DNA of 64,000 bases, taken from Roseivirga sp. (GTDB lineage: Bacteria; Bacteroidota; Bacteroidia; Cytophagales; Cyclobacteriaceae). Position 1 is the stretch's first letter. Every line of letters starts with the position of its first letter. The notes under the pieces were generated by a model that did not search any database, was not told where the DNA came from, and saw only the letters and a program-made list of their open reading frames with translations. The stretch lies in NCBI GenBank assembly GCA_029262895.1, contig JAJCYM010000081.1:62001-126000 (forward strand), in the 5' to 3' direction. The position numbers and the translations under genes were made by a program. This document shows positions 1 through 64,000 of the stretch, in pieces.

Positions 1-1
1 T

Positions 2-2983
2 CCGGTAGATCCCTCCTTCTACGGTAATTATACCTGGAGAAACATTGGCCCCAATCGTGGCGGACGCTCGCTTGGCAGTTCAGGTAGCCCTGGCAGACCC
101 AATGAGTACTATTTTGGGGCTACTGGTGGTGGTCTCTGGAAAACTGTAGACAGTGGAAACAATTGGTTTCCAGTTACAGATGGACAAATTACCTCATCCA
201 GCATAGGTGCTGTGGCCGTTGCAGAGACCAATCCGGATATCGTCTATATCGGTGGCGGTGAAACTCAGCTTCGCGGAAGTATCACACAGGGCGATGGTGT
301 GTACAAGACCACCGATGGTGGCAAGACCTGGAGGGATTTAGGTTTGAAAGAAACCCAAGCCATTTCAAGAATCCGTGTACACCCAACCAATCCAAACATT
401 GTGTATGTAGCGGCATTGGGTCATGTTTATGGCGATAACGAAGAACGAGGTGTATTCCGATCAAAAGATGGAGGTAACAACTGGGAGAAAGTACTTTATG
501 TAAGTGATAAGGCTGGAGCAGCCGATTTGATTATTGACAGAACTAATCCTGATGTTTTATATGCGACTACATGGCAGGTCTATCGCAAAGCCTGGAAGAT
601 GTGGGGTGGCGGACCTGATAGTAAGTTATGGAAGTCACTTGATGGTGGAGATACCTGGGTGGATTTAACAGAGATGCCAGGGATGCCTGAAGGACCAATT
701 GGTAAAATTGGGGTGACCGTCTCTCCTGCCGACCCGAATCGTGTTTGGGCAGTAGTAGAAGCCAATGAGGGTGGAATCTTCCGTTCCGATGATGCGGGAT
801 GGACTTGGGAACGCGTCAACTCAGAGCGCAAGCTACGTCAGCGTGCTTTTTATTACTCTCGTATCTACGCTGATCCCCTGGATAGAGATGTGGTCTATGG
901 ACTCAATGTGCAGTTCTGGAAATCAACCGATGGAGGAAAGACTTTTGATATTAGAATTCGTCCACCGCATGGCGATAACCATGACCTATGGATCGACCCT
1001 AATGATCCAATGAGGATGATCAGTTCCAATGATGGTGGTGGCACGGTAAGCCTCAATGGCGGCCAAACCTGGACGGAACAGGATTATCCCACTACTCAAT
1101 TTTATCATGTAATGACCACTTCAGATGTTCCCTATCATGTTGCTGGTGCTCAACAGGATAACAGCACCTTGGCTATGCCAAGCGATGGCTGGAACCATAT
1201 GATGGGACGTGGCCCGGGACATGGCTGGCACTACGCAGTTGGTGGCGGTGAAAGTGGCTGGATTACACAAAGTCCTATTGACCCTGACGTTTTTTATGCG
1301 GGTAGCCAGGGCGCCCTCTTGACCAGATACAATAGAAAGACCGGCCAAAGAAGAGATATTCAGGTATATCCGCGATTCTTTTCAGGTGAACCTTCAAGTG
1401 CCTTGCCCGAACGATGGCAATGGACCTTCCCTATCATGTTCTCACCAAAGAATCCAAACACAATGTACACCACTTCACAGCATGTTTGGAAAACCACGAA
1501 TGATGGACAGACCTGGGAAAAGATCAGTCCTGATTTGACCTATGCCGATCCCGAAACACTCGGGCCAACTGGTGGGATTATCACCAAAGACATGAACGGG
1601 CCTGAAATTTACGCCACTGTATTTGCCCTGGCTCCGTCCAACTACGATGAAAATACAATTTGGGCTGGCTCTGATGATGGTAAGATCCACATTACACGGA
1701 ATGGTGGAAAACGATGGACCGACATTACCCCAAAAGAGCTTCCTAAGTTCTCCAGGGTCAGTATAATTGAAGAAAGTAAATTCAATCCGGGAACGCTATA
1801 TGTAGCAGCCAATAGATATCAAGTCGATGACAGGGAGCCTTACGTATTTAAAACTACCGATTATGGCAAAACCTGGACCAAGATAATTAATGGAATAGCT
1901 CCAGGGCATTTTGCCAGAGCGATAAGGGAAGACCTTAAAGAGCCGGGTTTGCTCTATTTAGCTACAGAACATGGCGTGTATGTTTCCTTCAATGATGGAG
2001 CCGTATGGCAATCGCTACAGCTCAATCTCCCGGATACGCCTATCCGTGACCTGGTGCTGAGAAATGATGATGTGGTGCTGGGTTCTCATGGCAGAGGTTT
2101 TTGGATTCTAGACGATATCAGACCTTTTAGAGAGGCAGTCAATATTAAGAACAATAATAAGATCACCCTTTTCGAACCCGCCAACCCAATCTCTGGCATC
2201 TACAACGCTTATATTCAGTATTATTTACCTGAAGAAACGGATAGTGTTACTATTGAGATTCTTGATTCAAGCGGAGAGCTTATCAGAAAATTTACTGGTA
2301 AGGAGGCTGAATCAAGAGGTGGAAGTCCAACCACCGCTAAGGGCCTCAACTCATTTACATGGAATCTCCGATATCCTGGAGCGACTGTATTCCAGGGAAT
2401 GATAATCTGGAGTGCCAGACCACAAACCGGTCCGTTGGCTCCTATCGGTGAATATCAAGCCCGACTTACTATAGGAGACGATGTGCAAACCACAAAATTC
2501 AAGATTGAGATGAACCCTAATTTTGAAGGCATCACGGAAGACGATCTCCAAAAACAGTTTGATCTGGCCATACAAATCCGAGATAAAACTTCAGAGGCCA
2601 ATGAAGCGGTGATTCTCATCAGAAAGATTCGTGCCCAGGCAAAACAGATAATGAAGGGAGATGATACTAATGTAAACCGTTCTCTTGCCGATGTACTGGA
2701 GAAAATGAGAGTGATTGAAGAAGATCTCTATCAGGTAAAGAATCAGAGTAATCAGGATCCTCTAAACTTTCCAATCAAGCTCAATAATCGATTAGCCTCG
2801 CTAAGACGGAGCATTCAAAACGGGCAGGCGCGACCTACAGATGGGGCTTACGTGGTTTTCAAGGAGTTGTCAGATGAGTTGGCGGGGCATATAAATAAGC
2901 TGAATGCTATTCTAAACTCTGATTTCAAAAGCGTCAATGATCAATTGTCAGGGAAGATTTCTTTGGAGACAAAAGGAAACTAA
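2..2983 (+). CDS. Secreted sortilin/BNR-type beta-propeller protein, 5' end cut by window edge
   Basis: The frame is open from base 2, so the N-terminus, including any signal peptide, lies outside the window; 993 residues are visible. An internal GTG at 212 is not the real start because recognisable propeller sequence continues upstream of it. The protein has many Asp-box/BNR-like blades (patterns such as TTDGGKTWRD, SKDGGNNWEK, TTDYGKTWTK), the signature of VPS10/sortilin-like ten-bladed propellers often annotated as glycosyl hydrolase. A blade near the end carries GSHGRGFWILDD. After about residue 720 comes a beta-rich domain, and the last 150 residues are predicted helical and charged. A full-length paralogue with the same architecture lies at 51431-54505. 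Substrate is unknown; the glycosidase label is not supported by visible catalytic residues. The next gene is convergent, 22 bp away. Confidence 0.85.
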   Translation, partial: PVDPSFYGNYTWRNIGPNRGGRSLGSSGSPGRPNEYYFGATGGGLWKTVDSGNNWFPVTDGQITSSSIGAVAVAETNPDIVYIGGGETQLRGSITQGDGVYKTTDGGKTWRDLGLKETQAISRIRVHPTNPNIVYVAALGHVYGDNEERGVFRSKDGGNNWEKVLYVSDKAGAADLIIDRTNPDVLYATTWQVYRKAWKMWGGGPDSKLWKSLDGGDTWVDLTEMPGMPEGPIGKIGVTVSPADPNRVWAVVEANEGGIFRSDDAGWTWERVNSERKLRQRAFYYSRIYADPLDRDVVYGLNVQFWKSTDGGKTFDIRIRPPHGDNHDLWIDPNDPMRMISSNDGGGTVSLNGGQTWTEQDYPTTQFYHVMTTSDVPYHVAGAQQDNSTLAMPSDGWNHMMGRGPGHGWHYAVGGGESGWITQSPIDPDVFYAGSQGALLTRYNRKTGQRRDIQVYPRFFSGEPSSALPERWQWTFPIMFSPKNPNTMYTTSQHVWKTTNDGQTWEKISPDLTYADPETLGPTGGIITKDMNGPEIYATVFALAPSNYDENTIWAGSDDGKIHITRNGGKRWTDITPKELPKFSRVSIIEESKFNPGTLYVAANRYQVDDREPYVFKTTDYGKTWTKIINGIAPGHFARAIREDLKEPGLLYLATEHGVYVSFNDGAVWQSLQLNLPDTPIRDLVLRNDDVVLGSHGRGFWILDDIRPFREAVNIKNNNKITLFEPANPISGIYNAYIQYYLPEETDSVTIEILDSSGELIRKFTGKEAESRGGSPTTAKGLNSFTWNLRYPGATVFQGMIIWSARPQTGPLAPIGEYQARLTIGDDVQTTKFKIEMNPNFEGITEDDLQKQFDLAIQIRDKTSEANEAVILIRKIRAQAKQIMKGDDTNVNRSLADVLEKMRVIEEDLYQVKNQSNQDPLNFPIKLNNRLASLRRSIQNGQARPTDGAYVVFKELSDELAGHINKLNAILNSDFKSVNDQLSGKISLETKGN

Positions 2984-3005
2984 TACCCACATCATAGCCT
3001 GATCT

Positions 3006-3887
3006 TCATACGCTGTTCAGTGAGAAAATCGCATGTTCAACAACCATGGAGGGTATTACCTCACCATTGAGGGTGGAGAAGATGAACACTTTAAACAAAA
3101 AATCACCAGTTTTCGGAGATGCATCTCCTAGGTTTTTCAACCAATTTGATAGGCCAGCACTCAGTTCAGCGGCAAAGGCATTGATATCATCCACCTCTTG
3201 ATTAGGAAGGAATTCTACCGGGACTTTTATTGGAATCTGGTTCGCTGCTTTGTATTGGTATTCTACAGTGCAGGCTAATTCAACTCTTGGTAAGGACATT
3301 GGTAATACTAACTTCATAACCGCCAGACAGGCTGCTTGCAAGGAATTGAAGGGATGACCGTCCACCCTGAAATCTCCACGATACTTGAGCTCAGGTCGCA
3401 ATGGCTGAGTAAAGCTAAACTTGTCCGTTGCGCTCTGAATGAGGGTATTCGTAGCATTCACATAAGGTAAGCACAGGCCCGAAAGTTGGAAAGAAAGTCT
3501 TGAGGGTTTCTTTCCTGTAGGAATCTGTTTCAGTGCATGGATGGCACCAACCTCTAAAACGGACCAATCAGTTTGAAACTCATCATTTTCAGTTATGATA
3601 CCGATTTTGAAACCAGGAGTTCCTATGCTCACTGTCGAAAGACCATTAAGAACCGCATGAAGCTGATATGAATCGTCATCGAGCAAGCTGAATGAAAGCT
3701 CGAGCTGGGCCAATTCATAATTGTTTTCCGGATCACTACAAGTATGTATGCTGATCTGGAGCGTCTCAGACTTGTCTGAGGTTAGTGAAATGGCTGCATC
3801 AACTTGATAGGTCCAGGAAGGAAAGTCATTTTGAATGGCTTCCTGATTTATTAGGACAACTTCAACCGGCATCTGGTTTTCTGACAT
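3006..3887 (-). CDS. Unrecognised 293-aa cytosolic protein
   Basis: I do not recognise this family. The 293-residue protein starts with ATG at 3887 and has no signal peptide or membrane segment. It is rich in alternating hydrophobic/polar stretches, suggesting a mostly beta fold. Visible features are a cluster of Asp/Glu near residues 85-110 and a helical-looking stretch around DINAFAAELSAGLSNWLKNL near residue 245. It is a single-gene unit, convergent with the propeller gene (22 bp apart). Its start lies 14 bp from a short repeated element (3901-3933) that also occurs at the same distance upstream of the gene starting at 45089. No function is assigned. Confidence 0.7.
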   Translation of the reverse strand: MSENQMPVEVVLINQEAIQNDFPSWTYQVDAAISLTSDKSETLQISIHTCSDPENNYELAQLELSFSLLDDDSYQLHAVLNGLSTVSIGTPGFKIGIITENDEFQTDWSVLEVGAIHALKQIPTGKKPSRLSFQLSGLCLPYVNATNTLIQSATDKFSFTQPLRPELKYRGDFRVDGHPFNSLQAACLAVMKLVLPMSLPRVELACTVEYQYKAANQIPIKVPVEFLPNQEVDDINAFAAELSAGLSNWLKNLGDASPKTGDFLFKVFIFSTLNGEVIPSMVVEHAIFSLNSV

Positions 3888-3900
3888 CTCTTGTATTAAT

Positions 3901-3933
3901 GTTAAACCCGGCTAATGTAATAGAGATCGTAAT
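3901..3933. repeat. Short repeat, copy A (CCCG..TAATG.AATAGA)
   Basis: Starts with TTAAACCCGGCTAATG and continues AATAGA. The same core occurs inverted at 4073-4108 and directly at 45104-45140. Copies A and C sit 14-15 bp upstream of start codons of minus-strand genes (3887 and 45089). It may be a terminal repeat of a small element or a regulatory sequence. Confidence 0.55.
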
Positions 3934-4072
3934 GAGGGCGTAAATCACAATGAATCAGGATGTGTGCCACCGCTAAAGCTATGGCGACACGCGGTTTGGC
4001 TTTGATAGCATAGCACCGCTATGGTGAAAAGACAAACGAAGCAAAGCGACTGATTAGAAGTGAGTTACGTGC

Positions 4073-4108
4073 GTAATAGAAATTCTATTTCATTATTCGG
4101 GTTAAAAC
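4073..4108. repeat. Short repeat, copy B (inverted)
   Basis: Reads GTAATAGAAATTCTATTTC followed by ATTATTCGGGTTAAAAC, the reverse complement of the core in copies A and C. It contains a perfect inner palindrome, AATAGAA-A-TTCTATT. It directly abuts the terminator hairpin at 4105-4135. Confidence 0.5.
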
Positions 4109-4135
4109 CAGAGCAAATTTCGTTTGCTCTGGTTT
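4105..4135 (-). terminator. Rho-independent terminator after the DUF885 gene
   Basis: A perfect 13-bp stem (AAACCAGAGCAAA / TTTGCTCTGGTTT) with a 5-nt loop. On the minus strand it is followed by TTTTAA. It lies 45 bp beyond the stop of the minus-strand gene at 4181. Confidence 0.8.
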
Positions 4136-4180
4136 CAATAAAGGTTCTAAGAATTAGACAAAAATCACCGAAGTGACTAA

Positions 4181-6007
4181 TTACATACTCTTCGTTTTCA
4201 CCCAATCGTCAACCAACCCTTCCAGAATATTTAGTGGTACAGAACCGCTGGTCAGTACTACTTCATGAAATTCTCTGATATCAAAATTATCACCCAGTTT
4301 CTCTTTTGCAGACGCTCTAAGCTCTAAAATTTTGAGCATGCCGATTTTATAAGCTACGGCCTGGGATGGCATTATTATATGTCTTTCTACCATACGCTCG
4401 CAATCCCTGTCGCTACCTGCGGTGTTATTTTTATAATAGGCAATACCTTCTTCTCTTGTCCACTTTTTGAGATGAATACCGGTATCAACCACTAATCTAC
4501 ACGCCCTCCAAAGCTCTGCTGCCAATCGGCCGTAGTCAGAATATGGGTTGGCATATAGACCCATCTCTTTTGGGATAAACTCACTATAGAGTCCCCATCC
4601 TTCTACGTAGGCAGTATAGCCTCCAAACTTTCTGAACTTAGGAATATCAGTCAGTTCCTGAGCGATGGACCTGTCCATATGGTGTCCTGGTATGCCTTCA
4701 TGATAAGCCAGTGCTTCCATGTCATATTTAGGCATATCTGCCGTGTTGGCCAAGTTGGCGTAATAAATACCTGGTCTGGAACCATCAGGCGCTGGTGACT
4801 GATAAAAGGCCTTGCCTGCGGAATTCTCTCGGAATGGTTCAACGCGCTTTACAACAACGTCCGCCTGTGGTTTGGTGATAAATAGCTCATCCAGCAAGGT
4901 GCGCATGTTGTCGATAATGACTGTAGCACTATCGAGATATTCCTGCTTTCCAGCATCCGTATTGGGATAAAAGAATTGTGGGCTTTCTTTCAGGTGGGTG
5001 AAAAACTCATTCAGGGTACCTTCAAAGTTCACCTGCTTCATTATTTCGCGCATTTCATCATGAATTCTGGCCACTTCATTTAATCCGGTTTCATGAATTT
5101 CTTCAGCCGTAAGCTCAGTGGTAGTGGTTCTCTTTAGTGCTACATTAAAATAGTCATCTCCCTCAGGCAACTTCCAAATTCCATCGTCCTCGGAGGCTCT
5201 TTTTTCCTGACCTTGCATGAAAGCTATCAATTTCTCATAGGCCGGCTTTACCGAATTGGAAAGGGCTTGATCCGCTTCTTTTTTGAACTTCTGCTTTTCT
5301 GACGCTGAAATGTCGAGTGCATCCACTTTACCATAAAAATCTGTTTGCAAAGTGCTGGACGGCCCTCTTTCGAACGGGGCTCCTTTGATGATGTTTCGGG
5401 AGGCCTCCAATACCCTTGGGAAAACAAATTTAGGTGGCATTATACCCTTTGCTTCCCTAACCTCCAGGCTTTCTATCACCTGATCAAAGAAAGTAGGTAA
5501 GGCATTCAATCTGGCTATATATGCTGTGGCATCGCTCGGTTGCGTCACTCTATGAATATTGATCAGAAATGAGGCCACCTGGGTATGAGGGCCAAACATC
5601 TGAGTAACCGGATAATTGTGGTGGCGCCATTTGTAATCAGCAATTTGATTTTCGGCATTTTCCTTGAATAGCTGGTAGCTAAGTCTCGTTTGGAAATCGA
5701 GCGCTTCAGGATTAATGGAATCCAAAAGATACTGAAGCTCCTTTTTGTTTATTTCTAACTGTTCTTCATTAGTGGCGTCAGAGGCGTCATCCCACTTATC
5801 GTTATCTTTATTAATCCCTAAAAAGCCTTGCGTCATTGGAGAACGATCTACTCCGGCATTAAAACTCCTCTCAAAGAAGTCGTTGGCTTTTTTAGATTCG
5901 GATTCAATTTCTTCTGCCGTATAGACTTTTTCGGCAGGCGCTGAGCAAGCATAGATTAGCGAGAACAGCATTAATATCAGGAGTGGCTTTTTCTTTAGGA
6001 TGGACAT
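4181..6007 (-). CDS. DUF885 family lipoprotein, predicted metallopeptidase-like
   Basis: A 608-residue protein, the usual length for secreted DUF885 members. Its N-terminus is a lipoprotein signal: basic residues, a hydrophobic core and a lipobox ending IYAC at about residue 21, so it is probably anchored in a periplasmic or outer membrane leaflet. The family hallmark HEGIPGHH is at residues 436-443 and resembles a zinc-binding motif; a glutamate-rich follow-up region (AYVEGWGLYSE) lies about 25 residues later, as is usual in the family. Members are thought to be peptidases but the substrate here is unknown. It is transcribed alone, with a strong hairpin terminator at 4105-4135. Confidence 0.88.
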   Translation of the reverse strand: MSILKKKPLLILMLFSLIYACSAPAEKVYTAEEIESESKKANDFFERSFNAGVDRSPMTQGFLGINKDNDKWDDASDATNEEQLEINKKELQYLLDSINPEALDFQTRLSYQLFKENAENQIADYKWRHHNYPVTQMFGPHTQVASFLINIHRVTQPSDATAYIARLNALPTFFDQVIESLEVREAKGIMPPKFVFPRVLEASRNIIKGAPFERGPSSTLQTDFYGKVDALDISASEKQKFKKEADQALSNSVKPAYEKLIAFMQGQEKRASEDDGIWKLPEGDDYFNVALKRTTTTELTAEEIHETGLNEVARIHDEMREIMKQVNFEGTLNEFFTHLKESPQFFYPNTDAGKQEYLDSATVIIDNMRTLLDELFITKPQADVVVKRVEPFRENSAGKAFYQSPAPDGSRPGIYYANLANTADMPKYDMEALAYHEGIPGHHMDRSIAQELTDIPKFRKFGGYTAYVEGWGLYSEFIPKEMGLYANPYSDYGRLAAELWRACRLVVDTGIHLKKWTREEGIAYYKNNTAGSDRDCERMVERHIIMPSQAVAYKIGMLKILELRASAKEKLGDNFDIREFHEVVLTSGSVPLNILEGLVDDWVKTKSM

Positions 6008-6096
6008 AGTGCGTTTTTTTATGGTTCTGAAAGTAGTAAGACTCTGTCTTGTCTCAAAAAGTTAACACCTAAAGTTAATGTTAGGTTTGGCGAAAT

Positions 6097-6669
6097 TCAG
6101 GCAGATATGTCAGTTTTTTGCTTATTAGATACGACCAATCCATAAATAGTGAAGCAATAGGTCAACAAGGAGAAAACGCCTTGGTAAGTCAATAGTAATA
6201 GAATATTTGTAGTGGTAATGGCCAGACTGTAATTGTCCATTTCATAAATCATATTTCTTACCTCATCAAAGCCATATTCTTGTATAATCGTGCGTTTTGT
6301 CATTGAATCCAAATCTGACTTCAAGTCACCTGTTGTCCAAAGTGGATAGAGCATCTCGCTTTCATTTGGGAGTTTTACTACCAATTCTTCCCGCAAGATT
6401 AAAAAACCTATTAAGCAACCTAGTGCTGCAATCAAACTAATTCGTACGAGCCGATTCACCTTCTTAATCGGCATGGCCAGAAGCTTCCGTTTGTTGGCTA
6501 TGGCATAGAGTATGGTCAGAGCAGCAAGTAGCTCGGCCAATGCGATGAAATAGGTGAAATTCTCGCCTGGGGGTTGAATTCCGCTTCTGAGAAGGGCTAT
6601 TCCTGGAATTGCCGCACTGGCAGCCGCCAGACTTACAAATAGTACTTCTAAAGATTTGAGATTTTTCAT
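6097..6669 (-). CDS. Small multi-pass membrane protein, unknown
   Basis: 190 residues from the ATG at 6669. I prefer this start because its ATGA overlaps the TGA stop of the upstream gene (6666-6668), implying translational coupling; an upstream start at 6696 would overlap that gene by 31 bp. Four hydrophobic segments are visible: about residues 5-25, 35-55, 70-90 and 155-180. The segment between the third and fourth is hydrophilic (about 65 residues) and likely forms one external or cytosolic loop. No family recognised. It forms an operon with the secreted protein just upstream, so the two products may act together at the envelope. Confidence 0.7.
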   Translation of the reverse strand: MKNLKSLEVLFVSLAAASAAIPGIALLRSGIQPPGENFTYFIALAELLAALTILYAIANKRKLLAMPIKKVNRLVRISLIAALGCLIGFLILREELVVKLPNESEMLYPLWTTGDLKSDLDSMTKRTIIQEYGFDEVRNMIYEMDNYSLAITTTNILLLLTYQGVFSLLTYCFTIYGLVVSNKQKTDISA

Positions 6670-7481
6670 TTTGGACAAAGAGGGAAACGAAAGCACACTT
6701 CTTTGGTTCCTAAGGGATGAATCTTGAAAGCTTGTTTTTTAACTATCCCACCTGAAATTGCAATGACAACATAATTAATCTGCTGCTCTGAAAGGTTAAT
6801 CAAAGGTGCGGAACCCCAATAATAGAGAACGTGGTTCTTATTCAAAAAATCTATAAGCTCGGCATCTGTCCAATTACCGTATTTCTTTTTAGTCCATTCC
6901 CTCTGTTTGACACGATAAATCTCGGCAACCTGTGGACAGGCTGTAATATTTATATTATCTACATAGGCGAATTCAAAGGCTTCATTTACCTTAAATTCAA
7001 CCGAAGCATTGAAGCCTTCAAAATTAGCATGATCCAAGTCTATAGATCCATAACCATCTGTGCTCTTCCCTGAAATCAGCACGGTTTCTATTGCGCCTGG
7101 AATCGACATTTTAGCTGAATTAGCAAAGTCGAGAGACTTAGTAATTCCCTTCTCTACCTTATGTTTATCAGTATAGGCAATGACCAGACTATCTTGATAA
7201 CTATCCCAATTCATGAAGTCTACGACTTCTTGAGTGAACATTCGAAGTTCCTTTCGATTTCTTGTCTTGAACAATTCCTGATTCAATAAGATGTTAAATT
7301 TTAAATAAGGACCCGATAGAGAATCAAAGACAATGCGGTATTTGGAAGAGTCTAGTCCAAGGTCTTTATAGAAGTAAGACGTTATAGCCTCGCTCTTGAT
7401 GACTTTCCAGTTATCATTAGTTTGGGCAGAACTGAAAAAAGAGATAAGAACTAGTAAGGTTAATACAAAATAGAATTTCAA
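6666..7481 (-). CDS. Secreted protein of unknown function
   Basis: 271 residues. The only usable start is TTG at 7481: an in-frame stop lies nine bases further upstream, and the signal peptide (KFYFVLTLLVLISFFSSAQ) begins immediately after it, so this looks like a genuine non-ATG start. Cleavage is predicted after SSA or SAQ, giving a periplasmic or exported protein. No known domain was recognised; two cysteines are visible (ITACPQ near residue 185 and EVCFRFPLC at the C-terminus). First gene of a two-gene operon, overlapping the next by 4 bp. Confidence 0.7.
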   Translation of the reverse strand: MKFYFVLTLLVLISFFSSAQTNDNWKVIKSEAITSYFYKDLGLDSSKYRIVFDSLSGPYLKFNILLNQELFKTRNRKELRMFTQEVVDFMNWDSYQDSLVIAYTDKHKVEKGITKSLDFANSAKMSIPGAIETVLISGKSTDGYGSIDLDHANFEGFNASVEFKVNEAFEFAYVDNINITACPQVAEIYRVKQREWTKKKYGNWTDAELIDFLNKNHVLYYWGSAPLINLSEQQINYVVIAISGGIVKKQAFKIHPLGTKEVCFRFPLCPK

Positions 7482-7724
7482 TGTCAGCTTTCAGTTAAGA
7501 GTTGGTGGTTATTAGTGTAATAATACAAACATTACTAATTTAATAAAATCTAATAAATTTATGAGGTTATGTTTCAAAAAAGGAATAGCGCCTGACACCC
7601 CTAAGTAGCGAAATTAAGCCATCAAAAGGAGATTGTTTTTTTGTGTTTTAATACTAAAATAGGTAAGACCTATTTACATGCACTCGTCATTCATGGAGAA
7701 ATGAGGCCCATGGACACAACAGTA

Positions 7725-7753
7725 AAAGGCTACTCTATCAAAGTAGCCCCTTT
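7725..7753 (-). terminator. Hairpin terminator after the haloperoxidase-like gene
   Basis: AAAGGCTACT and AGTAGCCCCTTT form a stem of about 10 bp. It lies about 25 bp past the stop of the minus-strand gene at 7779. Both sides are T-rich in their own reading direction, so it may work both ways. Confidence 0.7.
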
Positions 7754-7778
7754 CTTTTGGATAATATCTTCAGTCAAT

Positions 7779-9182
7779 TTATTGCACACGTGAAGCAATA
7801 TCCCATCGATTGATCGCATCAGAAATTTCATATCCCAGCCTTAGGCCTTCTGCACAGTCCATATCCATATGAACACCTAAGGGTACTCTTGCGAAGGCAT
7901 TTTCTCTTGCCATTTCTTCAAAGCTCGTAAATGTTCTGGGGTCACTTAGGAATTCGGTTCTTCCCTCATGTGATCGATCGGTGAAATTGGTTTCATTTCC
8001 GAAGGTCTCAATAAACAGACCGGCCGCTGCCGAAGCAAAGGTGGAATGCCCGGAAGGATAACCAGGAAAACTTGGGTTTGGCCAATCGATCAAGCGAAAT
8101 AGATTCGTCTGGAAATCCGGATCAATAAACTCATGGATATAAACATTAGGCCTCATCACCATAAAGTCATACTTGTACTTCCAGGCCGAAACAGCTGCAT
8201 CATTGAGTGCAAAACCTAACTTGAGAAAAAGCGCCAGAGATTCTTCCATATTCAATTCATATTGAAGCATCAATTGATTTGCTATAGATACCTGACGTGC
8301 AGGAGGACTGAACATCAAGCCTTCCACATCATCACTCCAAAACTCAGCTACCCAAAGCTCATTATTGACACCTGCCTTAGCCTCGTTACTTCTCGTATAG
8401 ATGTCCATCATTTGAGCAAAGTATTCGCTGCTCTCCTCTTCACTGTAAGGGATTGGCTCTACAGCACCAGTCTTTCTTGGAGAAATGACAAAGGTTCTGG
8501 CCGATTCCCAGTAAGGATACAAGGCACGCTCCGGTTCGGCAGAATAGGTCCAAAAACCATCACCAACCGGAGGCTCATAGGTTGAAGGTTGTGGATCACG
8601 AATCTGAGCTTCTGCTTCAAAATCGGTCAGGCTATATTCTATTACCTGATTAGCCACGTATTCACCCCACAGTATCGAATTAGTAATTATTTCGGCATTA
8701 TAAACCAAAGACAATCCTTCTTCAAACTGCGTTTCAAGCAAAGCAATTTCTTCTGCCAGATTTGCAGGCAGGTTTATCATGAAATGATCAAGCACTTTAG
8801 CGAAACAGGCGCTTAAGGCCATTTCCCAGCTTATTTCTTCAGCCCGCTCACTATCTCGAATCCTAAATCCATCAAGGTGACTTTCTACGGATTTGTAATT
8901 GGGCATTGCCGGTACAACTGTCTCGTAAGTCGCCAAATAAACATATGCCAGTGCGCGAGCAGAGCCGTTTGGCCTGCCCTGGGCATATCGTTCAACTTCA
9001 AGTAATTTCTCGTTCCATTCAAAAATAATGTTGTTACTAAGCAAGGAGACATCGACACCTTCTGCAACTTCATTTAAGGTTTCATCTATGAAAACCCCCT
9101 CTTCCTTTTCGTACTCACATCCCTGGAAAATGATCCCAAGAGTAAGTAATAAATACAAAACTTTAATTCTTCCCTTCTTCAT
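7779..9182 (-). CDS. Vanadium-dependent haloperoxidase/PAP2-family lipoprotein
   Basis: 467 residues with a lipoprotein signal (GIIFQGC, Cys about residue 22). The vanadate/phosphate pocket motifs are all present and in order: K337-x6-R344-P, PSGH at 376-379, and R432 with H438 (RVPLGVH). These define the vanadium haloperoxidase/PAP2 acid phosphatase superfamily; the length and the spacing of the first motif fit secreted bacterial haloperoxidase-like proteins rather than short PAP2 lipid phosphatases. Whether it oxidises halides or is a phosphatase cannot be told from sequence. It is a single-gene unit ending in a hairpin. Confidence 0.85.
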   Translation of the reverse strand: MKKGRIKVLYLLLTLGIIFQGCEYEKEEGVFIDETLNEVAEGVDVSLLSNNIIFEWNEKLLEVERYAQGRPNGSARALAYVYLATYETVVPAMPNYKSVESHLDGFRIRDSERAEEISWEMALSACFAKVLDHFMINLPANLAEEIALLETQFEEGLSLVYNAEIITNSILWGEYVANQVIEYSLTDFEAEAQIRDPQPSTYEPPVGDGFWTYSAEPERALYPYWESARTFVISPRKTGAVEPIPYSEEESSEYFAQMMDIYTRSNEAKAGVNNELWVAEFWSDDVEGLMFSPPARQVSIANQLMLQYELNMEESLALFLKLGFALNDAAVSAWKYKYDFMVMRPNVYIHEFIDPDFQTNLFRLIDWPNPSFPGYPSGHSTFASAAAGLFIETFGNETNFTDRSHEGRTEFLSDPRTFTSFEEMARENAFARVPLGVHMDMDCAEGLRLGYEISDAINRWDIASRVQ

Positions 9183-9525
9183 GCTATTGATTTTAGATTA
9201 CTAGAAATATTGAATTGGTAGTGAACAATACTTCTTCCCCGCTTCGGGTCCGATTTGGTTCCACACCACACCATGAATCCTTTTGTGATTCATCAGTGAT
9301 AATCTATTTCAATGACCGCCTTCTGGTGATAAGACGAAGAGCAAGAGTATTTACCCAACCCCCTTGATGGAATTAGAAGATGATTAAACCCGATAAGAGT
9401 TAATGAAGATTCAAAAGGATCCGTCTCAAGACTCTCTTAATTCTACCAGAAATATCTTAGGCAAAAATCTTACATTGTAGTCAAACCAATATTGAGTACA
9501 AAAAATCCATAAACCTCATTATTCT
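9183..9525. other. Intergenic region between divergent genes (343 bp)
   Basis: This gap separates the haloperoxidase-like gene (leftward) from the GH64-like gene (rightward) and should hold both promoters. One weak dyad is visible (ATGAATC at 9273-9279, GATTCAT at 9287-9293). No ORF with coding character was seen. Confidence 0.5.
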
Positions 9526-10944
9526 ATGACAACTCCTGGCACCAACCAATTCTATTTAATTCTTGAAAACTACGATACAACTACACCTCCTGTGGGTATT
9601 ATGATCACGAGTGGATCTGCTGGTAGTTTTGTGGCACCTTACTATTGGAAGTTGGACTCCAGCACTAAAACCATTACTAAAGAAACAGCAACATCAGGAG
9701 ATAAGGTGATGAGCTATTTTATCAAATGGAGCGATCTTCCAGATTATACAGGAACGGATTCTAAAGTTTCCGCTAAGTACGGCTCGAGGCCGGCCTCAAG
9801 AAAGTACGTCATCATTCCGGACAAAGACATTTACGCAGCCCGTGTTTATATCAGCAAGACAGCCCTGGATAGTTCTAAAACTATCTGGCAAAATTGGAAG
9901 GTCAACACAGGTGGAGACATCCCTCCTTTTGCTGCCGACAATAGCTTTTTATCCAGCGAATTTATTGTGGATAAGATGGAGTTTACCTACGCCTCCAAAT
10001 CCTTGAGTATCAATACAACAACTGTAGACTTTCTTTCTATTCCCATGACAGTTGAGGCATCCTTCAATGTTGCAGCTACCTGGGGCTCAGAACGAGGCCC
10101 GATGGGCATTACCGATAGTTTGAAGACTGTTGCAGCGGCCTTTACTTCACTAGGAAAGAGCAATGGCGTAGACTGGTCCAAGCTCAATTCAACAAAGAAC
10201 AGCACTACTTACAGAATTCTCTCCCCTTTTCGATATCTGGATGGAAGTCCATCGGATGCTAGCAGTTGGAACAGCTATTTTGACGATTATCTTGAAGGCC
10301 TCATCACTCAATATTCAACTGGTATTAGCTATCCAATTAACTCTACCAAGCAAGGCATGGGTTACTTTATAGCTAAGGTGAAGGTTAGTGGTGGAAAATG
10401 GGTGGTAGATGCCTATGGAAAGGATGGGACTACCTCAGCCAAGAAAGACATTTGCACCATAGACCCAGCTACTTATAAGGGAAATAGTAAAGATGTCTTT
10501 GCCGTAACCAATAGCAATGATCTGGCCTGGGATATCTTGGCAGGCATCAATCGTGGTATTGCTCACTTGAGTGATAATCACAAAGGTTGGGCAGATATAT
10601 TTAACACCTACTTTCCTGCTACAACTGCCAGCCCAACAGGGCAATGGACCTCTTCTGATTGGACGAATAGTGCGTCCTACTACCCTACAGGAAAACTAAC
10701 TTCGGGACAGACCATAGTGTCAAATCAGTACTCCAAATTGTTGCACGACAACTCCATTGTAGGCAGTGCATCAAATCGTACTGCCTCACCCCTGCCAACT
10801 GCGGTGAACGCCCAAAATTATTGCTATGGCTTTTCTGTGGACGATATCTGGCTACATGGCTCGATTATTTATGGACAAGGTGTAGATGGCAATGGCAATG
10901 GCACCACCATTTCAGCCACTATTGGCATATTCGAGCAGGGCTAG
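9526..10944 (+). CDS. GH64/thaumatin-like beta-1,3-glucanase-type protein without signal peptide
   Basis: 472 residues from the ATG at 9526. The overall pattern resembles the GH64/thaumatin-like superfamily (laminaripentaose-producing beta-1,3-glucanases): early beta-rich region with a YVIIPD segment, central domain with a conserved Asn/Asp-rich helix region, and a C-terminal YCYGFSVDDIW block like the F/YDDV signature of GH64. This assignment is from motif memory only. Unusually for the family, the N-terminus (MTTPGTNQFYLIL) is not a signal peptide, so the protein appears cytosolic or exported by another route. Thr and Ser are abundant, and cysteine is nearly absent. The next gene is convergent, 13 bp away. 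Confidence 0.5.
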   Translation: MTTPGTNQFYLILENYDTTTPPVGIMITSGSAGSFVAPYYWKLDSSTKTITKETATSGDKVMSYFIKWSDLPDYTGTDSKVSAKYGSRPASRKYVIIPDKDIYAARVYISKTALDSSKTIWQNWKVNTGGDIPPFAADNSFLSSEFIVDKMEFTYASKSLSINTTTVDFLSIPMTVEASFNVAATWGSERGPMGITDSLKTVAAAFTSLGKSNGVDWSKLNSTKNSTTYRILSPFRYLDGSPSDASSWNSYFDDYLEGLITQYSTGISYPINSTKQGMGYFIAKVKVSGGKWVVDAYGKDGTTSAKKDICTIDPATYKGNSKDVFAVTNSNDLAWDILAGINRGIAHLSDNHKGWADIFNTYFPATTASPTGQWTSSDWTNSASYYPTGKLTSGQTIVSNQYSKLLHDNSIVGSASNRTASPLPTAVNAQNYCYGFSVDDIWLHGSIIYGQGVDGNGNGTTISATIGIFEQG

Positions 10945-10957
10945 TCTCTTGATCTGC

Positions 10958-12376
10958 TTATTGTTGATACAATTTGAGGCAACCTGAATCAAAAGGCTTG
11001 GAGGGGTCACTCATAAAAGCATCCATAATGCTTCGTTTACAGCCCATGTCACCACCACCGTGTCCACCTGCATCAATGATAAAAGCATGAGAGTCGGTCA
11101 TTTTGGATTGGAATATGGCCGCATTTTCTGGGGGTGTTACGGGGTCAAATTGATTGACAAAAATCAGAGATGGTGTATCAGACATTTTATACTCCTTCAT
11201 TTCAGTCGTAGCATAGGAACGCAAGAAGTTGGCACTTTCCAGATAAAGTGAAGTGAAAATCGGGAGTTCATAGGGCAGCAATTTCAACTCCTTATATTTC
11301 CGGGCAACCACTGCAGATGTTATGCTATGGTCATACTCGTCATAGTTTTCACAAGCCAAAAACATAGCATAGTTGGAGCCTGTTCTGGCGCGACCTCTGA
11401 TGACTTGATTGATCAAATTTATCTGCCCGGTTTTAAGCGCTTCTATAAATCTGGGTACTCCCCTTCTGGATGAGTTGGTATATAGGATATAGCGCAGAAA
11501 GAAAATGGCATCCTGTGGATTAAGGTAAAAAGGCTTGTTATTGAATTCGGCTTTTAGGGGCTCCTTCTCCAACTTCGCCAGTACCTCAAAATAGTCTTTT
11601 TCCAGATTAGGAGAGCGTTTATTGCAGTCCGGATCTCCTTTACAATAATCAAAAACCTTTCTTAGCGCGGAACTGTAATCTTCCATTCGAGTGACCAAAT
11701 AATCATTGCGATGCGGTGCCGGAGAATCGTAAATGGCAGCATTGATCTTCTCCGGGAAATAGTCAGCAATGACACGAGCAATACGAGTGCCATAGGACCC
11801 ACCTCTAAGGTTATATTTTTCATAGCCTAAATGATCCATCAACATGCCCACATCGAGCGCATTCTGGAAGGTGTTGTACATTTCTATTTCTATGCCTTCA
11901 TTATCGCAGGTTTGTCTGAGCTCCTGTAGAAATTGTGCTACTCTTTCTCCTTCTTGAGCTATCGTCAAATCTTCAGGAAACAGGCCATATAACTGGCCGG
12001 TCAGATCAGGTAATGGGCTAGACTTACCTATGCCCCGTTGGTCGAATCGGATAATATCACGGGTTTTGAGAATTGGATTGGAGAGTAAAGCCTTGACATT
12101 ACCGAGAGCTGGTCCTCCTGGTCCTCCTGTGAAGTGAATCATCGGATACTCCTTTGTTTCAGGGTTCTCGCTTTTGAGGATAACATAAGCTATGCTTATC
12201 TGCCTTCCAGCAGGCTTGTCATGGTTTTCGGGAACTTGGATAGTGCCACATAAAAGCCTTGATGTATCATCAACATTCGTCAAAAAACTGCAATCAGAAA
12301 CCAGGGATTCTTTTTGCCCAAAGGCTGGAGCCAGAAGAAAAATGGATAATAGGGTGACAAATACAATCTTATACAT
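10958..12376 (-). CDS. Secreted alpha/beta-hydrolase peptidase, S33/tripeptidyl aminopeptidase-like
   Basis: 472 residues from the ATG at 12376; a longer frame would need TTG at 12391 and would place extra residues before a normal signal peptide (MYKIVFVTLLSIFLLAPAFG). The fold signature is HFTGGPGGPA (oxyanion loop) at 81-90, nucleophile Ser194 in GGSYGTR, an acid in NQFDPVTPP, and His in AGGHGGGD near the C-terminus, as in secreted prolyl/tripeptidyl aminopeptidases with a TAP-like C-terminal domain. Likely periplasmic or exported, releasing peptides or amino acids. Single-gene unit, convergent with the GH64-like gene. Confidence 0.85.
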   Translation of the reverse strand: MYKIVFVTLLSIFLLAPAFGQKESLVSDCSFLTNVDDTSRLLCGTIQVPENHDKPAGRQISIAYVILKSENPETKEYPMIHFTGGPGGPALGNVKALLSNPILKTRDIIRFDQRGIGKSSPLPDLTGQLYGLFPEDLTIAQEGERVAQFLQELRQTCDNEGIEIEMYNTFQNALDVGMLMDHLGYEKYNLRGGSYGTRIARVIADYFPEKINAAIYDSPAPHRNDYLVTRMEDYSSALRKVFDYCKGDPDCNKRSPNLEKDYFEVLAKLEKEPLKAEFNNKPFYLNPQDAIFFLRYILYTNSSRRGVPRFIEALKTGQINLINQVIRGRARTGSNYAMFLACENYDEYDHSITSAVVARKYKELKLLPYELPIFTSLYLESANFLRSYATTEMKEYKMSDTPSLIFVNQFDPVTPPENAAIFQSKMTDSHAFIIDAGGHGGGDMGCKRSIMDAFMSDPSKPFDSGCLKLYQQ

Positions 12377-12729
12377 AGTTCTTATGGTCAATAGGTTCTA
12401 ATACCAAATCAAATATAACATGACCCATATAAATCATTTCTTACCGCTTGCTCTTTGTTGAGAAAATCAGCCATAACGATGCTATGCCCTCATTTCTCGC
12501 CTTAATCAAACGATAATAATTTAATTTCTATTAAGGACATCTTATAATTGAATTGGTATAATAAAGATGTTGAAAATTATTGGAATAACAGGTTTCAGGC
12601 TATGGCCATTTTCCATTTCACCAGGAATTCAAACTCTCTTTCTTCTTTGACAGGCATACTAAAAAGTGTCCTTGGATGGTTGGCGCACATCGGTTTGAAA
12701 GCTTAGCTTTGTCCTATAATCTGACAAGC
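12377..12729. other. Intergenic region between divergent genes (353 bp)
   Basis: Lies between the peptidase gene (leftward) and the isoaspartyl peptidase gene (rightward) and presumably carries both promoters. It is AT-rich. I see no clear operator or hairpin. The ATG at 12676 is in frame with the downstream gene but adds an atypical N-terminus. Confidence 0.4.
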
Positions 12730-13659
12730 ATGACCAACCTTTCTATCGCTATTCATGGAGGTGCAGGCACCATCCTTAAAAAAAGCATGACTCCTGAAAA
12801 AGAAGCTGCTTACAATGTTGCTCTACAAGCGGCATTGGATTCGGGATACGTGGCCTTGAAAAGAGGTGCTACTGCCATTGATGCAGTGGAAAAGTCTGTT
12901 AGCGCTCTGGAAGATTCTCATTTATTCAATGCAGGGAAGGGTTCCGTTTTTACTGCTGATGGTACCCACGAAATGGATGCTTCCATAATGGATGGTAGCA
13001 ATCTCAATGCTGGAGCGGTTTCCTTAATCAGCGGAGTCAAAAACCCGGTACAACTTTCCCGCCTGGTCATGGAAAAATCAGACCACGTTTTTTTGGCTGG
13101 AGACGGTGCTCTCAAATTCGCTGAACAGATGAAATGTGAGTTTAAGGATTCAGCCTATTTCTATGATGAGTTCAGGTACAATCAGTGGCAGGAAGTAAAA
13201 GGAACGGATCAGTTCCAATTGGACCACTCGATAAGCAAAGAGCATAAGTTTGGAACGGTGGGTGCTGTGGCATTAGACCAATTTGGCAATATTGCCGCAG
13301 CTACTTCAACAGGAGGAATGACCAATAAGAAATTTGGACGCGTTGGTGATAGCCCAATGGTTGGAGCGGGCAACTATGCCAATAACGAGACTTGCGCGGT
13401 GTCTTGTACAGGCAGTGGAGAGTTCTTTATCAGAGCCGTGGTGGCCTATGATGTTTCTTGCTTGATGGAATACAAAGGCATGAGTCTCAAGGATGCCTGC
13501 AGCAAAGTAGTTCAGGACCGTCTGGTTAAAATTGGAGGAGACGGTGGTCTCATTGCAGTTGATGCTCAGGGCAACATATGCTTAGAATATAATACGGAAG
13601 GTATGTACCGAGGCCAACGTAACAATCAAGGTATAAATGAGGTGGCTATTTATAAGTAA
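12730..13659 (+). CDS. iaaA: Isoaspartyl peptidase / plant-type L-asparaginase (Ntn hydrolase)
   Basis: 309 residues from the ATG at 12730, which places the family N-terminus SIAIHGGAG six residues in; the ATG at 12676 would add 18 uncharacteristic residues. The protein is an Ntn-hydrolase precursor that self-cleaves before the nucleophile Thr176 in FGTVGAVALD, followed by the usual ATSTGGM and GDSPMVGAGNYA substrate-site segments. The family hydrolyses beta-aspartyl dipeptides and, more weakly, asparagine. There is no signal peptide, so it acts in the cytosol. It could split beta-Asp-Arg released by the cyanophycinase encoded at 18863-19717; that link is inference from proximity and known biochemistry. 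A stem-loop follows the stop. Confidence 0.92.
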   Translation: MTNLSIAIHGGAGTILKKSMTPEKEAAYNVALQAALDSGYVALKRGATAIDAVEKSVSALEDSHLFNAGKGSVFTADGTHEMDASIMDGSNLNAGAVSLISGVKNPVQLSRLVMEKSDHVFLAGDGALKFAEQMKCEFKDSAYFYDEFRYNQWQEVKGTDQFQLDHSISKEHKFGTVGAVALDQFGNIAAATSTGGMTNKKFGRVGDSPMVGAGNYANNETCAVSCTGSGEFFIRAVVAYDVSCLMEYKGMSLKDACSKVVQDRLVKIGGDGGLIAVDAQGNICLEYNTEGMYRGQRNNQGINEVAIYK

Positions 13660-13670
13660 CTGGCATCCCA

Positions 13671-13701
13671 TTCATCAGATCGTTTGAAGTGATCCGATGA
13701 A
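13671..13701 (+). terminator. Stem-loop after the isoaspartyl peptidase gene
   Basis: TTCATCAGATC and GATCCGATGAA pair over 11 positions with one mismatch around a 9-nt loop, 12 bp after the stop codon. No U-tract follows, so termination efficiency is uncertain. Confidence 0.4.
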
Positions 13702-13729
13702 TAGTCTGCGGCTGGAGAAAGGACTTTTT

Positions 13730-13820
13730 AAGTATCAAGTTCTAAGTTTCAAGTTTCAAGTTTCAAGTTTCAAGTTTCAAGTTTTAAGTTTTAAGTTTTA
13801 AGTTTTAAGTTCTAGGTTCT
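13730..13820. repeat. Tandem array of 13 heptamers, (AAGTTTC)n family
   Basis: Thirteen contiguous 7-bp units: AAGTATC, AAGTTCT, five AAGTTTC, four AAGTTTT, AAGTTCT and AGGTTCT. The array ends inside the stop codon of the ankyrin/PD40 gene. The 7-bp period rules out a coding repeat. Related degenerate units occur near 32.8, 33.1, 35.9 and 38.9-39.0 kb. Confidence 0.9.
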
Positions 13821-15282
13821 ATCTCAAATTTTCTATCACCTTAGCATCAATCCAGTAAATATCTCCTCTTCTATTAAAGAAAAAGAATTTACCGTCATGA
13901 GATAGACGTGGTGCGAATTCGCCCGTATCGGTATTAACTGCCTCACCCATATTCTTGGCTTTCCCCCACGATCCGTCTTCATTTTTGAAGCTGATATAGA
14001 TATCAACAGAGCCAATGCCTCCGGGTCGGTTGGAGGAAAAGATGACATAACTTTCATCAGGTGCTATAACAGGATCGTAATCTCTATTCTCACTATTGAC
14101 TGAATCGCCTAATGATATGGATTTTTGATATTTACCATTTTTGAATTCTGAATACACAATGTTGCTTGATCTTCCTGGACCTGTGGAAAAGAACAACGTT
14201 CCTTTGCTGGAAACTGTAGGAAACCAGTCAGCAAATTCAGTGTTCACCAGATCACCCAGATGTTTGGGTATTCCCCAATCCTGACCTTCTTTTTCAGCCA
14301 TCCACATATCAATATTCCTGGAAGCAGAATCACCATCATTTATAGGCCTGTTTGAGGAATAGAACATTTTGGTACCATCCGGGGATACAAAGGGATCGAT
14401 TTCTCTAAAATCTCCTTCGATGGGCGCAGGTCCCGGTATAGTCCATTCACCATTTTTAAACTCGGACATCATAATTGTACCTCCATGATATTTGCGCGAC
14501 TCGGCTGTATAATAAAGCTGCTTACCATCTGGCGAGAATGAGGGTGTATGCGTAAAGTCTTCGGTTGAGACCACGCCAGGGGCGAATATTGATGCGGTTA
14601 ATCCCGGCTTTGTCTGACCCAGATAGTCCCCTCGTAAATCAAAGGTCCGGACCTTGTTCCTGTCTGCTCCTTTGCTTAAAAGAAACTCAGCTATCTCAAC
14701 CGATTTTTGCCTCATTGCAATTGCCAAGGGCGTATTTCCTCTGTCGTTGAGTTCGTCCAGGTTCGTTTCTTCATTCACGAGTTTTTTGATAAAGTTGAAG
14801 TTCTCATTCAAGACTGCTCTATGCAATGGAGAAGTGCCGATATTCACATCGGCCCCTGCGGCAATCAAAATCTCAAACAGTTCTTCATTATTAGATTGCA
14901 CAGCCCGAAACAGCGGGGTCATCCCTTCCTTATTCACTGTGTTTACGCTTGCGCCCTTAGCAATTAAGGCTTCTACCATAATCACATTTCCGACCTGAGC
15001 TCCATAAAACAAAGGCGTGTCTCCAAAGTTGTTAACGGCATGAACAGAGGCTCCTTTCTTCATCAACAATTCGAATACCTCTTCCTTCCTACAAAAGATT
15101 GCCACATGCAAAGGGGTTGACTCCGTGTTGTTTCTAAAATCAATATCAGTTGTGCTTAGCAGAGAGTCTAACCGCTCCAAATCACCATCACAGGCAGTTT
15201 TATGTATGTTTTGAGCCTTGGCCTCCGCACAAAAACTCATCAAGAAAATAGCGATTAGAAGGGTGTATGATTTCATAAACAT
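13819..15282 (-). CDS. Exported ankyrin-repeat plus PD40/TolB-like propeller protein
   Basis: 487 residues with a signal peptide (MKSYTLLIAIFLMSFCAEAKAQ when counted from the second ATG at 15276, an equally likely start). Residues about 25-215 contain five or six ankyrin repeats (TPLHVAIFCRKEEVFELLMKKG, cited here only in part as TPLHVAIF and TPLFYGAQ, TPLFRAVQ, TPLAIAMR). Residues about 230-485 are PD40/WD40-like blades (FSPDGKQLYY, VSPDGTKMFY, APDESYVIFSS, LSHDGKFFFF). Both halves are protein-interaction modules; no catalytic residues are evident. The gene follows the FtsX permease on the same strand 64 bp downstream, so it may be co-transcribed with that PadR-controlled unit. Confidence 0.85.
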   Translation of the reverse strand: MFMKSYTLLIAIFLMSFCAEAKAQNIHKTACDGDLERLDSLLSTTDIDFRNNTESTPLHVAIFCRKEEVFELLMKKGASVHAVNNFGDTPLFYGAQVGNVIMVEALIAKGASVNTVNKEGMTPLFRAVQSNNEELFEILIAAGADVNIGTSPLHRAVLNENFNFIKKLVNEETNLDELNDRGNTPLAIAMRQKSVEIAEFLLSKGADRNKVRTFDLRGDYLGQTKPGLTASIFAPGVVSTEDFTHTPSFSPDGKQLYYTAESRKYHGGTIMMSEFKNGEWTIPGPAPIEGDFREIDPFVSPDGTKMFYSSNRPINDGDSASRNIDMWMAEKEGQDWGIPKHLGDLVNTEFADWFPTVSSKGTLFFSTGPGRSSNIVYSEFKNGKYQKSISLGDSVNSENRDYDPVIAPDESYVIFSSNRPGGIGSVDIYISFKNEDGSWGKAKNMGEAVNTDTGEFAPRLSHDGKFFFFNRRGDIYWIDAKVIENLR

Positions 15283-15346
15283 TTAAGTTTTACTTGTTTT
15301 CGATATGTGAATTCGGCTTGTGTGCTTTAATGGATGTTAATGAGTA

Positions 15347-18034
15347 TCACTCATTTCTTAGCAGCTTTACAGGGTTTTGAACAGCGGCATGTCGTATTTG
15401 CCAGGTAATGGTAGCTGCGCCAACTACAAGGACGATTAGAAAACCTGAAAGCAATTCGATTATGCCAGTTTCCGGACGGTAATTGAATTGGGCAAGAATT
15501 TCAGTATCAACAATATACTTGGTGATCGGGACCGCGATTAGTGCAGCAAGAATGATCATGAATACAAAACTCTTTGACAGCATGACCATCAAATTTGAAA
15601 AACCAGCACCAAGGACTTTTCTAATGCTAATTTCCTTCATTTTACTCTCAGTATTGTAAACGGCCATGCCTAACAAGCCAAGCATAGAAATGGAGATGGC
15701 AAGAAAAGCGAGGAAAGAAACGAGCGTAATTGTAGTCTTCTGAGATCGGTAAGTTTCTGTAATTTGATCGTCATAGAAATCAGCATCGAAAGGATGTTTC
15801 GAGTCAAATTGGACATACCCTGCTTCCAGTTTTTGTATTAAACCGATCAAGTCCTCCGTCCTGAATTTAACACCAATCTGCCCGTTAGTAAACCCTGGCA
15901 TCCCCTGAATAAATCCAAAATTCTTCTCCTTCATAATGTCACTGTTGTGCCCTGCATTAAGTGATGTATTGACAAAGTTTTTGACTACACCGATTACCTG
16001 GTATTTACCTCGCGCATATCCATAAATATTAATAAACTTGCCAATGGCTTCTGAAGGAGTTCCTAGTTGAAGGGATTCTAAAGTATGCTCATTTAAGATA
16101 ACTTGGTTTCCTAAACTCTTTCCCTGCAAAGGACTCTCGAAACCTCTACCAGCCATTAGTTCAAAATCATGCATGGAGAGGTAATTAAGATCAATACTAT
16201 TCCAGAAAATTCGTCCCTTGTACTCTTTGTCTTCGCTTTCAACTCTGGCTAGTTCTGCGCCTCCTGTGGCCATAGTCATCATGGAGATAGATGTTTCCTG
16301 AACTTCAGGAATTCCTTGATAAAACGTTTCCAGTTTTTGAGCATAGTCACCCTTAACTTTCACATTGATGATGTGTTCTGAATTAAAGCCCATATCGTAA
16401 TTCACCGCAAACTGGTATTGTTTGTTAACCAGCGTAGCAGTCATAATCAATCCAATCGATAAGGAGAATTGCAAAACGGTAAGGATACGTCTCAGGCTTA
16501 TACCTGCTAAGGGTTTTACCAAACCTGCGTCTTTCAGCACATTGCTGGTTTTCAGCTTTGATAAAAACAGGGCCGGTAAAAAACCCGCGATAAGTCCAAG
16601 CACCGTGGCGAAAACCAAGAAGTAGCCCAATTGAAGTAAACCAATGCTCAATGAAAACATATCATGCCCGCTGGATGCTGGATTGGGGAGCCTCAGAAAT
16701 GCTGGTTTAATCAGGAGAAACAGACCAATTGCCAACATTAATGCAATGAGAGAAAGTAAGAGTGATTCTGTCATGAATTGCGCAAAAACCTGATGGCTTT
16801 TGGCGCCACTTACCTTGCGAATCCCCACTTCTTTGGACCTTCTCAAAGCCCTGGCCAGTGAAAGGTTTGTATAGTTAAAGCATGCCGAAAGCAGCACGAC
16901 AACTGTTAACCCGAACATAATGATCAATTGCTTTCGAGAAAACCTCGGGCCTACACGATTGGCCAGCTTGTCACTTGTAACAAAATCGTCCATAGGCTGT
17001 AAGACATAGGTCACCGCATGTTCTTGCGTGGAATTGTATTCAGTTAGAATTTCAGCCATGCTGTCCTCAACCAAAACAGGTTTCGTTTGCTCGTCCAGAA
17101 GAACATAAACATGATTGCTTTTCCAAAAATGGGCTGCTTTATATTCTTTATGCCAGCCTGTACCGGAGGTGGAAGGTTGATCATAGGCTTCCATAGAAAC
17201 CAACACCTCGAATTGGATATGGGAATTGAATGGTAGGTCTGCCATAACTCCAGTAACCATTCCTAAAATATTTCGGGTTTGCCAATCACCGGTACTTTCC
17301 ATTTCAAGTTGTTTCCCCATAGGGTCCTGATCACCAAAAAGTTTTAGGGCGGTGCTTTCTGTCAATACTATGCCATTGGGCTCAAGTAATGCGGTAGCGG
17401 GATTACCTTTTAACAAATTGAAAGAGAATACATCGAAAAAAGTTTCAGTGGAGTAGAAGCCTTTGATATTGATGGCACCTGCATCGGTTTTCAGATCTAC
17501 ATCAACCCCACTACGCATAATCAGTACTTTTTCTATACCGGGTGTTTGCTCTTCCATCTCTAGCCCAATGAAATGAGAGGCCATAGGAATATCAATCTCC
17601 TGACCGTACATGAACTTATTACCGGCAACTCGATAAATACGGTCATGCTGTGTGTGCATAGTATCAAAAGAATTCAACTCAGTAATGATCAGGATCATCA
17701 AGATTCCCACTGCCATACTGATCGCCAAGCCCATAACATTGATGAATGAAAAAAGCGCATTCTTCTGAACGCTTCTGACTGATGTTTTGAAGTAGTTTTT
17801 AAACATTCCGTATTGATTTAGTTTTTGAGTTCCTCCTAAAGATTTTACTGACCAGGGTTTGATAAAATTGAAAACATGAAACCAATAGAACACCTTTCTT
17901 TGCCATCTCGACTTCGCTTTGAGTTCATCATGGTATTCATAGAGATCTCCAATGATCTCTTCTATAAATTCTTCCCGGCAAATTCGTCTGAGTAAGAATT
18001 CCGAGAACTTGGGTATTTGGTATGGCGATTTCAC
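15347..18034 (-). CDS. Large FtsX/MacB-type ABC transporter permease with prefix domain (module 1)
   Basis: 895 residues starting at GTG 18034, whose GTGA overlaps the padR stop, implying translational coupling. Residues 1-75 form the cytosolic permease-prefix domain (CREEFIEEIIGDLYEYHDEL). Then come a first transmembrane helix at about 95-115, a MacB-type periplasmic domain, an FtsX domain with SKEVGIRKVSGA, a second periplasmic domain and a second FtsX domain with EISIRKVLGA, giving about eight helices. This two-FtsX layout is that of MacB-like permeases that couple ATP hydrolysis to periplasmic work or efflux, but no ATPase gene is present in the window. Cargo is unknown. Controlled together with padR at 18031. 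Confidence 0.9.
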   Translation of the reverse strand: MKSPYQIPKFSEFLLRRICREEFIEEIIGDLYEYHDELKAKSRWQRKVFYWFHVFNFIKPWSVKSLGGTQKLNQYGMFKNYFKTSVRSVQKNALFSFINVMGLAISMAVGILMILIITELNSFDTMHTQHDRIYRVAGNKFMYGQEIDIPMASHFIGLEMEEQTPGIEKVLIMRSGVDVDLKTDAGAINIKGFYSTETFFDVFSFNLLKGNPATALLEPNGIVLTESTALKLFGDQDPMGKQLEMESTGDWQTRNILGMVTGVMADLPFNSHIQFEVLVSMEAYDQPSTSGTGWHKEYKAAHFWKSNHVYVLLDEQTKPVLVEDSMAEILTEYNSTQEHAVTYVLQPMDDFVTSDKLANRVGPRFSRKQLIIMFGLTVVVLLSACFNYTNLSLARALRRSKEVGIRKVSGAKSHQVFAQFMTESLLLSLIALMLAIGLFLLIKPAFLRLPNPASSGHDMFSLSIGLLQLGYFLVFATVLGLIAGFLPALFLSKLKTSNVLKDAGLVKPLAGISLRRILTVLQFSLSIGLIMTATLVNKQYQFAVNYDMGFNSEHIINVKVKGDYAQKLETFYQGIPEVQETSISMMTMATGGAELARVESEDKEYKGRIFWNSIDLNYLSMHDFELMAGRGFESPLQGKSLGNQVILNEHTLESLQLGTPSEAIGKFINIYGYARGKYQVIGVVKNFVNTSLNAGHNSDIMKEKNFGFIQGMPGFTNGQIGVKFRTEDLIGLIQKLEAGYVQFDSKHPFDADFYDDQITETYRSQKTTITLVSFLAFLAISISMLGLLGMAVYNTESKMKEISIRKVLGAGFSNLMVMLSKSFVFMIILAALIAVPITKYIVDTEILAQFNYRPETGIIELLSGFLIVLVVGAATITWQIRHAAVQNPVKLLRNE

Positions 18035-18357
18035 TTGATGGCTAATTCAGGTATTTGCATCCAAAGGTTGACTTTAACATCTCTGCTTTTTTGGAGCACC
18101 TTGTTACCCGAAGCAGTGGTGCTAAAGATTCGTTTGCTTCTCCCCCCTCTAACCTCTGTGGCGCCACTGTAATTTGATTCAACAAATCCCTTTTTCTCCA
18201 GGCGATTGAGTGTGCCGTGCACCGCCCCTATAGTTACAGTTCTATTGGCTTGCTCTTTCAAGGTTCTGCGGATCGCCAAGCCGTAGGCGTCTTCTTTAAG
18301 CATTACAATCAGAAGTAAGGTTAGCTCCTCTAACTCTCCTAAATATTCCTTTTCCAT
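18031..18357 (-). CDS. PadR-family transcriptional regulator (module 1)
   Basis: 108 residues, a winged-helix PadR protein: helix-turn-helix around DAYGLAIRRTLKEQ and AVHGTLNRLEKKGFVES, then a basic wing with RGGRSKRIFSTTASG. The family represses its own operon and releases DNA on binding a ligand or stress signal. It is closest in sequence to the PadR at 43408 and less like the classical one at 28966. The start overlaps nothing upstream and faces two near-palindromic sites at 18364-18380 and 18406-18422. The stop overlaps the permease start by 4 bp. Confidence 0.92.
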   Translation of the reverse strand: MEKEYLGELEELTLLLIVMLKEDAYGLAIRRTLKEQANRTVTIGAVHGTLNRLEKKGFVESNYSGATEVRGGRSKRIFSTTASGNKVLQKSRDVKVNLWMQIPELAIK

Positions 18358-18363
18358 AGATAT

Positions 18364-18380
18364 GTTCTATTTAATAGAAC
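18364..18380. promoter_or_regulatory. Putative PadR operator, proximal site (module 1)
   Basis: GTTCTATTTAATAGAAC has 7-bp inverted arms around TTA and begins 7 bp upstream of the padR ATG. The same 16-bp sequence recurs 42 bp further upstream. Function is inferred from symmetry, duplication and position. Confidence 0.7.
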
Positions 18381-18405
18381 TAATATACGGAAGGAATTTT
18401 TATTT

Positions 18406-18422
18406 GTTCTATTTAATAGAAG
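18406..18422. promoter_or_regulatory. Putative PadR operator, distal site (module 1)
   Basis: GTTCTATTTAATAGAAG repeats the proximal site with only the last base changed. Centre-to-centre distance is 42 bp, four helical turns, placing both sites on the same DNA face. Confidence 0.7.
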
Positions 18423-18862
18423 AAATAATGTAGTTGTTGGCTAATAAGACTTATGAATATCATTCACAGTCAAGTACTGTTGAAGGGATTTGGAATTCGT
18501 AAATTCAGTCTTACCGCCCCGCTTGATCGATTGACATGAGTTCAGGATAGTAATAATTATTGGTCATCCCGTCTTGCTTTCGCGAAGCTTCAGCGAAGCA
18601 AAGAGGGATCTTTTTCAGCTATAAAATTCAGCTTTACTCATTAAACGTGAAAAGATTTCTCCATCCCTGAAACTCGGGAATCCGAAATGACCCCAGGATG
18701 ACGATTCTTAATTAAGGGAGATTTCTTTTCCCGAACTCACGTTAGATGAGGTGCTTCGTTCCTCAGCAAAAAAAGGTTTGAGTACGAAGGTGTATCAAGT
18801 TTCAAGTTGGAATTTGTTGCTTGCCTCTTGGTTTTTGAGTAGGCCCGGCCATTCTTAAAATA
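18423..18862. other. Intergenic region with a second palindromic repeat family
   Basis: About 440 bp between padR and cphB, non-coding. From 18560 to 18710 it holds a nested inverted structure: outer GGTCATCC/GGATGAC, inner AGGGATC...and TCTCCATCCCT, with further pairs such as CGCGAAGCTTCAGCG. A short heptamer run (ATCAAGTTTCAAGTT) is at about 18797. Confidence 0.45.
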
Positions 18863-19717
18863 CTAGACGAACTCCCCTTCTATCGGAAGCACAACGATCT
18901 TTCTATCATTCAATGTGAACTGATCACCGTTAGCAAGTATATGAGTAGTCAGATTGGACATTGACATTGGAGTGCCGTCTTTGAGCTCTTCATGGGCATT
19001 ATGTGTCAAATGACTGGCATCCATAATGATCACCATACCAGATCCAATGATCTTGAATTCATTGCAGTTTTTAATCACTATGCCTGTATCTTCAGCTAAG
19101 CCTATTCCAAGAATCTTGGGGTGAATAGCCACAGCTTCTGCCAATCGGCCGAACCGTCCTCTTTTAATAAAATGAGTATCAATGACAAGGTTTGGGATAA
19201 GACCGAGCCCTTTGCTCATGGTTACTGCTCCCTTTAACAAGGCTTCTTTACTGCTTCCACCAGCTATCATCTCATCGGCCATCATCATGGCTCCTGCACT
19301 TGTTCCTGCAATGACAAAGACCTCATTTTTGAATTTCTTATGAAGAAGTTCGTGTAAAGAGGTTTGTCCAATAATGGATGCAATTCTGGATTGATCACCA
19401 CCAGAGAACATCACACAATTCGCATCGGCAAAATCCCCGAGTAGTTCATCTGTTTCACATTGACTAGATGCTGTAATGTTAGCAATGCTTACATTCTTAC
19501 ATCCCAGTTTATCAAAGGCATCAAGGTATATTTCTCCGACTTCATCAGGAATGCTAGAAGCGGTAGGAACGACAATGATCTTGGCATTGACTCCCCCACT
19601 TTCATTGACAACATGCCATAAAATTCCCTCTGATATAAACTCCAATCCAGCAATCTCGCTCTCTCCCTTGTCTTCATTCCCCCCGATTGGTATCAATATG
19701 CCTTTCGAATTGTTCAT
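18863..19717 (-). CDS. cphB: Cyanophycinase
   Basis: 284 residues from the ATG at 19717; a TTG at 19753 in the same frame would add twelve basic residues not seen in the family. Peptidase family S51: N-terminal IPIGGNEDKGE, central FSGGDQSRI, and nucleophile Ser140 in AGTSAGAMMM, then ALLKGAVTMSKGLGLIPN and DTHFIKRGRFGRL, both typical of cyanophycinases. It is an exopeptidase that cuts cyanophycin (multi-L-arginyl-poly-L-aspartate) to beta-Asp-Arg dipeptides. No signal peptide, so it is the intracellular form. It is divergent from cphA with 109 bp between start codons, so the two are probably regulated from one shared region. Confidence 0.95.
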   Translation of the reverse strand: MNNSKGILIPIGGNEDKGESEIAGLEFISEGILWHVVNESGGVNAKIIVVPTASSIPDEVGEIYLDAFDKLGCKNVSIANITASSQCETDELLGDFADANCVMFSGGDQSRIASIIGQTSLHELLHKKFKNEVFVIAGTSAGAMMMADEMIAGGSSKEALLKGAVTMSKGLGLIPNLVIDTHFIKRGRFGRLAEAVAIHPKILGIGLAEDTGIVIKNCNEFKIIGSGMVIIMDASHLTHNAHEELKDGTPMSMSNLTTHILANGDQFTLNDRKIVVLPIEGEFV

Positions 19718-19826
19718 TTCTTCTCTCGCTAAATTTCTTCTCTTGCGATGCAAAAATGATTATAAATTCTTGTTAAAAAATCTATATTTATGCTAAACTA
19801 CTTACCTACCCTTAATTTTTTTACCC
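19718..19826. promoter_or_regulatory. Shared cphB/cphA promoter region
   Basis: 109-bp AT-rich divergent intergenic region. TATATTTA at about 19789-19796 resembles the Bacteroidota -7 element (TAnnTTTG) for cphA except for the last base. No clear operator palindrome was found. Confidence 0.4.
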
Positions 19827-22442
19827 ATGGAGATTCGAGAAATAAGAGCATTAAGAGGTCCGAACTATTGGTCGGCAAAACGTCACAAGCTGATAGTCAT
19901 GGTTTTAGACCTTCAGGAAATGGAACAAAGACCCACCAACAAGATTGATGGATTTTTGGAACGACTTGAAGCGATGTTTCCCACGATGTATGAACACCGC
20001 TGTTCGGTAGGTACGGCCGGTGGTTTTTTCGAACGTGTAAAGGAAGGCACCTGGATGGGGCATGTCATAGAGCATATAGCCCTTGAGTTACAGACTTTGG
20101 CCGGAATGGATGTAGGCTATGGTAGGACTCGTGGTTATGGTGAAGAAGGCGTGTATAACGTAGTTTTTACCTATATCGAAGCTGAGGTAGGTAAATACAC
20201 GGCCCGAGCCTCCGTGAGAATAGCCGAGGCACTTATCGATGGAAAGGATTATGACCTGGAAGAAGACATTCAGGAAATGCGGGAAATTCGCGAACGGGTT
20301 CGTTTAGGTCCTAGTACAGGTTCAATCATTGCAGAGGCTGAAAGTAGAGGGATTCCATGGATTCGTTTGAATAAGTATTCCCTATGCCAATTGGGGTACG
20401 GAGTCAATCAAAAGAAAGTGCAAGCCACTGTCGCTAGTACAACAAGTAATATTGGGGTAGAGATTGCCGGTGATAAAGAAGACACCAAGTTCTTATTAGA
20501 ACAGGCTGAAGTGCCTGTGCCTAAGGGAGAAATAGTAAGATCAGAAGAAGGACTGAAGGATGCCGTAGATTATATAGGATATCCCGTAGTTGTAAAACCC
20601 ATTAGCGGAAATCACGGACGTGGTATCACCACAGATGTAAGGAATTTAGATGATGCTTTGGAAGCCTTTCAAGCGGCAAAGAAAGTATCGAGATCAGTCA
20701 TCATTGAGCGATTTATTGTAGGAGACGATTATCGACTTTTGGTGATTAACTATAAGCTAGTCGCTGCGGCCAAGCGTACTCCGGCTCACGTGGTTGGCGA
20801 TGGGAAATCGACAGTTCAAGAGCTTATTGATCAGGTGAACCTTGATCCAAAAAGAGGATATGGGCATGAAAAAGTGCTCACAATGATTGAAGTTAATGAC
20901 CTGACTCTGGGTATTTTAAAGGAAGCTGGTAAAACTCTTGATTCAGTCTTGGATAAAGAGGAAGTTTTGATTCTTAAGGATACTGCCAACCTGAGCACGG
21001 GTGGAACGGCCGTAGACGTTACAGACATTGTCCACCCCTACAACATCTTTATGGCAGAGCGGATTGCCAAGATAGTAGACCTTGATATTTGTGGTATTGA
21101 TATTATGACCACAGATATGAGTCAACCTCTCCCCGACACTGGTGGAGCGGTTATCGAGGTAAATGCTGGCCCGGGTTTCCGAATGCACTTAGACCCTGCT
21201 GAAGGATTACCAAGGAACGTGGCAGGTCACGTCATTGATATGCTCTATCCTCCTGGAGCGACCTCCAGAATCCCAATCGTGGCCGTAGCTGGAACCAATG
21301 GGAAAACAACTACAACCAGACTCATTGCACACATTGCTCGAATGAAGGGCTTCAAAGTAGGCTATACAACTACTGATGGCGTGTACATTCAAAACAGGCT
21401 ATTAATGACTGGTGACTGTACAGGACCAGCCAGTGCAGAGTTCGTTCTGAAAGACCCAACAGTCGATTTTGCTGTTTTAGAATCTGCACGTGGCGGTTTG
21501 TTAAGAGCGGGCCTCGGATTTAAGAATTGTGATATCGGTATTGTGACCAACGTAGCAGCCGATCATTTAGGCTTGAAAGGCATTCATACCATTGAGCAGC
21601 TGGCCAGAGTTAAAGGCGTCATTCCTCAAACCGTCTTTCCAGATGGTCATGCCATACTCAATGCTGATGATGATTTGGTTTACGAAATGCGAAACGAGAT
21701 CGATTGTAATTTGGCTTTATTCTCTTTGGATGAAACCAACCCTCGTATTGTCAAGCACATGAAAGCCGGAGGGCTTTCTGCGGTGTATGAAAACGGATAC
21801 ATCACCATTTGTAAAGGAGAATGGAAAATGAGAGTAACCAAAGCCACCCAAGTGCCATTAACGTTTGAAGCCAAGGCGCTGTTTATGATTCAAAATGTGT
21901 TACCGGCAGTGCTGACCGGGTACCTTCGCGGCTTTTCGATTGAGGACATAAAAGTGGCCATTGAGTCCTTTATTCCATCACCTGCCCAGACACCAGGTCG
22001 TTTGAACATGTTCAGGTTCAAAGAATTTAACGTGTTGCTTGATTATGCCCATAATCCTGCCGGATTGCGAGCTTTGCATCAAATGATCGACAAAATGGAT
22101 GGCTCGCCTAAGGTGGGTATGATTGCCGGAATTGGTGACCGAAGGTCAGAGGATAATCATGAGATAGGAATGGTGGCCGCTGAGATGTTCGATGAAATAA
22201 TTATTCGTCAAGACAAAAATTTGCGTGGAAAATCTGACAAGGAAATTATTGATATGATTCACAGTGGAATCAAATCTGTGAAGGAAGACATGAAGGTGAC
22301 TATTATTCCTTCTGAGAGAGAAGCCATTACCTATGCCTTAACCAATGCTGAAAAAGGATCTTTACTCGTCCTCTGCAGCGATGTTGTGCCCGATGCCTTG
22401 AACCTGGTGATGGACTTTAAGGAGAAGGAGGCTCAGGCTTAG
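19827..22442 (+). CDS. cphA: Cyanophycin synthetase (CphA1 type)
   Basis: 871 residues, the full length of two-active-site CphA1. Residues 1-160 are the N-terminal domain starting EIREIRALRGPNYWS. About 215-480 is an ATP-grasp domain (VVVKPISGNHGRG, EVNAGPGFRMHLDP) that adds aspartate. From about 485 is a Mur-ligase-like domain with the P-loop GTNGKTTTT at residue 489 and LDYAHNPAG, adding arginine. Both nucleotide sites appear intact, which argues against the dipeptide-using CphA2 type. The product is the cytosolic nitrogen reserve cyanophycin. The divergent cphB is its hydrolase. Confidence 0.96.
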   Translation: MEIREIRALRGPNYWSAKRHKLIVMVLDLQEMEQRPTNKIDGFLERLEAMFPTMYEHRCSVGTAGGFFERVKEGTWMGHVIEHIALELQTLAGMDVGYGRTRGYGEEGVYNVVFTYIEAEVGKYTARASVRIAEALIDGKDYDLEEDIQEMREIRERVRLGPSTGSIIAEAESRGIPWIRLNKYSLCQLGYGVNQKKVQATVASTTSNIGVEIAGDKEDTKFLLEQAEVPVPKGEIVRSEEGLKDAVDYIGYPVVVKPISGNHGRGITTDVRNLDDALEAFQAAKKVSRSVIIERFIVGDDYRLLVINYKLVAAAKRTPAHVVGDGKSTVQELIDQVNLDPKRGYGHEKVLTMIEVNDLTLGILKEAGKTLDSVLDKEEVLILKDTANLSTGGTAVDVTDIVHPYNIFMAERIAKIVDLDICGIDIMTTDMSQPLPDTGGAVIEVNAGPGFRMHLDPAEGLPRNVAGHVIDMLYPPGATSRIPIVAVAGTNGKTTTTRLIAHIARMKGFKVGYTTTDGVYIQNRLLMTGDCTGPASAEFVLKDPTVDFAVLESARGGLLRAGLGFKNCDIGIVTNVAADHLGLKGIHTIEQLARVKGVIPQTVFPDGHAILNADDDLVYEMRNEIDCNLALFSLDETNPRIVKHMKAGGLSAVYENGYITICKGEWKMRVTKATQVPLTFEAKALFMIQNVLPAVLTGYLRGFSIEDIKVAIESFIPSPAQTPGRLNMFRFKEFNVLLDYAHNPAGLRALHQMIDKMDGSPKVGMIAGIGDRRSEDNHEIGMVAAEMFDEIIIRQDKNLRGKSDKEIIDMIHSGIKSVKEDMKVTIIPSEREAITYALTNAEKGSLLVLCSDVVPDALNLVMDFKEKEAQA

Positions 22443-22608
22443 GCTTGGTTGATTGGTGGATTGGGAAATTTGAGGGTTTGAGCATTGATTTGTGTTACGG
22501 AACGTTCGATTCTGATTAGTGCTTTCTCTGCTGAAAATGATCTCTTCGCTGTGCTACGAGATGACTTTCTAAACCTGATTTTCGTTTCTTGATTACTTGA
22601 TTAACTGA

Positions 22609-24024
22609 TCACTGTTTCTTCAAAGTAAAGGATTCATCCAGCCCCCTTCCGCCCATATTAGGCCAGAAGACAATGAGGCGGTTGCTGGCTTTGATTGTAT
22701 TTGAATCCACTAATGTCAGTTTGTATGCGATTAACATAGACCGGGGTGTCATCCCATTTTCATGAGAAAGCTCTATTGAACCGTCTGATAGGCGAATTAT
22801 CTTCTTGAATCTGATAAATTGTGAATTCCCACCTGGCATATATTGAGTCAGCAGGCCTTCAACCTTGCCCCCATTGTTCTTGATCTCAAATTTATATCTT
22901 CCCTCGTCTTTCCAGATTCCGATAAAATCCTTTAACTGGGAAACTGTTGCATCTGGTCTATTGATATAACTTTCTCGGCTTTCTTTGGGTGGGTTGGTTT
23001 CCAATTGTTTCAACCATACCCCAACATCTTCCCTCATCACTTTTTGAGTCTGATAATCTTGTTTAAGCCTATTGGCAAAAGCCCTGGCTTCCTCCAGGTT
23101 GGCAGCAGCCAGGTGCTCGATAGCGCCATTGCCTAGCGCCACTTGCGGTATTTTCACCTCGTACCCATAATCCGCGGTAATTTTATTGAAGCGGTCATCA
23201 ATTTCTTTAAAATTACGAGTAGCGTCATGCCGGTAGGCATAATCAAAGAATAGATTCTTTAGCCCTTTATAGAATGCGAGAAAATACATCGATGAATGTG
23301 TTTCATTTTCAGTCTGGAAGGTCATTGCAGTGATGTTATTATCACTACTTTCTAGTTTGGCCCATTTCTCCTCATTCCAACCGAATCTGGCCCAGGTGGT
23401 CGCCAAACGTCCACGATGTTGAGGGTTCTTTCGGATAAACTCATCGACCTTTTCCTCAAGGATATTATTATCCAGGTGCATGGGTGCGTCAATCATCAAA
23501 TGCCATTTGAAGGCGTTCGGATTCTCCGTCAGGGCATAAACATTAAAAATTCCTCCATGGGAATGCCCCATTAAAATACGAAGCGGCAGCGTTCGATAGG
23601 TGTCGTTGATATGTGGAATCAACTCCTCTGAGAGATGTTTGAGAAATTCATCGGCATTCGGAGATGGCACACCATAGATGTCCATATATGGCGGGGTCAT
23701 GTTCTTTTCTCTTTCGGGAGTGGTAATGGCCACAATAATAGATTCAGGCATATCTCCGTTACCTGAAAGCGCCCTCATGGCACTGTAAGCCGCCAGATAA
23801 TAAGAGTCACCATCAAGTACATAAATAACCGGAAAACTTAAATTCGAATTTTGATATGACTTTGGCAAAAGGACTCGATATTCTCTGCCTTCTCCCATTA
23901 CTTTTGATTCAAGGCTGTACACTTTGCCAATCTCAATCGATGATTCTTCATGCTGTGCCTTTAGTGTGCAACTTGAGCCGAGAAGAATCAGAAAAATCAA
24001 GGAAATAGAAATTTGCTTTTGCAT
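22609..24024 (-). CDS. Exported alpha/beta-hydrolase esterase (Fes/IroE-like fold)
   Basis: 471 residues with a hydrophobic signal; a cysteine in LLGSSC at about residue 19 makes a lipoprotein possible. Residues 35-290 are an esterase-D-like hydrolase: VIYVLDGDSYY, then nucleophile Ser155 in GHSHGG. The C-terminal 120 residues (from about IGIWKDEGRYKFEI) form a separate beta-rich lipocalin-like or DUF3471-like domain. The family includes siderophore esterases, but nothing around it suggests iron. Single gene; no terminator seen. Confidence 0.8.
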   Translation of the reverse strand: MQKQISISLIFLILLGSSCTLKAQHEESSIEIGKVYSLESKVMGEGREYRVLLPKSYQNSNLSFPVIYVLDGDSYYLAAYSAMRALSGNGDMPESIIVAITTPEREKNMTPPYMDIYGVPSPNADEFLKHLSEELIPHINDTYRTLPLRILMGHSHGGIFNVYALTENPNAFKWHLMIDAPMHLDNNILEEKVDEFIRKNPQHRGRLATTWARFGWNEEKWAKLESSDNNITAMTFQTENETHSSMYFLAFYKGLKNLFFDYAYRHDATRNFKEIDDRFNKITADYGYEVKIPQVALGNGAIEHLAAANLEEARAFANRLKQDYQTQKVMREDVGVWLKQLETNPPKESRESYINRPDATVSQLKDFIGIWKDEGRYKFEIKNNGGKVEGLLTQYMPGGNSQFIRFKKIIRLSDGSIELSHENGMTPRSMLIAYKLTLVDSNTIKASNRLIVFWPNMGGRGLDESFTLKKQ

Positions 24025-24341
24025 AGTTTGTCAATTGCTTTGATCGCATTTTACGAGAACTTGAAGGGAATATCTGCCAGTTAAGGCCAAAGCGGATTAT
24101 TATGATTTGAAACGGATGCGCCATCGAGGGCTGGGGTCCAGCATCAGCGTGACCATCGGCTGACAACGACTGTTTTTACTTCCCTGTCAACCCGATGGTT
24201 TTGATGTTGGTGTCTTTTCTTTTGTTACTTTTCTTTGGTCATACAAAGAAAAGTAAGGAGTTCAATCGTAGAATGAATTAGAACTATTTGGCGATTTTAA
24301 GATTGAATAGCTCGCATCATCTCCCTCCTGTGTGTAGAGGG
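24025..24341. other. Intergenic region with a perfect hairpin (317 bp)
   Basis: Non-coding. Its only notable element is the perfect 13-bp hairpin at 24225-24256, listed separately. Confidence 0.5.
24225..24256. repeat. Perfect hairpin, TTACTTTTCTTTG stem
   Basis: TTACTTTTCTTTG pairs perfectly with CAAAGAAAAGTAA around a 6-nt loop. Neither side is followed by a U-tract, so it looks more like a dispersed repeat or processing structure than a terminator. It lies 85 bp past the LytTR regulator stop. Confidence 0.6.
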
Positions 24342-25094
24342 CTAGCCAAGTATTTTCTTGAGCTGATCTGAGAAGTTTCGGCTGCATTTGATTTGCTCGC
24401 CTGACTCTAGTGTAATCATTAAATCACTGTGCGAGGAGGATTCAAAATGTGTAATGGCGTTGATATTCACGAGATGTGATTTGTGGATTCTGAGGATGTC
24501 TCTGCTGTTTAAGGTCGATTCCAATTCACTAAGTGTGGCTCTCTTCATGTAGAACCTTTCTTTTGTGAAAATTCTCACATAATTACCTTCAGACTTCGCC
24601 CAAATAATTTCATCGACTTGGAGAGGATAAACCTTGCCCAAGTGGGTGGCCGAAACGAATTTAGATTTTAAGGACTCCTTGTACTTATTGAATAATTCTT
24701 GCCTTTTTGGATCCGTAAACTCTTCGTTCTCTACCCTCTCTTTACAACGTGCCAGCGCTAAGTCAAATCGATCTGCTTTCATAGGCTTAAGAAGATAGTC
24801 CACCGCGTTCATGTCAAAGGCGGCTATGGCATGCTCATCGTAAGCAGTAATGAAAATTATTTGTGGAAGGTTGATTTCAGCGTGTTTATAAAGCTCATCT
24901 AACATTTCAAGACCCGTCATTTCAGGCATTTGAATATCCAGAAAGATCAAGTCAGGTTCTTGGGCAATGATTATTGCCAGCGCGGCCTTCGCATTGCTAC
25001 AATAGGCAAGAACCTCAACATCGCTGTGGCTTTGAAGCAACTGTCTCACTTTCTCCCTGGAGAGCCTCTCATCATCGACTACAACTGCTCTCAT
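24342..25094 (-). CDS. LytTR-family response regulator (pair 1)
   Basis: 250 residues. An N-terminal receiver domain has the acidic pair DD7-8, phospho-acceptor Asp53 in FLDIQMPEM and the conserved Lys in LLKPMK near residue 105. The LytTR DNA-binding domain covers about 150-248 (VDEIIWAKSEGNYVRIFT, HKSHLVNINAI). Its ATG overlaps the stop of the kinase gene just upstream by 4 bp, so the two form a translationally coupled two-component pair. The lack of other linked genes downstream leaves its regulon unknown; the adjacent PadR-permease unit on the same strand is a candidate. Confidence 0.93.
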   Translation of the reverse strand: MRAVVVDDERLSREKVRQLLQSHSDVEVLAYCSNAKAALAIIIAQEPDLIFLDIQMPEMTGLEMLDELYKHAEINLPQIIFITAYDEHAIAAFDMNAVDYLLKPMKADRFDLALARCKERVENEEFTDPKRQELFNKYKESLKSKFVSATHLGKVYPLQVDEIIWAKSEGNYVRIFTKERFYMKRATLSELESTLNSRDILRIHKSHLVNINAITHFESSSHSDLMITLESGEQIKCSRNFSDQLKKILG

Positions 25095-26161
25095 TTTATG
25101 GGAATGTCAATTTCGATAGTTAGGCCGCCCTTGTCATTATTGCTCAGGTTTAAACCATGTTTTTCATGATAAAGTTGATCCAAGCGCTGAATCAAACTCT
25201 TCAGACCTGTGCCATATTGAACCTCTTCGGGTAGACCAACACCAGTGTCACTTAATGTGATGTTCAGCCTGCCCTCCTGTTTTTGAATATTGAGCGTGAT
25301 GATCACGTCCATTTGCCGTTTTTCAACGACATGTTTAAAGATATTTTCAACTAAAGGTTGTAACAAGAGGAATGGAACTTGAAGGTTGAAAACGTCTGGA
25401 TCAATATTTTTCACAAATTCGAATCTCTTCTCAAAGCGAACCTCGCAGATGTCCAGATAGTAAGATAGCGCATCCAGCTCCTCTCGCACTGTTACTTCGT
25501 GATGAGTGCCCTTGGTAAGCACATACCTCAGGAAATCGCTTAGGCCATGTAAGGTTTTGTCTGCCGCCTGCACATCCGTATACATCAGTGTAGAAATGCC
25601 CTGCATCGTATTAAACAAGAAGTGAGGTTGCAACTGCAGGTTCATGACGTTCAGTTTAGCCTCGGCTAATTGACTTCTCAGTCTTTCGCTTTCCAGCCTT
25701 CTTTCTTTGCTATTTATCTGGTTTCTGATAATGGCAATCCCTGTAATCAACAACCAGAAAGGCAAGGTGATAATAAACAGGTTGCCACTGATTAATCGGG
25801 CTTTCATGGGTTGCTGAAGTTCCATCTGAAATGCATAAGTAAAATACAGGAAGGCCACCAAATAGCTAATGAGCAAAACAACTACAATGTGCAATGTAAA
25901 GCCATAGACCCTTTTCCAGCCTTCAAACCTTATAATCCCCGAAAGCCATATAAAGAGTGGTGTTGAGATGGCGCAGCAAGCCCAGGTAAAAGGCATAATA
26001 CTCATCAGGGTAGATGTGCGGACGTTTTCATTGTTTCTTCGAACAAGCACATCTGCGTAGTTCAGTCCAAAGGCAATGGCTAAACATACACCAATGAGGA
26101 TCAACGCTGGAATTAAAAAAGAGGATCGTTTTTTTTCTTCCTTTCCAACTTGCAACTGCAT
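25091..26161 (-). CDS. LytS-type membrane sensor histidine kinase (pair 1)
   Basis: 356 residues from the ATG at 26161; the longer frame needs TTG at 26191 and would only add ten residues. Four transmembrane helices at about 15-35, 52-75, 85-110 and 127-147 form the sensor, with no large periplasmic domain. The HisKA_7TM-type His_kinase domain follows with His180 in LQPHFLFNT, then an ATPase domain with the N-box LLQPLVENIFKHV and G-box DTGVGLPE. Co-transcribed with the LytTR regulator. Confidence 0.93.
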   Translation of the reverse strand: MQLQVGKEEKKRSSFLIPALILIGVCLAIAFGLNYADVLVRRNNENVRTSTLMSIMPFTWACCAISTPLFIWLSGIIRFEGWKRVYGFTLHIVVVLLISYLVAFLYFTYAFQMELQQPMKARLISGNLFIITLPFWLLITGIAIIRNQINSKERRLESERLRSQLAEAKLNVMNLQLQPHFLFNTMQGISTLMYTDVQAADKTLHGLSDFLRYVLTKGTHHEVTVREELDALSYYLDICEVRFEKRFEFVKNIDPDVFNLQVPFLLLQPLVENIFKHVVEKRQMDVIITLNIQKQEGRLNITLSDTGVGLPEEVQYGTGLKSLIQRLDQLYHEKHGLNLSNNDKGGLTIEIDIPIK

Positions 26162-26316
26162 GGTGTCTTGAGCTAATCTGATTTGATCCAAAGATCAATT
26201 TAGAGGCAATGCAATGATTGTCCAAATTTATGGTGTTGAAAAGGATTTTGGAGGTGCTGAAGAGTATGTCCATCACGTTTGACGATGTATATCTCATCCA
26301 GCCCTTCCCTTCTTTC

Positions 26317-26339
26317 ACGTCCAAGGCAGGCCTTGACGT
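26317..26339. repeat. Short inverted repeat upstream of kinase pair 1
   Basis: ACGTCCAAGGC and GCCTTGACGT are inverted with a single extra C. It lies in the 195-bp gap between the permease stop and the kinase start. It has no U-tract, so it might be a regulatory site or a weak hairpin. Confidence 0.3.
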
Positions 26340-26356
26340 CCGCAGATCATAAGCAG

Positions 26357-28960
26357 TTACTCATTCCTCAATGCCCGAACCGGGTTGTTAGTTGATGCTC
26401 TGATGGATTGATAACTCACAGTAAGTAAGGTGATGACCAGGGCCGAAAAGGCCGACAGCACAAACATGCCGATCGAGAGTTCAATATGATAGGCAAAACC
26501 ATTCAGCCATTGATTCATAGCATACCAACCCAAAGGCATAGAGATAACAAGTGATATCAGAATGAGTTTAGTGAAGTCTCCTGTTAGCAATACAAACAAA
26601 TTACTGACTGAGGCGCCTAATACTTTACGTATGCCAATTTCCCTCATTCGTTGTTCCATCGCATAAGAAACCAAGCCAAAGAGACCCAGACAAGAGACAA
26701 TAATGGCTAGTATGGCAAAGTAGGTTGAAAGGGTGCTGGTACGCTGCTCAGCTTCATACAACTCCTGAAAATCCTCTTCAAGAAAATCGTAGCTGAATTC
26801 TCTCTCGGGAAAAATCTTATTCCATGAGTTTTCCAATGTTGCCACAATTGCATCTTTTTGACTGGGTTCATACTTCACATATACCCTATTCATTCGATCA
26901 AATTTGAAAATGACCATAGGCTCGATTTCCGAATGGATGGATTTGAAATTAAAGTCTTCGATTACCCCAACAATTCTCTGCTCACCGAAGGCAGTAATCG
27001 TCTGACCAACAGGATTTTCTAGTCCCATCATGGCTTTGGCCTTTTCGTTGATCATCACTGTAGCCGTATCAGCCTCCAGGAATGACCTTCCCTCCAATAT
27101 ATTCATTTCCATAGTGGCTGGATAATGCTCATCCATTCCCATATAATGGAAGAGAAATGTTTCGTCAGCATTTTGGCCCGGCCAGATAAAGCCCGAAGAA
27201 CTACTAAGCACATAGGCAGGGTGATGACTGGAACGCCCCACATTAATAATGCCCGGCTGGCCTCGTAATTCGTTCGTTAAAAGTTTTACCTGACTTGAAG
27301 GAGCTGAAGTGTAGATGATATTCTCCTTGTTATAGCCTAGATCAACATTCTGAATAAAACTCAATTGTTGATAGATGGCTATTGTGCCAATGACCAGAAC
27401 TATAGAAATAATAAACTGAAAGATCACTAAGGCTTTCCTGAGCCCGGCACCACGTTTGAGCGTAATAGATTGCGCATTCAAGGTATCTATGGGTTTGGTG
27501 GAGCTGAGGAATAAGGCCGGATAAGAGCCCGCAATTAGGCCTGTAGCGATGGCCACCAATAAAATACCCAATGCCAATCTGAATCCGGATTCGGCTGTGA
27601 GTAATTCTTGTATTACGAAATCCTTATTAGCGAGTTGATTAAAAGAAGGAAGCACCAAAGCAACGAGCAGTACTGACAGCAATACAGCAGTCATGGTAAG
27701 CAACACTGATTCACTTAAAAACTGAAAGATCAATTGACTTCTCTGGGCTCCGATCGTCTTCCTTAGCCCAACTTCCTTGGCTCTTTTGGCCGAACGTGCT
27801 GTCGACAAGTTCATAAAATTGATGCAGGAAATGAGCAGAATGAAAACTGCGACAATCGAAAAAATCTGTACGTATATCATTTGACTTTTCCGAGATACCT
27901 CAACTACAAAATCCACATCTCCGAGATATATGTCAGTTATGGGCTGTAAATAAATATCAGTAATTGAGCCTTCTGAATTTTTCTTTATTTGATTGATGAC
28001 CTTCTTGTTTACTTCGGTCAGATCTGCTTGCTCGCTCAATTCTACATAAGTATAAATACCATTACTTCTCCAATTCGTAGCCCTGCCCGGGTTTTCTGAA
28101 ATGGACTTTTCAAAATTCGTCAGATAAGTAAAATAGAGATGTGAGTTTTTGGGGACATTTTCCATCACCGCACTAATTACAAAATCTTCTCCGCTCAATT
28201 TTATTGATTTACCAATCGGGTCTTCATCGGGAAAATACTTATCTGATAAATCTTTCGTCAGGATTAATGTGTTGTGTTTCTCCTTGAAGTCGGCTGCAGT
28301 TCCTTTTATGATAGGGAAAGAGAACATTTCAAAAAACTGTTCATCGACCATATATCCATTAGATTCAGCAATTTTCAGATCTCCCAATTGGAAATTATAG
28401 TTCTGCCCCGAAGCCCTTGTAAAGTGTACAATTTCAGGATACTCCTCATAAAGGGATGGGCCTAAGGCATCTGGAGTCACCGCCACAGGAAAAACCGGCT
28501 GTCCGTCATAGTATTGATTTTCTACTACTCTATAGAGCAGTTCCTTTTTCTCATGAAACTGGTCGAAACCAAGTTCATCACTAACAAATAATCCAATCAT
28601 GAATACAGTGGACAAGCCCACAGTTAATCCAAGCACATTGACAAATGTGTAGAACTTGTGCTTTATAAAATTTCTGACCGCGATTTTGAAATAGTTTTTG
28701 AGCATAGTGGTATGAATAAAAAAGTTGTTGTTTGATTTTGGTCTTTGACTCCAGTAGGCCTCTTTCGCCATTGGTTTTATTTCCCCGAACTCCTTGACAG
28801 CCAGGTCAAAAGCCTGTTGCTGCGTATAGCCTTGTGTAAGCAGATCATCTATATGGTCGCGAAGGTGCAGTTCCATTTCTCGAATGGCACCATGATTAAA
28901 AGCACGGTGTTTCTGAAATAGACGCAGCCAGGATTTTATGGATTTTTCAAGATCAAACAC
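26357..28960 (-). CDS. Large FtsX/MacB-type ABC transporter permease with prefix domain (module 2)
   Basis: 867 residues starting at GTG 28960, five bases after the padR stop; the N-terminus FDLEKSIKSWL matches the family start. Residues 1-80 are a prefix domain (IREMELHLRDHIDDLL, AVKEFGE). Then TM1 at about 105-130, a MacB periplasmic domain, FtsX with AKEVGLRKTIGAQ, a second periplasmic domain and FtsX with EIGIRKVLGASVSNL. No ATPase gene lies nearby. It is bracketed by two LytS/LytTR pairs on the same strand, so its expression could be under both PadR and two-component control. Confidence 0.9.
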   Translation of the reverse strand: MFDLEKSIKSWLRLFQKHRAFNHGAIREMELHLRDHIDDLLTQGYTQQQAFDLAVKEFGEIKPMAKEAYWSQRPKSNNNFFIHTTMLKNYFKIAVRNFIKHKFYTFVNVLGLTVGLSTVFMIGLFVSDELGFDQFHEKKELLYRVVENQYYDGQPVFPVAVTPDALGPSLYEEYPEIVHFTRASGQNYNFQLGDLKIAESNGYMVDEQFFEMFSFPIIKGTAADFKEKHNTLILTKDLSDKYFPDEDPIGKSIKLSGEDFVISAVMENVPKNSHLYFTYLTNFEKSISENPGRATNWRSNGIYTYVELSEQADLTEVNKKVINQIKKNSEGSITDIYLQPITDIYLGDVDFVVEVSRKSQMIYVQIFSIVAVFILLISCINFMNLSTARSAKRAKEVGLRKTIGAQRSQLIFQFLSESVLLTMTAVLLSVLLVALVLPSFNQLANKDFVIQELLTAESGFRLALGILLVAIATGLIAGSYPALFLSSTKPIDTLNAQSITLKRGAGLRKALVIFQFIISIVLVIGTIAIYQQLSFIQNVDLGYNKENIIYTSAPSSQVKLLTNELRGQPGIINVGRSSHHPAYVLSSSSGFIWPGQNADETFLFHYMGMDEHYPATMEMNILEGRSFLEADTATVMINEKAKAMMGLENPVGQTITAFGEQRIVGVIEDFNFKSIHSEIEPMVIFKFDRMNRVYVKYEPSQKDAIVATLENSWNKIFPEREFSYDFLEEDFQELYEAEQRTSTLSTYFAILAIIVSCLGLFGLVSYAMEQRMREIGIRKVLGASVSNLFVLLTGDFTKLILISLVISMPLGWYAMNQWLNGFAYHIELSIGMFVLSAFSALVITLLTVSYQSIRASTNNPVRALRNE

Positions 28961-28965
28961 TTGCT

Positions 28966-29301
28966 TTATATTGTCGGTTTAACATCCCAAAGTGCGTCAA
29001 GCAAGGAATTTACCTGAAGCCATTGTTCTCTTTCTACCATTAGCGCCTCTTGACCAGCTGGCGTAATTTGGTAGTATTTTCTTGGCCTGGAATTCTCGGC
29101 CATGATCCATTCCGACTTGATGAGTTCATCTTTTTCCAGGCGATGCAATACCGGGTACAGCATGCCATCGGACCATTCCATTTTTCCATCGGACAGTTCT
29201 TTGATTTTCTTGATGATCAAATAACCATAGCTATTCCCCTGCTTGAGAATGCCTAGGATAATTGGCTTTGTAGTTGCTGCAGATAGGTTTTTAGATATCA
29301 T
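28966..29301 (-). CDS. PadR-family transcriptional regulator (module 2, classical type)
   Basis: 111 residues. Classical PadR: winged helix with NSYGYLIIKKI, DGMLYPVLHRLEKDELI and the wing SRPRKYYQITPAGQEAL. It lacks the RGGRxK motif found in the wings of the two other PadRs in the window. A 33-bp dyad covers 29313-29345, 12 bp upstream of its ATG, and is its probable operator. The permease starts five bases after its stop. Confidence 0.93.
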   Translation of the reverse strand: MISKNLSAATTKPIILGILKQGNSYGYLIIKKIKELSDGKMEWSDGMLYPVLHRLEKDELIKSEWIMAENSRPRKYYQITPAGQEALMVEREQWLQVNSLLDALWDVKPTI

Positions 29302-29312
29302 GACTCGCTATA

Positions 29313-29345
29313 TACTTTGGCGTTCTATGTATAGACGGCAAAGTA
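29313..29345. promoter_or_regulatory. Putative PadR operator (module 2)
   Basis: TACTTTGGCGTTCTAT, GT, then ATAGACGGCAAAGTA form an almost perfect dyad with one bulge and one mismatch. It sits 12 bp upstream of the padR ATG and differs completely in sequence from the operators of modules 1 and 3. Confidence 0.65.
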
Positions 29346-29418
29346 CCTCAAACGTTGCACAGTGCTCTGACATTTTTTTTGAAAATGGATCGAAATTTTG
29401 AGCCAAAACATCGAAACC

Positions 29419-29554
29419 TGTCATTGCGATGCGGCTGTAGTGCAACGAAAGCCAAAGTGGCAATCCGTATGTTCTGAACTGCTGTGGCCCAGAACGGACG
29501 GATTGCCACGTCACAAATCATCGCTATCGCATGATTTGCTTCTCGCAATGACAG
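29419..29554. repeat. Nested-palindrome repeat element, copy 1
   Basis: Outer arms CTGTCATTGCGA (29419-29430) and TCGCAATGACAG (29543-29554) are perfect complements. Inner arms at 29457-29476 and 29490-29509 (GTGGCAATCCGT... / ...ACGGATTGCCAC) pair over 18 of 20 bases. Non-coding, between padR module 2 and regulator pair 2. Further copies are at 32882 and 36059. Confidence 0.85.
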
Positions 29555-29579
29555 CAAACTTGGGTTTGCTGTTCCCTGA

Positions 29580-30350
29580 TCACTGCGTATTGTCCAACAT
29601 TTGCCTCAGCCGAGTAGACCGTTCCTGGCTCAAATGAATTTCCTCATGGTAATTCGGAGAAACTTCAATTTGTAGTTGACCGGGTTTGGTAGGGATAAGC
29701 TTTTTAATGGAGTTGACATTTACCAGAAACTGCCGGTTAAGTCTGATAAACATTTGGTTATCCAAAATCTCCTGAAGCTGATTCAATGAGTAGTCTAAAA
29801 CATAAGACACATCATCAAAGGTCTTGGCAAAAACGAAATCAGCGCGATAAAAGTAAGCGATCTCCTCACTTTTCACCGGAGTCATATGATTACCCGTCTT
29901 TAATAAAAACCGTTCCTTAAAGCTTGATTGCTTGTTTTGCATCAAATCAATGGCGTCCATGGTTTTAAGAAAGACCTCTTCCGAATGAACACGCTTTGTC
30001 CTTGTGTATTTATCCAGCGCCTGGGACAGATCATCTTTTGTAATGGGTTTCAACAGGTAATCGATTCCCGTGGTTTTAAAGGCCTTGATGGCATATTGAT
30101 CGTAGGCAGTGACAAAAATGATAGGACAACTGATCTCAATTTCTTCCAGGATATCAAAGGAAAGGCCATCGGACAAATGGATATCCATAAAGATCAGATC
30201 CGGTTGCTTGTTGTTTTTCAACCATTCTATGGCATGCATCACCGTGCCGATTCTTTCTTTTACCAGGTACTCTCCCACTACTTCATCAAGGAGGTTTTCA
30301 AGGTGATTTTGAGCGCTGGTTTCATCTTCAATAATCAGTACCCTATTCAT
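29580..30350 (-). CDS. LytTR-family response regulator (pair 2)
   Basis: 256 residues. Receiver domain with acidic residues ED8-9, phospho-acceptor Asp56 in FMDIHLSDG and Lys in LLKPITKD. The LytTR domain runs from about 145 to 252 (EIAYFYRADFVFAKTFDD, RLNRQFLVNVNSIKKL). The start overlaps the 3' end of the kinase gene by 8 bp. About 35-40% of residues look alike to pair 1 by eye, so the two pairs are related but not a recent duplication. Confidence 0.92.
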   Translation of the reverse strand: MNRVLIIEDETSAQNHLENLLDEVVGEYLVKERIGTVMHAIEWLKNNKQPDLIFMDIHLSDGLSFDILEEIEISCPIIFVTAYDQYAIKAFKTTGIDYLLKPITKDDLSQALDKYTRTKRVHSEEVFLKTMDAIDLMQNKQSSFKERFLLKTGNHMTPVKSEEIAYFYRADFVFAKTFDDVSYVLDYSLNQLQEILDNQMFIRLNRQFLVNVNSIKKLIPTKPGQLQIEVSPNYHEEIHLSQERSTRLRQMLDNTQ

Positions 30351-31419
30351 GATCAGCAGTGTTAATTAATGGTAATGACACAGTGAATTGTTGTTGGCTC
30401 TCGGCAATCACCACAGGCCGTTCCGTTAGGTATTGATAACGCTTTTTAATATTCGAAAGACCGGTTTGATCAGTTACCTCAGGTCGCTTTAGGTTTACAT
30501 TGTTGGAGACAATAATGTAGTTATTCTCTACTTCAAATGAGATGTTCAATGGACTGCCCTCATCAATCCTGTTGTGTTTGATGGCGTTTTCTATCAATTG
30601 CTGTAAGACTAATGGAGGTACACTTTTCTGTTGCAAATCTTCGGCATCGATACTGTCCTCAACCAATAAAAAGTTGTAATAGCGTTGTTGCATTATGGCC
30701 AAATATTGCTTGGCCAAATTGTGTTCTTCTGATACAGCAATCAATGATTTGTCATTGTTTTGAAGGATATAACGATAAATGGTCGAGATATTTTTAAGAA
30801 AATCCTTTGCCATCTCTGAGTTTTCATCGATCAGATAGTAAAGCGTATTAAAGCTATTAAACATGAAATGTGGATCGAGCTGGTTCTTTAGAATAGCAAG
30901 GTTGGCTTTTGCGATCTCTTGCTGAAACTGCTCATTCTCAAGGTTCGATTGGTAGTGATCGTTCTTCCAATTCACCGCCATCTGGACTAAGGTAAATATC
31001 ACAGAAATGGTGAGCCCCATTAACACCGACATAGCCATGTGACCAATCATAGGTGTTTCACTCCCATAACTCCAATGATCTATCCATTTGAAAATGTAGA
31101 AGAGTACAAAATAGACCGAAGTACCAATTAACACACTGCCAATAAAGACGAGGAATAGACGTACAGATTCGTTTTTCGTCTTAATTCGGTTGAAGAGATA
31201 GGTCTGGGCTTTAATGATGATTTCGAAGATGACATAGTAAACGGCAAGCAACAAAAACCCTATCCACGCAAAGCCCGGAGGTTCTCTAAAACGAGAAGCA
31301 ATAGAAATTGTGCCAAACATCAACATCCCAACGGCTACAGCAATGATAATCTTTACAGGGCGCGAAAGCTTAAGTGGAGAAGTAGTCATTTTTAATTTCG
31401 AATGATCAAAAGTAGCCAT
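30343..31419 (-). CDS. LytS-type membrane sensor histidine kinase (pair 2)
   Basis: 358 residues from the ATG at 31419; an ATG ten codons later (31389) is an alternative. Four transmembrane helices at about 22-42, 52-70, 88-110 and 128-148 form the input region. The kinase core has His184 in LDPHFMFNSFNTLYYL and the N-box LQQLIENAIKHN; the nucleotide-binding end is short, as in this subfamily. Operon with the LytTR regulator. Confidence 0.91.
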   Translation of the reverse strand: MATFDHSKLKMTTSPLKLSRPVKIIIAVAVGMLMFGTISIASRFREPPGFAWIGFLLLAVYYVIFEIIIKAQTYLFNRIKTKNESVRLFLVFIGSVLIGTSVYFVLFYIFKWIDHWSYGSETPMIGHMAMSVLMGLTISVIFTLVQMAVNWKNDHYQSNLENEQFQQEIAKANLAILKNQLDPHFMFNSFNTLYYLIDENSEMAKDFLKNISTIYRYILQNNDKSLIAVSEEHNLAKQYLAIMQQRYYNFLLVEDSIDAEDLQQKSVPPLVLQQLIENAIKHNRIDEGSPLNISFEVENNYIIVSNNVNLKRPEVTDQTGLSNIKKRYQYLTERPVVIAESQQQFTVSLPLINTADHE

Positions 31420-31563
31420 TTGATTAAAACATCAAACTCCGTCCCTTCCCTTCAAGGATTATTCAAGGGTCAATAATTTAAGTCCATGGTCAAAATGGTG
31501 GTCTTCATGCTTCAAAAATTAGGGTTGAGCGCTTTCCATATCCTTCCACGCCTCGCATTCATG

Positions 31564-31571
31564 TAGTTTTG
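31564..31571 (+). promoter_or_regulatory. Possible -7 promoter element
   Basis: TAGTTTTG matches the Bacteroidota -7 consensus TAnnTTTG, 22 bp before the ATG at 31594. No matching -33 TTG was found at the expected distance, so this is tentative. Confidence 0.3.
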
Positions 31572-31593
31572 GAATAAACTCAATTTAAGAAAC

Positions 31594-32796
31594 ATGAAAA
31601 ATAATTACCTATTTATGATCCTCCTACTGGTATTGTCAACCAGTCTTTTAAAGGCGCAGGAGGCGCTCGATTTAACACCCTATTCTATCCAGGTTGAAAG
31701 CCTTGAAGATGCTGCCTTCAAGTCATTTATGGACAAGAGACTTGATAACACACAGTTCGTATTTGTAGGTGAACAACACGGGATCAAGGAGGTAGGTCAG
31801 TTCACCAATGCGGTTTACAATTATGCCCAGGCATTTGACTACAAAACCCTGTGCGTGGAGACCGATGGAGTGATGGCCAATCACCTCAAATCCTGGGCTA
31901 GTGCCAATAATAGTCTTGATCTATTCAGTCAGGCGAATAAAGACTTTACCTTCTCCATACCCTTCTACAATAACTCCGATGATATTGCCATGTTCAAGAA
32001 TGTGGTCAGTAAAAAGGGTGCAGTCTGGGGAATAGATCAAACTTTCATTGGGCAGTTTCGCTTCAACTTTGATTATATGATCAAGACCACTTCAAATAAG
32101 AAATTGAAAGCCAAGCTTATCCCACTTAAGAAAAAAGCCGAAGAAGCATTTCAGGTGGCTTTGGAAACCAAAGATTTCAATGCTCCCTACGTCTATAAAT
32201 ACGACAAGGCCACGCATGACGACTTGATGAATACCGCCAAAAGTGATGAGGAAAAGGAAATCATATACCAACTGTGGAAGACGCATGAAATCTACACCTA
32301 CTTCAATGAAAGGAAGATTTATGCCAATAACAATGTTCGGGGGAAACTGATGAAACGCAATTTTATGCGTTATTACAGGGCAGCTCAAAAGAAAACGGCA
32401 ACGCCTAAAGTAATCTTCAAATTGGGAGCCAATCATGCCGCAAAAGGGCTTACCAGAACAAGTATTTATGACATATCCAGTCTGGGTTCGGAGCTGGCGA
32501 TCAGCAACGGCATGGGTTCCTTGCACTTTATTGTGATGGGTATTTCCGGGCAGGTGGCTGTAGGCAATCCAATGTCTCCTGAACCCATTGTTTCCTTCGA
32601 TAATGCAGAACAATTTCCAGAAGAAGTTCAGAAGGCCATTTCGTCCATTGACAAGAAGTACTACATATTGGATTTGGTACCTCTGAGAGCATCAAAGTAT
32701 CGCAGAACCCTCTCTGATGGCTTCAAGGATATTGTTTTTAGCTATGATGTGATTGTATTGGTGAAAGATGCGGAAGCCTTGAGTGGGCTAAAATAG
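31594..32796 (+). CDS. Exported EreA/ChaN-superfamily protein
   Basis: 400 residues with a signal peptide (FMILLLVLSTSLLKAQ). The segment FVFVGEQHGIKE at about residues 50-61 is the G-E-x-H-G signature shared by erythromycin esterase-like and ChaN/Tiki-like proteins; a second conserved region, LCVETDGVMANHLKSW, follows 35 residues later, and KLGANHAAKG lies near residue 290. Such proteins include metal-binding hydrolases and haem-binding lipoproteins; which applies here cannot be told. Single gene, followed by a repeat-rich gap. Confidence 0.7.
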   Translation: MKNNYLFMILLLVLSTSLLKAQEALDLTPYSIQVESLEDAAFKSFMDKRLDNTQFVFVGEQHGIKEVGQFTNAVYNYAQAFDYKTLCVETDGVMANHLKSWASANNSLDLFSQANKDFTFSIPFYNNSDDIAMFKNVVSKKGAVWGIDQTFIGQFRFNFDYMIKTTSNKKLKAKLIPLKKKAEEAFQVALETKDFNAPYVYKYDKATHDDLMNTAKSDEEKEIIYQLWKTHEIYTYFNERKIYANNNVRGKLMKRNFMRYYRAAQKKTATPKVIFKLGANHAAKGLTRTSIYDISSLGSELAISNGMGSLHFIVMGISGQVAVGNPMSPEPIVSFDNAEQFPEEVQKAISSIDKKYYILDLVPLRASKYRRTLSDGFKDIVFSYDVIVLVKDAEALSGLK

Positions 32797-32861
32797 CTGC
32801 GAGTTGTGAGCTGCGAGTCTTGAGTAACCCCTCACAACTCGTAGCTCATAGCTGGTAATTC
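32797..32861. repeat. Heptamer-based inverted repeat element, copy 1
   Basis: Degenerate 7-bp units (GCTGCGA, GTTGTGA, GCTGCGA, GTCTTGA) are followed by the reverse-complement units (TCACAAC, TCGTAGC, TCATAGC), giving a potential hairpin. A similar one is at 33137-33208. Confidence 0.6.
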
Positions 32862-32881
32862 GATGAGCCGCCCTTCTCTTC

Positions 32882-33020
32882 ACTGTCATTGCGAGGATGA
32901 AATTCTGCGTTAGCAAGAATTTAAGACGCGGCAATCCGTCCGTTCTGGGCTATAGCAGGTCAGAACAGACGGATTGCCACATCACCTTCCGCTATGCTAC
33001 AGGTTCTTCGCAATGACAGT
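32882..33020. repeat. Nested-palindrome repeat element, copy 2
   Basis: Outer arms ACTGTCATTGCGA (32882-32894) and TCGCAATGACAGT (33008-33020) are perfect complements. Inner arms GGCAATCCGTCCGTTCTG (32930-32947) and CAGAACAGACGGATTGCC (32961-32978) pair 17 of 18. The half 32883-32936 is repeated at 36059-36112 with three differences. Confidence 0.87.
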
Positions 33021-33136
33021 CAAGTAGTATTCGGCTCACCCCTGCACCAAAGGGGTGCTTTGAGGAATTGCCGTGCGTTGGGCTCCCTTCAAGGAATTAA
33101 AGAGTAGTGTTGGCCAGAATGCAACAATATCTAAAA

Positions 33137-33208
33137 GCCATGAGCTATGAGTTGTGAGGGGTCACTTACTCAAGACTCACAGCTCATAGCTGGCAACTCG
33201 TAACTCAA
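33137..33208. repeat. Heptamer-based inverted repeat element, copy 2
   Basis: Units of the form GAGCTAT, GAGTTGT are followed by reverse-complement units ending in CAGCTCATAGCTGGC and AACTCGTAACTC. It shares the sequence CAGCTCATAGCTGGCAACTC in the right half with copy 1's pattern. Confidence 0.6.
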
Positions 33209-33242
33209 TAATACCCTAACCCTGAGACTCTAAGTGATTTGC

Positions 33243-33250
33243 TATATTTG
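33243..33250 (+). promoter_or_regulatory. Possible -7 promoter element of the TPR kinase gene
   Basis: TATATTTG matches TAnnTTTG, 26 bp before the ATG at 33276. No clear -33 TTG was found. Confidence 0.3.
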
Positions 33251-33275
33251 GTAAGAAGAATTGGCTTATTAGAGT

Positions 33276-35411
33276 ATGCTCAAAAGAGTCTTTGTCCTTT
33301 TTTTTATTCTGTTGTGTACTCCGGGGCTGGCTCAGGTGAATGTTGATAGCCTGAAATCTGTCTGGAAGGATGTTGAACAACCTGATACGGTTAAATTGAA
33401 AGCACTAGGCAGAATTGCCTGGGCGTATCTCTTTAACCAACCTGATAGTGGTTTTTATTACGCACAAACCCAATTTGAACTGGCTCAAACTATTGATAGT
33501 CAGATTTGGATGGCAATTGCCTCGAATACCAAAGGTGTTTCCTTCAAAGTAAAAGATGACTTCTTTAACGCTCTCAAATCCTATCAGCAAGGTTTGGAAT
33601 TGGCATCAGCAATCGGTGATCAAACAACAGTCAAACCCCATCTACTCAACAATATTGGAAATGTATATTACAACCTCGGTGATCATGCCAATGCCATCAG
33701 GTATTATATTGAAAGTCTACAACTTGCTGAAAAGAACAATAATAAAAAAGGAATGTCGACAGCTTTGGTCGGCATTTCAAACGTGCACTTCCTGCAAGGC
33801 GAATATGCTAAGTCTCTTGAATATCTGGAACAAACACATGAATTAGCAACAGAAATTGATGATAAGAATCTTTTGTCTACAACTTCACATAACCTGGGAA
33901 GTGCTTATTTGGAAGAAGGTGATGATTCTACCGCGCTAGTGTATTACAATCAGGCCTTATTGATTGATCAGAAACTGGCTGATCGCCAGGGAGTCGGACT
34001 GAACCTGACAGCCATTGGACGTGTAATGGTCAATCGCAAGCGCTACCCAGAAGCTTTGTCATATTTTAATAGAGCTTTAAAAGTGGCCAATGATGTAGGT
34101 GATAAGAAAGGGGCTTCCATAGCCTTTATTAATATGTCAAATGTTCATGAAGCGCGTAAAGATTTCAGTAAAGCAATTTCATCGAGCCGAAATGCACTGG
34201 CCATTGCTCAAGATTCTCGTATTATCGAACAAGCGCGAGATGCAGCAAATAGCTTATATAGAAACTACAAGGCTGTAGGCAACACTGGGTTGGCCCTGGA
34301 AATGTACGAATTGAGAACGACTCTCCGGGACAGTATCAACCGCTTAGAGAACCAAAGAGAAATTATTGACCAGGAGTATAAATATGCTTATGAAAAACAG
34401 GCTGCTGCCGATAGTGTTGCGTTTGCAAAGCAAGAGGAAATTCGAATTCAAGATGAAAGGATAGCCGATGTAAAACGACAAAGAGATTGGCTACTGGTGA
34501 TTTCCGCCCTGGTAATACTTGCTGTGATTACAGTAGCCTTTTTTCTAAGAAATACTGGACTCAGTGCGATGAACCTTGAATTAGAACATAAGAATGTGCT
34601 TATCGTTGAGCAGAACAGCCAGCTTGAAGATACTTTATCGAAGCTCAAGACAACCCAAACGCAACTACTTCAATCTGAAAAAATGGCATCAATTGGACAA
34701 TTGATTGCTGGTGTTGCTCATGAAATAAACAATCCGGTAAATTTCATTATATCCGGTACTGAGTTACTAGCGCGTGACATTCAAGACTTAGGAAAGCTAA
34801 TCAAGGAGTGGCAAGGTCAAAAAGTTGAAAAACCGGACTTGGCAACAATTGTCAAAAATATCACCGAGTCAATTGAACACGTGCAGATGGGTGGTCAAAG
34901 GACTGCAGAGATAGTGGAAGCACTGAGGACATTTTCGTACGTGGATCAAGTCAAAATGACAAAAGTGGACATTCATGAAATTATTGAGTCCAATTTGATC
35001 CTTCTTCGGAATAGCCTAAAGGGAGGCATAAATCTCGAAAAGGATTTCATTCCCTCTCCAGAAAAAATTGAATGTGCACCAGGCCAAATCAATCAGGTAT
35101 TTTTGAATATCCTGGTGAACGCTATAGATGCAATGCACGGAGAAGGAAATTTAACGATTACAACTCGGGATGAGGGGACGCAAATTTCAATTCGCATAAG
35201 AGATTCCGGTCCAGGAATACCAGTCGACAATCTGACCAAGGTGTTTGATCCCTTTTTCACCACGAAGGATATAGGTATGGGCACAGGACTAGGATTATCT
35301 ATCAGCTATGGGATTATTAAAAAACATCATGGGGATATTGAGGTAATCAGCGAAGAGGGAAAAGGGTGTGAATTCGTTGTCACAATCCCAAAAAGACAAC
35401 CCGCAGCATAA
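33276..35411 (+). CDS. TPR-containing sensor histidine kinase
   Basis: 711 residues. A signal peptide (MLKRVFVLFFILLCTPGLAQ) is followed by about seven tetratricopeptide repeats (residues 35-350; patterns such as LLNNIGNVYYNLGDHANAI), a transmembrane helix at about 408-428, a coiled coil, then a HisKA-type domain with His482 in AGVAHEINNP, and an ATPase domain (NQVFLNILVNAIDA, DSGPGIP, FFTTKDIGMGTGLGLS). Periplasmic TPRs thus form the sensor. A stand-alone receiver gene lies convergent 26 bp downstream and is the likely partner. Confidence 0.93.
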   Translation: MLKRVFVLFFILLCTPGLAQVNVDSLKSVWKDVEQPDTVKLKALGRIAWAYLFNQPDSGFYYAQTQFELAQTIDSQIWMAIASNTKGVSFKVKDDFFNALKSYQQGLELASAIGDQTTVKPHLLNNIGNVYYNLGDHANAIRYYIESLQLAEKNNNKKGMSTALVGISNVHFLQGEYAKSLEYLEQTHELATEIDDKNLLSTTSHNLGSAYLEEGDDSTALVYYNQALLIDQKLADRQGVGLNLTAIGRVMVNRKRYPEALSYFNRALKVANDVGDKKGASIAFINMSNVHEARKDFSKAISSSRNALAIAQDSRIIEQARDAANSLYRNYKAVGNTGLALEMYELRTTLRDSINRLENQREIIDQEYKYAYEKQAAADSVAFAKQEEIRIQDERIADVKRQRDWLLVISALVILAVITVAFFLRNTGLSAMNLELEHKNVLIVEQNSQLEDTLSKLKTTQTQLLQSEKMASIGQLIAGVAHEINNPVNFIISGTELLARDIQDLGKLIKEWQGQKVEKPDLATIVKNITESIEHVQMGGQRTAEIVEALRTFSYVDQVKMTKVDIHEIIESNLILLRNSLKGGINLEKDFIPSPEKIECAPGQINQVFLNILVNAIDAMHGEGNLTITTRDEGTQISIRIRDSGPGIPVDNLTKVFDPFFTTKDIGMGTGLGLSISYGIIKKHHGDIEVISEEGKGCEFVVTIPKRQPAA

Positions 35412-35437
35412 GAGATTAGGGGCCTGACATTTAAACC

Positions 35438-35803
35438 TTATTTTGCTGCCTTTTCCATGACCTCTTTCAGCGCTTCATAATGCCATGGCTTTCGCACAAA
35501 ATCATTAAGAAGATAATGATCAAATGCCTCTTGGACATATTCATCTTGAGAATAGCCGGAAATCATAATTCGGCCGGGTGGTGAGGTTGGAAGTATTTTT
35601 TTTACCTCTCCAAGAAATTCCACACCTGTCATTCCTGACATACGCTGGTCAGTGGCAATAAGATCAACCTGGTTGCCCTTCAAATACTTCAGTGCATCTT
35701 TGGCTGTAGAAAATGTTTTTACATCAAAATCATTTTGAAACATCCGCTCAAAAATCATCAGATTGACAGGTTCATCATCAACATATACAACTTTCTTTTT
35801 CAT
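35438..35803 (-). CDS. Single-domain response regulator
   Basis: 121 residues, a receiver domain with no output domain. Acidic pair DD9-10, phospho-acceptor Asp52 in IATDQRMSG, and a conserved Lys in FVRKPW. The TDQRMPxMxG style and KPW ending are typical of the RpfG/HD-GYP-like receiver group. It probably relays phosphate from the convergent TPR kinase at 33276 or acts as a phosphate sink; cognate pairing is inference from adjacency. Confidence 0.93.
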   Translation of the reverse strand: MKKKVVYVDDEPVNLMIFERMFQNDFDVKTFSTAKDALKYLKGNQVDLIATDQRMSGMTGVEFLGEVKKILPTSPPGRIMISGYSQDEYVQEAFDHYLLNDFVRKPWHYEALKEVMEKAAK

Positions 35804-35935
35804 GTTTAGATCGCTCTCAAGCTAAATATAATCGATTTTCAAGGCCTAACAGTCCATCAGATATGAAAGTTCTAAAAGTCACATTTTAAGCGCAATAAAT
35901 TCTAATAAACATGAAGCGTTCCTCTAGCTACGGGT

Positions 35936-35990
35936 GGTGAGCTATGAGTCTCGAGAACCTCTCACAGCTCGAACTAGTAGCTCACAATGC
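35936..35990. repeat. Heptamer-based inverted repeat, copy 3
   Basis: A shorter relation of the elements at 32797 and 33137: TGAGCTATGAGTCTCGAG and CTCACAGCTCGAACTAGTAG. Arms pair imperfectly. Confidence 0.45.
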
Positions 35991-36058
35991 GTTGCAAACG
36001 TGATTGTGGTGGTGAAGGATGCATAGGCATTACGCTTCGAAGTGCGGGCCTCATTACT

Positions 36059-36112
36059 CTGTCATTGTGAGGATAAAATTCTGCGTTAGCAAGAATTTAA
36101 GACGTGGCAATC
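36059..36112. repeat. Nested-palindrome repeat, half copy
   Basis: 54 bp that match 32883-32936 with three substitutions; the inner palindrome and right half are missing. Surrounding sequence 35804-36199 is otherwise non-coding. Confidence 0.75.
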
Positions 36113-36199
36113 ACAGTCACGGAATGTTCGGCTCACTCCTGACCCCTGAAAGGGAATCAGGCCACAGACTAGTCACCAATTGACCAATCTCCCAATAAA

Positions 36200-38788
36200 C
36201 TAATGCGCCACCAGCGAATTAAACACAAACTTAAATGTGCCATGCGTCTGTACCCTGAACTGTGGACGGAAGCCAATCATCACGACTTCGCCCTCTCCCA
36301 TTTTCAAGGAAACCAGGGCTGCCTTGTTAGCGATTTTTTCCTCTCCCAACAACCAACCGGATGTCATAATATCTCGGCTTGCATAGGTAGCAATGCGATT
36401 CACCTCATGGTTATTGGCTGATCTATTCACGCTATAGACGTCATTATTGCCTACAAACAGCACCAGACCTTTGCTTGGCATGCCAAAAGCAATTGGATTC
36501 TGATTGTTGATATTGATTTTCAAAGTTGATCCGGGAGACCAAAACTCCGTGGAAGAGGTTCTTTCCACCACATTGGTGATTGGCACCTTGAACTCTTTCA
36601 TGGCCAATTCACCAGCCTGACCCATAGTAACTATGGTGCCTCCGGCTTCAATAAAAGCTTTAAGTGCATCAATACCCTTTTGCCCAAAACCTGAGCGGTA
36701 TTCTGGTGGTGTGCCATCAATAAAGGATTGAAAGCGACCACTAAGCCCTTTGCCGGTCATGGTAGCCAAGCCTTCGTCAGCCAATAGAATTACATCAAAG
36801 TTTTTGGAGAGCTCACCACCGAGGATGTCCTTATCCATAATGGTGGTATAAGGAAACTCGAAGTTCTCTAATAATAATCGGGTCCAACCTTCGTCCATAT
36901 TACCTCCAAAATAGCGCTGGAACAGTCCAATGCGCTGTCTTGGCATGTCTTTGCTATTCGAAGAGAGGTTGTCATTCAATGCGGCAAAGGCCACACCCGT
37001 TTTCTCAGACACTTGACTTAATGTGCTTGCCCGGGCATTTCTAGGAATAATAAAGTCTCCTGCGTTATGCCCGTTTACCGAAGCAGTTAAACGCTTGACC
37101 TTGATATTATCGTTCATCAACAGGTTGACTGCTGTAAAGCTATCATTCAACCTGCCATCAAGGATGTAGCCTTGTGATCCCCTACTGACATTGGCCGTAT
37201 AGGTATCCAGCGATTTCATGACCGGCATGCTACTGGCATCCAAAGGGGTGCTGATCGGATCAGCTGTCACCCCAAAGTACTCAGCTATATTGTCTGTAGA
37301 CATGTCATAAGGACGAATTGGTGTACCATCCCTGAAACGGGTATAATGATTATCCGGATAGTTGGTTTGTCCCAATAACCAGCGGATGACTCCACGCTTG
37401 GGTTGTGCCATGGTCACTACTCTGGTACCAGCTGCATAGACCTTGCCCTCATGTCTGAACTCAGCAGTGGACTGGCGTACTTCTATGCCCTGGTTTAGCA
37501 ATACTTCTACCAGCTTATCTGCCGTACCGCCATCATGCTGTGTCTTTGGAATTACATAGGCCTTCACCTCTCCTGCTTCTCCCCGCTCAGTCTGACGTTT
37601 TGCTTTGAGATAAGCCGTTCTTAATACAGTCTCCTTGTTTCTGGCCGCGATGTCCACAATGGCCATGGCAGCAATCTTCTGCTGCTCTACAATGTCTCTG
37701 ACACGCCACCAGCCGCCTTTCCATGGATTTGGGAAAGAGGTTTGTTCCTCATACTTCGGAAGCCCTCTGGACCAGCCTTCCAACTGATCCGGGTGTACGT
37801 ACAATGGCGTAGCCAAACGTGCAGAGGCCGATTCTGTTAGCATACCGGCAATATTGTGGAAGGGCGTAATCCAGTGGAAACCAAAGTGACCCCAACCGGA
37901 GTAAACGGCCGCATTGACCACGCCTGAACGGTTAGCTTCTTCCGCCTTATAGGCAATATGTGCCCCATACCAGGACATCTCTCTCCATACTAAAGGATCG
38001 CCATCAGGACGGATAGGCTCAGAATAAGGAGGCACATATAAACGAGCACCGTAGGCACCCATCTGGTGATGATCCACATAAGCCTGTGGCACAAAATCTT
38101 TGAACATGATCTGAGCGCCATAAGAGGACTCTACCGTGTTCTGCATATAAGCATCCCGGTTATTGTCATGCCCGATATAGTGATGATAGAGATAGGGCAT
38201 ATTGGCGGCTTCATATTCCGTCCCGACATATTTTCTATACCACTCCGTGATCATGATCTCCCCATCTGGATTAAAGCATGGGATAATAATGGAGATTGTA
38301 TTGTCAAGTATGCGCAGCATCTCTTCATCATTGCGGGTAAGCATATCATGGGTAAACTCTGCTGCGGTCTGACTGGCGGCTACCTCTGAGCTATGCAAAC
38401 CAAAGGACTGCACCACTACGGCTTTGCCTTTTAGGATCCCCTCTTCTATCTGGGCTTCTGAAACGCCCCTAGGGTCTGAGAGCATGGCATTGATCTCCCG
38501 ATACTCTTCCAGCTTGGCTAAATTATCTGCAGAGGAAATATACAAGGCCAGAAATGGATTGCCCAGGGTGCTTTTGCCCATCTCCACTACTTTCATTCTT
38601 GGACTTCTCTCCCCTAGCAGGTTATAGTATTTGACCAGATCATCCCAGTGGGCGAGCTTGCGATCTGCTCCCATTTTAAAGCCAAAATAGCTTTCAGGTG
38701 TGGGCAGGTTGCCCTGTGCAAAGCCAGGAGTAGCAACTAATAAGAAGATTAAGAAAAAAATAGCGGAACGCTTAAGTAGAGCTGACAT
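36200..38788 (-). CDS. Secreted M14-family zinc carboxypeptidase
   Basis: 862 residues from the ATG at 38788, which starts a clean signal peptide (LKRSAIFFLIFLLVATPGFAQ); the TTG at 38833 would add 15 residues ahead of it. Zinc ligands are His132 and Glu135 (FGLHSSE) and a His in VDHHQMG at about 240-241; DNNRDAYM at about 208 carries the substrate arginine, and GMLTE holds the likely catalytic Glu. Residues 650-790 resemble a class I glutamine-amidotransferase-like or propeptide domain (LKAFIEAGGTIVTMGQAGEL). This enlarged M14 architecture is common in secreted Bacteroidota peptidases. Single gene. Confidence 0.9.
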   Translation of the reverse strand: MSALLKRSAIFFLIFLLVATPGFAQGNLPTPESYFGFKMGADRKLAHWDDLVKYYNLLGERSPRMKVVEMGKSTLGNPFLALYISSADNLAKLEEYREINAMLSDPRGVSEAQIEEGILKGKAVVVQSFGLHSSEVAASQTAAEFTHDMLTRNDEEMLRILDNTISIIIPCFNPDGEIMITEWYRKYVGTEYEAANMPYLYHHYIGHDNNRDAYMQNTVESSYGAQIMFKDFVPQAYVDHHQMGAYGARLYVPPYSEPIRPDGDPLVWREMSWYGAHIAYKAEEANRSGVVNAAVYSGWGHFGFHWITPFHNIAGMLTESASARLATPLYVHPDQLEGWSRGLPKYEEQTSFPNPWKGGWWRVRDIVEQQKIAAMAIVDIAARNKETVLRTAYLKAKRQTERGEAGEVKAYVIPKTQHDGGTADKLVEVLLNQGIEVRQSTAEFRHEGKVYAAGTRVVTMAQPKRGVIRWLLGQTNYPDNHYTRFRDGTPIRPYDMSTDNIAEYFGVTADPISTPLDASSMPVMKSLDTYTANVSRGSQGYILDGRLNDSFTAVNLLMNDNIKVKRLTASVNGHNAGDFIIPRNARASTLSQVSEKTGVAFAALNDNLSSNSKDMPRQRIGLFQRYFGGNMDEGWTRLLLENFEFPYTTIMDKDILGGELSKNFDVILLADEGLATMTGKGLSGRFQSFIDGTPPEYRSGFGQKGIDALKAFIEAGGTIVTMGQAGELAMKEFKVPITNVVERTSSTEFWSPGSTLKININNQNPIAFGMPSKGLVLFVGNNDVYSVNRSANNHEVNRIATYASRDIMTSGWLLGEEKIANKAALVSLKMGEGEVVMIGFRPQFRVQTHGTFKFVFNSLVAH

Positions 38789-38879
38789 GGGTTTAGTCTT
38801 TGGTTGAAGTATAATATAGATCAAAGCAGGCAAAAAGCAATTGTTTTGAAGATGGAGTGGCTGGGAAGATTTGTGGATG

Positions 38880-38925
38880 GCGTTTTTGAGTTACAAGCTC
38901 CAAGTATCAAGTGGCAAGCTAAAAC
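38880..38925. repeat. Heptamer array, short
   Basis: GAGTTAC, AAGCTCC, AAGTATC, AAGTGGC and AAGC run head to tail with 7-bp period. Same RAGYTNN unit family as the 13.7-kb array. Confidence 0.5.
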
Positions 38926-38947
38926 CTGAGTTCCTTTGTTAATCGTC

Positions 38948-38968
38948 ATTCCCGACCTGATCGGGAAT
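38948..38968. repeat. Palindrome ATTCCCGA/TCGGGAAT
   Basis: Perfect 8-bp arms around CCTGA, part of the GTCATTCCCG...GGGAATCTC intergenic repeat type that occurs widely in bacteria. Confidence 0.6.
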
Positions 38969-38983
38969 CTCCCTTATCTTCGA

Positions 38984-39046
38984 GCTGTGAGTTTCGAGTT
39001 TTGAGTTATGAGTAGAAAGCTGCAAGTTGCAAGCTTCAAGTAGAGA
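38984..39046. repeat. Heptamer array upstream of a small secreted protein gene
   Basis: About eight 7-bp units in RAGYTNN form (GAGTTTC, GAGTTTT, GAGTTAT, GAGTAGA, AAGCTGC, AAGTTGC, AAGCTTC, AAGTAGA) run up to four bases before the ATG at 39050. Confidence 0.7.
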
Positions 39047-39049
39047 TCC

Positions 39050-39613
39050 ATGAAACACTTACTCATCACCGCCCTCCTCCTTCTCACAACTTTAACCTTA
39101 TCAGCCCAAAACCCTGCCCAGGAATTCTGGGATAACCTGCAAAAACATTGCGGTAAGGCTTATGAAGGCACTTTAGAATTACCAAAGGACGATGAGGGAT
39201 TTGCCGGCAAGAAATTGGTGATGCATGTGCGCTCCTGCTCTGCCACAGAAATCAAGGTGCCCTTCTTTGTTGGAGACGACAAGTCACGCACCTGGGTATT
39301 TACCCTAAAAGATGGATTGATCACCTTGAAGCACGACCACCGCCACGAGGATGGTTCTGAAGATGAGGTCACCCAATACGGTGGTACTGCCCCCAATACC
39401 GGTACGTCTAACTTGCAGATGTTTCCAGCCGACCAGTACACGGCAACACTCCTGCCTAGAGCAGCCACTAACGTATGGTCAGTAATACTCAATGAAGACA
39501 GCTTTTACTATAATTTGTCCCGTATCTATAACAGTACATTTTTTAGGGTGGCCTTTGATTTAACCAAGCCTATTGATACGCCTGGAGCGCCTTGGGGTTG
39601 GAAGGGGAAGTGA
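39050..39613 (+). CDS. Small secreted protein of unknown function
   Basis: 187 residues with a signal peptide (LITALLLLTTLTLSAQ). Two cysteines occur in KHCGKAYEG and HVRSCSATE. The middle contains a beta-rich segment with TWVFTLKDGLITLKHDHRHE. No known family was recognised. A heptamer array ends 4 bp before the ATG, so the promoter lies within or upstream of the repeat. The stop codon directly abuts that of the convergent HNH gene with no spacer. Confidence 0.7.
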   Translation: MKHLLITALLLLTTLTLSAQNPAQEFWDNLQKHCGKAYEGTLELPKDDEGFAGKKLVMHVRSCSATEIKVPFFVGDDKSRTWVFTLKDGLITLKHDHRHEDGSEDEVTQYGGTAPNTGTSNLQMFPADQYTATLLPRAATNVWSVILNEDSFYYNLSRIYNSTFFRVAFDLTKPIDTPGAPWGWKGK

Positions 39614-40516
39614 TTATTGTTTAAAAACCCTCTCTCTGTGATATTTTAAGTATTCTAATTTCGGTTTGTCAATTTTAGGGAGCTTTATTTTCTTTCCTTC
39701 GAGTGGTAGTAGGCTCTTAGCCAAAATAGAGTCCTTTCGTACCAAACCAGAAACCTTCATTCTGAATTCATCAGTGATGGTTAGTAATCCTTGATCGAAA
39801 GCCTTGTCATGTAAAACACAAAGGGAAATCCCATTCGAGGGATCTAAACGTATATCCTTTCTCTCACTCCAGGGTATAATGTGCGATCCGATAAGGAATC
39901 CCTTGGTAGAAATACCACAAATGGCACATCTCATTTGATAATTGGTTTTAACCTGATCTGCGAAAACATTTTGCTTAGTCCGACCTTTTGTACTGATATA
40001 TGAGTCCTCGACATGGTAATCTTGAACCTGCATTCTCTGAATAGCCTCTTTTGCAGCTTCTAAGTCATAGTTGACTCTTACATTGGACTTACGAGTGAAT
40101 TCTAGTAAACCAATAAAATCAGATTGATTAATTCTATTCATCCCATATTGATCAAAGAAATTACTCCAGTCTTTACGTTTTTTCTTCGAATCCCATTGAA
40201 ATGATTCTACTTCACTTTGAAAGAGACGCTCTTGAAACGGATAAGACTTGTCTATTTCTGCAAAAACTTTCCCTCGACCTACGATAGAATTAATTTTTGC
40301 CGCTCCATAGAAATAAAATTGATTTGTTTCCGATGAATTCTTAGGCCTTCTGTATATGAATAGATCACCTTCTTTTACCCTATTATTTTTGGATTGATCC
40401 CAGCTGTATTTTTTAAAGTCCACATCTTCGTGTTCACCATTTCCTTTTGAGTCGAGGATAAAGTACTGTGTATGAGGATTTTCTAATTCTTCTTTAAAGA
40501 TATCGAGATGGCCCAT
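39614..40516 (-). CDS. PUA-like/HNH endonuclease, probable modification-dependent restriction enzyme
   Basis: 300 residues. Residues 1-130 resemble an EVE/PUA-like (modified-base reading) domain: QYFILDSKG, then DLFIYRRPKNS and FYFYGAAKINSI. Residues 185-255 form the HNH nuclease: Cys pair in RCAICGIS, His in GSHIIPW, and a later Cys-His in CVLHDKAFDQG. EVE-HNH proteins are known type IV enzymes that cut DNA with modified cytosine. No methylase or other partner is next to it. Three 60-base lines I counted (40081, 40141, 40261) have 17, 20 and 20 G+C, against 28 in a line of the neighbouring permease (41881), which suggests acquisition by transfer. Confidence 0.75.
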   Translation of the reverse strand: MGHLDIFKEELENPHTQYFILDSKGNGEHEDVDFKKYSWDQSKNNRVKEGDLFIYRRPKNSSETNQFYFYGAAKINSIVGRGKVFAEIDKSYPFQERLFQSEVESFQWDSKKKRKDWSNFFDQYGMNRINQSDFIGLLEFTRKSNVRVNYDLEAAKEAIQRMQVQDYHVEDSYISTKGRTKQNVFADQVKTNYQMRCAICGISTKGFLIGSHIIPWSERKDIRLDPSNGISLCVLHDKAFDQGLLTITDEFRMKVSGLVRKDSILAKSLLPLEGKKIKLPKIDKPKLEYLKYHRERVFKQ

Positions 40517-40825
40517 TCTAGATAATTGCCGCTTAATTTATCCTTAAAGTACGAATAAATTGGGTTATTCAAGCATACTTAATTTGATCGGTGTATTATT
40601 AAAGCATTACCTCCTCCTACTCACTATATCCCTATAAATATGCCTCCAGGCTTTGTCTTGACGAACGTTTACCAGAGTTGTATAAATAATCGTGTCATTA
40701 GAGTCGTTTAGTCACCATTTAAAGGAACCAAGCCTATGACAGTCACTGGACAAAGGGTCCGACTCTGGGGTAAGTTTGATGTTCAAGATTTTAAAAGCTT
40801 CAAAACGCTAAACATTAAACGTCCA
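40517..40825. other. Intergenic region (309 bp), nothing recognisable
   Basis: AT-rich gap between the HNH gene and the third permease module. I see no ORF, hairpin or repeat of note. Confidence 0.4.
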
Positions 40826-43408
40826 TCATTCATCCCTTAGGCATAAAGCTGGGTTTACCCTGGCTGCTTTAAAGATTTGTAAACTTACCGTAAACCAGGC
40901 AATCAATAGTCCTAAGGCACCTGCTCCGGCAAAGGTCCACCATTCCAGTGTGATGCGGTATTCAAAATTGTCTAACCAATTTTTGGAAATAAAGAAAGCA
41001 GTGGGAAGGGCGATGATAATGGCCAGAATCACTGTTTGAGTAAAGTCGCGAGAAAGCAAGCGCACAATGCTCAATAAGCCTGATCCCAAAATTTTCCGAA
41101 TGCCGATCTCCTTCATTCTTCGCTCTGCGGTAAAGGCCGCCAGCCCAAACAACCCCAGACATGAAATAAGCACGGCAAAGCCCGCAAAGTACCTGGAGAG
41201 TTTAGCCACACGGGTTTCCGCCTCATACAGTGTCTGAAATTCCTGATCCAGAAATTTGTAATCTGCGAAGTAACCCGGGTTGAACTCGGCATAGAATGCC
41301 TCCAAGCGATCCAGGGTTTGCCGCAGTCCACCGGACTGTACTCTAATCACCATGGTTGACGACCATTGAGAGTCCAAAAGCAGGAACATAGGCCCCATAC
41401 GCTCATGTAGAGACTTAAAATGAAAATCCTTAATCACGCCAACTATGCGCACGTCATTGCCCCAAAGCTTGGCGCTTTTGCCTACGGGATCATCAAATCC
41501 CATAATTTCCGCAGCGGTTTCGTTTAAAATAATTTGAGATTCTTCTTGTGCAAACTCCCGCGAGAAACTCCTTCCGGCCACCAATTCCAGGCCAAGCGTT
41601 TCCACGAAATCATAATGCACTAAAAATCTACTAAAGCCCGTATTTCCATCTATTTGTCCCTCCCATTGAAAGTCTCCTGCTCCGGGGGCATTAAAGATGT
41701 CGTTGGTAATGGCCGATCCGTTGATAATCCCGGGGATGTTTCTGATGCCGTCCAGAAAGGCGTCCATCCCTTCCGCTGCCTTGCCCTCCCGCTTCATTAG
41801 CAACACATTGTCCTTTTCATAGCCGAGGTTTTTGTTCTGAACAAATTCCATTTGCTGGTAAACCACCAAGACCACAACAATCAAAATCACTGAGGATGCG
41901 AATTGAAACACCACCAGGCCCTTTCTTACCCACAACTCTCCAATGGAGCCTTTGAGCTGCCCCTTTAATACCGCAATGGCATTGAACCCTGACAGGTAAA
42001 GTGCCGGATAGCTGCCCGAAACCAGGCCGGTAAACAGGGTAATGGACAGGGCTGTGATAACAAGGGTTGGTTCATAATGGAACAGGATGTCTTTGCCCGT
42101 AATCACATTAAACTGAGGAAGAAATAGTACCACCAGCCCAATGGCCACCAGCAGGGCAATAAAGGCCATCAAAATTGACTCTCCGAGATATTGAGTAATC
42201 AAGGCGCTTCTGCTCGCTCCTACGGCTTTCTTGACTCCTACCTCTTTTAATCTTCTGGATGCCCTGGCAGTAGAAAGGTTCATAAAATTCACACAGGAGA
42301 TCACCAAAATAAACAAGGCAATAATTGAGAATAGTCTTACATATTCTATGCGGCCTCCGGCCTGCACACCATTTTCGAATTGACCATATAGATAATTGTC
42401 AGCATAGGCATGCAGAAAGTAACTCGCATCCGATTCTTCCACTTTGTCGTCCATAAAGTTGGCCAGCTTAGCATTCACGGCATCCGGGCTTGTGCCATCC
42501 TGAAGCAATACATAGGTGACCGCGTTAGGGCTTTTCCAGTCGGCACCAAAGGCATACTTGTATAGGCTAAAGGGAAGCACAAAGTCAAACTGATCTGTGG
42601 AGTTGGCTGGCGGGTCTTTAAAAATACCGGTAATCTTGGCGGCATTTTGAAGGTTGATATCCTTCCACACTATGGTTTGGCCTACCACGTTTTCCGTGCG
42701 ATTAAACAGCCTAAGGGCCAGACGCTCCGAAATGACCACTGAACTGATGTCCGTTAAAACTTCTTCGGGATTGCCCTGAAGAAGCGCATAAGAGAACATC
42801 TTGAAATAATTCTCGTCCACAAACTTTCCGATCCCTGAGCCCTTTCTCTCCTCGTTTACGAATAGGTCATAGGACATTTGCCAATCGGGATCGGTGCCTC
42901 CTGCCGTCATTTCCACTTCAGGCAATTCTTCGAGCAGGGCATCCGGCAACAAGGCTGATGTGCCATTCCAGGTGACTATTCCATCAGGGCGCACATTGTT
43001 GGTCATCACCTGATATAACCTGTCATTTTTGACATGGAACTTGTCCACATTCAATTCATCATTTACCCATAGATAAATTAATAAGGTGCAGGCCAAACCA
43101 GTTGATAAGCCTATGAGGTTAATCAGAAAAGCAGACTTGTACTTTCTGAAATTTCGAAAAGCCAAAAGCAGCGTGTGTCGAATGATATTCATGATATTTG
43201 AGTTTTTGAAGCTGTTGATTGATTTGAGATTTCTCAGCCTGAATGATTTTACCACATCCCAGGTGAATCTCCGTCTTGCTGTTTTAGGAGACGCTGCAAA
43301 GCGCTTTTCGAAGAGTTCTATAAGGTCACCCTCAATCTCATCAAGATAGTCCTCCCTGCAGAACCACCTCAGAAATTTCAGTGCCCATTTTGACGGCTGT
43401 GAATCCAT
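40826..43408 (-). CDS. Large FtsX/MacB-type ABC transporter permease with prefix domain (module 3)
   Basis: 860 residues; its ATG (43408) shares one base with the padR stop (TAATG). Residues 1-75 form the prefix domain (WFCREDYLDEIEGDLIELFEKR), as in module 1. Then TM1 at about 95-115, the MacB periplasmic domain, FtsX with LKEVGVKKAVGAS, a second periplasmic domain, and FtsX with MKEIGIRKILGSGLLSI. It is noticeably richer in G+C than the AT-rich HNH gene next to it. No ATPase gene is nearby. Transcribed with padR. Confidence 0.9.
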   Translation of the reverse strand: MDSQPSKWALKFLRWFCREDYLDEIEGDLIELFEKRFAASPKTARRRFTWDVVKSFRLRNLKSINSFKNSNIMNIIRHTLLLAFRNFRKYKSAFLINLIGLSTGLACTLLIYLWVNDELNVDKFHVKNDRLYQVMTNNVRPDGIVTWNGTSALLPDALLEELPEVEMTAGGTDPDWQMSYDLFVNEERKGSGIGKFVDENYFKMFSYALLQGNPEEVLTDISSVVISERLALRLFNRTENVVGQTIVWKDINLQNAAKITGIFKDPPANSTDQFDFVLPFSLYKYAFGADWKSPNAVTYVLLQDGTSPDAVNAKLANFMDDKVEESDASYFLHAYADNYLYGQFENGVQAGGRIEYVRLFSIIALFILVISCVNFMNLSTARASRRLKEVGVKKAVGASRSALITQYLGESILMAFIALLVAIGLVVLFLPQFNVITGKDILFHYEPTLVITALSITLFTGLVSGSYPALYLSGFNAIAVLKGQLKGSIGELWVRKGLVVFQFASSVILIVVVLVVYQQMEFVQNKNLGYEKDNVLLMKREGKAAEGMDAFLDGIRNIPGIINGSAITNDIFNAPGAGDFQWEGQIDGNTGFSRFLVHYDFVETLGLELVAGRSFSREFAQEESQIILNETAAEIMGFDDPVGKSAKLWGNDVRIVGVIKDFHFKSLHERMGPMFLLLDSQWSSTMVIRVQSGGLRQTLDRLEAFYAEFNPGYFADYKFLDQEFQTLYEAETRVAKLSRYFAGFAVLISCLGLFGLAAFTAERRMKEIGIRKILGSGLLSIVRLLSRDFTQTVILAIIIALPTAFFISKNWLDNFEYRITLEWWTFAGAGALGLLIAWFTVSLQIFKAARVNPALCLRDE

Positions 43409-43734
43409 TAGCTAAAAGAGATTTCAGGGATTTTCTGATAAAGACTGGTGCGCACGGCATACTGACTATCGAGCCTTTTCTTACCCAGGGCTGTAATCAC
43501 ATAGAATTTCTTTCTGCGTCCACCACGCTGCTTGGTGATGCCACCTTCACGGGATTTAACAAAGCCCTTGTCCTCAAGTCGTTTTAGACTGACATGGATG
43601 CCGCTGATATTAACTTTCTTGCCAAGATGCTCCTCCAGGTTTTCCAGGATGACCACTCCGTAAGCCTCGTCATGCAGGGCGGCCACCATAAGGAGTACCA
43701 GTTCTTCAAACTCCCCTAGCGATTGTTCCTTCAT
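43408..43734 (-). CDS. PadR-family transcriptional regulator (module 3)
   Basis: 108 residues, the same length as the module 1 PadR and of the same subtype (LGEFEELVLLMVAALHDEAYG against LGELEELTLLLIVMLKEDAYG in part; wing with RGGRRKKFYVITALG). The recognition helix region (ISGIHVSLKRLEDKGF) differs from module 1 (IGAVHGTLNRLEKKGF), which fits different operator sequences. Two inverted sites with 42-bp centre spacing lie upstream (43744-43757 and 43786-43799). Confidence 0.93.
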   Translation of the reverse strand: MKEQSLGEFEELVLLMVAALHDEAYGVVILENLEEHLGKKVNISGIHVSLKRLEDKGFVKSREGGITKQRGGRRKKFYVITALGKKRLDSQYAVRTSLYQKIPEISFS

Positions 43735-43743
43735 GTTGAAATT

Positions 43744-43757
43744 TATTTACTTAACAA
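43744..43757. promoter_or_regulatory. Putative PadR operator, proximal site (module 3)
   Basis: TATTTACTTAACAA, 10 bp upstream of the padR ATG. The distal site is its exact reverse complement. Confidence 0.65.
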
Positions 43758-43785
43758 ACATGAATGTAATAGATTAGTTTCATAA

Positions 43786-43799
43786 TTGTTAAGTAAATA
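43786..43799. promoter_or_regulatory. Putative PadR operator, distal site (module 3)
   Basis: TTGTTAAGTAAATA is the perfect reverse complement of the proximal site, 42 bp centre to centre. ACATGAATGT, a PadR-like ATGT/ACAT pair, lies between the two at about 43758-43767. Confidence 0.65.
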
Positions 43800-43883
43800 T
43801 GATTTCTTTTTGAAATCAATAGGAAGAAGACTAGTTTTCCCTTAGGGAGTTAACAGAGTTGGTTAAGACCAGACGCATAAGAC

Positions 43884-44483
43884 TCAACGAGACCTTGGCC
43901 TGGGCTTAAAATCTACGACTACCCTATAATATTCGTTTTCCCCGACTTTCTTAAAAGGATAATCCCCAGTTTGCTTCCATTCATTATTTTCAAAGTTGTA
44001 AGAGATGGCCTTGTGCTCCTGATTAGAAATCATAAAATTATCATCCTTGACAATTTGAATTTTGCCATTCGGGCGATAGGCGTATTGTGTTGTGGTGAAT
44101 TTATCCTCCCCGGAAAAATGAGTCTCTCCTTCCGTAAAACCACCCCAAGGGTCAATGCTGTAGTATTTTATTCTTTGCTCTCCTGGATGCCATAGCCAAA
44201 ATGATTCTCCGGTAACCAAGGCGGTATCTCCTCGATATGACACATGTCTGAGTCGTAATAAGTTTTGCCTCAGATCTAAACTAAACCAAAGGCCAAAACC
44301 TCTAGATGATCTGGGATTGTCAGCTTGATAATTCGGGTTTGGAGTCATCCATTTGCTACTACCGGCTGTCAGATAGTTGGCCATCTTTAGAAAATCCACT
44401 CTGGAACTACCTTCACCGCGTTGTGCCATTAAGGAAGTACCTATCAGGAGGAACATTAGGGAAATAAGAGTCGCTGTTTTCAT
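43884..44483 (-). CDS. Secreted protein of unknown function, tandem paralogue A
   Basis: 199 residues with a signal peptide (MKTATLISLMFLLIGTSLMAQ). The mature part is closely related to the gene upstream: both share DFLKMA, KWM.PNPNY, NPRSSR, GLWF and WHPGEQRIKY. No family is recognised. Aromatic-rich strands suggest a small beta domain. It follows the paralogue by 30 bp on the same strand, so the two probably form one operon. Confidence 0.75.
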   Translation of the reverse strand: MKTATLISLMFLLIGTSLMAQRGEGSSRVDFLKMANYLTAGSSKWMTPNPNYQADNPRSSRGFGLWFSLDLRQNLLRLRHVSYRGDTALVTGESFWLWHPGEQRIKYYSIDPWGGFTEGETHFSGEDKFTTTQYAYRPNGKIQIVKDDNFMISNQEHKAISYNFENNEWKQTGDYPFKKVGENEYYRVVVDFKPRPRSR

Positions 44484-44513
44484 GTTATTCTTTTAGACGT
44501 GACTTATTAAAAA

Positions 44514-45089
44514 TCAATACCGCTTAATGGCCTTATAGCCTTCTCCATCCGAAGTCAACTTCCATGTGAAGCTTGCCCGTTGCTTCCACTCCCCGTCTTC
44601 GAAGGCCAGAGATCTGGTGAAATGTTCTTTTTCGGAAGTCATGTAATTCTCACCTCGAGCAAAACGGACGGTCCCATCAGTCATGTAAGTGAAGTTTCGG
44701 GTCACAAAGGTTTTATCATCGGTAAAGTAGGTCTCGCCTTCAATGAAGGTCCCACGCATGCTAATGTCATGGTATTTAATCCTTTGCTCTCCCGGGTGCC
44801 ATATCCAAAGCGCATCTGAGGTAAGGTGGACGGTATCACCACGATAAGTGGCTATGGACAGCTTAAGTAAATTTTCATTAAGTGAAAGGTCAAACCAAAG
44901 GCCGATGGCCCGAGACGAACGAGGGTTGCTGGAATCATAATTTGGATTGGGTGCCATCCATTTGCCAGAACCATTTGATAGGTAGCGCGCCATTTTCAAA
45001 AAGTCATCCTTAGAGCTTTGAAAATCCTGCGCCTGGGTTGAATTGATAATTAGACCTGATAAAAAAATGATTAGAATCTTTGCCTTCAT
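44514..45089 (-). CDS. Secreted protein of unknown function, tandem paralogue B
   Basis: 191 residues from the ATG at 45089, which starts a signal peptide (MKAKILIIFLSGLIINSTQAQ); the longer frame to 45164 lacks one. It is the paralogue of the gene downstream, with conserved blocks DFLKMARYL, KWMAPNPNY and LWIWHPGEQRIKY. A short repeat (45104-45140) lies just upstream of its start in the same arrangement as near 3887. Function unknown. Confidence 0.75.
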   Translation of the reverse strand: MKAKILIIFLSGLIINSTQAQDFQSSKDDFLKMARYLSNGSGKWMAPNPNYDSSNPRSSRAIGLWFDLSLNENLLKLSIATYRGDTVHLTSDALWIWHPGEQRIKYHDISMRGTFIEGETYFTDDKTFVTRNFTYMTDGTVRFARGENYMTSEKEHFTRSLAFEDGEWKQRASFTWKLTSDGEGYKAIKRY

Positions 45090-45103
45090 AATTGTGGGTT
45101 TGT

Positions 45104-45140
45104 GGTTTAAACCCGGATAATGCAATAGATTTTCTATTAC
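45104..45140. repeat. Short repeat, copy C
   Basis: TTTAAACCCGGATAATGCA then ATAGATTTTCTATTAC. Same core as copies A (3901) and B (4073, inverted). It starts 15 bp from the ATG at 45089, almost the same offset as copy A to its gene. Confidence 0.55.
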
Positions 45141-45202
45141 ATAAACTGGGTCAAATGATCCCACAATGTTTGAAAGAAACCGAGTCTTTTGGGTACAACT
45201 TG

Positions 45203-46357
45203 TTAATTGTGCCCCACTTTTTCTCGGCTAGCAAGAATTTGTTTTCGAAATTCTGAAGGGTTCTCCCCTGTTTTTTTACTGAAGACTCTGTTGAAGCTAG
45301 TTTTATTATTAAAGCCAGCCTCTAAGGCAATGCCGAGCAGCTTCATCCAGTCATAATCCGGATTGGCCATTAAAGCCTTGGCCTTTTCAATGCGATGATT
45401 GTTGATATAGTCCGTAAAACCATAACCGAATTCCTCGTTGATCACCTGAGAGACATAGTTCTTATTCACATCCAGGGCCTCACCGAATTTTTGCAGCGTA
45501 AGGTCACTGTCAAGGTATATCTCCTCTCTTCTAATCAACTGCTCAATTCTCTCTAATAATGCCTGATGATCTCCGGCCGCCAACGATGACTTCCCATATT
45601 TCTTGCTGAGTTCAAATTCCGAGAGGTACTTGGGCTGAGATAAAAATTGATAAGCCAGGATTTGAATAAAGATAGAGTTGATTATGGCCAACACATAGTC
45701 AATGTAGAAGACATAGTATTGCACAATATAAATGGTAAACATTCCAGTCAATTGGATAACCCAATAGGAAAGGAAGACCTTATTGAATCGTGTTAGGAAC
45801 TGTAGCTTCTTCACGGACTCCTGCCCTAAAGACTTCCCGTTTTCCTGATATTTTCTGATTTCCCTCAATGCCAAAAACGAATAAGTCAGGGTTTGTGAAA
45901 TGTGGAGAAAGCCATGCAGAAAGCCTTTGAGGCTAACTCCATTGTTTATTCCTTTCAGGGTTTCACTATAAACGGCCAGCTTTACGGATGCAGGCTCGAG
46001 CAGCCAGGGCATGGTGTAGGCCAAGGCCAGCACAAATGGTATGGCATGAGGCCAACTGGTTGCAGAGAATTTAAACTCAGGCTTCAAATGCGCCTTGATG
46101 AAAAAGTAGAAGAGAGGTCCAATCAGGAATAAAAAGGGTGATGTGACCCGCATCAAATGAGGCACAGCCGCATAATACTTCGAGCTCATTAACAGGAACT
46201 CTGTCAGATTTGCCGTCAGTATTAATAGCAGAAAGGCAAGAACCTTAAGGGAGATGTGCCTTGGCTTTTTGCCTTGAAGCACCAGATATAAGATAATGCC
46301 CTGCCCAACACCAACAATCAGCAGAAAAGACCAAAAGTTGAAATCCAAAAAATTCAT
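45203..46357 (-). CDS. Membrane-anchored AraC-family transcriptional regulator
   Basis: 384 residues. The N-terminal 230 residues have six or seven hydrophobic helices (first at about 10-27, then around 35-55, 65-85, 100-120, 140-155, 185-210 and 215-235). The AraC-type double helix-turn-helix occupies about 275-378 (LQKFGEALDVNKNYVSQVIN, FNNKTSFNRVFSKKTGENPSEF). This layout, a 7TM-like sensor joined directly to an AraC domain, is common in Bacteroidota. Divergent from the beta-barrel gene at 46494, and possibly its regulator. Confidence 0.9.
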   Translation of the reverse strand: MNFLDFNFWSFLLIVGVGQGIILYLVLQGKKPRHISLKVLAFLLLILTANLTEFLLMSSKYYAAVPHLMRVTSPFLFLIGPLFYFFIKAHLKPEFKFSATSWPHAIPFVLALAYTMPWLLEPASVKLAVYSETLKGINNGVSLKGFLHGFLHISQTLTYSFLALREIRKYQENGKSLGQESVKKLQFLTRFNKVFLSYWVIQLTGMFTIYIVQYYVFYIDYVLAIINSIFIQILAYQFLSQPKYLSEFELSKKYGKSSLAAGDHQALLERIEQLIRREEIYLDSDLTLQKFGEALDVNKNYVSQVINEEFGYGFTDYINNHRIEKAKALMANPDYDWMKLLGIALEAGFNNKTSFNRVFSKKTGENPSEFRKQILASREKVGHN

Positions 46358-46493
46358 TGTCGGCTGGTTGCTCTGGTTTTGCCGAGTTTACGTGAACAGG
46401 AATGAATGGTTCGGCTGACCGGGAGTACCACTCAATGGCAAAGAGATTTGGAACATCGCCATCTTTTACGCTTTTTGCGTTAAGCTCTTGTTT

Positions 46494-47453
46494 ATGAGTA
46501 CCTTAAAACTAGTCACATTTTCTCTCTGCTGCCTGCTCTCTTGCGCCACATGCGCACAAGCTCAGACGGATGGGTACAGACCGAAAATTGCCGAGTTCAG
46601 CTATCAGGTTTTAGGCCATTATCAAACCATCTCCAACTCGGAAACCTTTGGCAATGCCAGTTCACAGATTGAAAGAGATTTGTTACTGAAGATAAAGCTA
46701 GGCATTCCCCTTATCATCAAGAACAAAACCGTTTTCGGAGTGCAACTCAAATATTATCACCACCATTTTGGCTTTGATGAGGATGATTTCATGGGAGGAT
46801 ATGATCTTTACGATCACATTAACGGGCGGTCGTTTACCGATCTTGGTGCAAGGATCGCCTACCAACGAAAACTGGAAAATGGCAGTGAACTTTCCTTTAT
46901 TGCCGGAGCTGAAATTCGAAGCGACAAGATTGTATGGTCTCCAAATACCTCAAAGTACTTTATCAGTGGGCAATACAAAAAGCAAGTCAATGAAAGAACT
47001 AAAATTGGCTTTGGTGCCGTGTTCAATTACGGATTGCGTCTCACCTCTTTCTATCCATTGTTCACCTACGAAAAAACCTTGAATTCAAAATGGACTGTAG
47101 ACCTTACCCTGCCTAAGTCAGCGGCCATTCGACATAAGCTCGATGCAAAGACCTTCCTAATTGCAGAAGTGGACTTCGTAGGCTGGCGATATAACCTTAC
47201 GCGCCCCATTTCTGGAGACCTAAGAGATTTTACCTTAAGAAAGGCCGATTTAGAATTCCAAGTCAAATTCGAGCGTGAAATCCACGACTGGCTTTGGTTT
47301 GGTGCTGAGGTAGGCTATAGCAAAAATGTCAGCTACTACCTGGCCAATCCGGGTGAAAGGGGTAACAAGGCACTAATTGACCTAAGGGCTAAAGATGCCA
47401 GTTCATTTAAGTTCTCAATCTTTATTGTTCCCCCTAAAAGCTTTTCAAAATAA
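46494..47453 (+). CDS. Outer-membrane beta-barrel-like protein (DUF6268-like)
   Basis: 319 residues from the ATG at 46494; a TTG at 46488 adds only two residues. Signal peptide with CCLLSCATCAQAQ. The mature part is a run of alternating amphipathic strands ending in aromatic residues, with turns rich in Asn/Asp/Gly (QLKYYHHHFGFDEDDFMGGYDLYD), as in small outer-membrane barrels of unknown function. Divergent from the AraC gene. Confidence 0.65.
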   Translation: MSTLKLVTFSLCCLLSCATCAQAQTDGYRPKIAEFSYQVLGHYQTISNSETFGNASSQIERDLLLKIKLGIPLIIKNKTVFGVQLKYYHHHFGFDEDDFMGGYDLYDHINGRSFTDLGARIAYQRKLENGSELSFIAGAEIRSDKIVWSPNTSKYFISGQYKKQVNERTKIGFGAVFNYGLRLTSFYPLFTYEKTLNSKWTVDLTLPKSAAIRHKLDAKTFLIAEVDFVGWRYNLTRPISGDLRDFTLRKADLEFQVKFEREIHDWLWFGAEVGYSKNVSYYLANPGERGNKALIDLRAKDASSFKFSIFIVPPKSFSK

Positions 47454-47543
47454 GTACCCTTGTAGACATCAAATTAACCAGTCCTTCAGCTGATACTGTT
47501 ATATTGTCAAGGAAGAATAAGCAAATATTCAGTTAAATAGAGC

Positions 47544-49034
47544 ATGACAAACCCCAACACCCAACCCAAATTAACAAGGCATCTCGGACTGTTCGGACTG
47601 GCGGCAACAGGCATCTGTTCAATGATTGGTGCTTCCATTTATGTGGTGCCCTTTATGATTCAGCGAAATGTGCCTGATATAGGACCCTATGTGATTCCTG
47701 CCTTTCTATTTGCTGCTATTCCAGCCATATTTGCGGCCTTTGCTTACGCCATGCTCAGCTCTGCCATGCCGCGAGCCGGTGGAAGCTACATTTTTGCAAG
47801 CAGGGGTCTTCACCCCTATCTGGGCTTTGTAGCCAGCTTCTCTCAGTGGTTTGGCTTGTCAATCGTTATCGGAGTGATTGCCTATGTCATTGTTCCGTTT
47901 TTTAGAGACATTGCCATCGCACTGGACTTTAAGGACCTGGGTGATTTACTCAACACAGGGGCCGTCCGCGTATCGATCTCTCTCATTATGCTTTGGGCAT
48001 TTGTTTGGATCAACATTAAGGGAATTAAAGTTTATGTAAAGGCCTTGATACCATTAATGCTCCTGATGTTTGGACTGGGTATCATTGTCATTTATGTTGG
48101 CTTTAGTTCTAATCAGGAAGACTTTACTGCAGCCGTTTCTTTAACCGAGGGCATTGACTTTACTGCTCAACCCGCTCCTGCTTTTCAATGGAAGACATTT
48201 CTTGCCGCTGCGGCCATTTTGTTTTCCAGCTTTATTGGTTTCGATTCCATAGCGCAGGCCGGTGGCGAAGCCAAACGTCCCCAAAAACTTTTACCTGCGG
48301 CAATAGGCATTGCCATTGTAAGTGTCGGGGCCTACTACTTCATCTTCACCTCTGCCGTCTACCATGCTGTTCCCTGGCAGTATGTAGCTGCAAAAGCTGC
48401 ACAAAATGACATTACAGCAACTGGTCTATTGCAACCGATTATTCCCTTTGAGCTCGGAGTGGTGATTACAGCAGGTGCAGCGATTGCCCTAATCAATGAC
48501 CTTCCAGCCATGTTACTTTCGGTGTCGAGGCTAATTTTTGCATGGTCCGGAGATGGCATATTTCCTCAGCAGCTCAGTAAAACACATGCTCGTTTTCACA
48601 CGCCACACTTTGCCCTATTGATGAGCGGAATTATGGCTTCTATTGGCATTTTAGGTAGCCACTTTGCAGGTGACTTTTTTCTGGGCATAGACATTATGGT
48701 GCTAGCTATGTTGGTAAACTTTCTCTTTATGTGCTTGACTGTGCTCACCATCAAAAAGAGAAATCACCAACTCGCTTCAGATATCAAAGTTATCCGAAAC
48801 AGGGCCATGCAGAGATTGTTAGCCTGGTTGGGTGTAATTTTTATCTCGGGTTTTTTGGTCGTTCATATTTCAAAGGACTTAAATGCCGATGTCGATCATT
48901 GGTACTTCCGCTCTACCCCTGTCTGGCTTATTGTTATGGCCGTGGGTTCAATAATCTTTTATTATCAATACCGCCAACTTCAGAAAAAAGGAGTTGATGT
49001 GAACCAAATATTTAACCAACTTCCAGAAGAATGA
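47544..49034 (+). CDS. APC-superfamily amino acid permease
   Basis: 496 residues with twelve predicted transmembrane helices. It has the family opening GLAATGICSMIGASIYVVP with the helix-1 break, and SSFIGFDSIAQAGGEAKRPQ (helix 6 region). APC members import amino acids or amines by proton or sodium coupling or act as exchangers. Its TGA overlaps the ATG of the aldo-keto reductase/Rid gene by 4 bp, so the two form a translationally coupled operon, suggesting the enzyme acts on the transported amine or amino-acid derivative. Confidence 0.93.
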   Translation: MTNPNTQPKLTRHLGLFGLAATGICSMIGASIYVVPFMIQRNVPDIGPYVIPAFLFAAIPAIFAAFAYAMLSSAMPRAGGSYIFASRGLHPYLGFVASFSQWFGLSIVIGVIAYVIVPFFRDIAIALDFKDLGDLLNTGAVRVSISLIMLWAFVWINIKGIKVYVKALIPLMLLMFGLGIIVIYVGFSSNQEDFTAAVSLTEGIDFTAQPAPAFQWKTFLAAAAILFSSFIGFDSIAQAGGEAKRPQKLLPAAIGIAIVSVGAYYFIFTSAVYHAVPWQYVAAKAAQNDITATGLLQPIIPFELGVVITAGAAIALINDLPAMLLSVSRLIFAWSGDGIFPQQLSKTHARFHTPHFALLMSGIMASIGILGSHFAGDFFLGIDIMVLAMLVNFLFMCLTVLTIKKRNHQLASDIKVIRNRAMQRLLAWLGVIFISGFLVVHISKDLNADVDHWYFRSTPVWLIVMAVGSIIFYYQYRQLQKKGVDVNQIFNQLPEE

Positions 49035-50494
49035 AAGTGAATCCCCTACCTGACACCTACGCAATTCAACCAGATTTTGTGATACCGAGAGTAATTACTG
49101 GCCTCTGGCAAATTGCCGATATGGAAAGAGGTGGTTCACTGAAGGATTTTCAATCTAAAGCCAAAGACATGAAAGCCTATGCGGATATGGGCTTTAACAC
49201 CTTTGATATGGCAGATCATTATGGTTCTGCTGAAGATATTGCTGGGGTTTACAGACAAAATTACCAGGGAGAGCAGCCCATAAAAGTCATGACCAAGTGG
49301 GTACCCGAACCCAAAAAAATGACCAAAGCCAATGTAAAGGACGCTGTGGCTGTTTCATTAAAACGTCTCCAGGCAGAACAAATAGACTTAATGCAATTTC
49401 ATGCCTGGAATTATGTTGATTCCTCATGGCTGGAGGCATTGTTCTATCTGCAAGAATTGAAGGAAGAAGGCCTGATTAAACATTTGGGACTTACCAATTT
49501 TGATACCGCACATTTACGCATGGTACTCAGTTCAGGTATTGAGGTAGTCTCCAATCAGGTTTGTTTTTCATTGCTGGACATGAGGGCTGCACAGGCAATG
49601 AACCAATTTTGTGAGGCCTCAGGAATTCGATTATTTGCCTTTGGAACATTGGCCGGAGGCTTTCTCTCAGAAAAATGGCTCAACGCCCCCGAACCTAAAT
49701 TGAATGATGACCTCAACTGGTCTCAGATGAAGTATTGGCGTTTTATCAATACCGCTGGAGATTGGCAATCCTTCCAGGCCTTGCTATCTGTCTTGAATGA
49801 AATGGCCATCGAAAAAGGAGTAACCATCGCCAATTTGGCGACAAGATTCATACTTGAACAACCAGCAGTGGCCGCTGTAATCATTGGGGCACGCCTTGGC
49901 GAAAACAATCATAGCTTAGACAATTTGCGCCTTTTTGGATTTGAGCTTAGCAAGGATGATCATAAGAGAATCGGACAAGCGCTCGGCTCCCTGGCCCCTA
50001 TTCCTGGGGATTGTGGAGATGAATACCGTAAGCCACCCTTTCTTACCGCTTCAGGAGATTTGAGCCACCATTTTGACGAATTCGATCAACCTTATCCCAC
50101 AGAAGATGGAGCTGATGGTAGAACAAAGGCCTTAAGCGGCACTGTTTGGGAAGATATAGGAGGCTTTAGCCGTGCTGTTAAAAAGAACAATATGATCACG
50201 GTTTCCGGGACCACCGCCACGCTTGGCGACAAAGTGATCGGTGGTAATGATCCGGTTGCACAGACTCATTTTATTATTGACAAGATTGAAGGAGCGCTTA
50301 AATCACTAGGAAGCAGTCTTGATGATGTGATCAGAACCCGAATTTTCGTAAGGCACCTCCCTGATTGGGAGCCTGTAGCCCGTGCTCATGGAGAGCGGTT
50401 CAAAGATATCCAGCCTGCTAATACCTTAGTTCAAGCCGCACTTGTAGGTGATGAATATCTGGTTGAAATGGAAGCTGATGCCTGGATGGGCTGA
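49031..50494 (+). CDS. Aldo-keto reductase fused to a C-terminal Rid-family domain
   Basis: 487 residues. The first 330 residues are an aldo-keto reductase with the complete catalytic tetrad Asp59 and Tyr64 (FDMADHYG), Lys89 (KVMTKW) and His124 (MQFHAW). After a linker, residues about 370-487 form a RidA/YjgF-type domain (GGFSRAVKKNNMITVSGTTA, IRTRIFVRHLPDWEP). At the position of the deaminase arginine in RidA (PARSxV) this protein reads PANTLV, with Asn464, so imine deamination by this domain is doubtful; it may bind a small ligand instead. It is cytosolic and coupled to the APC permease. Fusion checked by an uninterrupted frame with no stop. Confidence 0.93.
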   Translation: MKVNPLPDTYAIQPDFVIPRVITGLWQIADMERGGSLKDFQSKAKDMKAYADMGFNTFDMADHYGSAEDIAGVYRQNYQGEQPIKVMTKWVPEPKKMTKANVKDAVAVSLKRLQAEQIDLMQFHAWNYVDSSWLEALFYLQELKEEGLIKHLGLTNFDTAHLRMVLSSGIEVVSNQVCFSLLDMRAAQAMNQFCEASGIRLFAFGTLAGGFLSEKWLNAPEPKLNDDLNWSQMKYWRFINTAGDWQSFQALLSVLNEMAIEKGVTIANLATRFILEQPAVAAVIIGARLGENNHSLDNLRLFGFELSKDDHKRIGQALGSLAPIPGDCGDEYRKPPFLTASGDLSHHFDEFDQPYPTEDGADGRTKALSGTVWEDIGGFSRAVKKNNMITVSGTTATLGDKVIGGNDPVAQTHFIIDKIEGALKSLGSSLDDVIRTRIFVRHLPDWEPVARAHGERFKDIQPANTLVQAALVGDEYLVEMEADAWMG

Positions 50495-50638
50495 ATCGAT
50501 TAGCGCTGTTATAAGCTTTTTCTTCTTTTTGACCCAACCGATATAACCGTTGATCATTGTGATAATCCACACTCCCAAATGATGAGGCAAAAAAGCGCTT
50601 ATCCGCTAACTTGCATGCCATTGTCTAAAAATTCAAAC

Positions 50639-51400
50639 ATGATGAAAAAGAAAAATCTTCTATTTGCAATTCTATTTGCACTAATGAGTACCGCTGCTTA
50701 TGGCCAAGACATAACAGTTGATAAAATCCTCGATAATTACTTTGAAAATACCGGAGGACGAGAAAATTTCAAGGCCCTTAAAGGGCTCAGGATGAATGCT
50801 AAAATGAACCAGGGAGGTATGGAAATCGCAATAGAAATCCTTAACCTTTCAGATGGCCGTCAGTACCAAAAAATCAGTTTGCAGGGAAACGATTTTATGC
50901 AAGGTGTATATGATGGTGAGTCACATTGGTCAGTCAATTTTCAAAGTTTGACTCCTGAAAAATCTGATGCCGAAGCCACAGAGAACTTCAAAACTACTCT
51001 TAATGATTTTCCAGATCCTTTTTTGGATTATAAGAAAAAAGGTTACACCGTTGAATTAGCGGGTGAGGAAACCATAGATGGGGCAGAAACCTATAAGGTT
51101 AAAATCACCATGGAACCCACTAAGGTCGATGGTAAGGAAGTTGAAACAGTTTCCTTCTACTACTTTGACAAGGAGGCCTTTGTTCCAATAGCCGTGGATA
51201 CTGAGGTTCAAGCCGGTCCGCAAGCAGGCGTTATCCAAAGGATAACTCAAAGCGATTATCAGGAGGTTAATGGATTCTTCTTTCCTTTTTCGCTTGGGCA
51301 AGGTGTTAAAGGTGGTGCAATGCAAGCCATAACCATCGAGTCTATTGAGATCAATCCAACGGTTGATGCTAGTGTGTTTGTCTTCCCAGGAGGTAAATAG
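50639..51400 (+). CDS. Secreted LolA-like lipoprotein-sorting-type protein
   Basis: 253 residues from the ATG at 50639 (a second ATG follows at 50642), giving a clean signal peptide (KKKNLLFAILFALMSTAAYGQ); the ATG at 50579 would add 20 residues ahead. The mature part has the open-barrel pattern of LolA/LolB-like proteins: a DKILDNYFENTGG start, hydrophobic strands and a bounded central helix. Such proteins carry lipids or lipoproteins in the periplasm. It precedes the interrupted propeller gene by 30 bp on the same strand and may be co-transcribed. Confidence 0.65.
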   Translation: MMKKKNLLFAILFALMSTAAYGQDITVDKILDNYFENTGGRENFKALKGLRMNAKMNQGGMEIAIEILNLSDGRQYQKISLQGNDFMQGVYDGESHWSVNFQSLTPEKSDAEATENFKTTLNDFPDPFLDYKKKGYTVELAGEETIDGAETYKVKITMEPTKVDGKEVETVSFYYFDKEAFVPIAVDTEVQAGPQAGVIQRITQSDYQEVNGFFFPFSLGQGVKGGAMQAITIESIEINPTVDASVFVFPGGK

Positions 51401-51430
51401 CATTGTTAAATTCCTAAAATAGAAATCAAT

Positions 51431-54400
51431 ATGAAAAGGATATTGACCTTACTTATGTGCGGAGTGGTCTCAATGGCCAGCGCCCAACAGAATGAGATCG
51501 TACTCAAGGGAAAACAGCTCTACGGAGATATGCGAGCGCGTCATATCGGGCCGGCCTTGATGAGTGGGCGGGTAATTGATCTGGAAGGTCATCCGACTAA
51601 TGACAGAATTCTCTACGTTGGCTCAGCCGGTGGTGGTGTATGGAAATCTGCCAATGGAGGAGCTTCTTTTCAGCCCATTTTTGATGACCATGCCCAGTCT
51701 ATTGGCAAGGTGAAGCTGGACCCAAAAGACCCGGACAACACCATTTGGGTAGGTACCGGGGAAATCTGGACCCGAAACTCTGTCTCTGTTGGTGATGGCC
51801 TATATAAGTCTTCTGACGGAGGTGTAAACTGGGAAAAGAAGGGATTCGAGAATTCCGAACGTATCGCCAGCATTGAAATACACCCTGAAAATACTAATAC
51901 CATGTATGTGGGGGTACTAGGTGCCTTATGGAACGACAATGAAGAAAGAGGTGTATTCAAGTCCGAAGACGGTGGTGAAACCTGGGACAATATCCTCTAT
52001 ATAGATGGGACAACAGGTTGTAGCGATGTCATTATGGATCCGAACAATCCCGATATACTATACGCCTCTATGTGGGAATTTAGAAGAACTGGCTGGTCGT
52101 TCAACTCTGGTGGAAACAACAGTGCTCTTTATAAATCCACTGACGCAGGTAAGACATGGAATAAAATCCACAATGGTTTCCCTGAGGGCAAGCTCGGGAG
52201 AATTGCCATTGCGGTAGCCCCTTCCAATAGCAATATCCTTTATTCTGTTTTGGAAACTGAAGATGAAAAGAAACGTGGCCTATATAAGTCGCTTGATGCC
52301 GGTCAAAACTGGGAACTGTTAAACAGTGACTTTGGGCTGGTAGTGAGACCGTTCTACTTTTCAAGAATCGTAGTAGACCCCCAAAACCCAGATGTGGTTG
52401 CTAAGGGAGGTTTGTTTGGATCAATAAGTCGAGATGGTGGTAAAACCTTTCGAAACCTGGGTTTCATGCATGCTGATATTCATGACTTCTATTTTGACAA
52501 AAAGAATTCAGACCGGATGTATGTTGGCACCGATGGAGGTGCATACAGGTCTTTGGATGGTGGCACAAGCATGGAAAGAGTGGCTAATCTGCCTATCTCT
52601 CAATTCTACCAGATCAGTCTTGATAATGAAGAACCCTATAATGTTTATGGCGGATTGCAAGACAATGGCTCCTGGTATGGGCCCTCCTCTTCACCCGGGG
52701 GCGTAGAAGCCAGAGATTGGAATGTAGTAGGTGTTGGTGATGGATTTCGGGTGTTGAGACACCCCACTAAAAAAATCCTTTACTCTGAAATGCAGGGTGC
52801 TGCTAATGTTTGGCGCTATGACATGGAACGCCTGTCAACAAAAACCGTACAGCCTCTTCAGGTAAAGGGCTATGACAAACTACGTTTTAATTGGAATGCC
52901 CCTATGGCCATCAGTGAAAAACAGCCTGATCGCTTTTACATGGGAAGTCAATACCTGCACAGATCGGAAGACATGGGTGCCACTTGGGAGATCATTTCTC
53001 CAGACCTTACAACCAACGACAAGTCAAAGCAAAATCAATCCGAATCGGGAGGGCTTTCTGTTGACAATTCCGGAGCTGAAAACCATTGCACCATTTTTAC
53101 TATCGCTGAGTCTCCCTTAAATGAAGACGTGATTTGGGTGGGCACCGATGACGGCAATATTCAGGTCACAAAGGACGGTGGCAAATCATGGAGCAATGTA
53201 ACGACCAATTTAACAGGGGTGCCTGCCAATACCTGGGTGTATCATATTGAGGCGAGCGTCCATGGAGAAGGCACTGCTTATGCTGTATTGGAAGGCCACA
53301 CTTCCGGTGATAAAAATCCATATACGCTTAAAACCACGGACTATGGCCAAACCTGGAAATCTATTGTCACAGACGATATTTATGGTTTTGCCCGAAACAT
53401 TCAAGAAGATTATGAGAACGAAGACTTGTTGTTTTTAGGTACTGAGTTTGGTCTGTATATCACCATCGATGGAGGAAAGAACTGGAGCAGATTTGAAAAT
53501 AACATGCCTCCCGTGGCTGTGCATTTCATTGATCTTCATAAAAAAACCAATGACCTGGTACTGGGTACACACGGACGCGGAGTAATCATTATTGATGACA
53601 TCAGCCCGCTGAGACAACTTACTCAGGAGGCATTGGCCGCAGACGTTCACTTCTTTGAGACAGCTCCCGCCATTATTAGTGAGCAGAGTACCTTTGGGGG
53701 TACGGCATCTGAAATGGAATTTGTAGGTGGAAACAAATCAAATGACGCCTAGGTAGTCTACTACCTCAAAAAGAAGCACATCTTTGGAAAGATGTCCATG
53801 GAAGTACAGGACATGTCTGGGAAAAAACTCATTGATCTGGCCCCAGGCAAATCTAAGGGCATCAACATAGTGACCTGGAACGGACTTATTAAGCAGCCTA
53901 AAATAGCAAAGGGCAAAACTCTGGCAACTGGCGGATTTACCTCTCCCAGAGTGCCAGCAGGGACTTATAAAGTAGTGATGACCAAGGGCAAAGATACTTT
54001 TGAGACTACCATAACCCTGCAAAACGATCCGAAATCAGCTTTGACTATTGCAGAGCGCGCTGCAAATAACGCAACCACCGCAAAGCTATACAGCATGACG
54101 CAGGAACTTGCCTACCTGGTTTATGAGATGGATGAGGTGCTTTCAAAGGCTGAAGAGGTGGCCAAGAATGGCGGAGACAAGGCCGTGGCCGACTTGATTA
54201 AGGAAATCACTGCATTAAAAGAAACGCTTGTGATTACCACAGGGGACAACTACGTAGCTTCAGCCGAACCACAGCTTAGAGAGAAAATTGCCGACCTGTA
54301 CAGTAAGGTGGCTTCCGGATTTGAGGCTCCTTCTTCCTCTGAAATGGAGAATATGACCTTACTTCAGGAGCGGTTTGAAAAGGCCAAGCTTGACTTTAGT

Positions 54401-54505
54401 GTGATCAAATCCAAGAAACTGGGCAAAATGGAACGCTATATGGATGGCAATGGCATCACTAAAATTGTTATCAAAAGCTACGAAGCGTTTATTAATAATA
54501 ACTAG
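51431..54505 (+). pseudogene. Secreted sortilin/BNR beta-propeller gene with an in-frame amber codon
   Basis: An uninterrupted reading frame of 1025 codons broken only by TAG at 53750-53752 (codon 774). Upstream is a signal peptide (LTLLMCGVVSMASA) and propeller blades (KSSDGGVNWEKK, KTTDYGQTWKS) as in the paralogue at 2-2983; downstream, in the same frame, VVYYLKKKHIFGKMSMEVQD continues the domain. In the paralogue the aligned residue is Tyr (AYIQYYL against the interrupted A-stop-VVYYL), so a TAC/TAT to TAG change is one possibility; CAG or TGG would also need only one change. The downstream 250 codons show no other stop. It may be a recent pseudogene, a read-through site or a sequencing error. 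Confidence 0.85.
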
Positions 54506-54521
54506 AAATTCTGTGTACAAA

Positions 54522-54554
54522 TAAAGGGGCTGCTTCTTTGAGGCTGCCCCTTTA
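54522..54554 (+). terminator. Rho-independent terminator after the propeller gene
   Basis: TAAAGGGGCTGC and GCTGCCCCTTTA pair with one T-T mismatch around an 9-nt loop; TTATTGTTT follows. 17 bp past the stop at 54505. Confidence 0.8.
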
Positions 54555-54778
54555 TTGTTTAGTACAAATCAGGTTGTCATCTGGTAGATTAGAGAATAAC
54601 CATGTCACAAGATTGCCGCCTTCGTTTGTGTCCTCACAAACGAACGAAATCTAATTTCCTAAGCGCTCTGGACCTTTTGGCTTCTTCTCTACTTTGTGCA
54701 AAAGTGCAATCTTTCAGGCACAGAATTGAGTCTACCCATAATTATGGGAAAGGGATTCAAATAAACCGTTGGGATAAA

Positions 54779-54795
54779 GGCAGACTCGGTCTGCC
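54779..54795 (-). terminator. Hairpin terminator after the charged cold-shock gene
   Basis: GGCAGAC-TCG-GTCTGCC, a perfect 7-bp stem, 13 bp beyond the minus-strand stop at 54808, followed on that strand by TTTATC. Confidence 0.65.
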
Positions 54796-54807
54796 GGTTA
54801 CTAGTGG

Positions 54808-55254
54808 CTAGATCTTTTTAACATTGACCGCGTTCATGCCTTTTGGCCCGCGTTCAAGTTCAAAACTCACGTTGTCATTTTCGCGAATTTCTTCTGTAAG
54901 CCCATTGACGTGCACAAAGAATCTTTCCTGTGTGCCAGTTTCATTGATAAAACCATAGCCTTTGGAATCATTAAAAAAGGCAACTCTGCCCTTTTTAGGA
55001 CCTACCTCCTCGTCTTCTCTTCTGGGAACGCCTATTTCGATACTACTCGCCTTGACTTCTTTCTTTTTCTTGGTGGGATCCGGTGGGGTGTCAACAATGT
55101 TTCCATCATCATCAAGATAGGCCATCATGTTCTCCAAACCACCGCCTTCTGAGGCTGCTCTACGCTCCTCTTTCTTTTCTTGTTTTTCTTTACGCTTTTT
55201 TAAGCGTTTCTTCTCTTTTTCTTTTTTATTAAAAGTCTCTTGCGATTTTCCCAT
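54808..55254 (-). CDS. Cold-shock domain protein with a charged N-terminal extension
   Basis: 148 residues. The last 62 residues are a cold-shock domain with the RNP motifs KGYGFINE and RFFVHVNGL, binding single-stranded RNA or DNA. Ahead of it is about 50 residues of almost pure Lys/Glu/Arg (KKEKEKKRLKKRKEKQEKKE), probably a long charged helix, then an acidic linker. This extended type is frequent in Bacteroidota. A second, ordinary cold-shock gene lies 151 bp upstream on the same strand. Confidence 0.93.
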   Translation of the reverse strand: MGKSQETFNKKEKEKKRLKKRKEKQEKKEERRAASEGGGLENMMAYLDDDGNIVDTPPDPTKKKKEVKASSIEIGVPRREDEEVGPKKGRVAFFNDSKGYGFINETGTQERFFVHVNGLTEEIRENDNVSFELERGPKGMNAVNVKKI

Positions 55255-55405
55255 TCACGATTTTATTAAAATAATTGTATTAATTCGATTCCACCCACTG
55301 AGAAATATTTATGGGATAGAAAAGTGATAACAAATTATGCAATGCGAGATTTTTAAAATCAAGAACAATGCATAATTTGTTTCAATTCAAAAAGGATCAA
55401 GTAGT

Positions 55406-55594
55406 CTATACTACTTTTACATTAACTGCATTCATTCCTTTTCTGCCCTCTTCTTCATCGTATTCAACCTTATCATTTTCTTGAATGTCGTCTGACAGGC
55501 CTGAAGAGTGTACAAAGATATCTTTACCACCATCCTCTGGAGTGATGAAACCGAACCCTTTTGTTACATTGAAAAATTTTACTGTTCCTTGCAT
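55406..55594 (-). CDS. cspA-like: Cold-shock protein, short form
   Basis: 62 residues, a complete cold-shock domain with RNP-1 KGFGFITPE and RNP-2 DIFVHSSGL, ending in AVNVKVV. It acts as an RNA chaperone. It shares the C-terminal [11 protein letters not shown] ending with the longer protein at 54808, so both descend from one gene. Its 5' untranslated region lies in the AT-rich 55595-55895 gap. Confidence 0.95.
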
Positions 55595-55895
55595 TGTTTT
55601 TTTATTAAATAATCATTTAAGAGGCACATAAAAAATGCCAATTTGTTAGCCAAACATTTGACTTACTAAAAGTAATAACGCCTTAAACTTGACTAGCCAG
55701 ATATATTTAAGAGGCTAATCGAAACTCAATTATTATTACTTTCAGGCGCAAAGATATGGAATTAGTTTGGTTTTCTCTCAACACTTCACCCGCTTACACT
55801 AATTGAATGGGAAATCTTTCTAATAAATTAAGCTTCTAAATAAGATTATTCTAACAATAAACATTGTTGATCGGTCAGGATATAATAACTAAATT
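55595..55895. other. AT-rich divergent intergenic region (301 bp)
   Basis: Holds the cold-shock gene's leader (minus strand) and the promoter of the SnoaL-like gene. A weak pair GGCA/TGCC at 55623-55639 is the only structure noted. No ORF. Confidence 0.4.
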
Positions 55896-56366
55896 ATGTC
55901 TGCAAACTTAAATCATAAGAAAATGACAAATCTAGAAGTTATTGAAACCTGGATGAGGCGCGTCTGGAATGAGCAAGAGACTAGCGTTATACATGAAATG
56001 TTCAAGGTTGACGGTACCGCGGACGGCTTAGGACAACAGTTGGTTGGCCCAAAAGACTTTGAAGTGTTTCATGCACAGATGCTGACTCTTATCGACAATG
56101 TTGACGTTCAGGTGATTAAACACTTTCAGGATGGTTCCTGGAGTTCGGCCTACTGCTCTCTCGAATGTACGGATAGAAACGATAGTTCCAGGAAAGTTCG
56201 CATCACAGGAAATGTCTTGTTGAGAATTGAAGATGATACCATTATTGAGGCCTACAATCATTTTGATTTTATGGGCATGTTCGAGCAACTAGGATATCTT
56301 CCAGAAGGAACATTCGGGCAATGTCTATCAGGGCATACTGTTAGTGCCAAAGCATTAATGGGTTGA
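55896..56366 (+). CDS. SnoaL-like / NTF2-fold protein
   Basis: 156 residues from the ATG at 55896; the ATG at 55923 (MTNLEVIETWMRRVW) is a possible alternative. The helix-then-strands pattern, VIHEMFKVDGTADG, followed by FHAQMLTLIDNVDVQV and ITGNVLLRIEDDTIIEAYNHFDF, is that of SnoaL-type polyketide-cyclase-like or NTF2-fold proteins. These bind small hydrophobic ligands or have enzyme activity. Function unknown. Single gene. Confidence 0.75.
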   Translation: MSANLNHKKMTNLEVIETWMRRVWNEQETSVIHEMFKVDGTADGLGQQLVGPKDFEVFHAQMLTLIDNVDVQVIKHFQDGSWSSAYCSLECTDRNDSSRKVRITGNVLLRIEDDTIIEAYNHFDFMGMFEQLGYLPEGTFGQCLSGHTVSAKALMG

Positions 56367-56428
56367 TTTGCCCAAAAGGAATGCCTGCCCAATCACCGCA
56401 GGTATACTTGGGTTTCCTCTCATATGCA

Positions 56429-57430
56429 CTAATTGTCATTGCTTGATTTCACAAAATTATTGACCTCCTCATTAATCAAATACCTGTCAAACCAAGTGAA
56501 TAGTTCTCTGAAAACCTCGCTGCGATATTCTTTCAGTGAATGGCTACCACGCTCGTATTTAATGAGTCTATAGGGCACGCTATGTTTGGTAAGTTCCAGC
56601 GCAAATTCAAGGGTGTAATCCGATGGTAGCGCGAGATCTTCAGCACCTTGTAGCATAAGAATGGGTACATTTTTCGGAAGCTCATCTACCCACATATTTG
56701 CAGATCTCTTCTCTAGTATTTCTTTCTTGTTTGTTGAATAATCAGGAATGAACTGAGACCACCATTCATCCAGCTCAGAACGGTCTATGATGCCTCTTAC
56801 CAAATTTGTAGAGGGCCCACCCACTGCTACTGCTTTGATCTTATTTGTTCGCTTCATAGTGAGAAAAGTCGTCATAGCTCCTCTGCTCCAGCCAAACATA
56901 CCAAGTCTTTGAGCATCGGCCATGGGTTCATTTTCTAAGATCGGTATTAGGTTTAAAACATCATTGATGTCGGCTCCTCCGTATTCCTCCTGGCCTTCGC
57001 CCCCACCGTTACCTCTGTATTGGCTTGCCGCAATTACAAAACCATGGTTGGCTAGTCTTGCCAACTCTCCAAGACCAATAGAGGCGTGGCTATCTGTTAA
57101 AGACCCAAAATCGAGGCTCCCTCCGCGATTATAAATTATAGCAGGATAAACTCCGGATTTCTTTGGTTGTAAAAGAAAGCCCCTCACCCGTAGTCCATCG
57201 CTCCAGTAGGCAATTCCAAACACATTTACTTTTTCGAAATAATCGAAGCGGGCCTGATCCAACAGTATGCTGTCCCTCTCTCTGGACTCAGTGTCCTCAA
57301 TATAGGAGATCAAACTTTCCAGATTGTCGAGTCGGACCTTTTCAATAATAGCACCATCAGATTGTGCGCATAGAGGCGTGGCAAAAATTTGAATAATGAC
57401 GACCAGGATGACTGTTCTAATTCTGTTCAT
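56429..57430 (-). CDS. Exported alpha/beta-hydrolase, prolyl-oligopeptidase-like (S9)
   Basis: 333 residues from the ATG at 57430, with a signal peptide (IRTVILVVIIQIFATPLCAQ); the GTG/ATG upstream in this frame would add 12 residues before it. The oxyanion region is IIYNRGGSLDFG, the nucleophile is Ser182 in FGWSRGAM, the acid is in GAEDLALP, and the histidine in GSHSLKE. It lacks the beta-propeller of true prolyl oligopeptidases, so it is the catalytic domain alone. Single gene. Confidence 0.85.
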   Translation of the reverse strand: MNRIRTVILVVIIQIFATPLCAQSDGAIIEKVRLDNLESLISYIEDTESRERDSILLDQARFDYFEKVNVFGIAYWSDGLRVRGFLLQPKKSGVYPAIIYNRGGSLDFGSLTDSHASIGLGELARLANHGFVIAASQYRGNGGGEGQEEYGGADINDVLNLIPILENEPMADAQRLGMFGWSRGAMTTFLTMKRTNKIKAVAVGGPSTNLVRGIIDRSELDEWWSQFIPDYSTNKKEILEKRSANMWVDELPKNVPILMLQGAEDLALPSDYTLEFALELTKHSVPYRLIKYERGSHSLKEYRSEVFRELFTWFDRYLINEEVNNFVKSSNDN

Positions 57431-57466
57431 GTTTTTTGAGTTTTGAGCCTCAAAGATAAATCCCAA

Positions 57467-57769
57467 GGCCTCCGCTACGGATAAGAAGGCACTGATAAAA
57501 GGAAAACATCAGGTAGACAAAATGTGAACCATACTCCTGAAATGTGCAAAACGAGTACGATCAGAAAGATGGTTTGTGGTTCAAACTGACCATACCGCTA
57601 CTCCTGAACGAAGCCGAAAGACAAACAAATGGCAGACTCTTAAGAAGGCGCTAGGCTATCTACTATTAACCATTCTAGTCATCGTAGTAACTTTGATAAT
57701 TTACTTTTGGAACAAGTAGGAAATGCAGATTTGGGTAACATAAATGTGATTGTAAATCACCACATCAAG
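57467..57769. other. Intergenic region, holding the 47-codon ORF
   Basis: Apart from the ORF at 57576-57719, the gap shows no hairpin or repeat. Confidence 0.4.
57576..57719 (+). CDS. Putative 47-aa single-pass membrane protein
   Basis: GTG start at 57576, stop TAG at 57717-57719. The first 25 residues are hydrophilic (TDHTATPERSRKTNKWQ), then TLKKALGY and a continuous hydrophobic run of about 20 residues (LLLTILVIVVTLIIYF) ending WNK. The positive-inside pattern (basic side before the helix) predicts the N-terminus in the cytosol. No ATG is in frame; a stop upstream bounds the frame. It is convergent with the sensorless winged-helix membrane protein at 57770. It may be real or a chance frame. 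Confidence 0.45.
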   Translation: MVQTDHTATPERSRKTNKWQTLKKALGYLLLTILVIVVTLIIYFWNK

Positions 57770-58198
57770 CTAGTAGCTCAACCCTCTGAGCACGAGTACA
57801 ACCAATGTGGCAATACCCAGCACGTAAAATGCTGTCTTTAACACTTTAACAGTCTTGTTCTTCCTGGATGATACGACATTGTCTTCAGCCAATTGAAGTC
57901 TGTAGCCCACCTTCCTGATCGTAATAATTTCAGGGGCGTTCTGGAAATTGTCTTTAAGAAACTTCCTAAGGTCAAAAGCAGCTTTGGACAAAGACTCTTC
58001 ACCCACAACTACATCGTTCCAAGCCAGCTCTATCAATTCTTCCTTCCTGACCACTCTGTTAGCATTATCGAGCAGAACAGCAAGCAATTTCAAGAGTCTT
58101 GGTTGTACATATATTTCATTTCCCCCTTGATCCTGAAGGCAGAATAGTTTCAGGTTGATTTTCCAATCCACGAAATCCGAAAGTTCCTTTTTATACAT
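57770..58198 (-). CDS. Membrane-anchored winged-helix regulator lacking a sensor domain
   Basis: 142 residues. Residues about 12-105 are a PhoB/CadC-type winged helix (LLKLLAVLLDNANRVVRKEE, AAFDLRKFLKDN, TIRKVGYRLQL), followed by a short linker and one transmembrane helix (about 118-137) ending in LRGLSY. In contrast to the CadC-like protein at 61251 there is no extracytoplasmic domain at all. Such proteins usually act as dimers needing a membrane partner, as with ToxR-ToxS. The DNA-binding half is similar to that of 61251. Partner unknown; the 47-aa membrane ORF is convergent next door. Confidence 0.8.
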   Translation of the reverse strand: MYKKELSDFVDWKINLKLFCLQDQGGNEIYVQPRLLKLLAVLLDNANRVVRKEELIELAWNDVVVGEESLSKAAFDLRKFLKDNFQNAPEIITIRKVGYRLQLAEDNVVSSRKNKTVKVLKTAFYVLGIATLVVLVLRGLSY

Positions 58199-58289
58199 CT
58201 CTGCCTCTAGTTAAGACTAATTTAAGATTTAATTAAGCGAAAATTCAAGTCTATAGACAAATGAACTGAAATCTTGCTCAAAAAAAATT

Positions 58290-58658
58290 ATGAGCCCAAA
58301 AACTAACAAAGTCCTTCTCTGGATACTGATATCAATATTAACATTACAATTCGTAGCCGCTAGCCTCGGTAAGTTCACGGGGGCTTGGACCCCGAGATTC
58401 GAGGCATGGGGTTATCCGGGCGTGCTGGTATATGTTGTCGGTCTACTGGAAGTAGCAGCAGTCATTGGCCTGTTCATTGCCAAGTTCAGGAAATGGGCCG
58501 TGATTTTGCTTGTTGCAACCATGATAGGTGCAGCAGTAACTCATATCCTAAATGACGAATACTCGAGGTTAATACACAACGGAGTCCTTATTCTCCTGCT
58601 CTTGACCCTAAACCATCTGGACAAAAAGCGCATCCAATTTAGCAAAATAAATAACTGA
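58290..58658 (+). CDS. DoxX-like four-helix membrane protein
   Basis: 122 residues with four transmembrane helices at about 8-25, 45-63, 70-88 and 98-112. GKFTGAWTPRFEAWGYP between helices 1 and 2 and LYVVGLLEVAAVIGLF-type sequence resemble the DoxX family. DoxX-like proteins are linked to quinone or sulfur redox chemistry, but the precise role is unknown. Divergent from the winged-helix gene by 91 bp. Confidence 0.8.
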   Translation: MSPKTNKVLLWILISILTLQFVAASLGKFTGAWTPRFEAWGYPGVLVYVVGLLEVAAVIGLFIAKFRKWAVILLVATMIGAAVTHILNDEYSRLIHNGVLILLLLTLNHLDKKRIQFSKINN

Positions 58659-58690
58659 CTTTCAATAATTTATATGATATTTAGACTAAA

Positions 58691-59593
58691 CTACTTGAAT
58701 CTTATCTTGACAACTTTGAGAAGAAAGTCGTCTTGCAATTCCCAGTAATCAGCCACTTGCCTGCCATTGACTCTCAGGCCATGATTGGCCTTATCGAAAA
58801 CGGTATAGGTAAATGGCTTTTTTTCTTTTTTGATGAGGTCATCGAGGATAGCCACGGTTTCTGGAATAGGAATACTCTTGTCGGCATCACCTAAAAGCCA
58901 AAGACCGGGCATATTCATCTGTTTCAGGAAAGGAATTGGATCAAAACCATAGGGTCCTTTTTCTTTAAGCCTTGCAGACATCTCGGCTCTGGTGAGGCCG
59001 GAATCAACCCTTCCATCACCAGTGAGGTTACTATAGTGGTTTTCCTCACCGACAGTGACTGTAGGACCAGAAATCAGGATAGTGAATTTGATATCGGGCT
59101 GTAGATCAGTAACTATAGGGAGTATCCAGCCTGCCTGACTTACGCCCCACAAGCCAATCTGACTTTGGTCGATGTCATCCCTGGCCTTCAGGAAATTGAC
59201 TCCAGCAGAAATGTCTTTCGCCAATAAGGTGAGATTTGACTCGGATGCATTGTAGCGTTGCACATAAGTGCCTCCAGAACCACCTACCCCTCTTTTATCA
59301 TGCGTCAACACTGCAAAGCCCATTTGTACAAAGTGACGTGCCATTGCGTTTCCATGGTGCTTCTGTGCTCTTCCGGAGCCATGACCTAATACAATTGCTG
59401 GGTGTGGCCCCTTCTTTTCGGGTAACCAGAGCTCTCCGGCCATGGTCACTCCCTCACTCTCGTAAGACACATTGATTGTTGAATGAGCATTTGTCTGGTC
59501 TTTTGTACCCTCGTTTCCTCTACAATAGGTAGTGGTACAAGCCATTATGCATATAAGGAAAGTATATACCTGAAATTTCATTTTCTGCTTCAT
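58691..59593 (-). CDS. Lipoprotein alpha/beta-hydrolase (dienelactone-type or acyl esterase)
   Basis: 300 residues. The N-terminus has a lipobox-like CIMAC (Cys at about 19), a second possible start being the ATG at 59581. Hydrolase motifs are LGHGSGRAQKHHG (oxyanion region), HDKRGVGGSGG, nucleophile Ser152 in LWGVSQAGW, acid in LGDADKSIP and His in ANHGLRV. It belongs with peptidase S9-like or acyl esterases of the outer periplasm. Its gene is 4 bp downstream of the ASPIC/FG-GAP gene and is probably in the same operon. Confidence 0.83.
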   Translation of the reverse strand: MKQKMKFQVYTFLICIMACTTTYCRGNEGTKDQTNAHSTINVSYESEGVTMAGELWLPEKKGPHPAIVLGHGSGRAQKHHGNAMARHFVQMGFAVLTHDKRGVGGSGGTYVQRYNASESNLTLLAKDISAGVNFLKARDDIDQSQIGLWGVSQAGWILPIVTDLQPDIKFTILISGPTVTVGEENHYSNLTGDGRVDSGLTRAEMSARLKEKGPYGFDPIPFLKQMNMPGLWLLGDADKSIPIPETVAILDDLIKKEKKPFTYTVFDKANHGLRVNGRQVADYWELQDDFLLKVVKIRFK

Positions 59594-59597
59594 GGTC

Positions 59598-61112
59598 CTA
59601 TTGTTTACTAGTGTTCTTCGTAAATGTTTCTTCTCCTTGTTTTAATCGATAAATCACATTCGCCTCCAGGTTGTTGAATGATTGCGTCTGCCCATTTGGC
59701 CATTGGATGGTTAATTCAGAAATTGTTTTAGCTGTACCAACTCCAAAATGCACCTCAAAACTGTTATGACCATAGGCTCCAGTTTGAGCCGATATGTCCC
59801 GTAATTGACTGAGAGACTGACCTTCTGTATTTGTAACAATACGAACCTGAGCGCCAATAGGAATGGCAGACTGTTTCCCGATTAACCTAAGTTTGACCCA
59901 TCCGCTGTTGTTGCCGTTATTTGTATAGAATTCATTCTGGTCATTCTCACCAAAGCCATTGGTGACAAACAGATCCAAATCACCGTCATTGTCGAAATCA
60001 CCGGCAGAACATCCCCTTGAGGAATTGGAAGCTTTGCCTATATGGCTGTTATCCAGAACAAACTTACCTGAACCCATATTTTCAAAATAGCTGTTTTCCT
60101 GGTTTCCAGAATTAGCCACAAATGCGTCTAAGTCACCATCATTATCATAGTCTCCCCAACAAGCTCCCATTGAATTAGTCATGGTTTCCACTATTGGGCC
60201 GTCAGTCAGCAAATTCAATTTGCCATTTCCAACATTCTCATACAGGTAATCAGCCTTGCCCATTGCGTTGGTCACAAATAAATCCAGGTCCAGATCATTG
60301 TCGTAATCGATCCAACTGGCTCCTATCGAGACGCGCCTTGAATCAAGGCTACGCTCATCCCCGGCAACGTTTTTATTACTTGTGAATATTGAATTATTAC
60401 CCTCAACATTCTCAGCCAAAAGCAAATCAGGATAATTATCACCGTTGATATCGGCCCACGCCACACCATGTGAATTGCTGGGTTCAGACGTAAACTTCAA
60501 GTTCGACTTTGAACTAAAGGCACCCTTGCCATCATTCTCAAAAAATATATTTTTCTGATCCTTTGTAGCCAAGAACAAATCAAGATCACCGTCAAGGTCT
60601 AGATCCACCCAACTACTACCCTGAACAGAGGCCACATGCTGAGACAGCAACGTTTGATGAACACGCATGAACTTATGATCGGCAGTCTGAGTATATAAAA
60701 ATGAGGGCTCACCAAAGTTCCCAACGAACACATCCAACCTCCCATCGTTGTTAAAATCTGCCCAACTCATCGTAAAAGATTGGCCACCATCTTGTACAAT
60801 GGACCCCGCCTCCTTACTTGTCAGCTTAAGAAAGCTGCTCCCGTCAATGTTCCGGTAGAGCTCATTGTCATCCCCCATGTTGGCTACAAACAAATCGAGA
60901 TCACCGTCATTGTCATAATCAACCCATCCGGTGCCAAAAGACTTCTGATTACCTTGAGTGAGTGGTGGTTTGTCCACCTTTGAAAAGAGTTGGGCGTTCA
61001 GCGTGTTGAAACAAACTGAGCAACACAGAAAAGCTATAATTACTGTTTTAAGAGTTCTCGTATTCCAAGGCAATTCAGCCAAAATGCCTTTTTGGACAGA
61101 TGTGATTTTCAT
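59598..61112 (-). CDS. Exported FG-GAP/VCBS-repeat protein with an ASPIC/UnbV C-terminal domain
   Basis: 504 residues from the ATG at 61112; the longer frame to 61334 overlaps the divergent gene and lacks a signal. Signal peptide LKTVIIAFLCCSVCFNTLNAQ. About seven repeats of the form DYDNDGDLDLFVAN (calcium-binding integrin-type blades) make a beta propeller, followed by an ASPIC/UnbV domain of about 90 residues (GAQVRIVTNTEGQSLSQLRD, VHFGVGTAKTISEL), typical of CRTAC-type surface proteins. Operon with the hydrolase, divergent from the winged-helix regulator. Confidence 0.9.
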   Translation of the reverse strand: MKITSVQKGILAELPWNTRTLKTVIIAFLCCSVCFNTLNAQLFSKVDKPPLTQGNQKSFGTGWVDYDNDGDLDLFVANMGDDNELYRNIDGSSFLKLTSKEAGSIVQDGGQSFTMSWADFNNDGRLDVFVGNFGEPSFLYTQTADHKFMRVHQTLLSQHVASVQGSSWVDLDLDGDLDLFLATKDQKNIFFENDGKGAFSSKSNLKFTSEPSNSHGVAWADINGDNYPDLLLAENVEGNNSIFTSNKNVAGDERSLDSRRVSIGASWIDYDNDLDLDLFVTNAMGKADYLYENVGNGKLNLLTDGPIVETMTNSMGACWGDYDNDGDLDAFVANSGNQENSYFENMGSGKFVLDNSHIGKASNSSRGCSAGDFDNDGDLDLFVTNGFGENDQNEFYTNNGNNSGWVKLRLIGKQSAIPIGAQVRIVTNTEGQSLSQLRDISAQTGAYGHNSFEVHFGVGTAKTISELTIQWPNGQTQSFNNLEANVIYRLKQGEETFTKNTSKQ

Positions 61113-61250
61113 TCTTTGAGTTTTTATCAACCAGTTAAGGCCTCCAAAAAGGAGCACAAAACCTGAAGAAACCTGAAGACAGCCATTTAATACTGAAAAA
61201 CTTTTGGTTCGAATTTGCAACTGCCGAAATACATAGCCGTCTTTGTTGTA

Positions 61251-63344
61251 GTGCTTGACGATTCCAAAGGCTTTCTTATTGATGACACCATCCAGGTATA
61301 TCCTGGCACAAACAAAATCGTTTTTCGAAATCACGGTGGTGAGGAGGAATCTTCATCAGTAGAGCCTCGAATTATGAGACTGCTGGTCTTGCTCTCTAGT
61401 AAGCCTGGAACAACATTTTCGAGGGAGGAATTAATTGAGGAAATATGGGCCAATAAACAAATTGGTGAAGAAGGACTGACTAAGGCGGTGTCCGACTTAA
61501 GAAAAGCCCTCAGAGATGGTTCCAAAATAAAAACGGTTCCGAAACGGGGATATGAATTCCTCGGAAAAATATCTCAGATTCCTGAACCTGAGATACAAAT
61601 TCGTACAAGTGCGCTTCACAGAATACCGGCAATGGCCTCCATCGGCATTGCTCTTACAATCGGCATAATTCTATTTCTGGGGCCATTTCAGCCAGAAGAA
61701 CAAGAAGGTACAGTGTATCGTCATGAGTACCTTACAAAAGACAAGGGGCTCCATCTTTCTCCATCGATATCCTCTGACGGAACGCTGGTGGCATATTCTG
61801 AAAGGTCCATAAACGACAAGCGGTTAAAGCTGGTCATAAAATCCCTCGTCACCGGGGCTGTAATATTTGAAACATCAGAGCATTCGGGCGACTACCTGGA
61901 TCCAGTTTTTTCGCCAGCAAATGATTTCCTGGCATTTGTAAACAAAAAGTCCGGCTATACCTATTTGAGCCTAATTCCTACTTCTGGTGGCCACATCATA
62001 GATATCTATAAAACAGACCGTCAGGCCAACCCTAAACTCAATTGGTCCCCCGATGGCGAGTCATTGGTCTTTAGTGACAAAGCCACAAATAAGGAAGAGC
62101 ACGATATTTTCATTTTTAATTTGAGCACTCGAGAAGTAGTGCAAATCACAGACAATAATTTTGATGAGATCAATCCGGTCTTCTCTCCCAATGGCCAGTT
62201 TCTCGCCTATATTCAAAGACCTCCGGGTAGTGGTAAGAATTATATTTCGGTGCATAATTTGAAGACTAGCCGAAATCATGTGCTGAAGCAATTCAAAAAT
62301 AACCTTTATGATATTGACTGGGCGAAGGATGGGGAAAACATTGTTTTTACTTCTACCAATGGCATTGAATCTCACATTCAAAAAATCCACATCTCCTCTT
62401 TGCAGGTCTCGCTGGTTTCAAACCAGAATTTTTATCAACTATCAGTAAACCAAAACGAAGACCGGTTTGTGGCGAGCACTTACAGCGGAGATAATAACAT
62501 TTGGATGAAAGGATTGAATAACTTTGAAACGAAGTCCATTCCAATTTTGAATTCGAATCGCTATGAGTTTCTGGCAGAGATTTCTCCTGACCAAACCAAA
62601 ATCGCCTACGTCTCAGACCTCTCAGGAAATTCTCAAATTTGGGAATACGATATTGCAACGACCAAGTCAAGACAGTTGACTACGCTTACAGGGAATAACC
62701 GATTTGATAGAATCAGTTGGTCACCTGATAGCAAAAGCTTGTTAACGGGGCTAGTAAGTAATGACGGCAGCTCGATTATTCATCTTTCCGTTAAAGACGC
62801 TGAGGTGGTGCATATTGTGCAGGACAATTTTATCAATAGGCTCCCACGCTTTAGCACTTCAGGCAAATCGTTTTTCTTTTTATCGAATCGATCTGGGCAT
62901 AGCGAAATCTGGGCATACAAACTCACCGAGGGCAAGTCAAAAAAAGTCAGTGATTTTAAAGAGGACATAGCCTTCGCTCAGATAGACGAGACAAACCATA
63001 CCATTTATTTTACTCAAAAAAACAAGGAAGGCATCTGGAAGTCCTCCTTTGATGGAAAAGAAATGACCAAACTACTTTGCCAGGTAGCCATCAGAGATTT
63101 TAAGAGTTGGCAATTATTTGCTGAGGGTATTTATTTCATCGATCGAAGCCTGGACAGTCCGACTATCTCCTTTTTAAATTTTGAAACCAACTTAGCCGAA
63201 GTCACGCTATCATTACCTCCCAGTAACAGAAGCTATAACAGCACCATGTCGGTGGCCAGGGACAGGAGCTTTATCGTTTTCAACCAGATTGATCATTTTC
63301 AATCTGACATAGTGCTACTCCAACCAGAGGTATCATCAGATTAA
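61251..63344 (+). CDS. CadC-type winged-helix regulator with TM helix and TolB-like propeller
   Basis: 697 residues from the GTG at 61251, which places the winged-helix FLIDDTIQVYP eight residues in; a TTG at 61215 is the other candidate and would add 12 residues. Residues about 10-110 are the winged helix (FSREELIEEIWANKQIGEEG, SDLRKALRDGSKIKTVPKRG). A transmembrane helix lies at about 135-153 (MASIGIALTIGIILFLG), followed by a long extracytoplasmic beta-propeller of TolB/PD40 repeats (FSPANDFLAFVN, WSPDGESLVFSD, FSPNGQFLAYIQ, WSPDSKSLLTGL). A one-component sensor. It is divergent from the FG-GAP/hydrolase operon, a plausible target. Confidence 0.88.
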   Translation: MLDDSKGFLIDDTIQVYPGTNKIVFRNHGGEEESSSVEPRIMRLLVLLSSKPGTTFSREELIEEIWANKQIGEEGLTKAVSDLRKALRDGSKIKTVPKRGYEFLGKISQIPEPEIQIRTSALHRIPAMASIGIALTIGIILFLGPFQPEEQEGTVYRHEYLTKDKGLHLSPSISSDGTLVAYSERSINDKRLKLVIKSLVTGAVIFETSEHSGDYLDPVFSPANDFLAFVNKKSGYTYLSLIPTSGGHIIDIYKTDRQANPKLNWSPDGESLVFSDKATNKEEHDIFIFNLSTREVVQITDNNFDEINPVFSPNGQFLAYIQRPPGSGKNYISVHNLKTSRNHVLKQFKNNLYDIDWAKDGENIVFTSTNGIESHIQKIHISSLQVSLVSNQNFYQLSVNQNEDRFVASTYSGDNNIWMKGLNNFETKSIPILNSNRYEFLAEISPDQTKIAYVSDLSGNSQIWEYDIATTKSRQLTTLTGNNRFDRISWSPDSKSLLTGLVSNDGSSIIHLSVKDAEVVHIVQDNFINRLPRFSTSGKSFFFLSNRSGHSEIWAYKLTEGKSKKVSDFKEDIAFAQIDETNHTIYFTQKNKEGIWKSSFDGKEMTKLLCQVAIRDFKSWQLFAEGIYFIDRSLDSPTISFLNFETNLAEVTLSLPPSNRSYNSTMSVARDRSFIVFNQIDHFQSDIVLLQPEVSSD

Positions 63345-63381
63345 ATGAAATAAGGGATTAACAAGGGAATGATTTAAAGGT

Positions 63382-64000
63382 CTAGCGGGACAGGCCGTTA
63401 ATCGTTTGACCGAGCATTTGCACTAGTTGTTCTGCTCCAATTCGTTTGGCTTGGACCTTATAATTTTGGAGCAATGATATTGCTTTCTCGTTCTGACCCT
63501 CACTACTTAGTATCCTACTCTGTGTTTTTGCAACGATGCACCTGGTCTCAAAAGCGATATAGTCACTTCTGGGCGTCTCAAAAACCCGAACCTGTTCTTT
63601 TGCTTTGGCAATCTCGCCTGTTTCAAAATAGAACGAAGCCAAAAGAGCCCGACCATGCATTTCGAAAAACACCTCGCTTGTGGACAAGAATTTTATAGCA
63701 CTTTCAAGTCTTTGAATCGCCTCTGTACCCTTGCCTGCAACCCACAAGTAATTGGCGTAATACACATCAAAGACATAGGCATCCCTGTCTTCTTCACTGC
63801 CTCGCTGCTTCAGGCCCTCGTCATAATATGGGCCCGCTTCAGCAACCCTCTCAAGCGCAAGTAGTGTCTCACCATATTGAAATGCAGCTTCGATAATTGC
63901 ATGCCTGTCCATCTCTGCTCTTGCCTGAGCCAAAGATTTCTTGGCCTGTTCCTCAGAAAGCGCGTATTCTGCCTTCAATCTATACAGCCAATTCAGGTTC
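63382..64000 (-). CDS. TPR protein, 5' end outside the window
   Basis: At least 206 codons; the frame is open to the right edge, so the N-terminus is missing and the TTG at 63978 is not the start. The visible C-terminal part has five or six TPR-like helical hairpins (FQYGETLLALERVAEAGPYY, ALLASFYFETGEIAKAKEQV). No catalytic domain is visible. It is convergent with the regulator at 61251 (38 bp between stops). Confidence 0.8.
   Translation of the reverse strand, partial: NLNWLYRLKAEYALSEEQAKKSLAQARAEMDRHAIIEAAFQYGETLLALERVAEAGPYYDEGLKQRGSEEDRDAYVFDVYYANYLWVAGKGTEAIQRLESAIKFLSTSEVFFEMHGRALLASFYFETGEIAKAKEQVRVFETPRSDYIAFETRCIVAKTQSRILSSEGQNEKAISLLQNYKVQAKRIGAEQLVQMLGQTINGLSR

Follow-up and report, generated by a model that had tools for sequence, protein, structure and literature searches.

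Each of the three padR-permease modules in the window (the whole stretch of DNA analysed here, 64,000 nucleotides) is very likely a self-contained, autoregulated switch with a double operator and a distance between the two sites that is specific to its group. Sequence analysis of these modules and their relatives brings out a common operon layout, paired sites upstream of padR, similarity between the two sites of a pair, and spacings that go with the group. On this evidence, the double-site layout is common in the family and the site distance characteristic of the orthologous group, with 42 bp being no family constant.

Results

Coordinates and Pfam matches agree with the first-pass annotation in placing three padR open reading frames in the window, each followed by a two-FtsX permease gene after an overlap or a gap of 5 bp. 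In module 1, padR (18031..18357, minus strand) encodes a 108-aa protein of the PadR subfamily 2 type, and its stop is overlapped by 4 bp by the start of the permease gene (15347..18034, minus strand), whose 895-aa product has two MacB_PCD and two FtsX domains and a prefix-2-like N-terminus (perm_prefix_2, NF038404, 28.7 bits, under the cut-off of 35). Module 2 combines a padR of another subtype (28966..29301, minus strand; 111 aa) with a permease gene (26357..28960, minus strand; 867 aa, two MacB_PCD and two FtsX) that begins 5 bp further on and carries perm_prefix_1 (NF038403, 35.4 bits, over the cut-off of 30). Module 3 padR (43408..43734, minus strand; 108 aa) overlaps by 1 bp a permease gene (40826..43408, minus strand; 860 aa, two MacB_PCD and two FtsX halves) with perm_prefix_2 at 47.6 bits, over the cut-off of 35. 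All three PadRs pass the curated PF03551 cut-off of 27, at 37.7, 86.5 and 40 bits for modules 1, 2 and 3, and NF038404 is matched at E <= 0.001 by all 30 permeases scanned. An AlphaFold2 model of the module 3 PadR (pLDDT 89) shows a winged-helix fold with a single C-terminal helix (82-100); the permease of the same module is modelled (pLDDT 85) as one polypeptide that combines two FtsX halves with two periplasmic domains.

Upstream of module 1 padR we see the dyad as first described: GTTCTATTTAATAGAAC forms the proximal operator (18364..18380, unstranded, centre 18372, 15 bp from the padR start) and a one-mismatch copy of it the distal operator (18406..18422, unstranded, centre 18414). The centres are 42 bp apart, as they are in 4/4 members of the module 1 group. 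Allowing up to 2 mismatches, this 17-mer is found only at its own promoter in the 5.79 Mb genome, where a control with the pattern read backwards gives 3 matches. The 33-bp dyad reported for module 2 is present (29313..29345, unstranded), but its distal arm (about 29339-29345) is, by eye, absent in both orthologues compared, L071 and L079; what looks conserved is an operator core at 29308..29336 (unstranded), a similar core being visible by eye upstream of both. For module 3, the 14-mer TATTTACTTAACAA at 43744-43757 and its inverted copy at 43786-43799 do have centres 42 bp apart, but they make up only the outer parts of the sites. Aligned to a 25-bp operator motif trained on 59 own-genome subtype-2 promoters, the full 25-bp sites run from 43745..43769 (proximal, plus strand, the motif being opposite to padR) and from 43774..43798 (distal, minus strand), and this shared motif together with conservation in 41 loci of the group indicates sites 25-26 bp long and about 28 bp apart. 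The pair is kept in 41/47 loci of its group, across Bacteroidota classes from Cytophagia to Saprospiria, and the inner part of the sites, which played no role in locating the pair, is conserved in the group as well (TGAAAcTAAT distal, GTaAA..TAAT proximal).

These observations bear on the proposal of a single cooperative architecture, with exactly 42 bp between sites, common to modules 1 and 3, the 14-mer constituting the whole site in module 3. In its favour, outer-half spacing is 41 or 42 in 38 of the 41 module 3-group loci that have the pair, and 42-44 bp is a real mode in the wider family, accounting for 9 of 44 group medians. However, since each 14-mer covers no more than the outer part of a site, its 42 bp is not the same measure as the 42 bp of module 1: the geometry holds for module 1, whereas in module 3 it joins outer halves of sites whose conserved inner parts align with the full motif. 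Other groups, moreover, are found at 25-30, 32-34, 54 or 64-66 bp. Given these group-specific modes and the distance of about 28 bp between the full sites of module 3, we reject exact 42-bp spacing as a shared architecture and consider this reading improbable.

Spacing is specific to the group. With 44 PadR groups defined at 60% identity, it lies within 2 bp of the group median in 119/132 loci, while 500 shuffles give a mean of 53 and a maximum of 74 (spacing and covariation counts include both copies of two loci present in both of our comparison sets, L143 = L238 and L145 = L242). Upstream alignment over related loci, suggested earlier as a check for 42-bp dyads, thus reveals paired sites that are widespread and spacings that are group-specific, 42-44 bp being one mode of several. 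Helical phasing of the spacing we put forward only as an idea: it is absent over all 44 groups (p 0.96 versus uniform, 0.19 versus jitter) and seen among the 31 groups with d >30 bp, a cut set after the data had been seen (R 0.53, p 0.003 versus uniform and 0.0005 versus jitter).

If each module had its own operators, how private are they? The two sites of one locus have a similarity of 19.3 of 25, versus 13.2 between loci, and the own partner site ranks first or tied in 25/33 loci. Both figures come from motif-only calls, since the pair score includes the likeness of the two sites and would inflate a within-locus comparison. A genome-wide search with four operators recovers 4/4 at their own promoters, one also at a sister module, along with one stray match with 2 mismatches and three with 3. 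When site orientation is taken into account, 28/44 called own-genome loci have no similar locus at 14 of 16 core identity. Eleven loci form one similar group, however, and a sister module has the operator of module 3 as well, so that the copy-specific sites first proposed hold for many copies but not for all, and orthogonality among the operators of this genome appears partial.

We then turn to the repressor side. A sliding 8-residue scan, which requires no preset helix boundary, identifies 42-49 (recognition helix) and 68-75 (wing) as the PadR windows that best predict operator sequence. With 63 representatives the partial r is 0.34, which none of 300 permutations reaches (highest 0.24); among 44 representatives, the top value of partial r, 0.26, exceeds the 95% permutation level of 0.18 but not the permutation maximum of 0.29. 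The helix window 41-52, fixed ahead of the structure model though with the covariation list already known, gives p 0.026, and window 42-49, with a boundary chosen after the profile had been seen, p 0.0002; enrichment in covariation is confined to the N-terminal half of alpha3, the whole helix (42-56) showing none (p 0.12). Inside 42-49 fall 3 of the top 10 covarying columns by median z and 5 by mean z. As for individual residues, G44 occurs with C7 in 15/19 groups and S44 in 4/23, while R73 occurs with G4 in 18/28 and other residues at 73 in 0/16; the strongest residue-base rule has a Bonferroni-corrected value of 0.064, the 10,800 tests being correlated. The comparison of sequences reveals both an association of helix and wing with operator sequence and the near absence of four operators from the rest of the genome, and supports the view that, beyond overall relatedness, operators vary in sequence with the recognition helix and wing of the neighbouring PadR.

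These results are hard to reconcile with a scenario in which a motif common to all these promoters is bound by one or a few shared regulators other than the neighbouring PadR, making the modules a single regulon. A common scaffold does exist, with C10 present in 93% of 93 motif sites, and the 11 similar own loci fit the scenario too. Yet within a locus both sites have the same bases at variable positions and the four operators searched are nearly private, and we regard a single regulon as very improbable.

More broadly, the genome contains 69 PF03551 (PadR) matches and carries about sixty small repressor genes, each adjoining a large membrane-permease gene. Permeases next to subtype-2 padRs are of the duplicated MacB/FtsX type, and the permease N-terminus is found after subtype-2 padR at 58/59 own loci (36 of these 58 permeases having served to train the profile), 81/82 same-genus loci and 73/80 other loci. 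The same-genus set (n=82) consists of 80 regions from among the matches listed plus L094 and L095, and is without some of the matches listed, including near-duplicates of G004/G006; the other-genome set is the best 80 of 557 encoded relatives listed and, being ranked by similarity to the module 3 PadR, favours module 3's group. L066, a 35-aa fragment, was left out of all operator work, and the nine own loci L001-L009 were left out of motif work, as were L070-L093.

Of 68 own padR upstream regions, 35 have a direct repeat that exceeds the 95% level set by dinucleotide shuffles, compared with about 3.4 expected. With two-site calls at threshold 8, the motif finds two sites in 43/82 same-genus and 48/80 other held-out loci (38/77 same-genus and 13/38 distant without module 3's group and two duplicate loci), and in none of the gene-body controls at that threshold. 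Site pairs above the 99% null occur in 44/59 own, 62/82 same-genus and 59/80 other promoters, no significant pair being found in 15/59 own promoters. In the called pairs of L017 and L141, just 10 of 25 positions match. The -7 element TAnnTTTG occurs at two places relative to the proximal site centre, -15.5 with 15 matches and -4.5 with 31, no position on the reverse strand having more than 5 matches; a perfect element at these fixed places is found in 44/165 loci and 15/44 groups, with 18 of the 44 loci belonging to module 3's group. Although the promoters, at about 70% A+T (the motif background), are of a kind that yields short repeats, dinucleotide-preserving shuffles give two sites in only 0.24% (same-genus) and 0% (other) of cases and the module 3 pair is maintained over classes ranging from Cytophagia to Saprospiria, making it extremely improbable that the dyads are recent duplications or chance repeats without function.

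Discussion

How might such a self-contained switch operate? We envisage that a subfamily-2 PadR dimer would bind, perhaps cooperatively, to a pair of pseudo-palindromic operators of 25 bp that lie in its own promoter, close to the Bacteroidota -7 element or overlapping it, and would repress the padR-permease operon. A ligand, which as in LmrR probably sits at the dimer interface, would release PadR and allow the permease to be made, and this two-halved FtsX/MacB protein would presumably act in transport together with an ATPase provided in trans. Once a module had been duplicated, changes in helix 42-49 and in the wing (around residue 73) would be matched by changes in both sites, and many copies would therefore have their own operator. 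The original suggestion of one layout with different specificities is partly upheld, in a double-operator layout and copy-specific sequences over dozens of paralogues, but loses the common 42 bp.

A bolder version, which we consider possible but doubtful, holds at the level of the genus that there are some sixty insulated one-promoter circuits, in which every PadR has a private double operator specified by a simple residue-base code (G44 with C7, S44 or Y51 with T7, R73 with G4) and responds to a compound different from the others' by turning on the permease of its own module. The dimer spacing of each circuit would then be adjusted by helical turns (about 32-34, 42-44, 54 and 64-66 bp) alongside an abutting class (25-30 bp).

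The 44 PadR groups from related genomes constitute a natural collection of repressors with candidate matched operators, large enough to propose residue-base rules for PadR subfamily 2 and suited to testing how paralogous repressors stay apart. They also draw attention to a large number of uncharacterised permeases, for which reporter assays could identify the inducers.

As to known systems, the ~110-aa winged-helix PadRs with one C-terminal helix resemble LmrR, B. cereus bcPadR1 and Listeria LftR, all of PadR subfamily 2, and Foldseek matches of the PadR model include LmrR, Listeria PadR structures and the B. subtilis PadR-operator complex 5x11. LmrR is reported to control a transporter and its own gene (PMC4534193, PMC5428041), with two LmrR dimers on one operator (PMC5428041). 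As a further likeness, position 99 is aromatic in 156/165 PadRs. Unlike LmrR-type PadRs, those studied here are present in dozens of paralogous copies in one genome, and many of the copies have a double operator of their own. Their shared motif also differs from the ATGT-N8-10-ACAT inverted repeat given in PMC3506622. A 2019 article calls operator recognition in subfamily 2 poorly understood and gives Y48 of LftR as the signature alpha3 tyrosine (PMC6457526); in contrast, the residue that aligns with the Tyr of 5dym is His47 in the module 3 PadR, and the 44 group representatives have His (37), Gln (4), Tyr (2) or Val (1) at this position.

The best Foldseek match of the module 3 permease model is E. 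coli YbbAP, and among the type VII ABC transporters YbbAP and MacB/LolCDE the top structures are 9ge6 and 5gko, with TM-scores to the query of just 0.42 and 0.35. The likeness extends to the build of the permease, in which one chain contains both FtsX halves and both periplasmic domains; unlike YbbAP and MacB/LolCDE, the module permeases have an N-terminal prefix domain, occur in very many copies and lack an ATPase in the operon, none of the 11 DarD-like ATPase matches in the genome (E <= 1e-30) lying, by coordinates, in a padR operon. A duplicated permease without its own ATPase beside a PadR is also what TIGR03434 (ADOP) and TIGR03433 (padR_acidobact) describe, models for Acidobacteria in which PadRs and permeases form paralogous sets. 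TIGR03434 is matched by each of the 30 permeases scanned (E <= 0.001), but scores here are far under the curated cut-offs: 250.8, 297.9 and 287.6 bits against 622.3 for the permeases of modules 1, 2 and 3, and 31.5, 85.5 and 34.8 bits against 101.8 for their PadRs under TIGR03433, with 0/80 genome matches over the TIGR03434 cut-off (67 of 261 candidates scored). We found no report on ADOP/padR_acidobact operators in the open-licence PMC literature, nor any paper there on this repressor-permease double-operator system; a paper on phage shock proteins mentions PadR (PMC11237479). Protein-DNA covariation has reportedly been studied in other regulator families such as MerR, with Prot-DNA-Korr (PMC5045206), and there too repressor and operator coevolve among relatives; here, by contrast, dozens of specificities are found in one genome with the same gene layout. 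The parts are already known, and what is new is the scale and the private double operators.

Predicted paired operators upstream of a large padR-permease family

The three padR-permease modules that the first-pass annotation described in the window (C81:62001-126000 of a 5.79-Mb genome), with padR genes at 18031, 28966 and 43408, are present and are samples of a true system with roughly sixty copies; they account for 3 of 69 genome-wide PF03551 matches. The PadRs of modules 1 and 3 belong to one subtype (42% identity) and their permeases to the prefix-2 type, while module 2 has the other PadR subtype and a permease with prefix 1. A permease-like start of the next gene follows 58 of the 59 subtype-2 padRs in this genome. 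Two related subtype-2 padRs, L021 and L102, precede a short ORF (215 and 214 aa, respectively) and no permease, and L021 also lacks good operator sites. A further locus, L066 (G000:C21:6670), encodes a PadR fragment whose open frame is 35 aa long and which may be a pseudogene or reflect an assembly break. Six same-genus genomes carry 42, 39, 22, 16, 58 and 16 PF03551 matches versus 1 each in three genomes from other families of the order; in this small sample, therefore, the expansion seems to have taken place at the level of the genus. The family as a whole is widespread: genome_contigs contains at least 557 relatives.

An initial scan of 68 padR upstream regions gave a significant direct repeat in 35. 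An EM motif trained on the 59 subtype-2 promoters of this genome describes a 25-bp site, roughly ATTWGTTYTACAWTTAGGAAnnAAA, with 93 sites and C10 in 93% of them. At a threshold of 8, two sites occur in 43 of 82 held-out same-genus loci and in 48 of 80 others, the latter being the best 80 of at least 557 relatives; shuffled controls give 0.24% and 0%, respectively, and gene-body controls no two-site cases. Leaving aside module 3's group and two loci common to both sets, two sites are found in 38/77 and 13/38. A pair score exceeds the 99% null at 44/59 own, 62/82 same-genus and 59/80 other loci. Note that this score counts the likeness of both sites, so that the within-locus test used motif-only calls in the own genome: sites match at 19.3 of 25 positions within a locus versus 13.2 between loci, and in 25 of 33 cases a site's own partner is its best or joint-best match. 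The idea initially proposed, a single double-operator layout whose specificities differ, has good support.

Spacing between sites

The 42-bp spacing initially noted for both modules 1 and 3 fails as the system's rule. In module 1, as in the three other members of its group, the sites are 42 bp apart; in module 3, where they are inverted, that distance separates only the outer halves, and the full sites are about 28 bp from each other. Median spacings across 44 PadR groups (60% identity) cluster at 25-30, 32-34, 39-45, 54 and 64-65 bp, with 37, 49.5, 51 and 71 bp once each. Spacing is conserved within PadR groups: among those with at least three members, 119 of 132 loci deviate from their group's median by no more than 2 bp, where shuffles average 53.

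Counting module 3 and a sister locus from its own genome, the group of module 3 has 47 loci, and 41 of them carry the module 3-type pair, with outer halves spaced by 41 (15 loci), 42 (23), 44, 48 or 51 bp (one each). Pairs were searched by outer halves only; the inner parts, no part of the query, are conserved too (TGAAAcTAAT distal, GTaAA..TAAT proximal). The pair occurs in Saprospirales (Flavilitoribacter) and Cytophagales (Roseivirga) records and in Flavihumibacter and Chitinophaga, both Chitinophagales. It is missing or degenerate in L186, L197, L199, L203, L211 and L214 of this group. The immediate upstream regions of L211 and L214 have no operator pair, and L213, with a similar PadR, retains it.

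The 33-bp dyad reported for module 2 exists, but its conserved-looking part spans only 29308-29336 in two orthologues, as judged by eye. Three other loci of module 2's PadR subtype (L002, L004, L005) have their own repeats, 22-25 bp apart.

Privacy of operators

We searched the genome with four operators, those of modules 1 and 3 and of loci L052 and L057. At up to 2 mismatches the module 1 palindrome matches its own two sites only (backward control: 3 matches). At up to 1 mismatch the module 3 site matches its own two sites plus a further two that precede the sister padR L042 (C52), and at 3 mismatches there are three strays. The L052 and L057 operators are confined to their own modules, L057 having one 2-mismatch stray. 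Grouping 44 own loci at 14/16 core identity yields 31 groups (28 singletons and groups of 11, 3 and 2); at 13/16 a group of 28 forms, and at 15/16 there are 43 groups. Insulation is therefore plausible for many of the copies, though not for every one.

PadR residues and proposed repression

The AlphaFold2 PadR model has helices 8-23, 26-37 and 43-56, a wing (59-80) and a helix 82-100. We slid an 8-residue window along PadR and asked how well similarity within the window predicts similarity between operators once the remainder of the protein is controlled for. Among 63 representatives window 42-49 ranks first (partial r 0.34; maximum of 300 permutations 0.24); with 44 representatives windows 68-75 and 42-49 come out on top (partial r 0.26; 95% level 0.18, permutation maximum 0.29). 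By operator base, T7 accompanies Y51 in 11/12 groups and other residues in 5/32, G4 accompanies R73 in 18/28 and other residues in 0/16, and C7 accompanies G44 in 15/19 and S44 in 4/23. Since the best single residue-base rule misses Bonferroni, we regard these candidate rules as leads. At residue 47, the place of the signature alpha3 tyrosine of the family, most of these PadRs have His and some groups have Gln, Tyr or Val; this position is one of those with the strongest association with operator sequence.

In 44/165 loci and 15/44 groups TAnnTTTG, the consensus of the Bacteroidota -7 element, is placed upstream of the proximal operator centre, at a distance of 15.5 or 4.5 bp, and 18 of these loci belong to module 3's group; reverse-strand matches are scattered, with at most 5 at any position. 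A PadR bound there would then be expected to block transcription initiation.

Neighbouring genes

The gene immediately after that of the module 1 permease encodes an ankyrin-repeat and PD40 protein (13819-15282), and module 2 lies between two LytTR response regulator/histidine kinase pairs (24342-26191 and 29580-31419) on its own strand. At 18863-22442 a Peptidase S51 gene and a cyanophycin-synthetase-like gene are divergently oriented and mark a probable cyanophycin storage locus.

Permease and comparison with known systems

In the permease model (pLDDT 85) a helical prefix at the N-terminus precedes two halves, each of which has transmembrane-length helices plus a periplasmic domain. Short helices at 387-396 and 765-773, with near-invariant E389, G391, K394 and E767, R771, resemble an ATPase-coupling helix. 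Since none of the genome's 11 DarD-like ATPase matches (E up to 1e-30) lies inside a padR operon by coordinates, the permease is likely served by a predicted ATPase in trans. A second ADOP-like permease class, about 800 aa and several in tandem, occurs on contigs C30, C93 and C5, which have no padR matches, and at C81:4899-9415.

The best Foldseek match of the permease model is YbbAP (TM-score to query 0.42). LftR closely resembles the PadR model; its H3 spans 44-57, and binding is reported to be abolished by Y48A and by wing deletion (PMC6457526). An aromatic residue (W, Y or F) occupies PadR position 99 in 156/165 loci; it would be a putative counterpart of LmrR's central tryptophan, which is reported to bind drugs (PMC3506622, PMC4534193).
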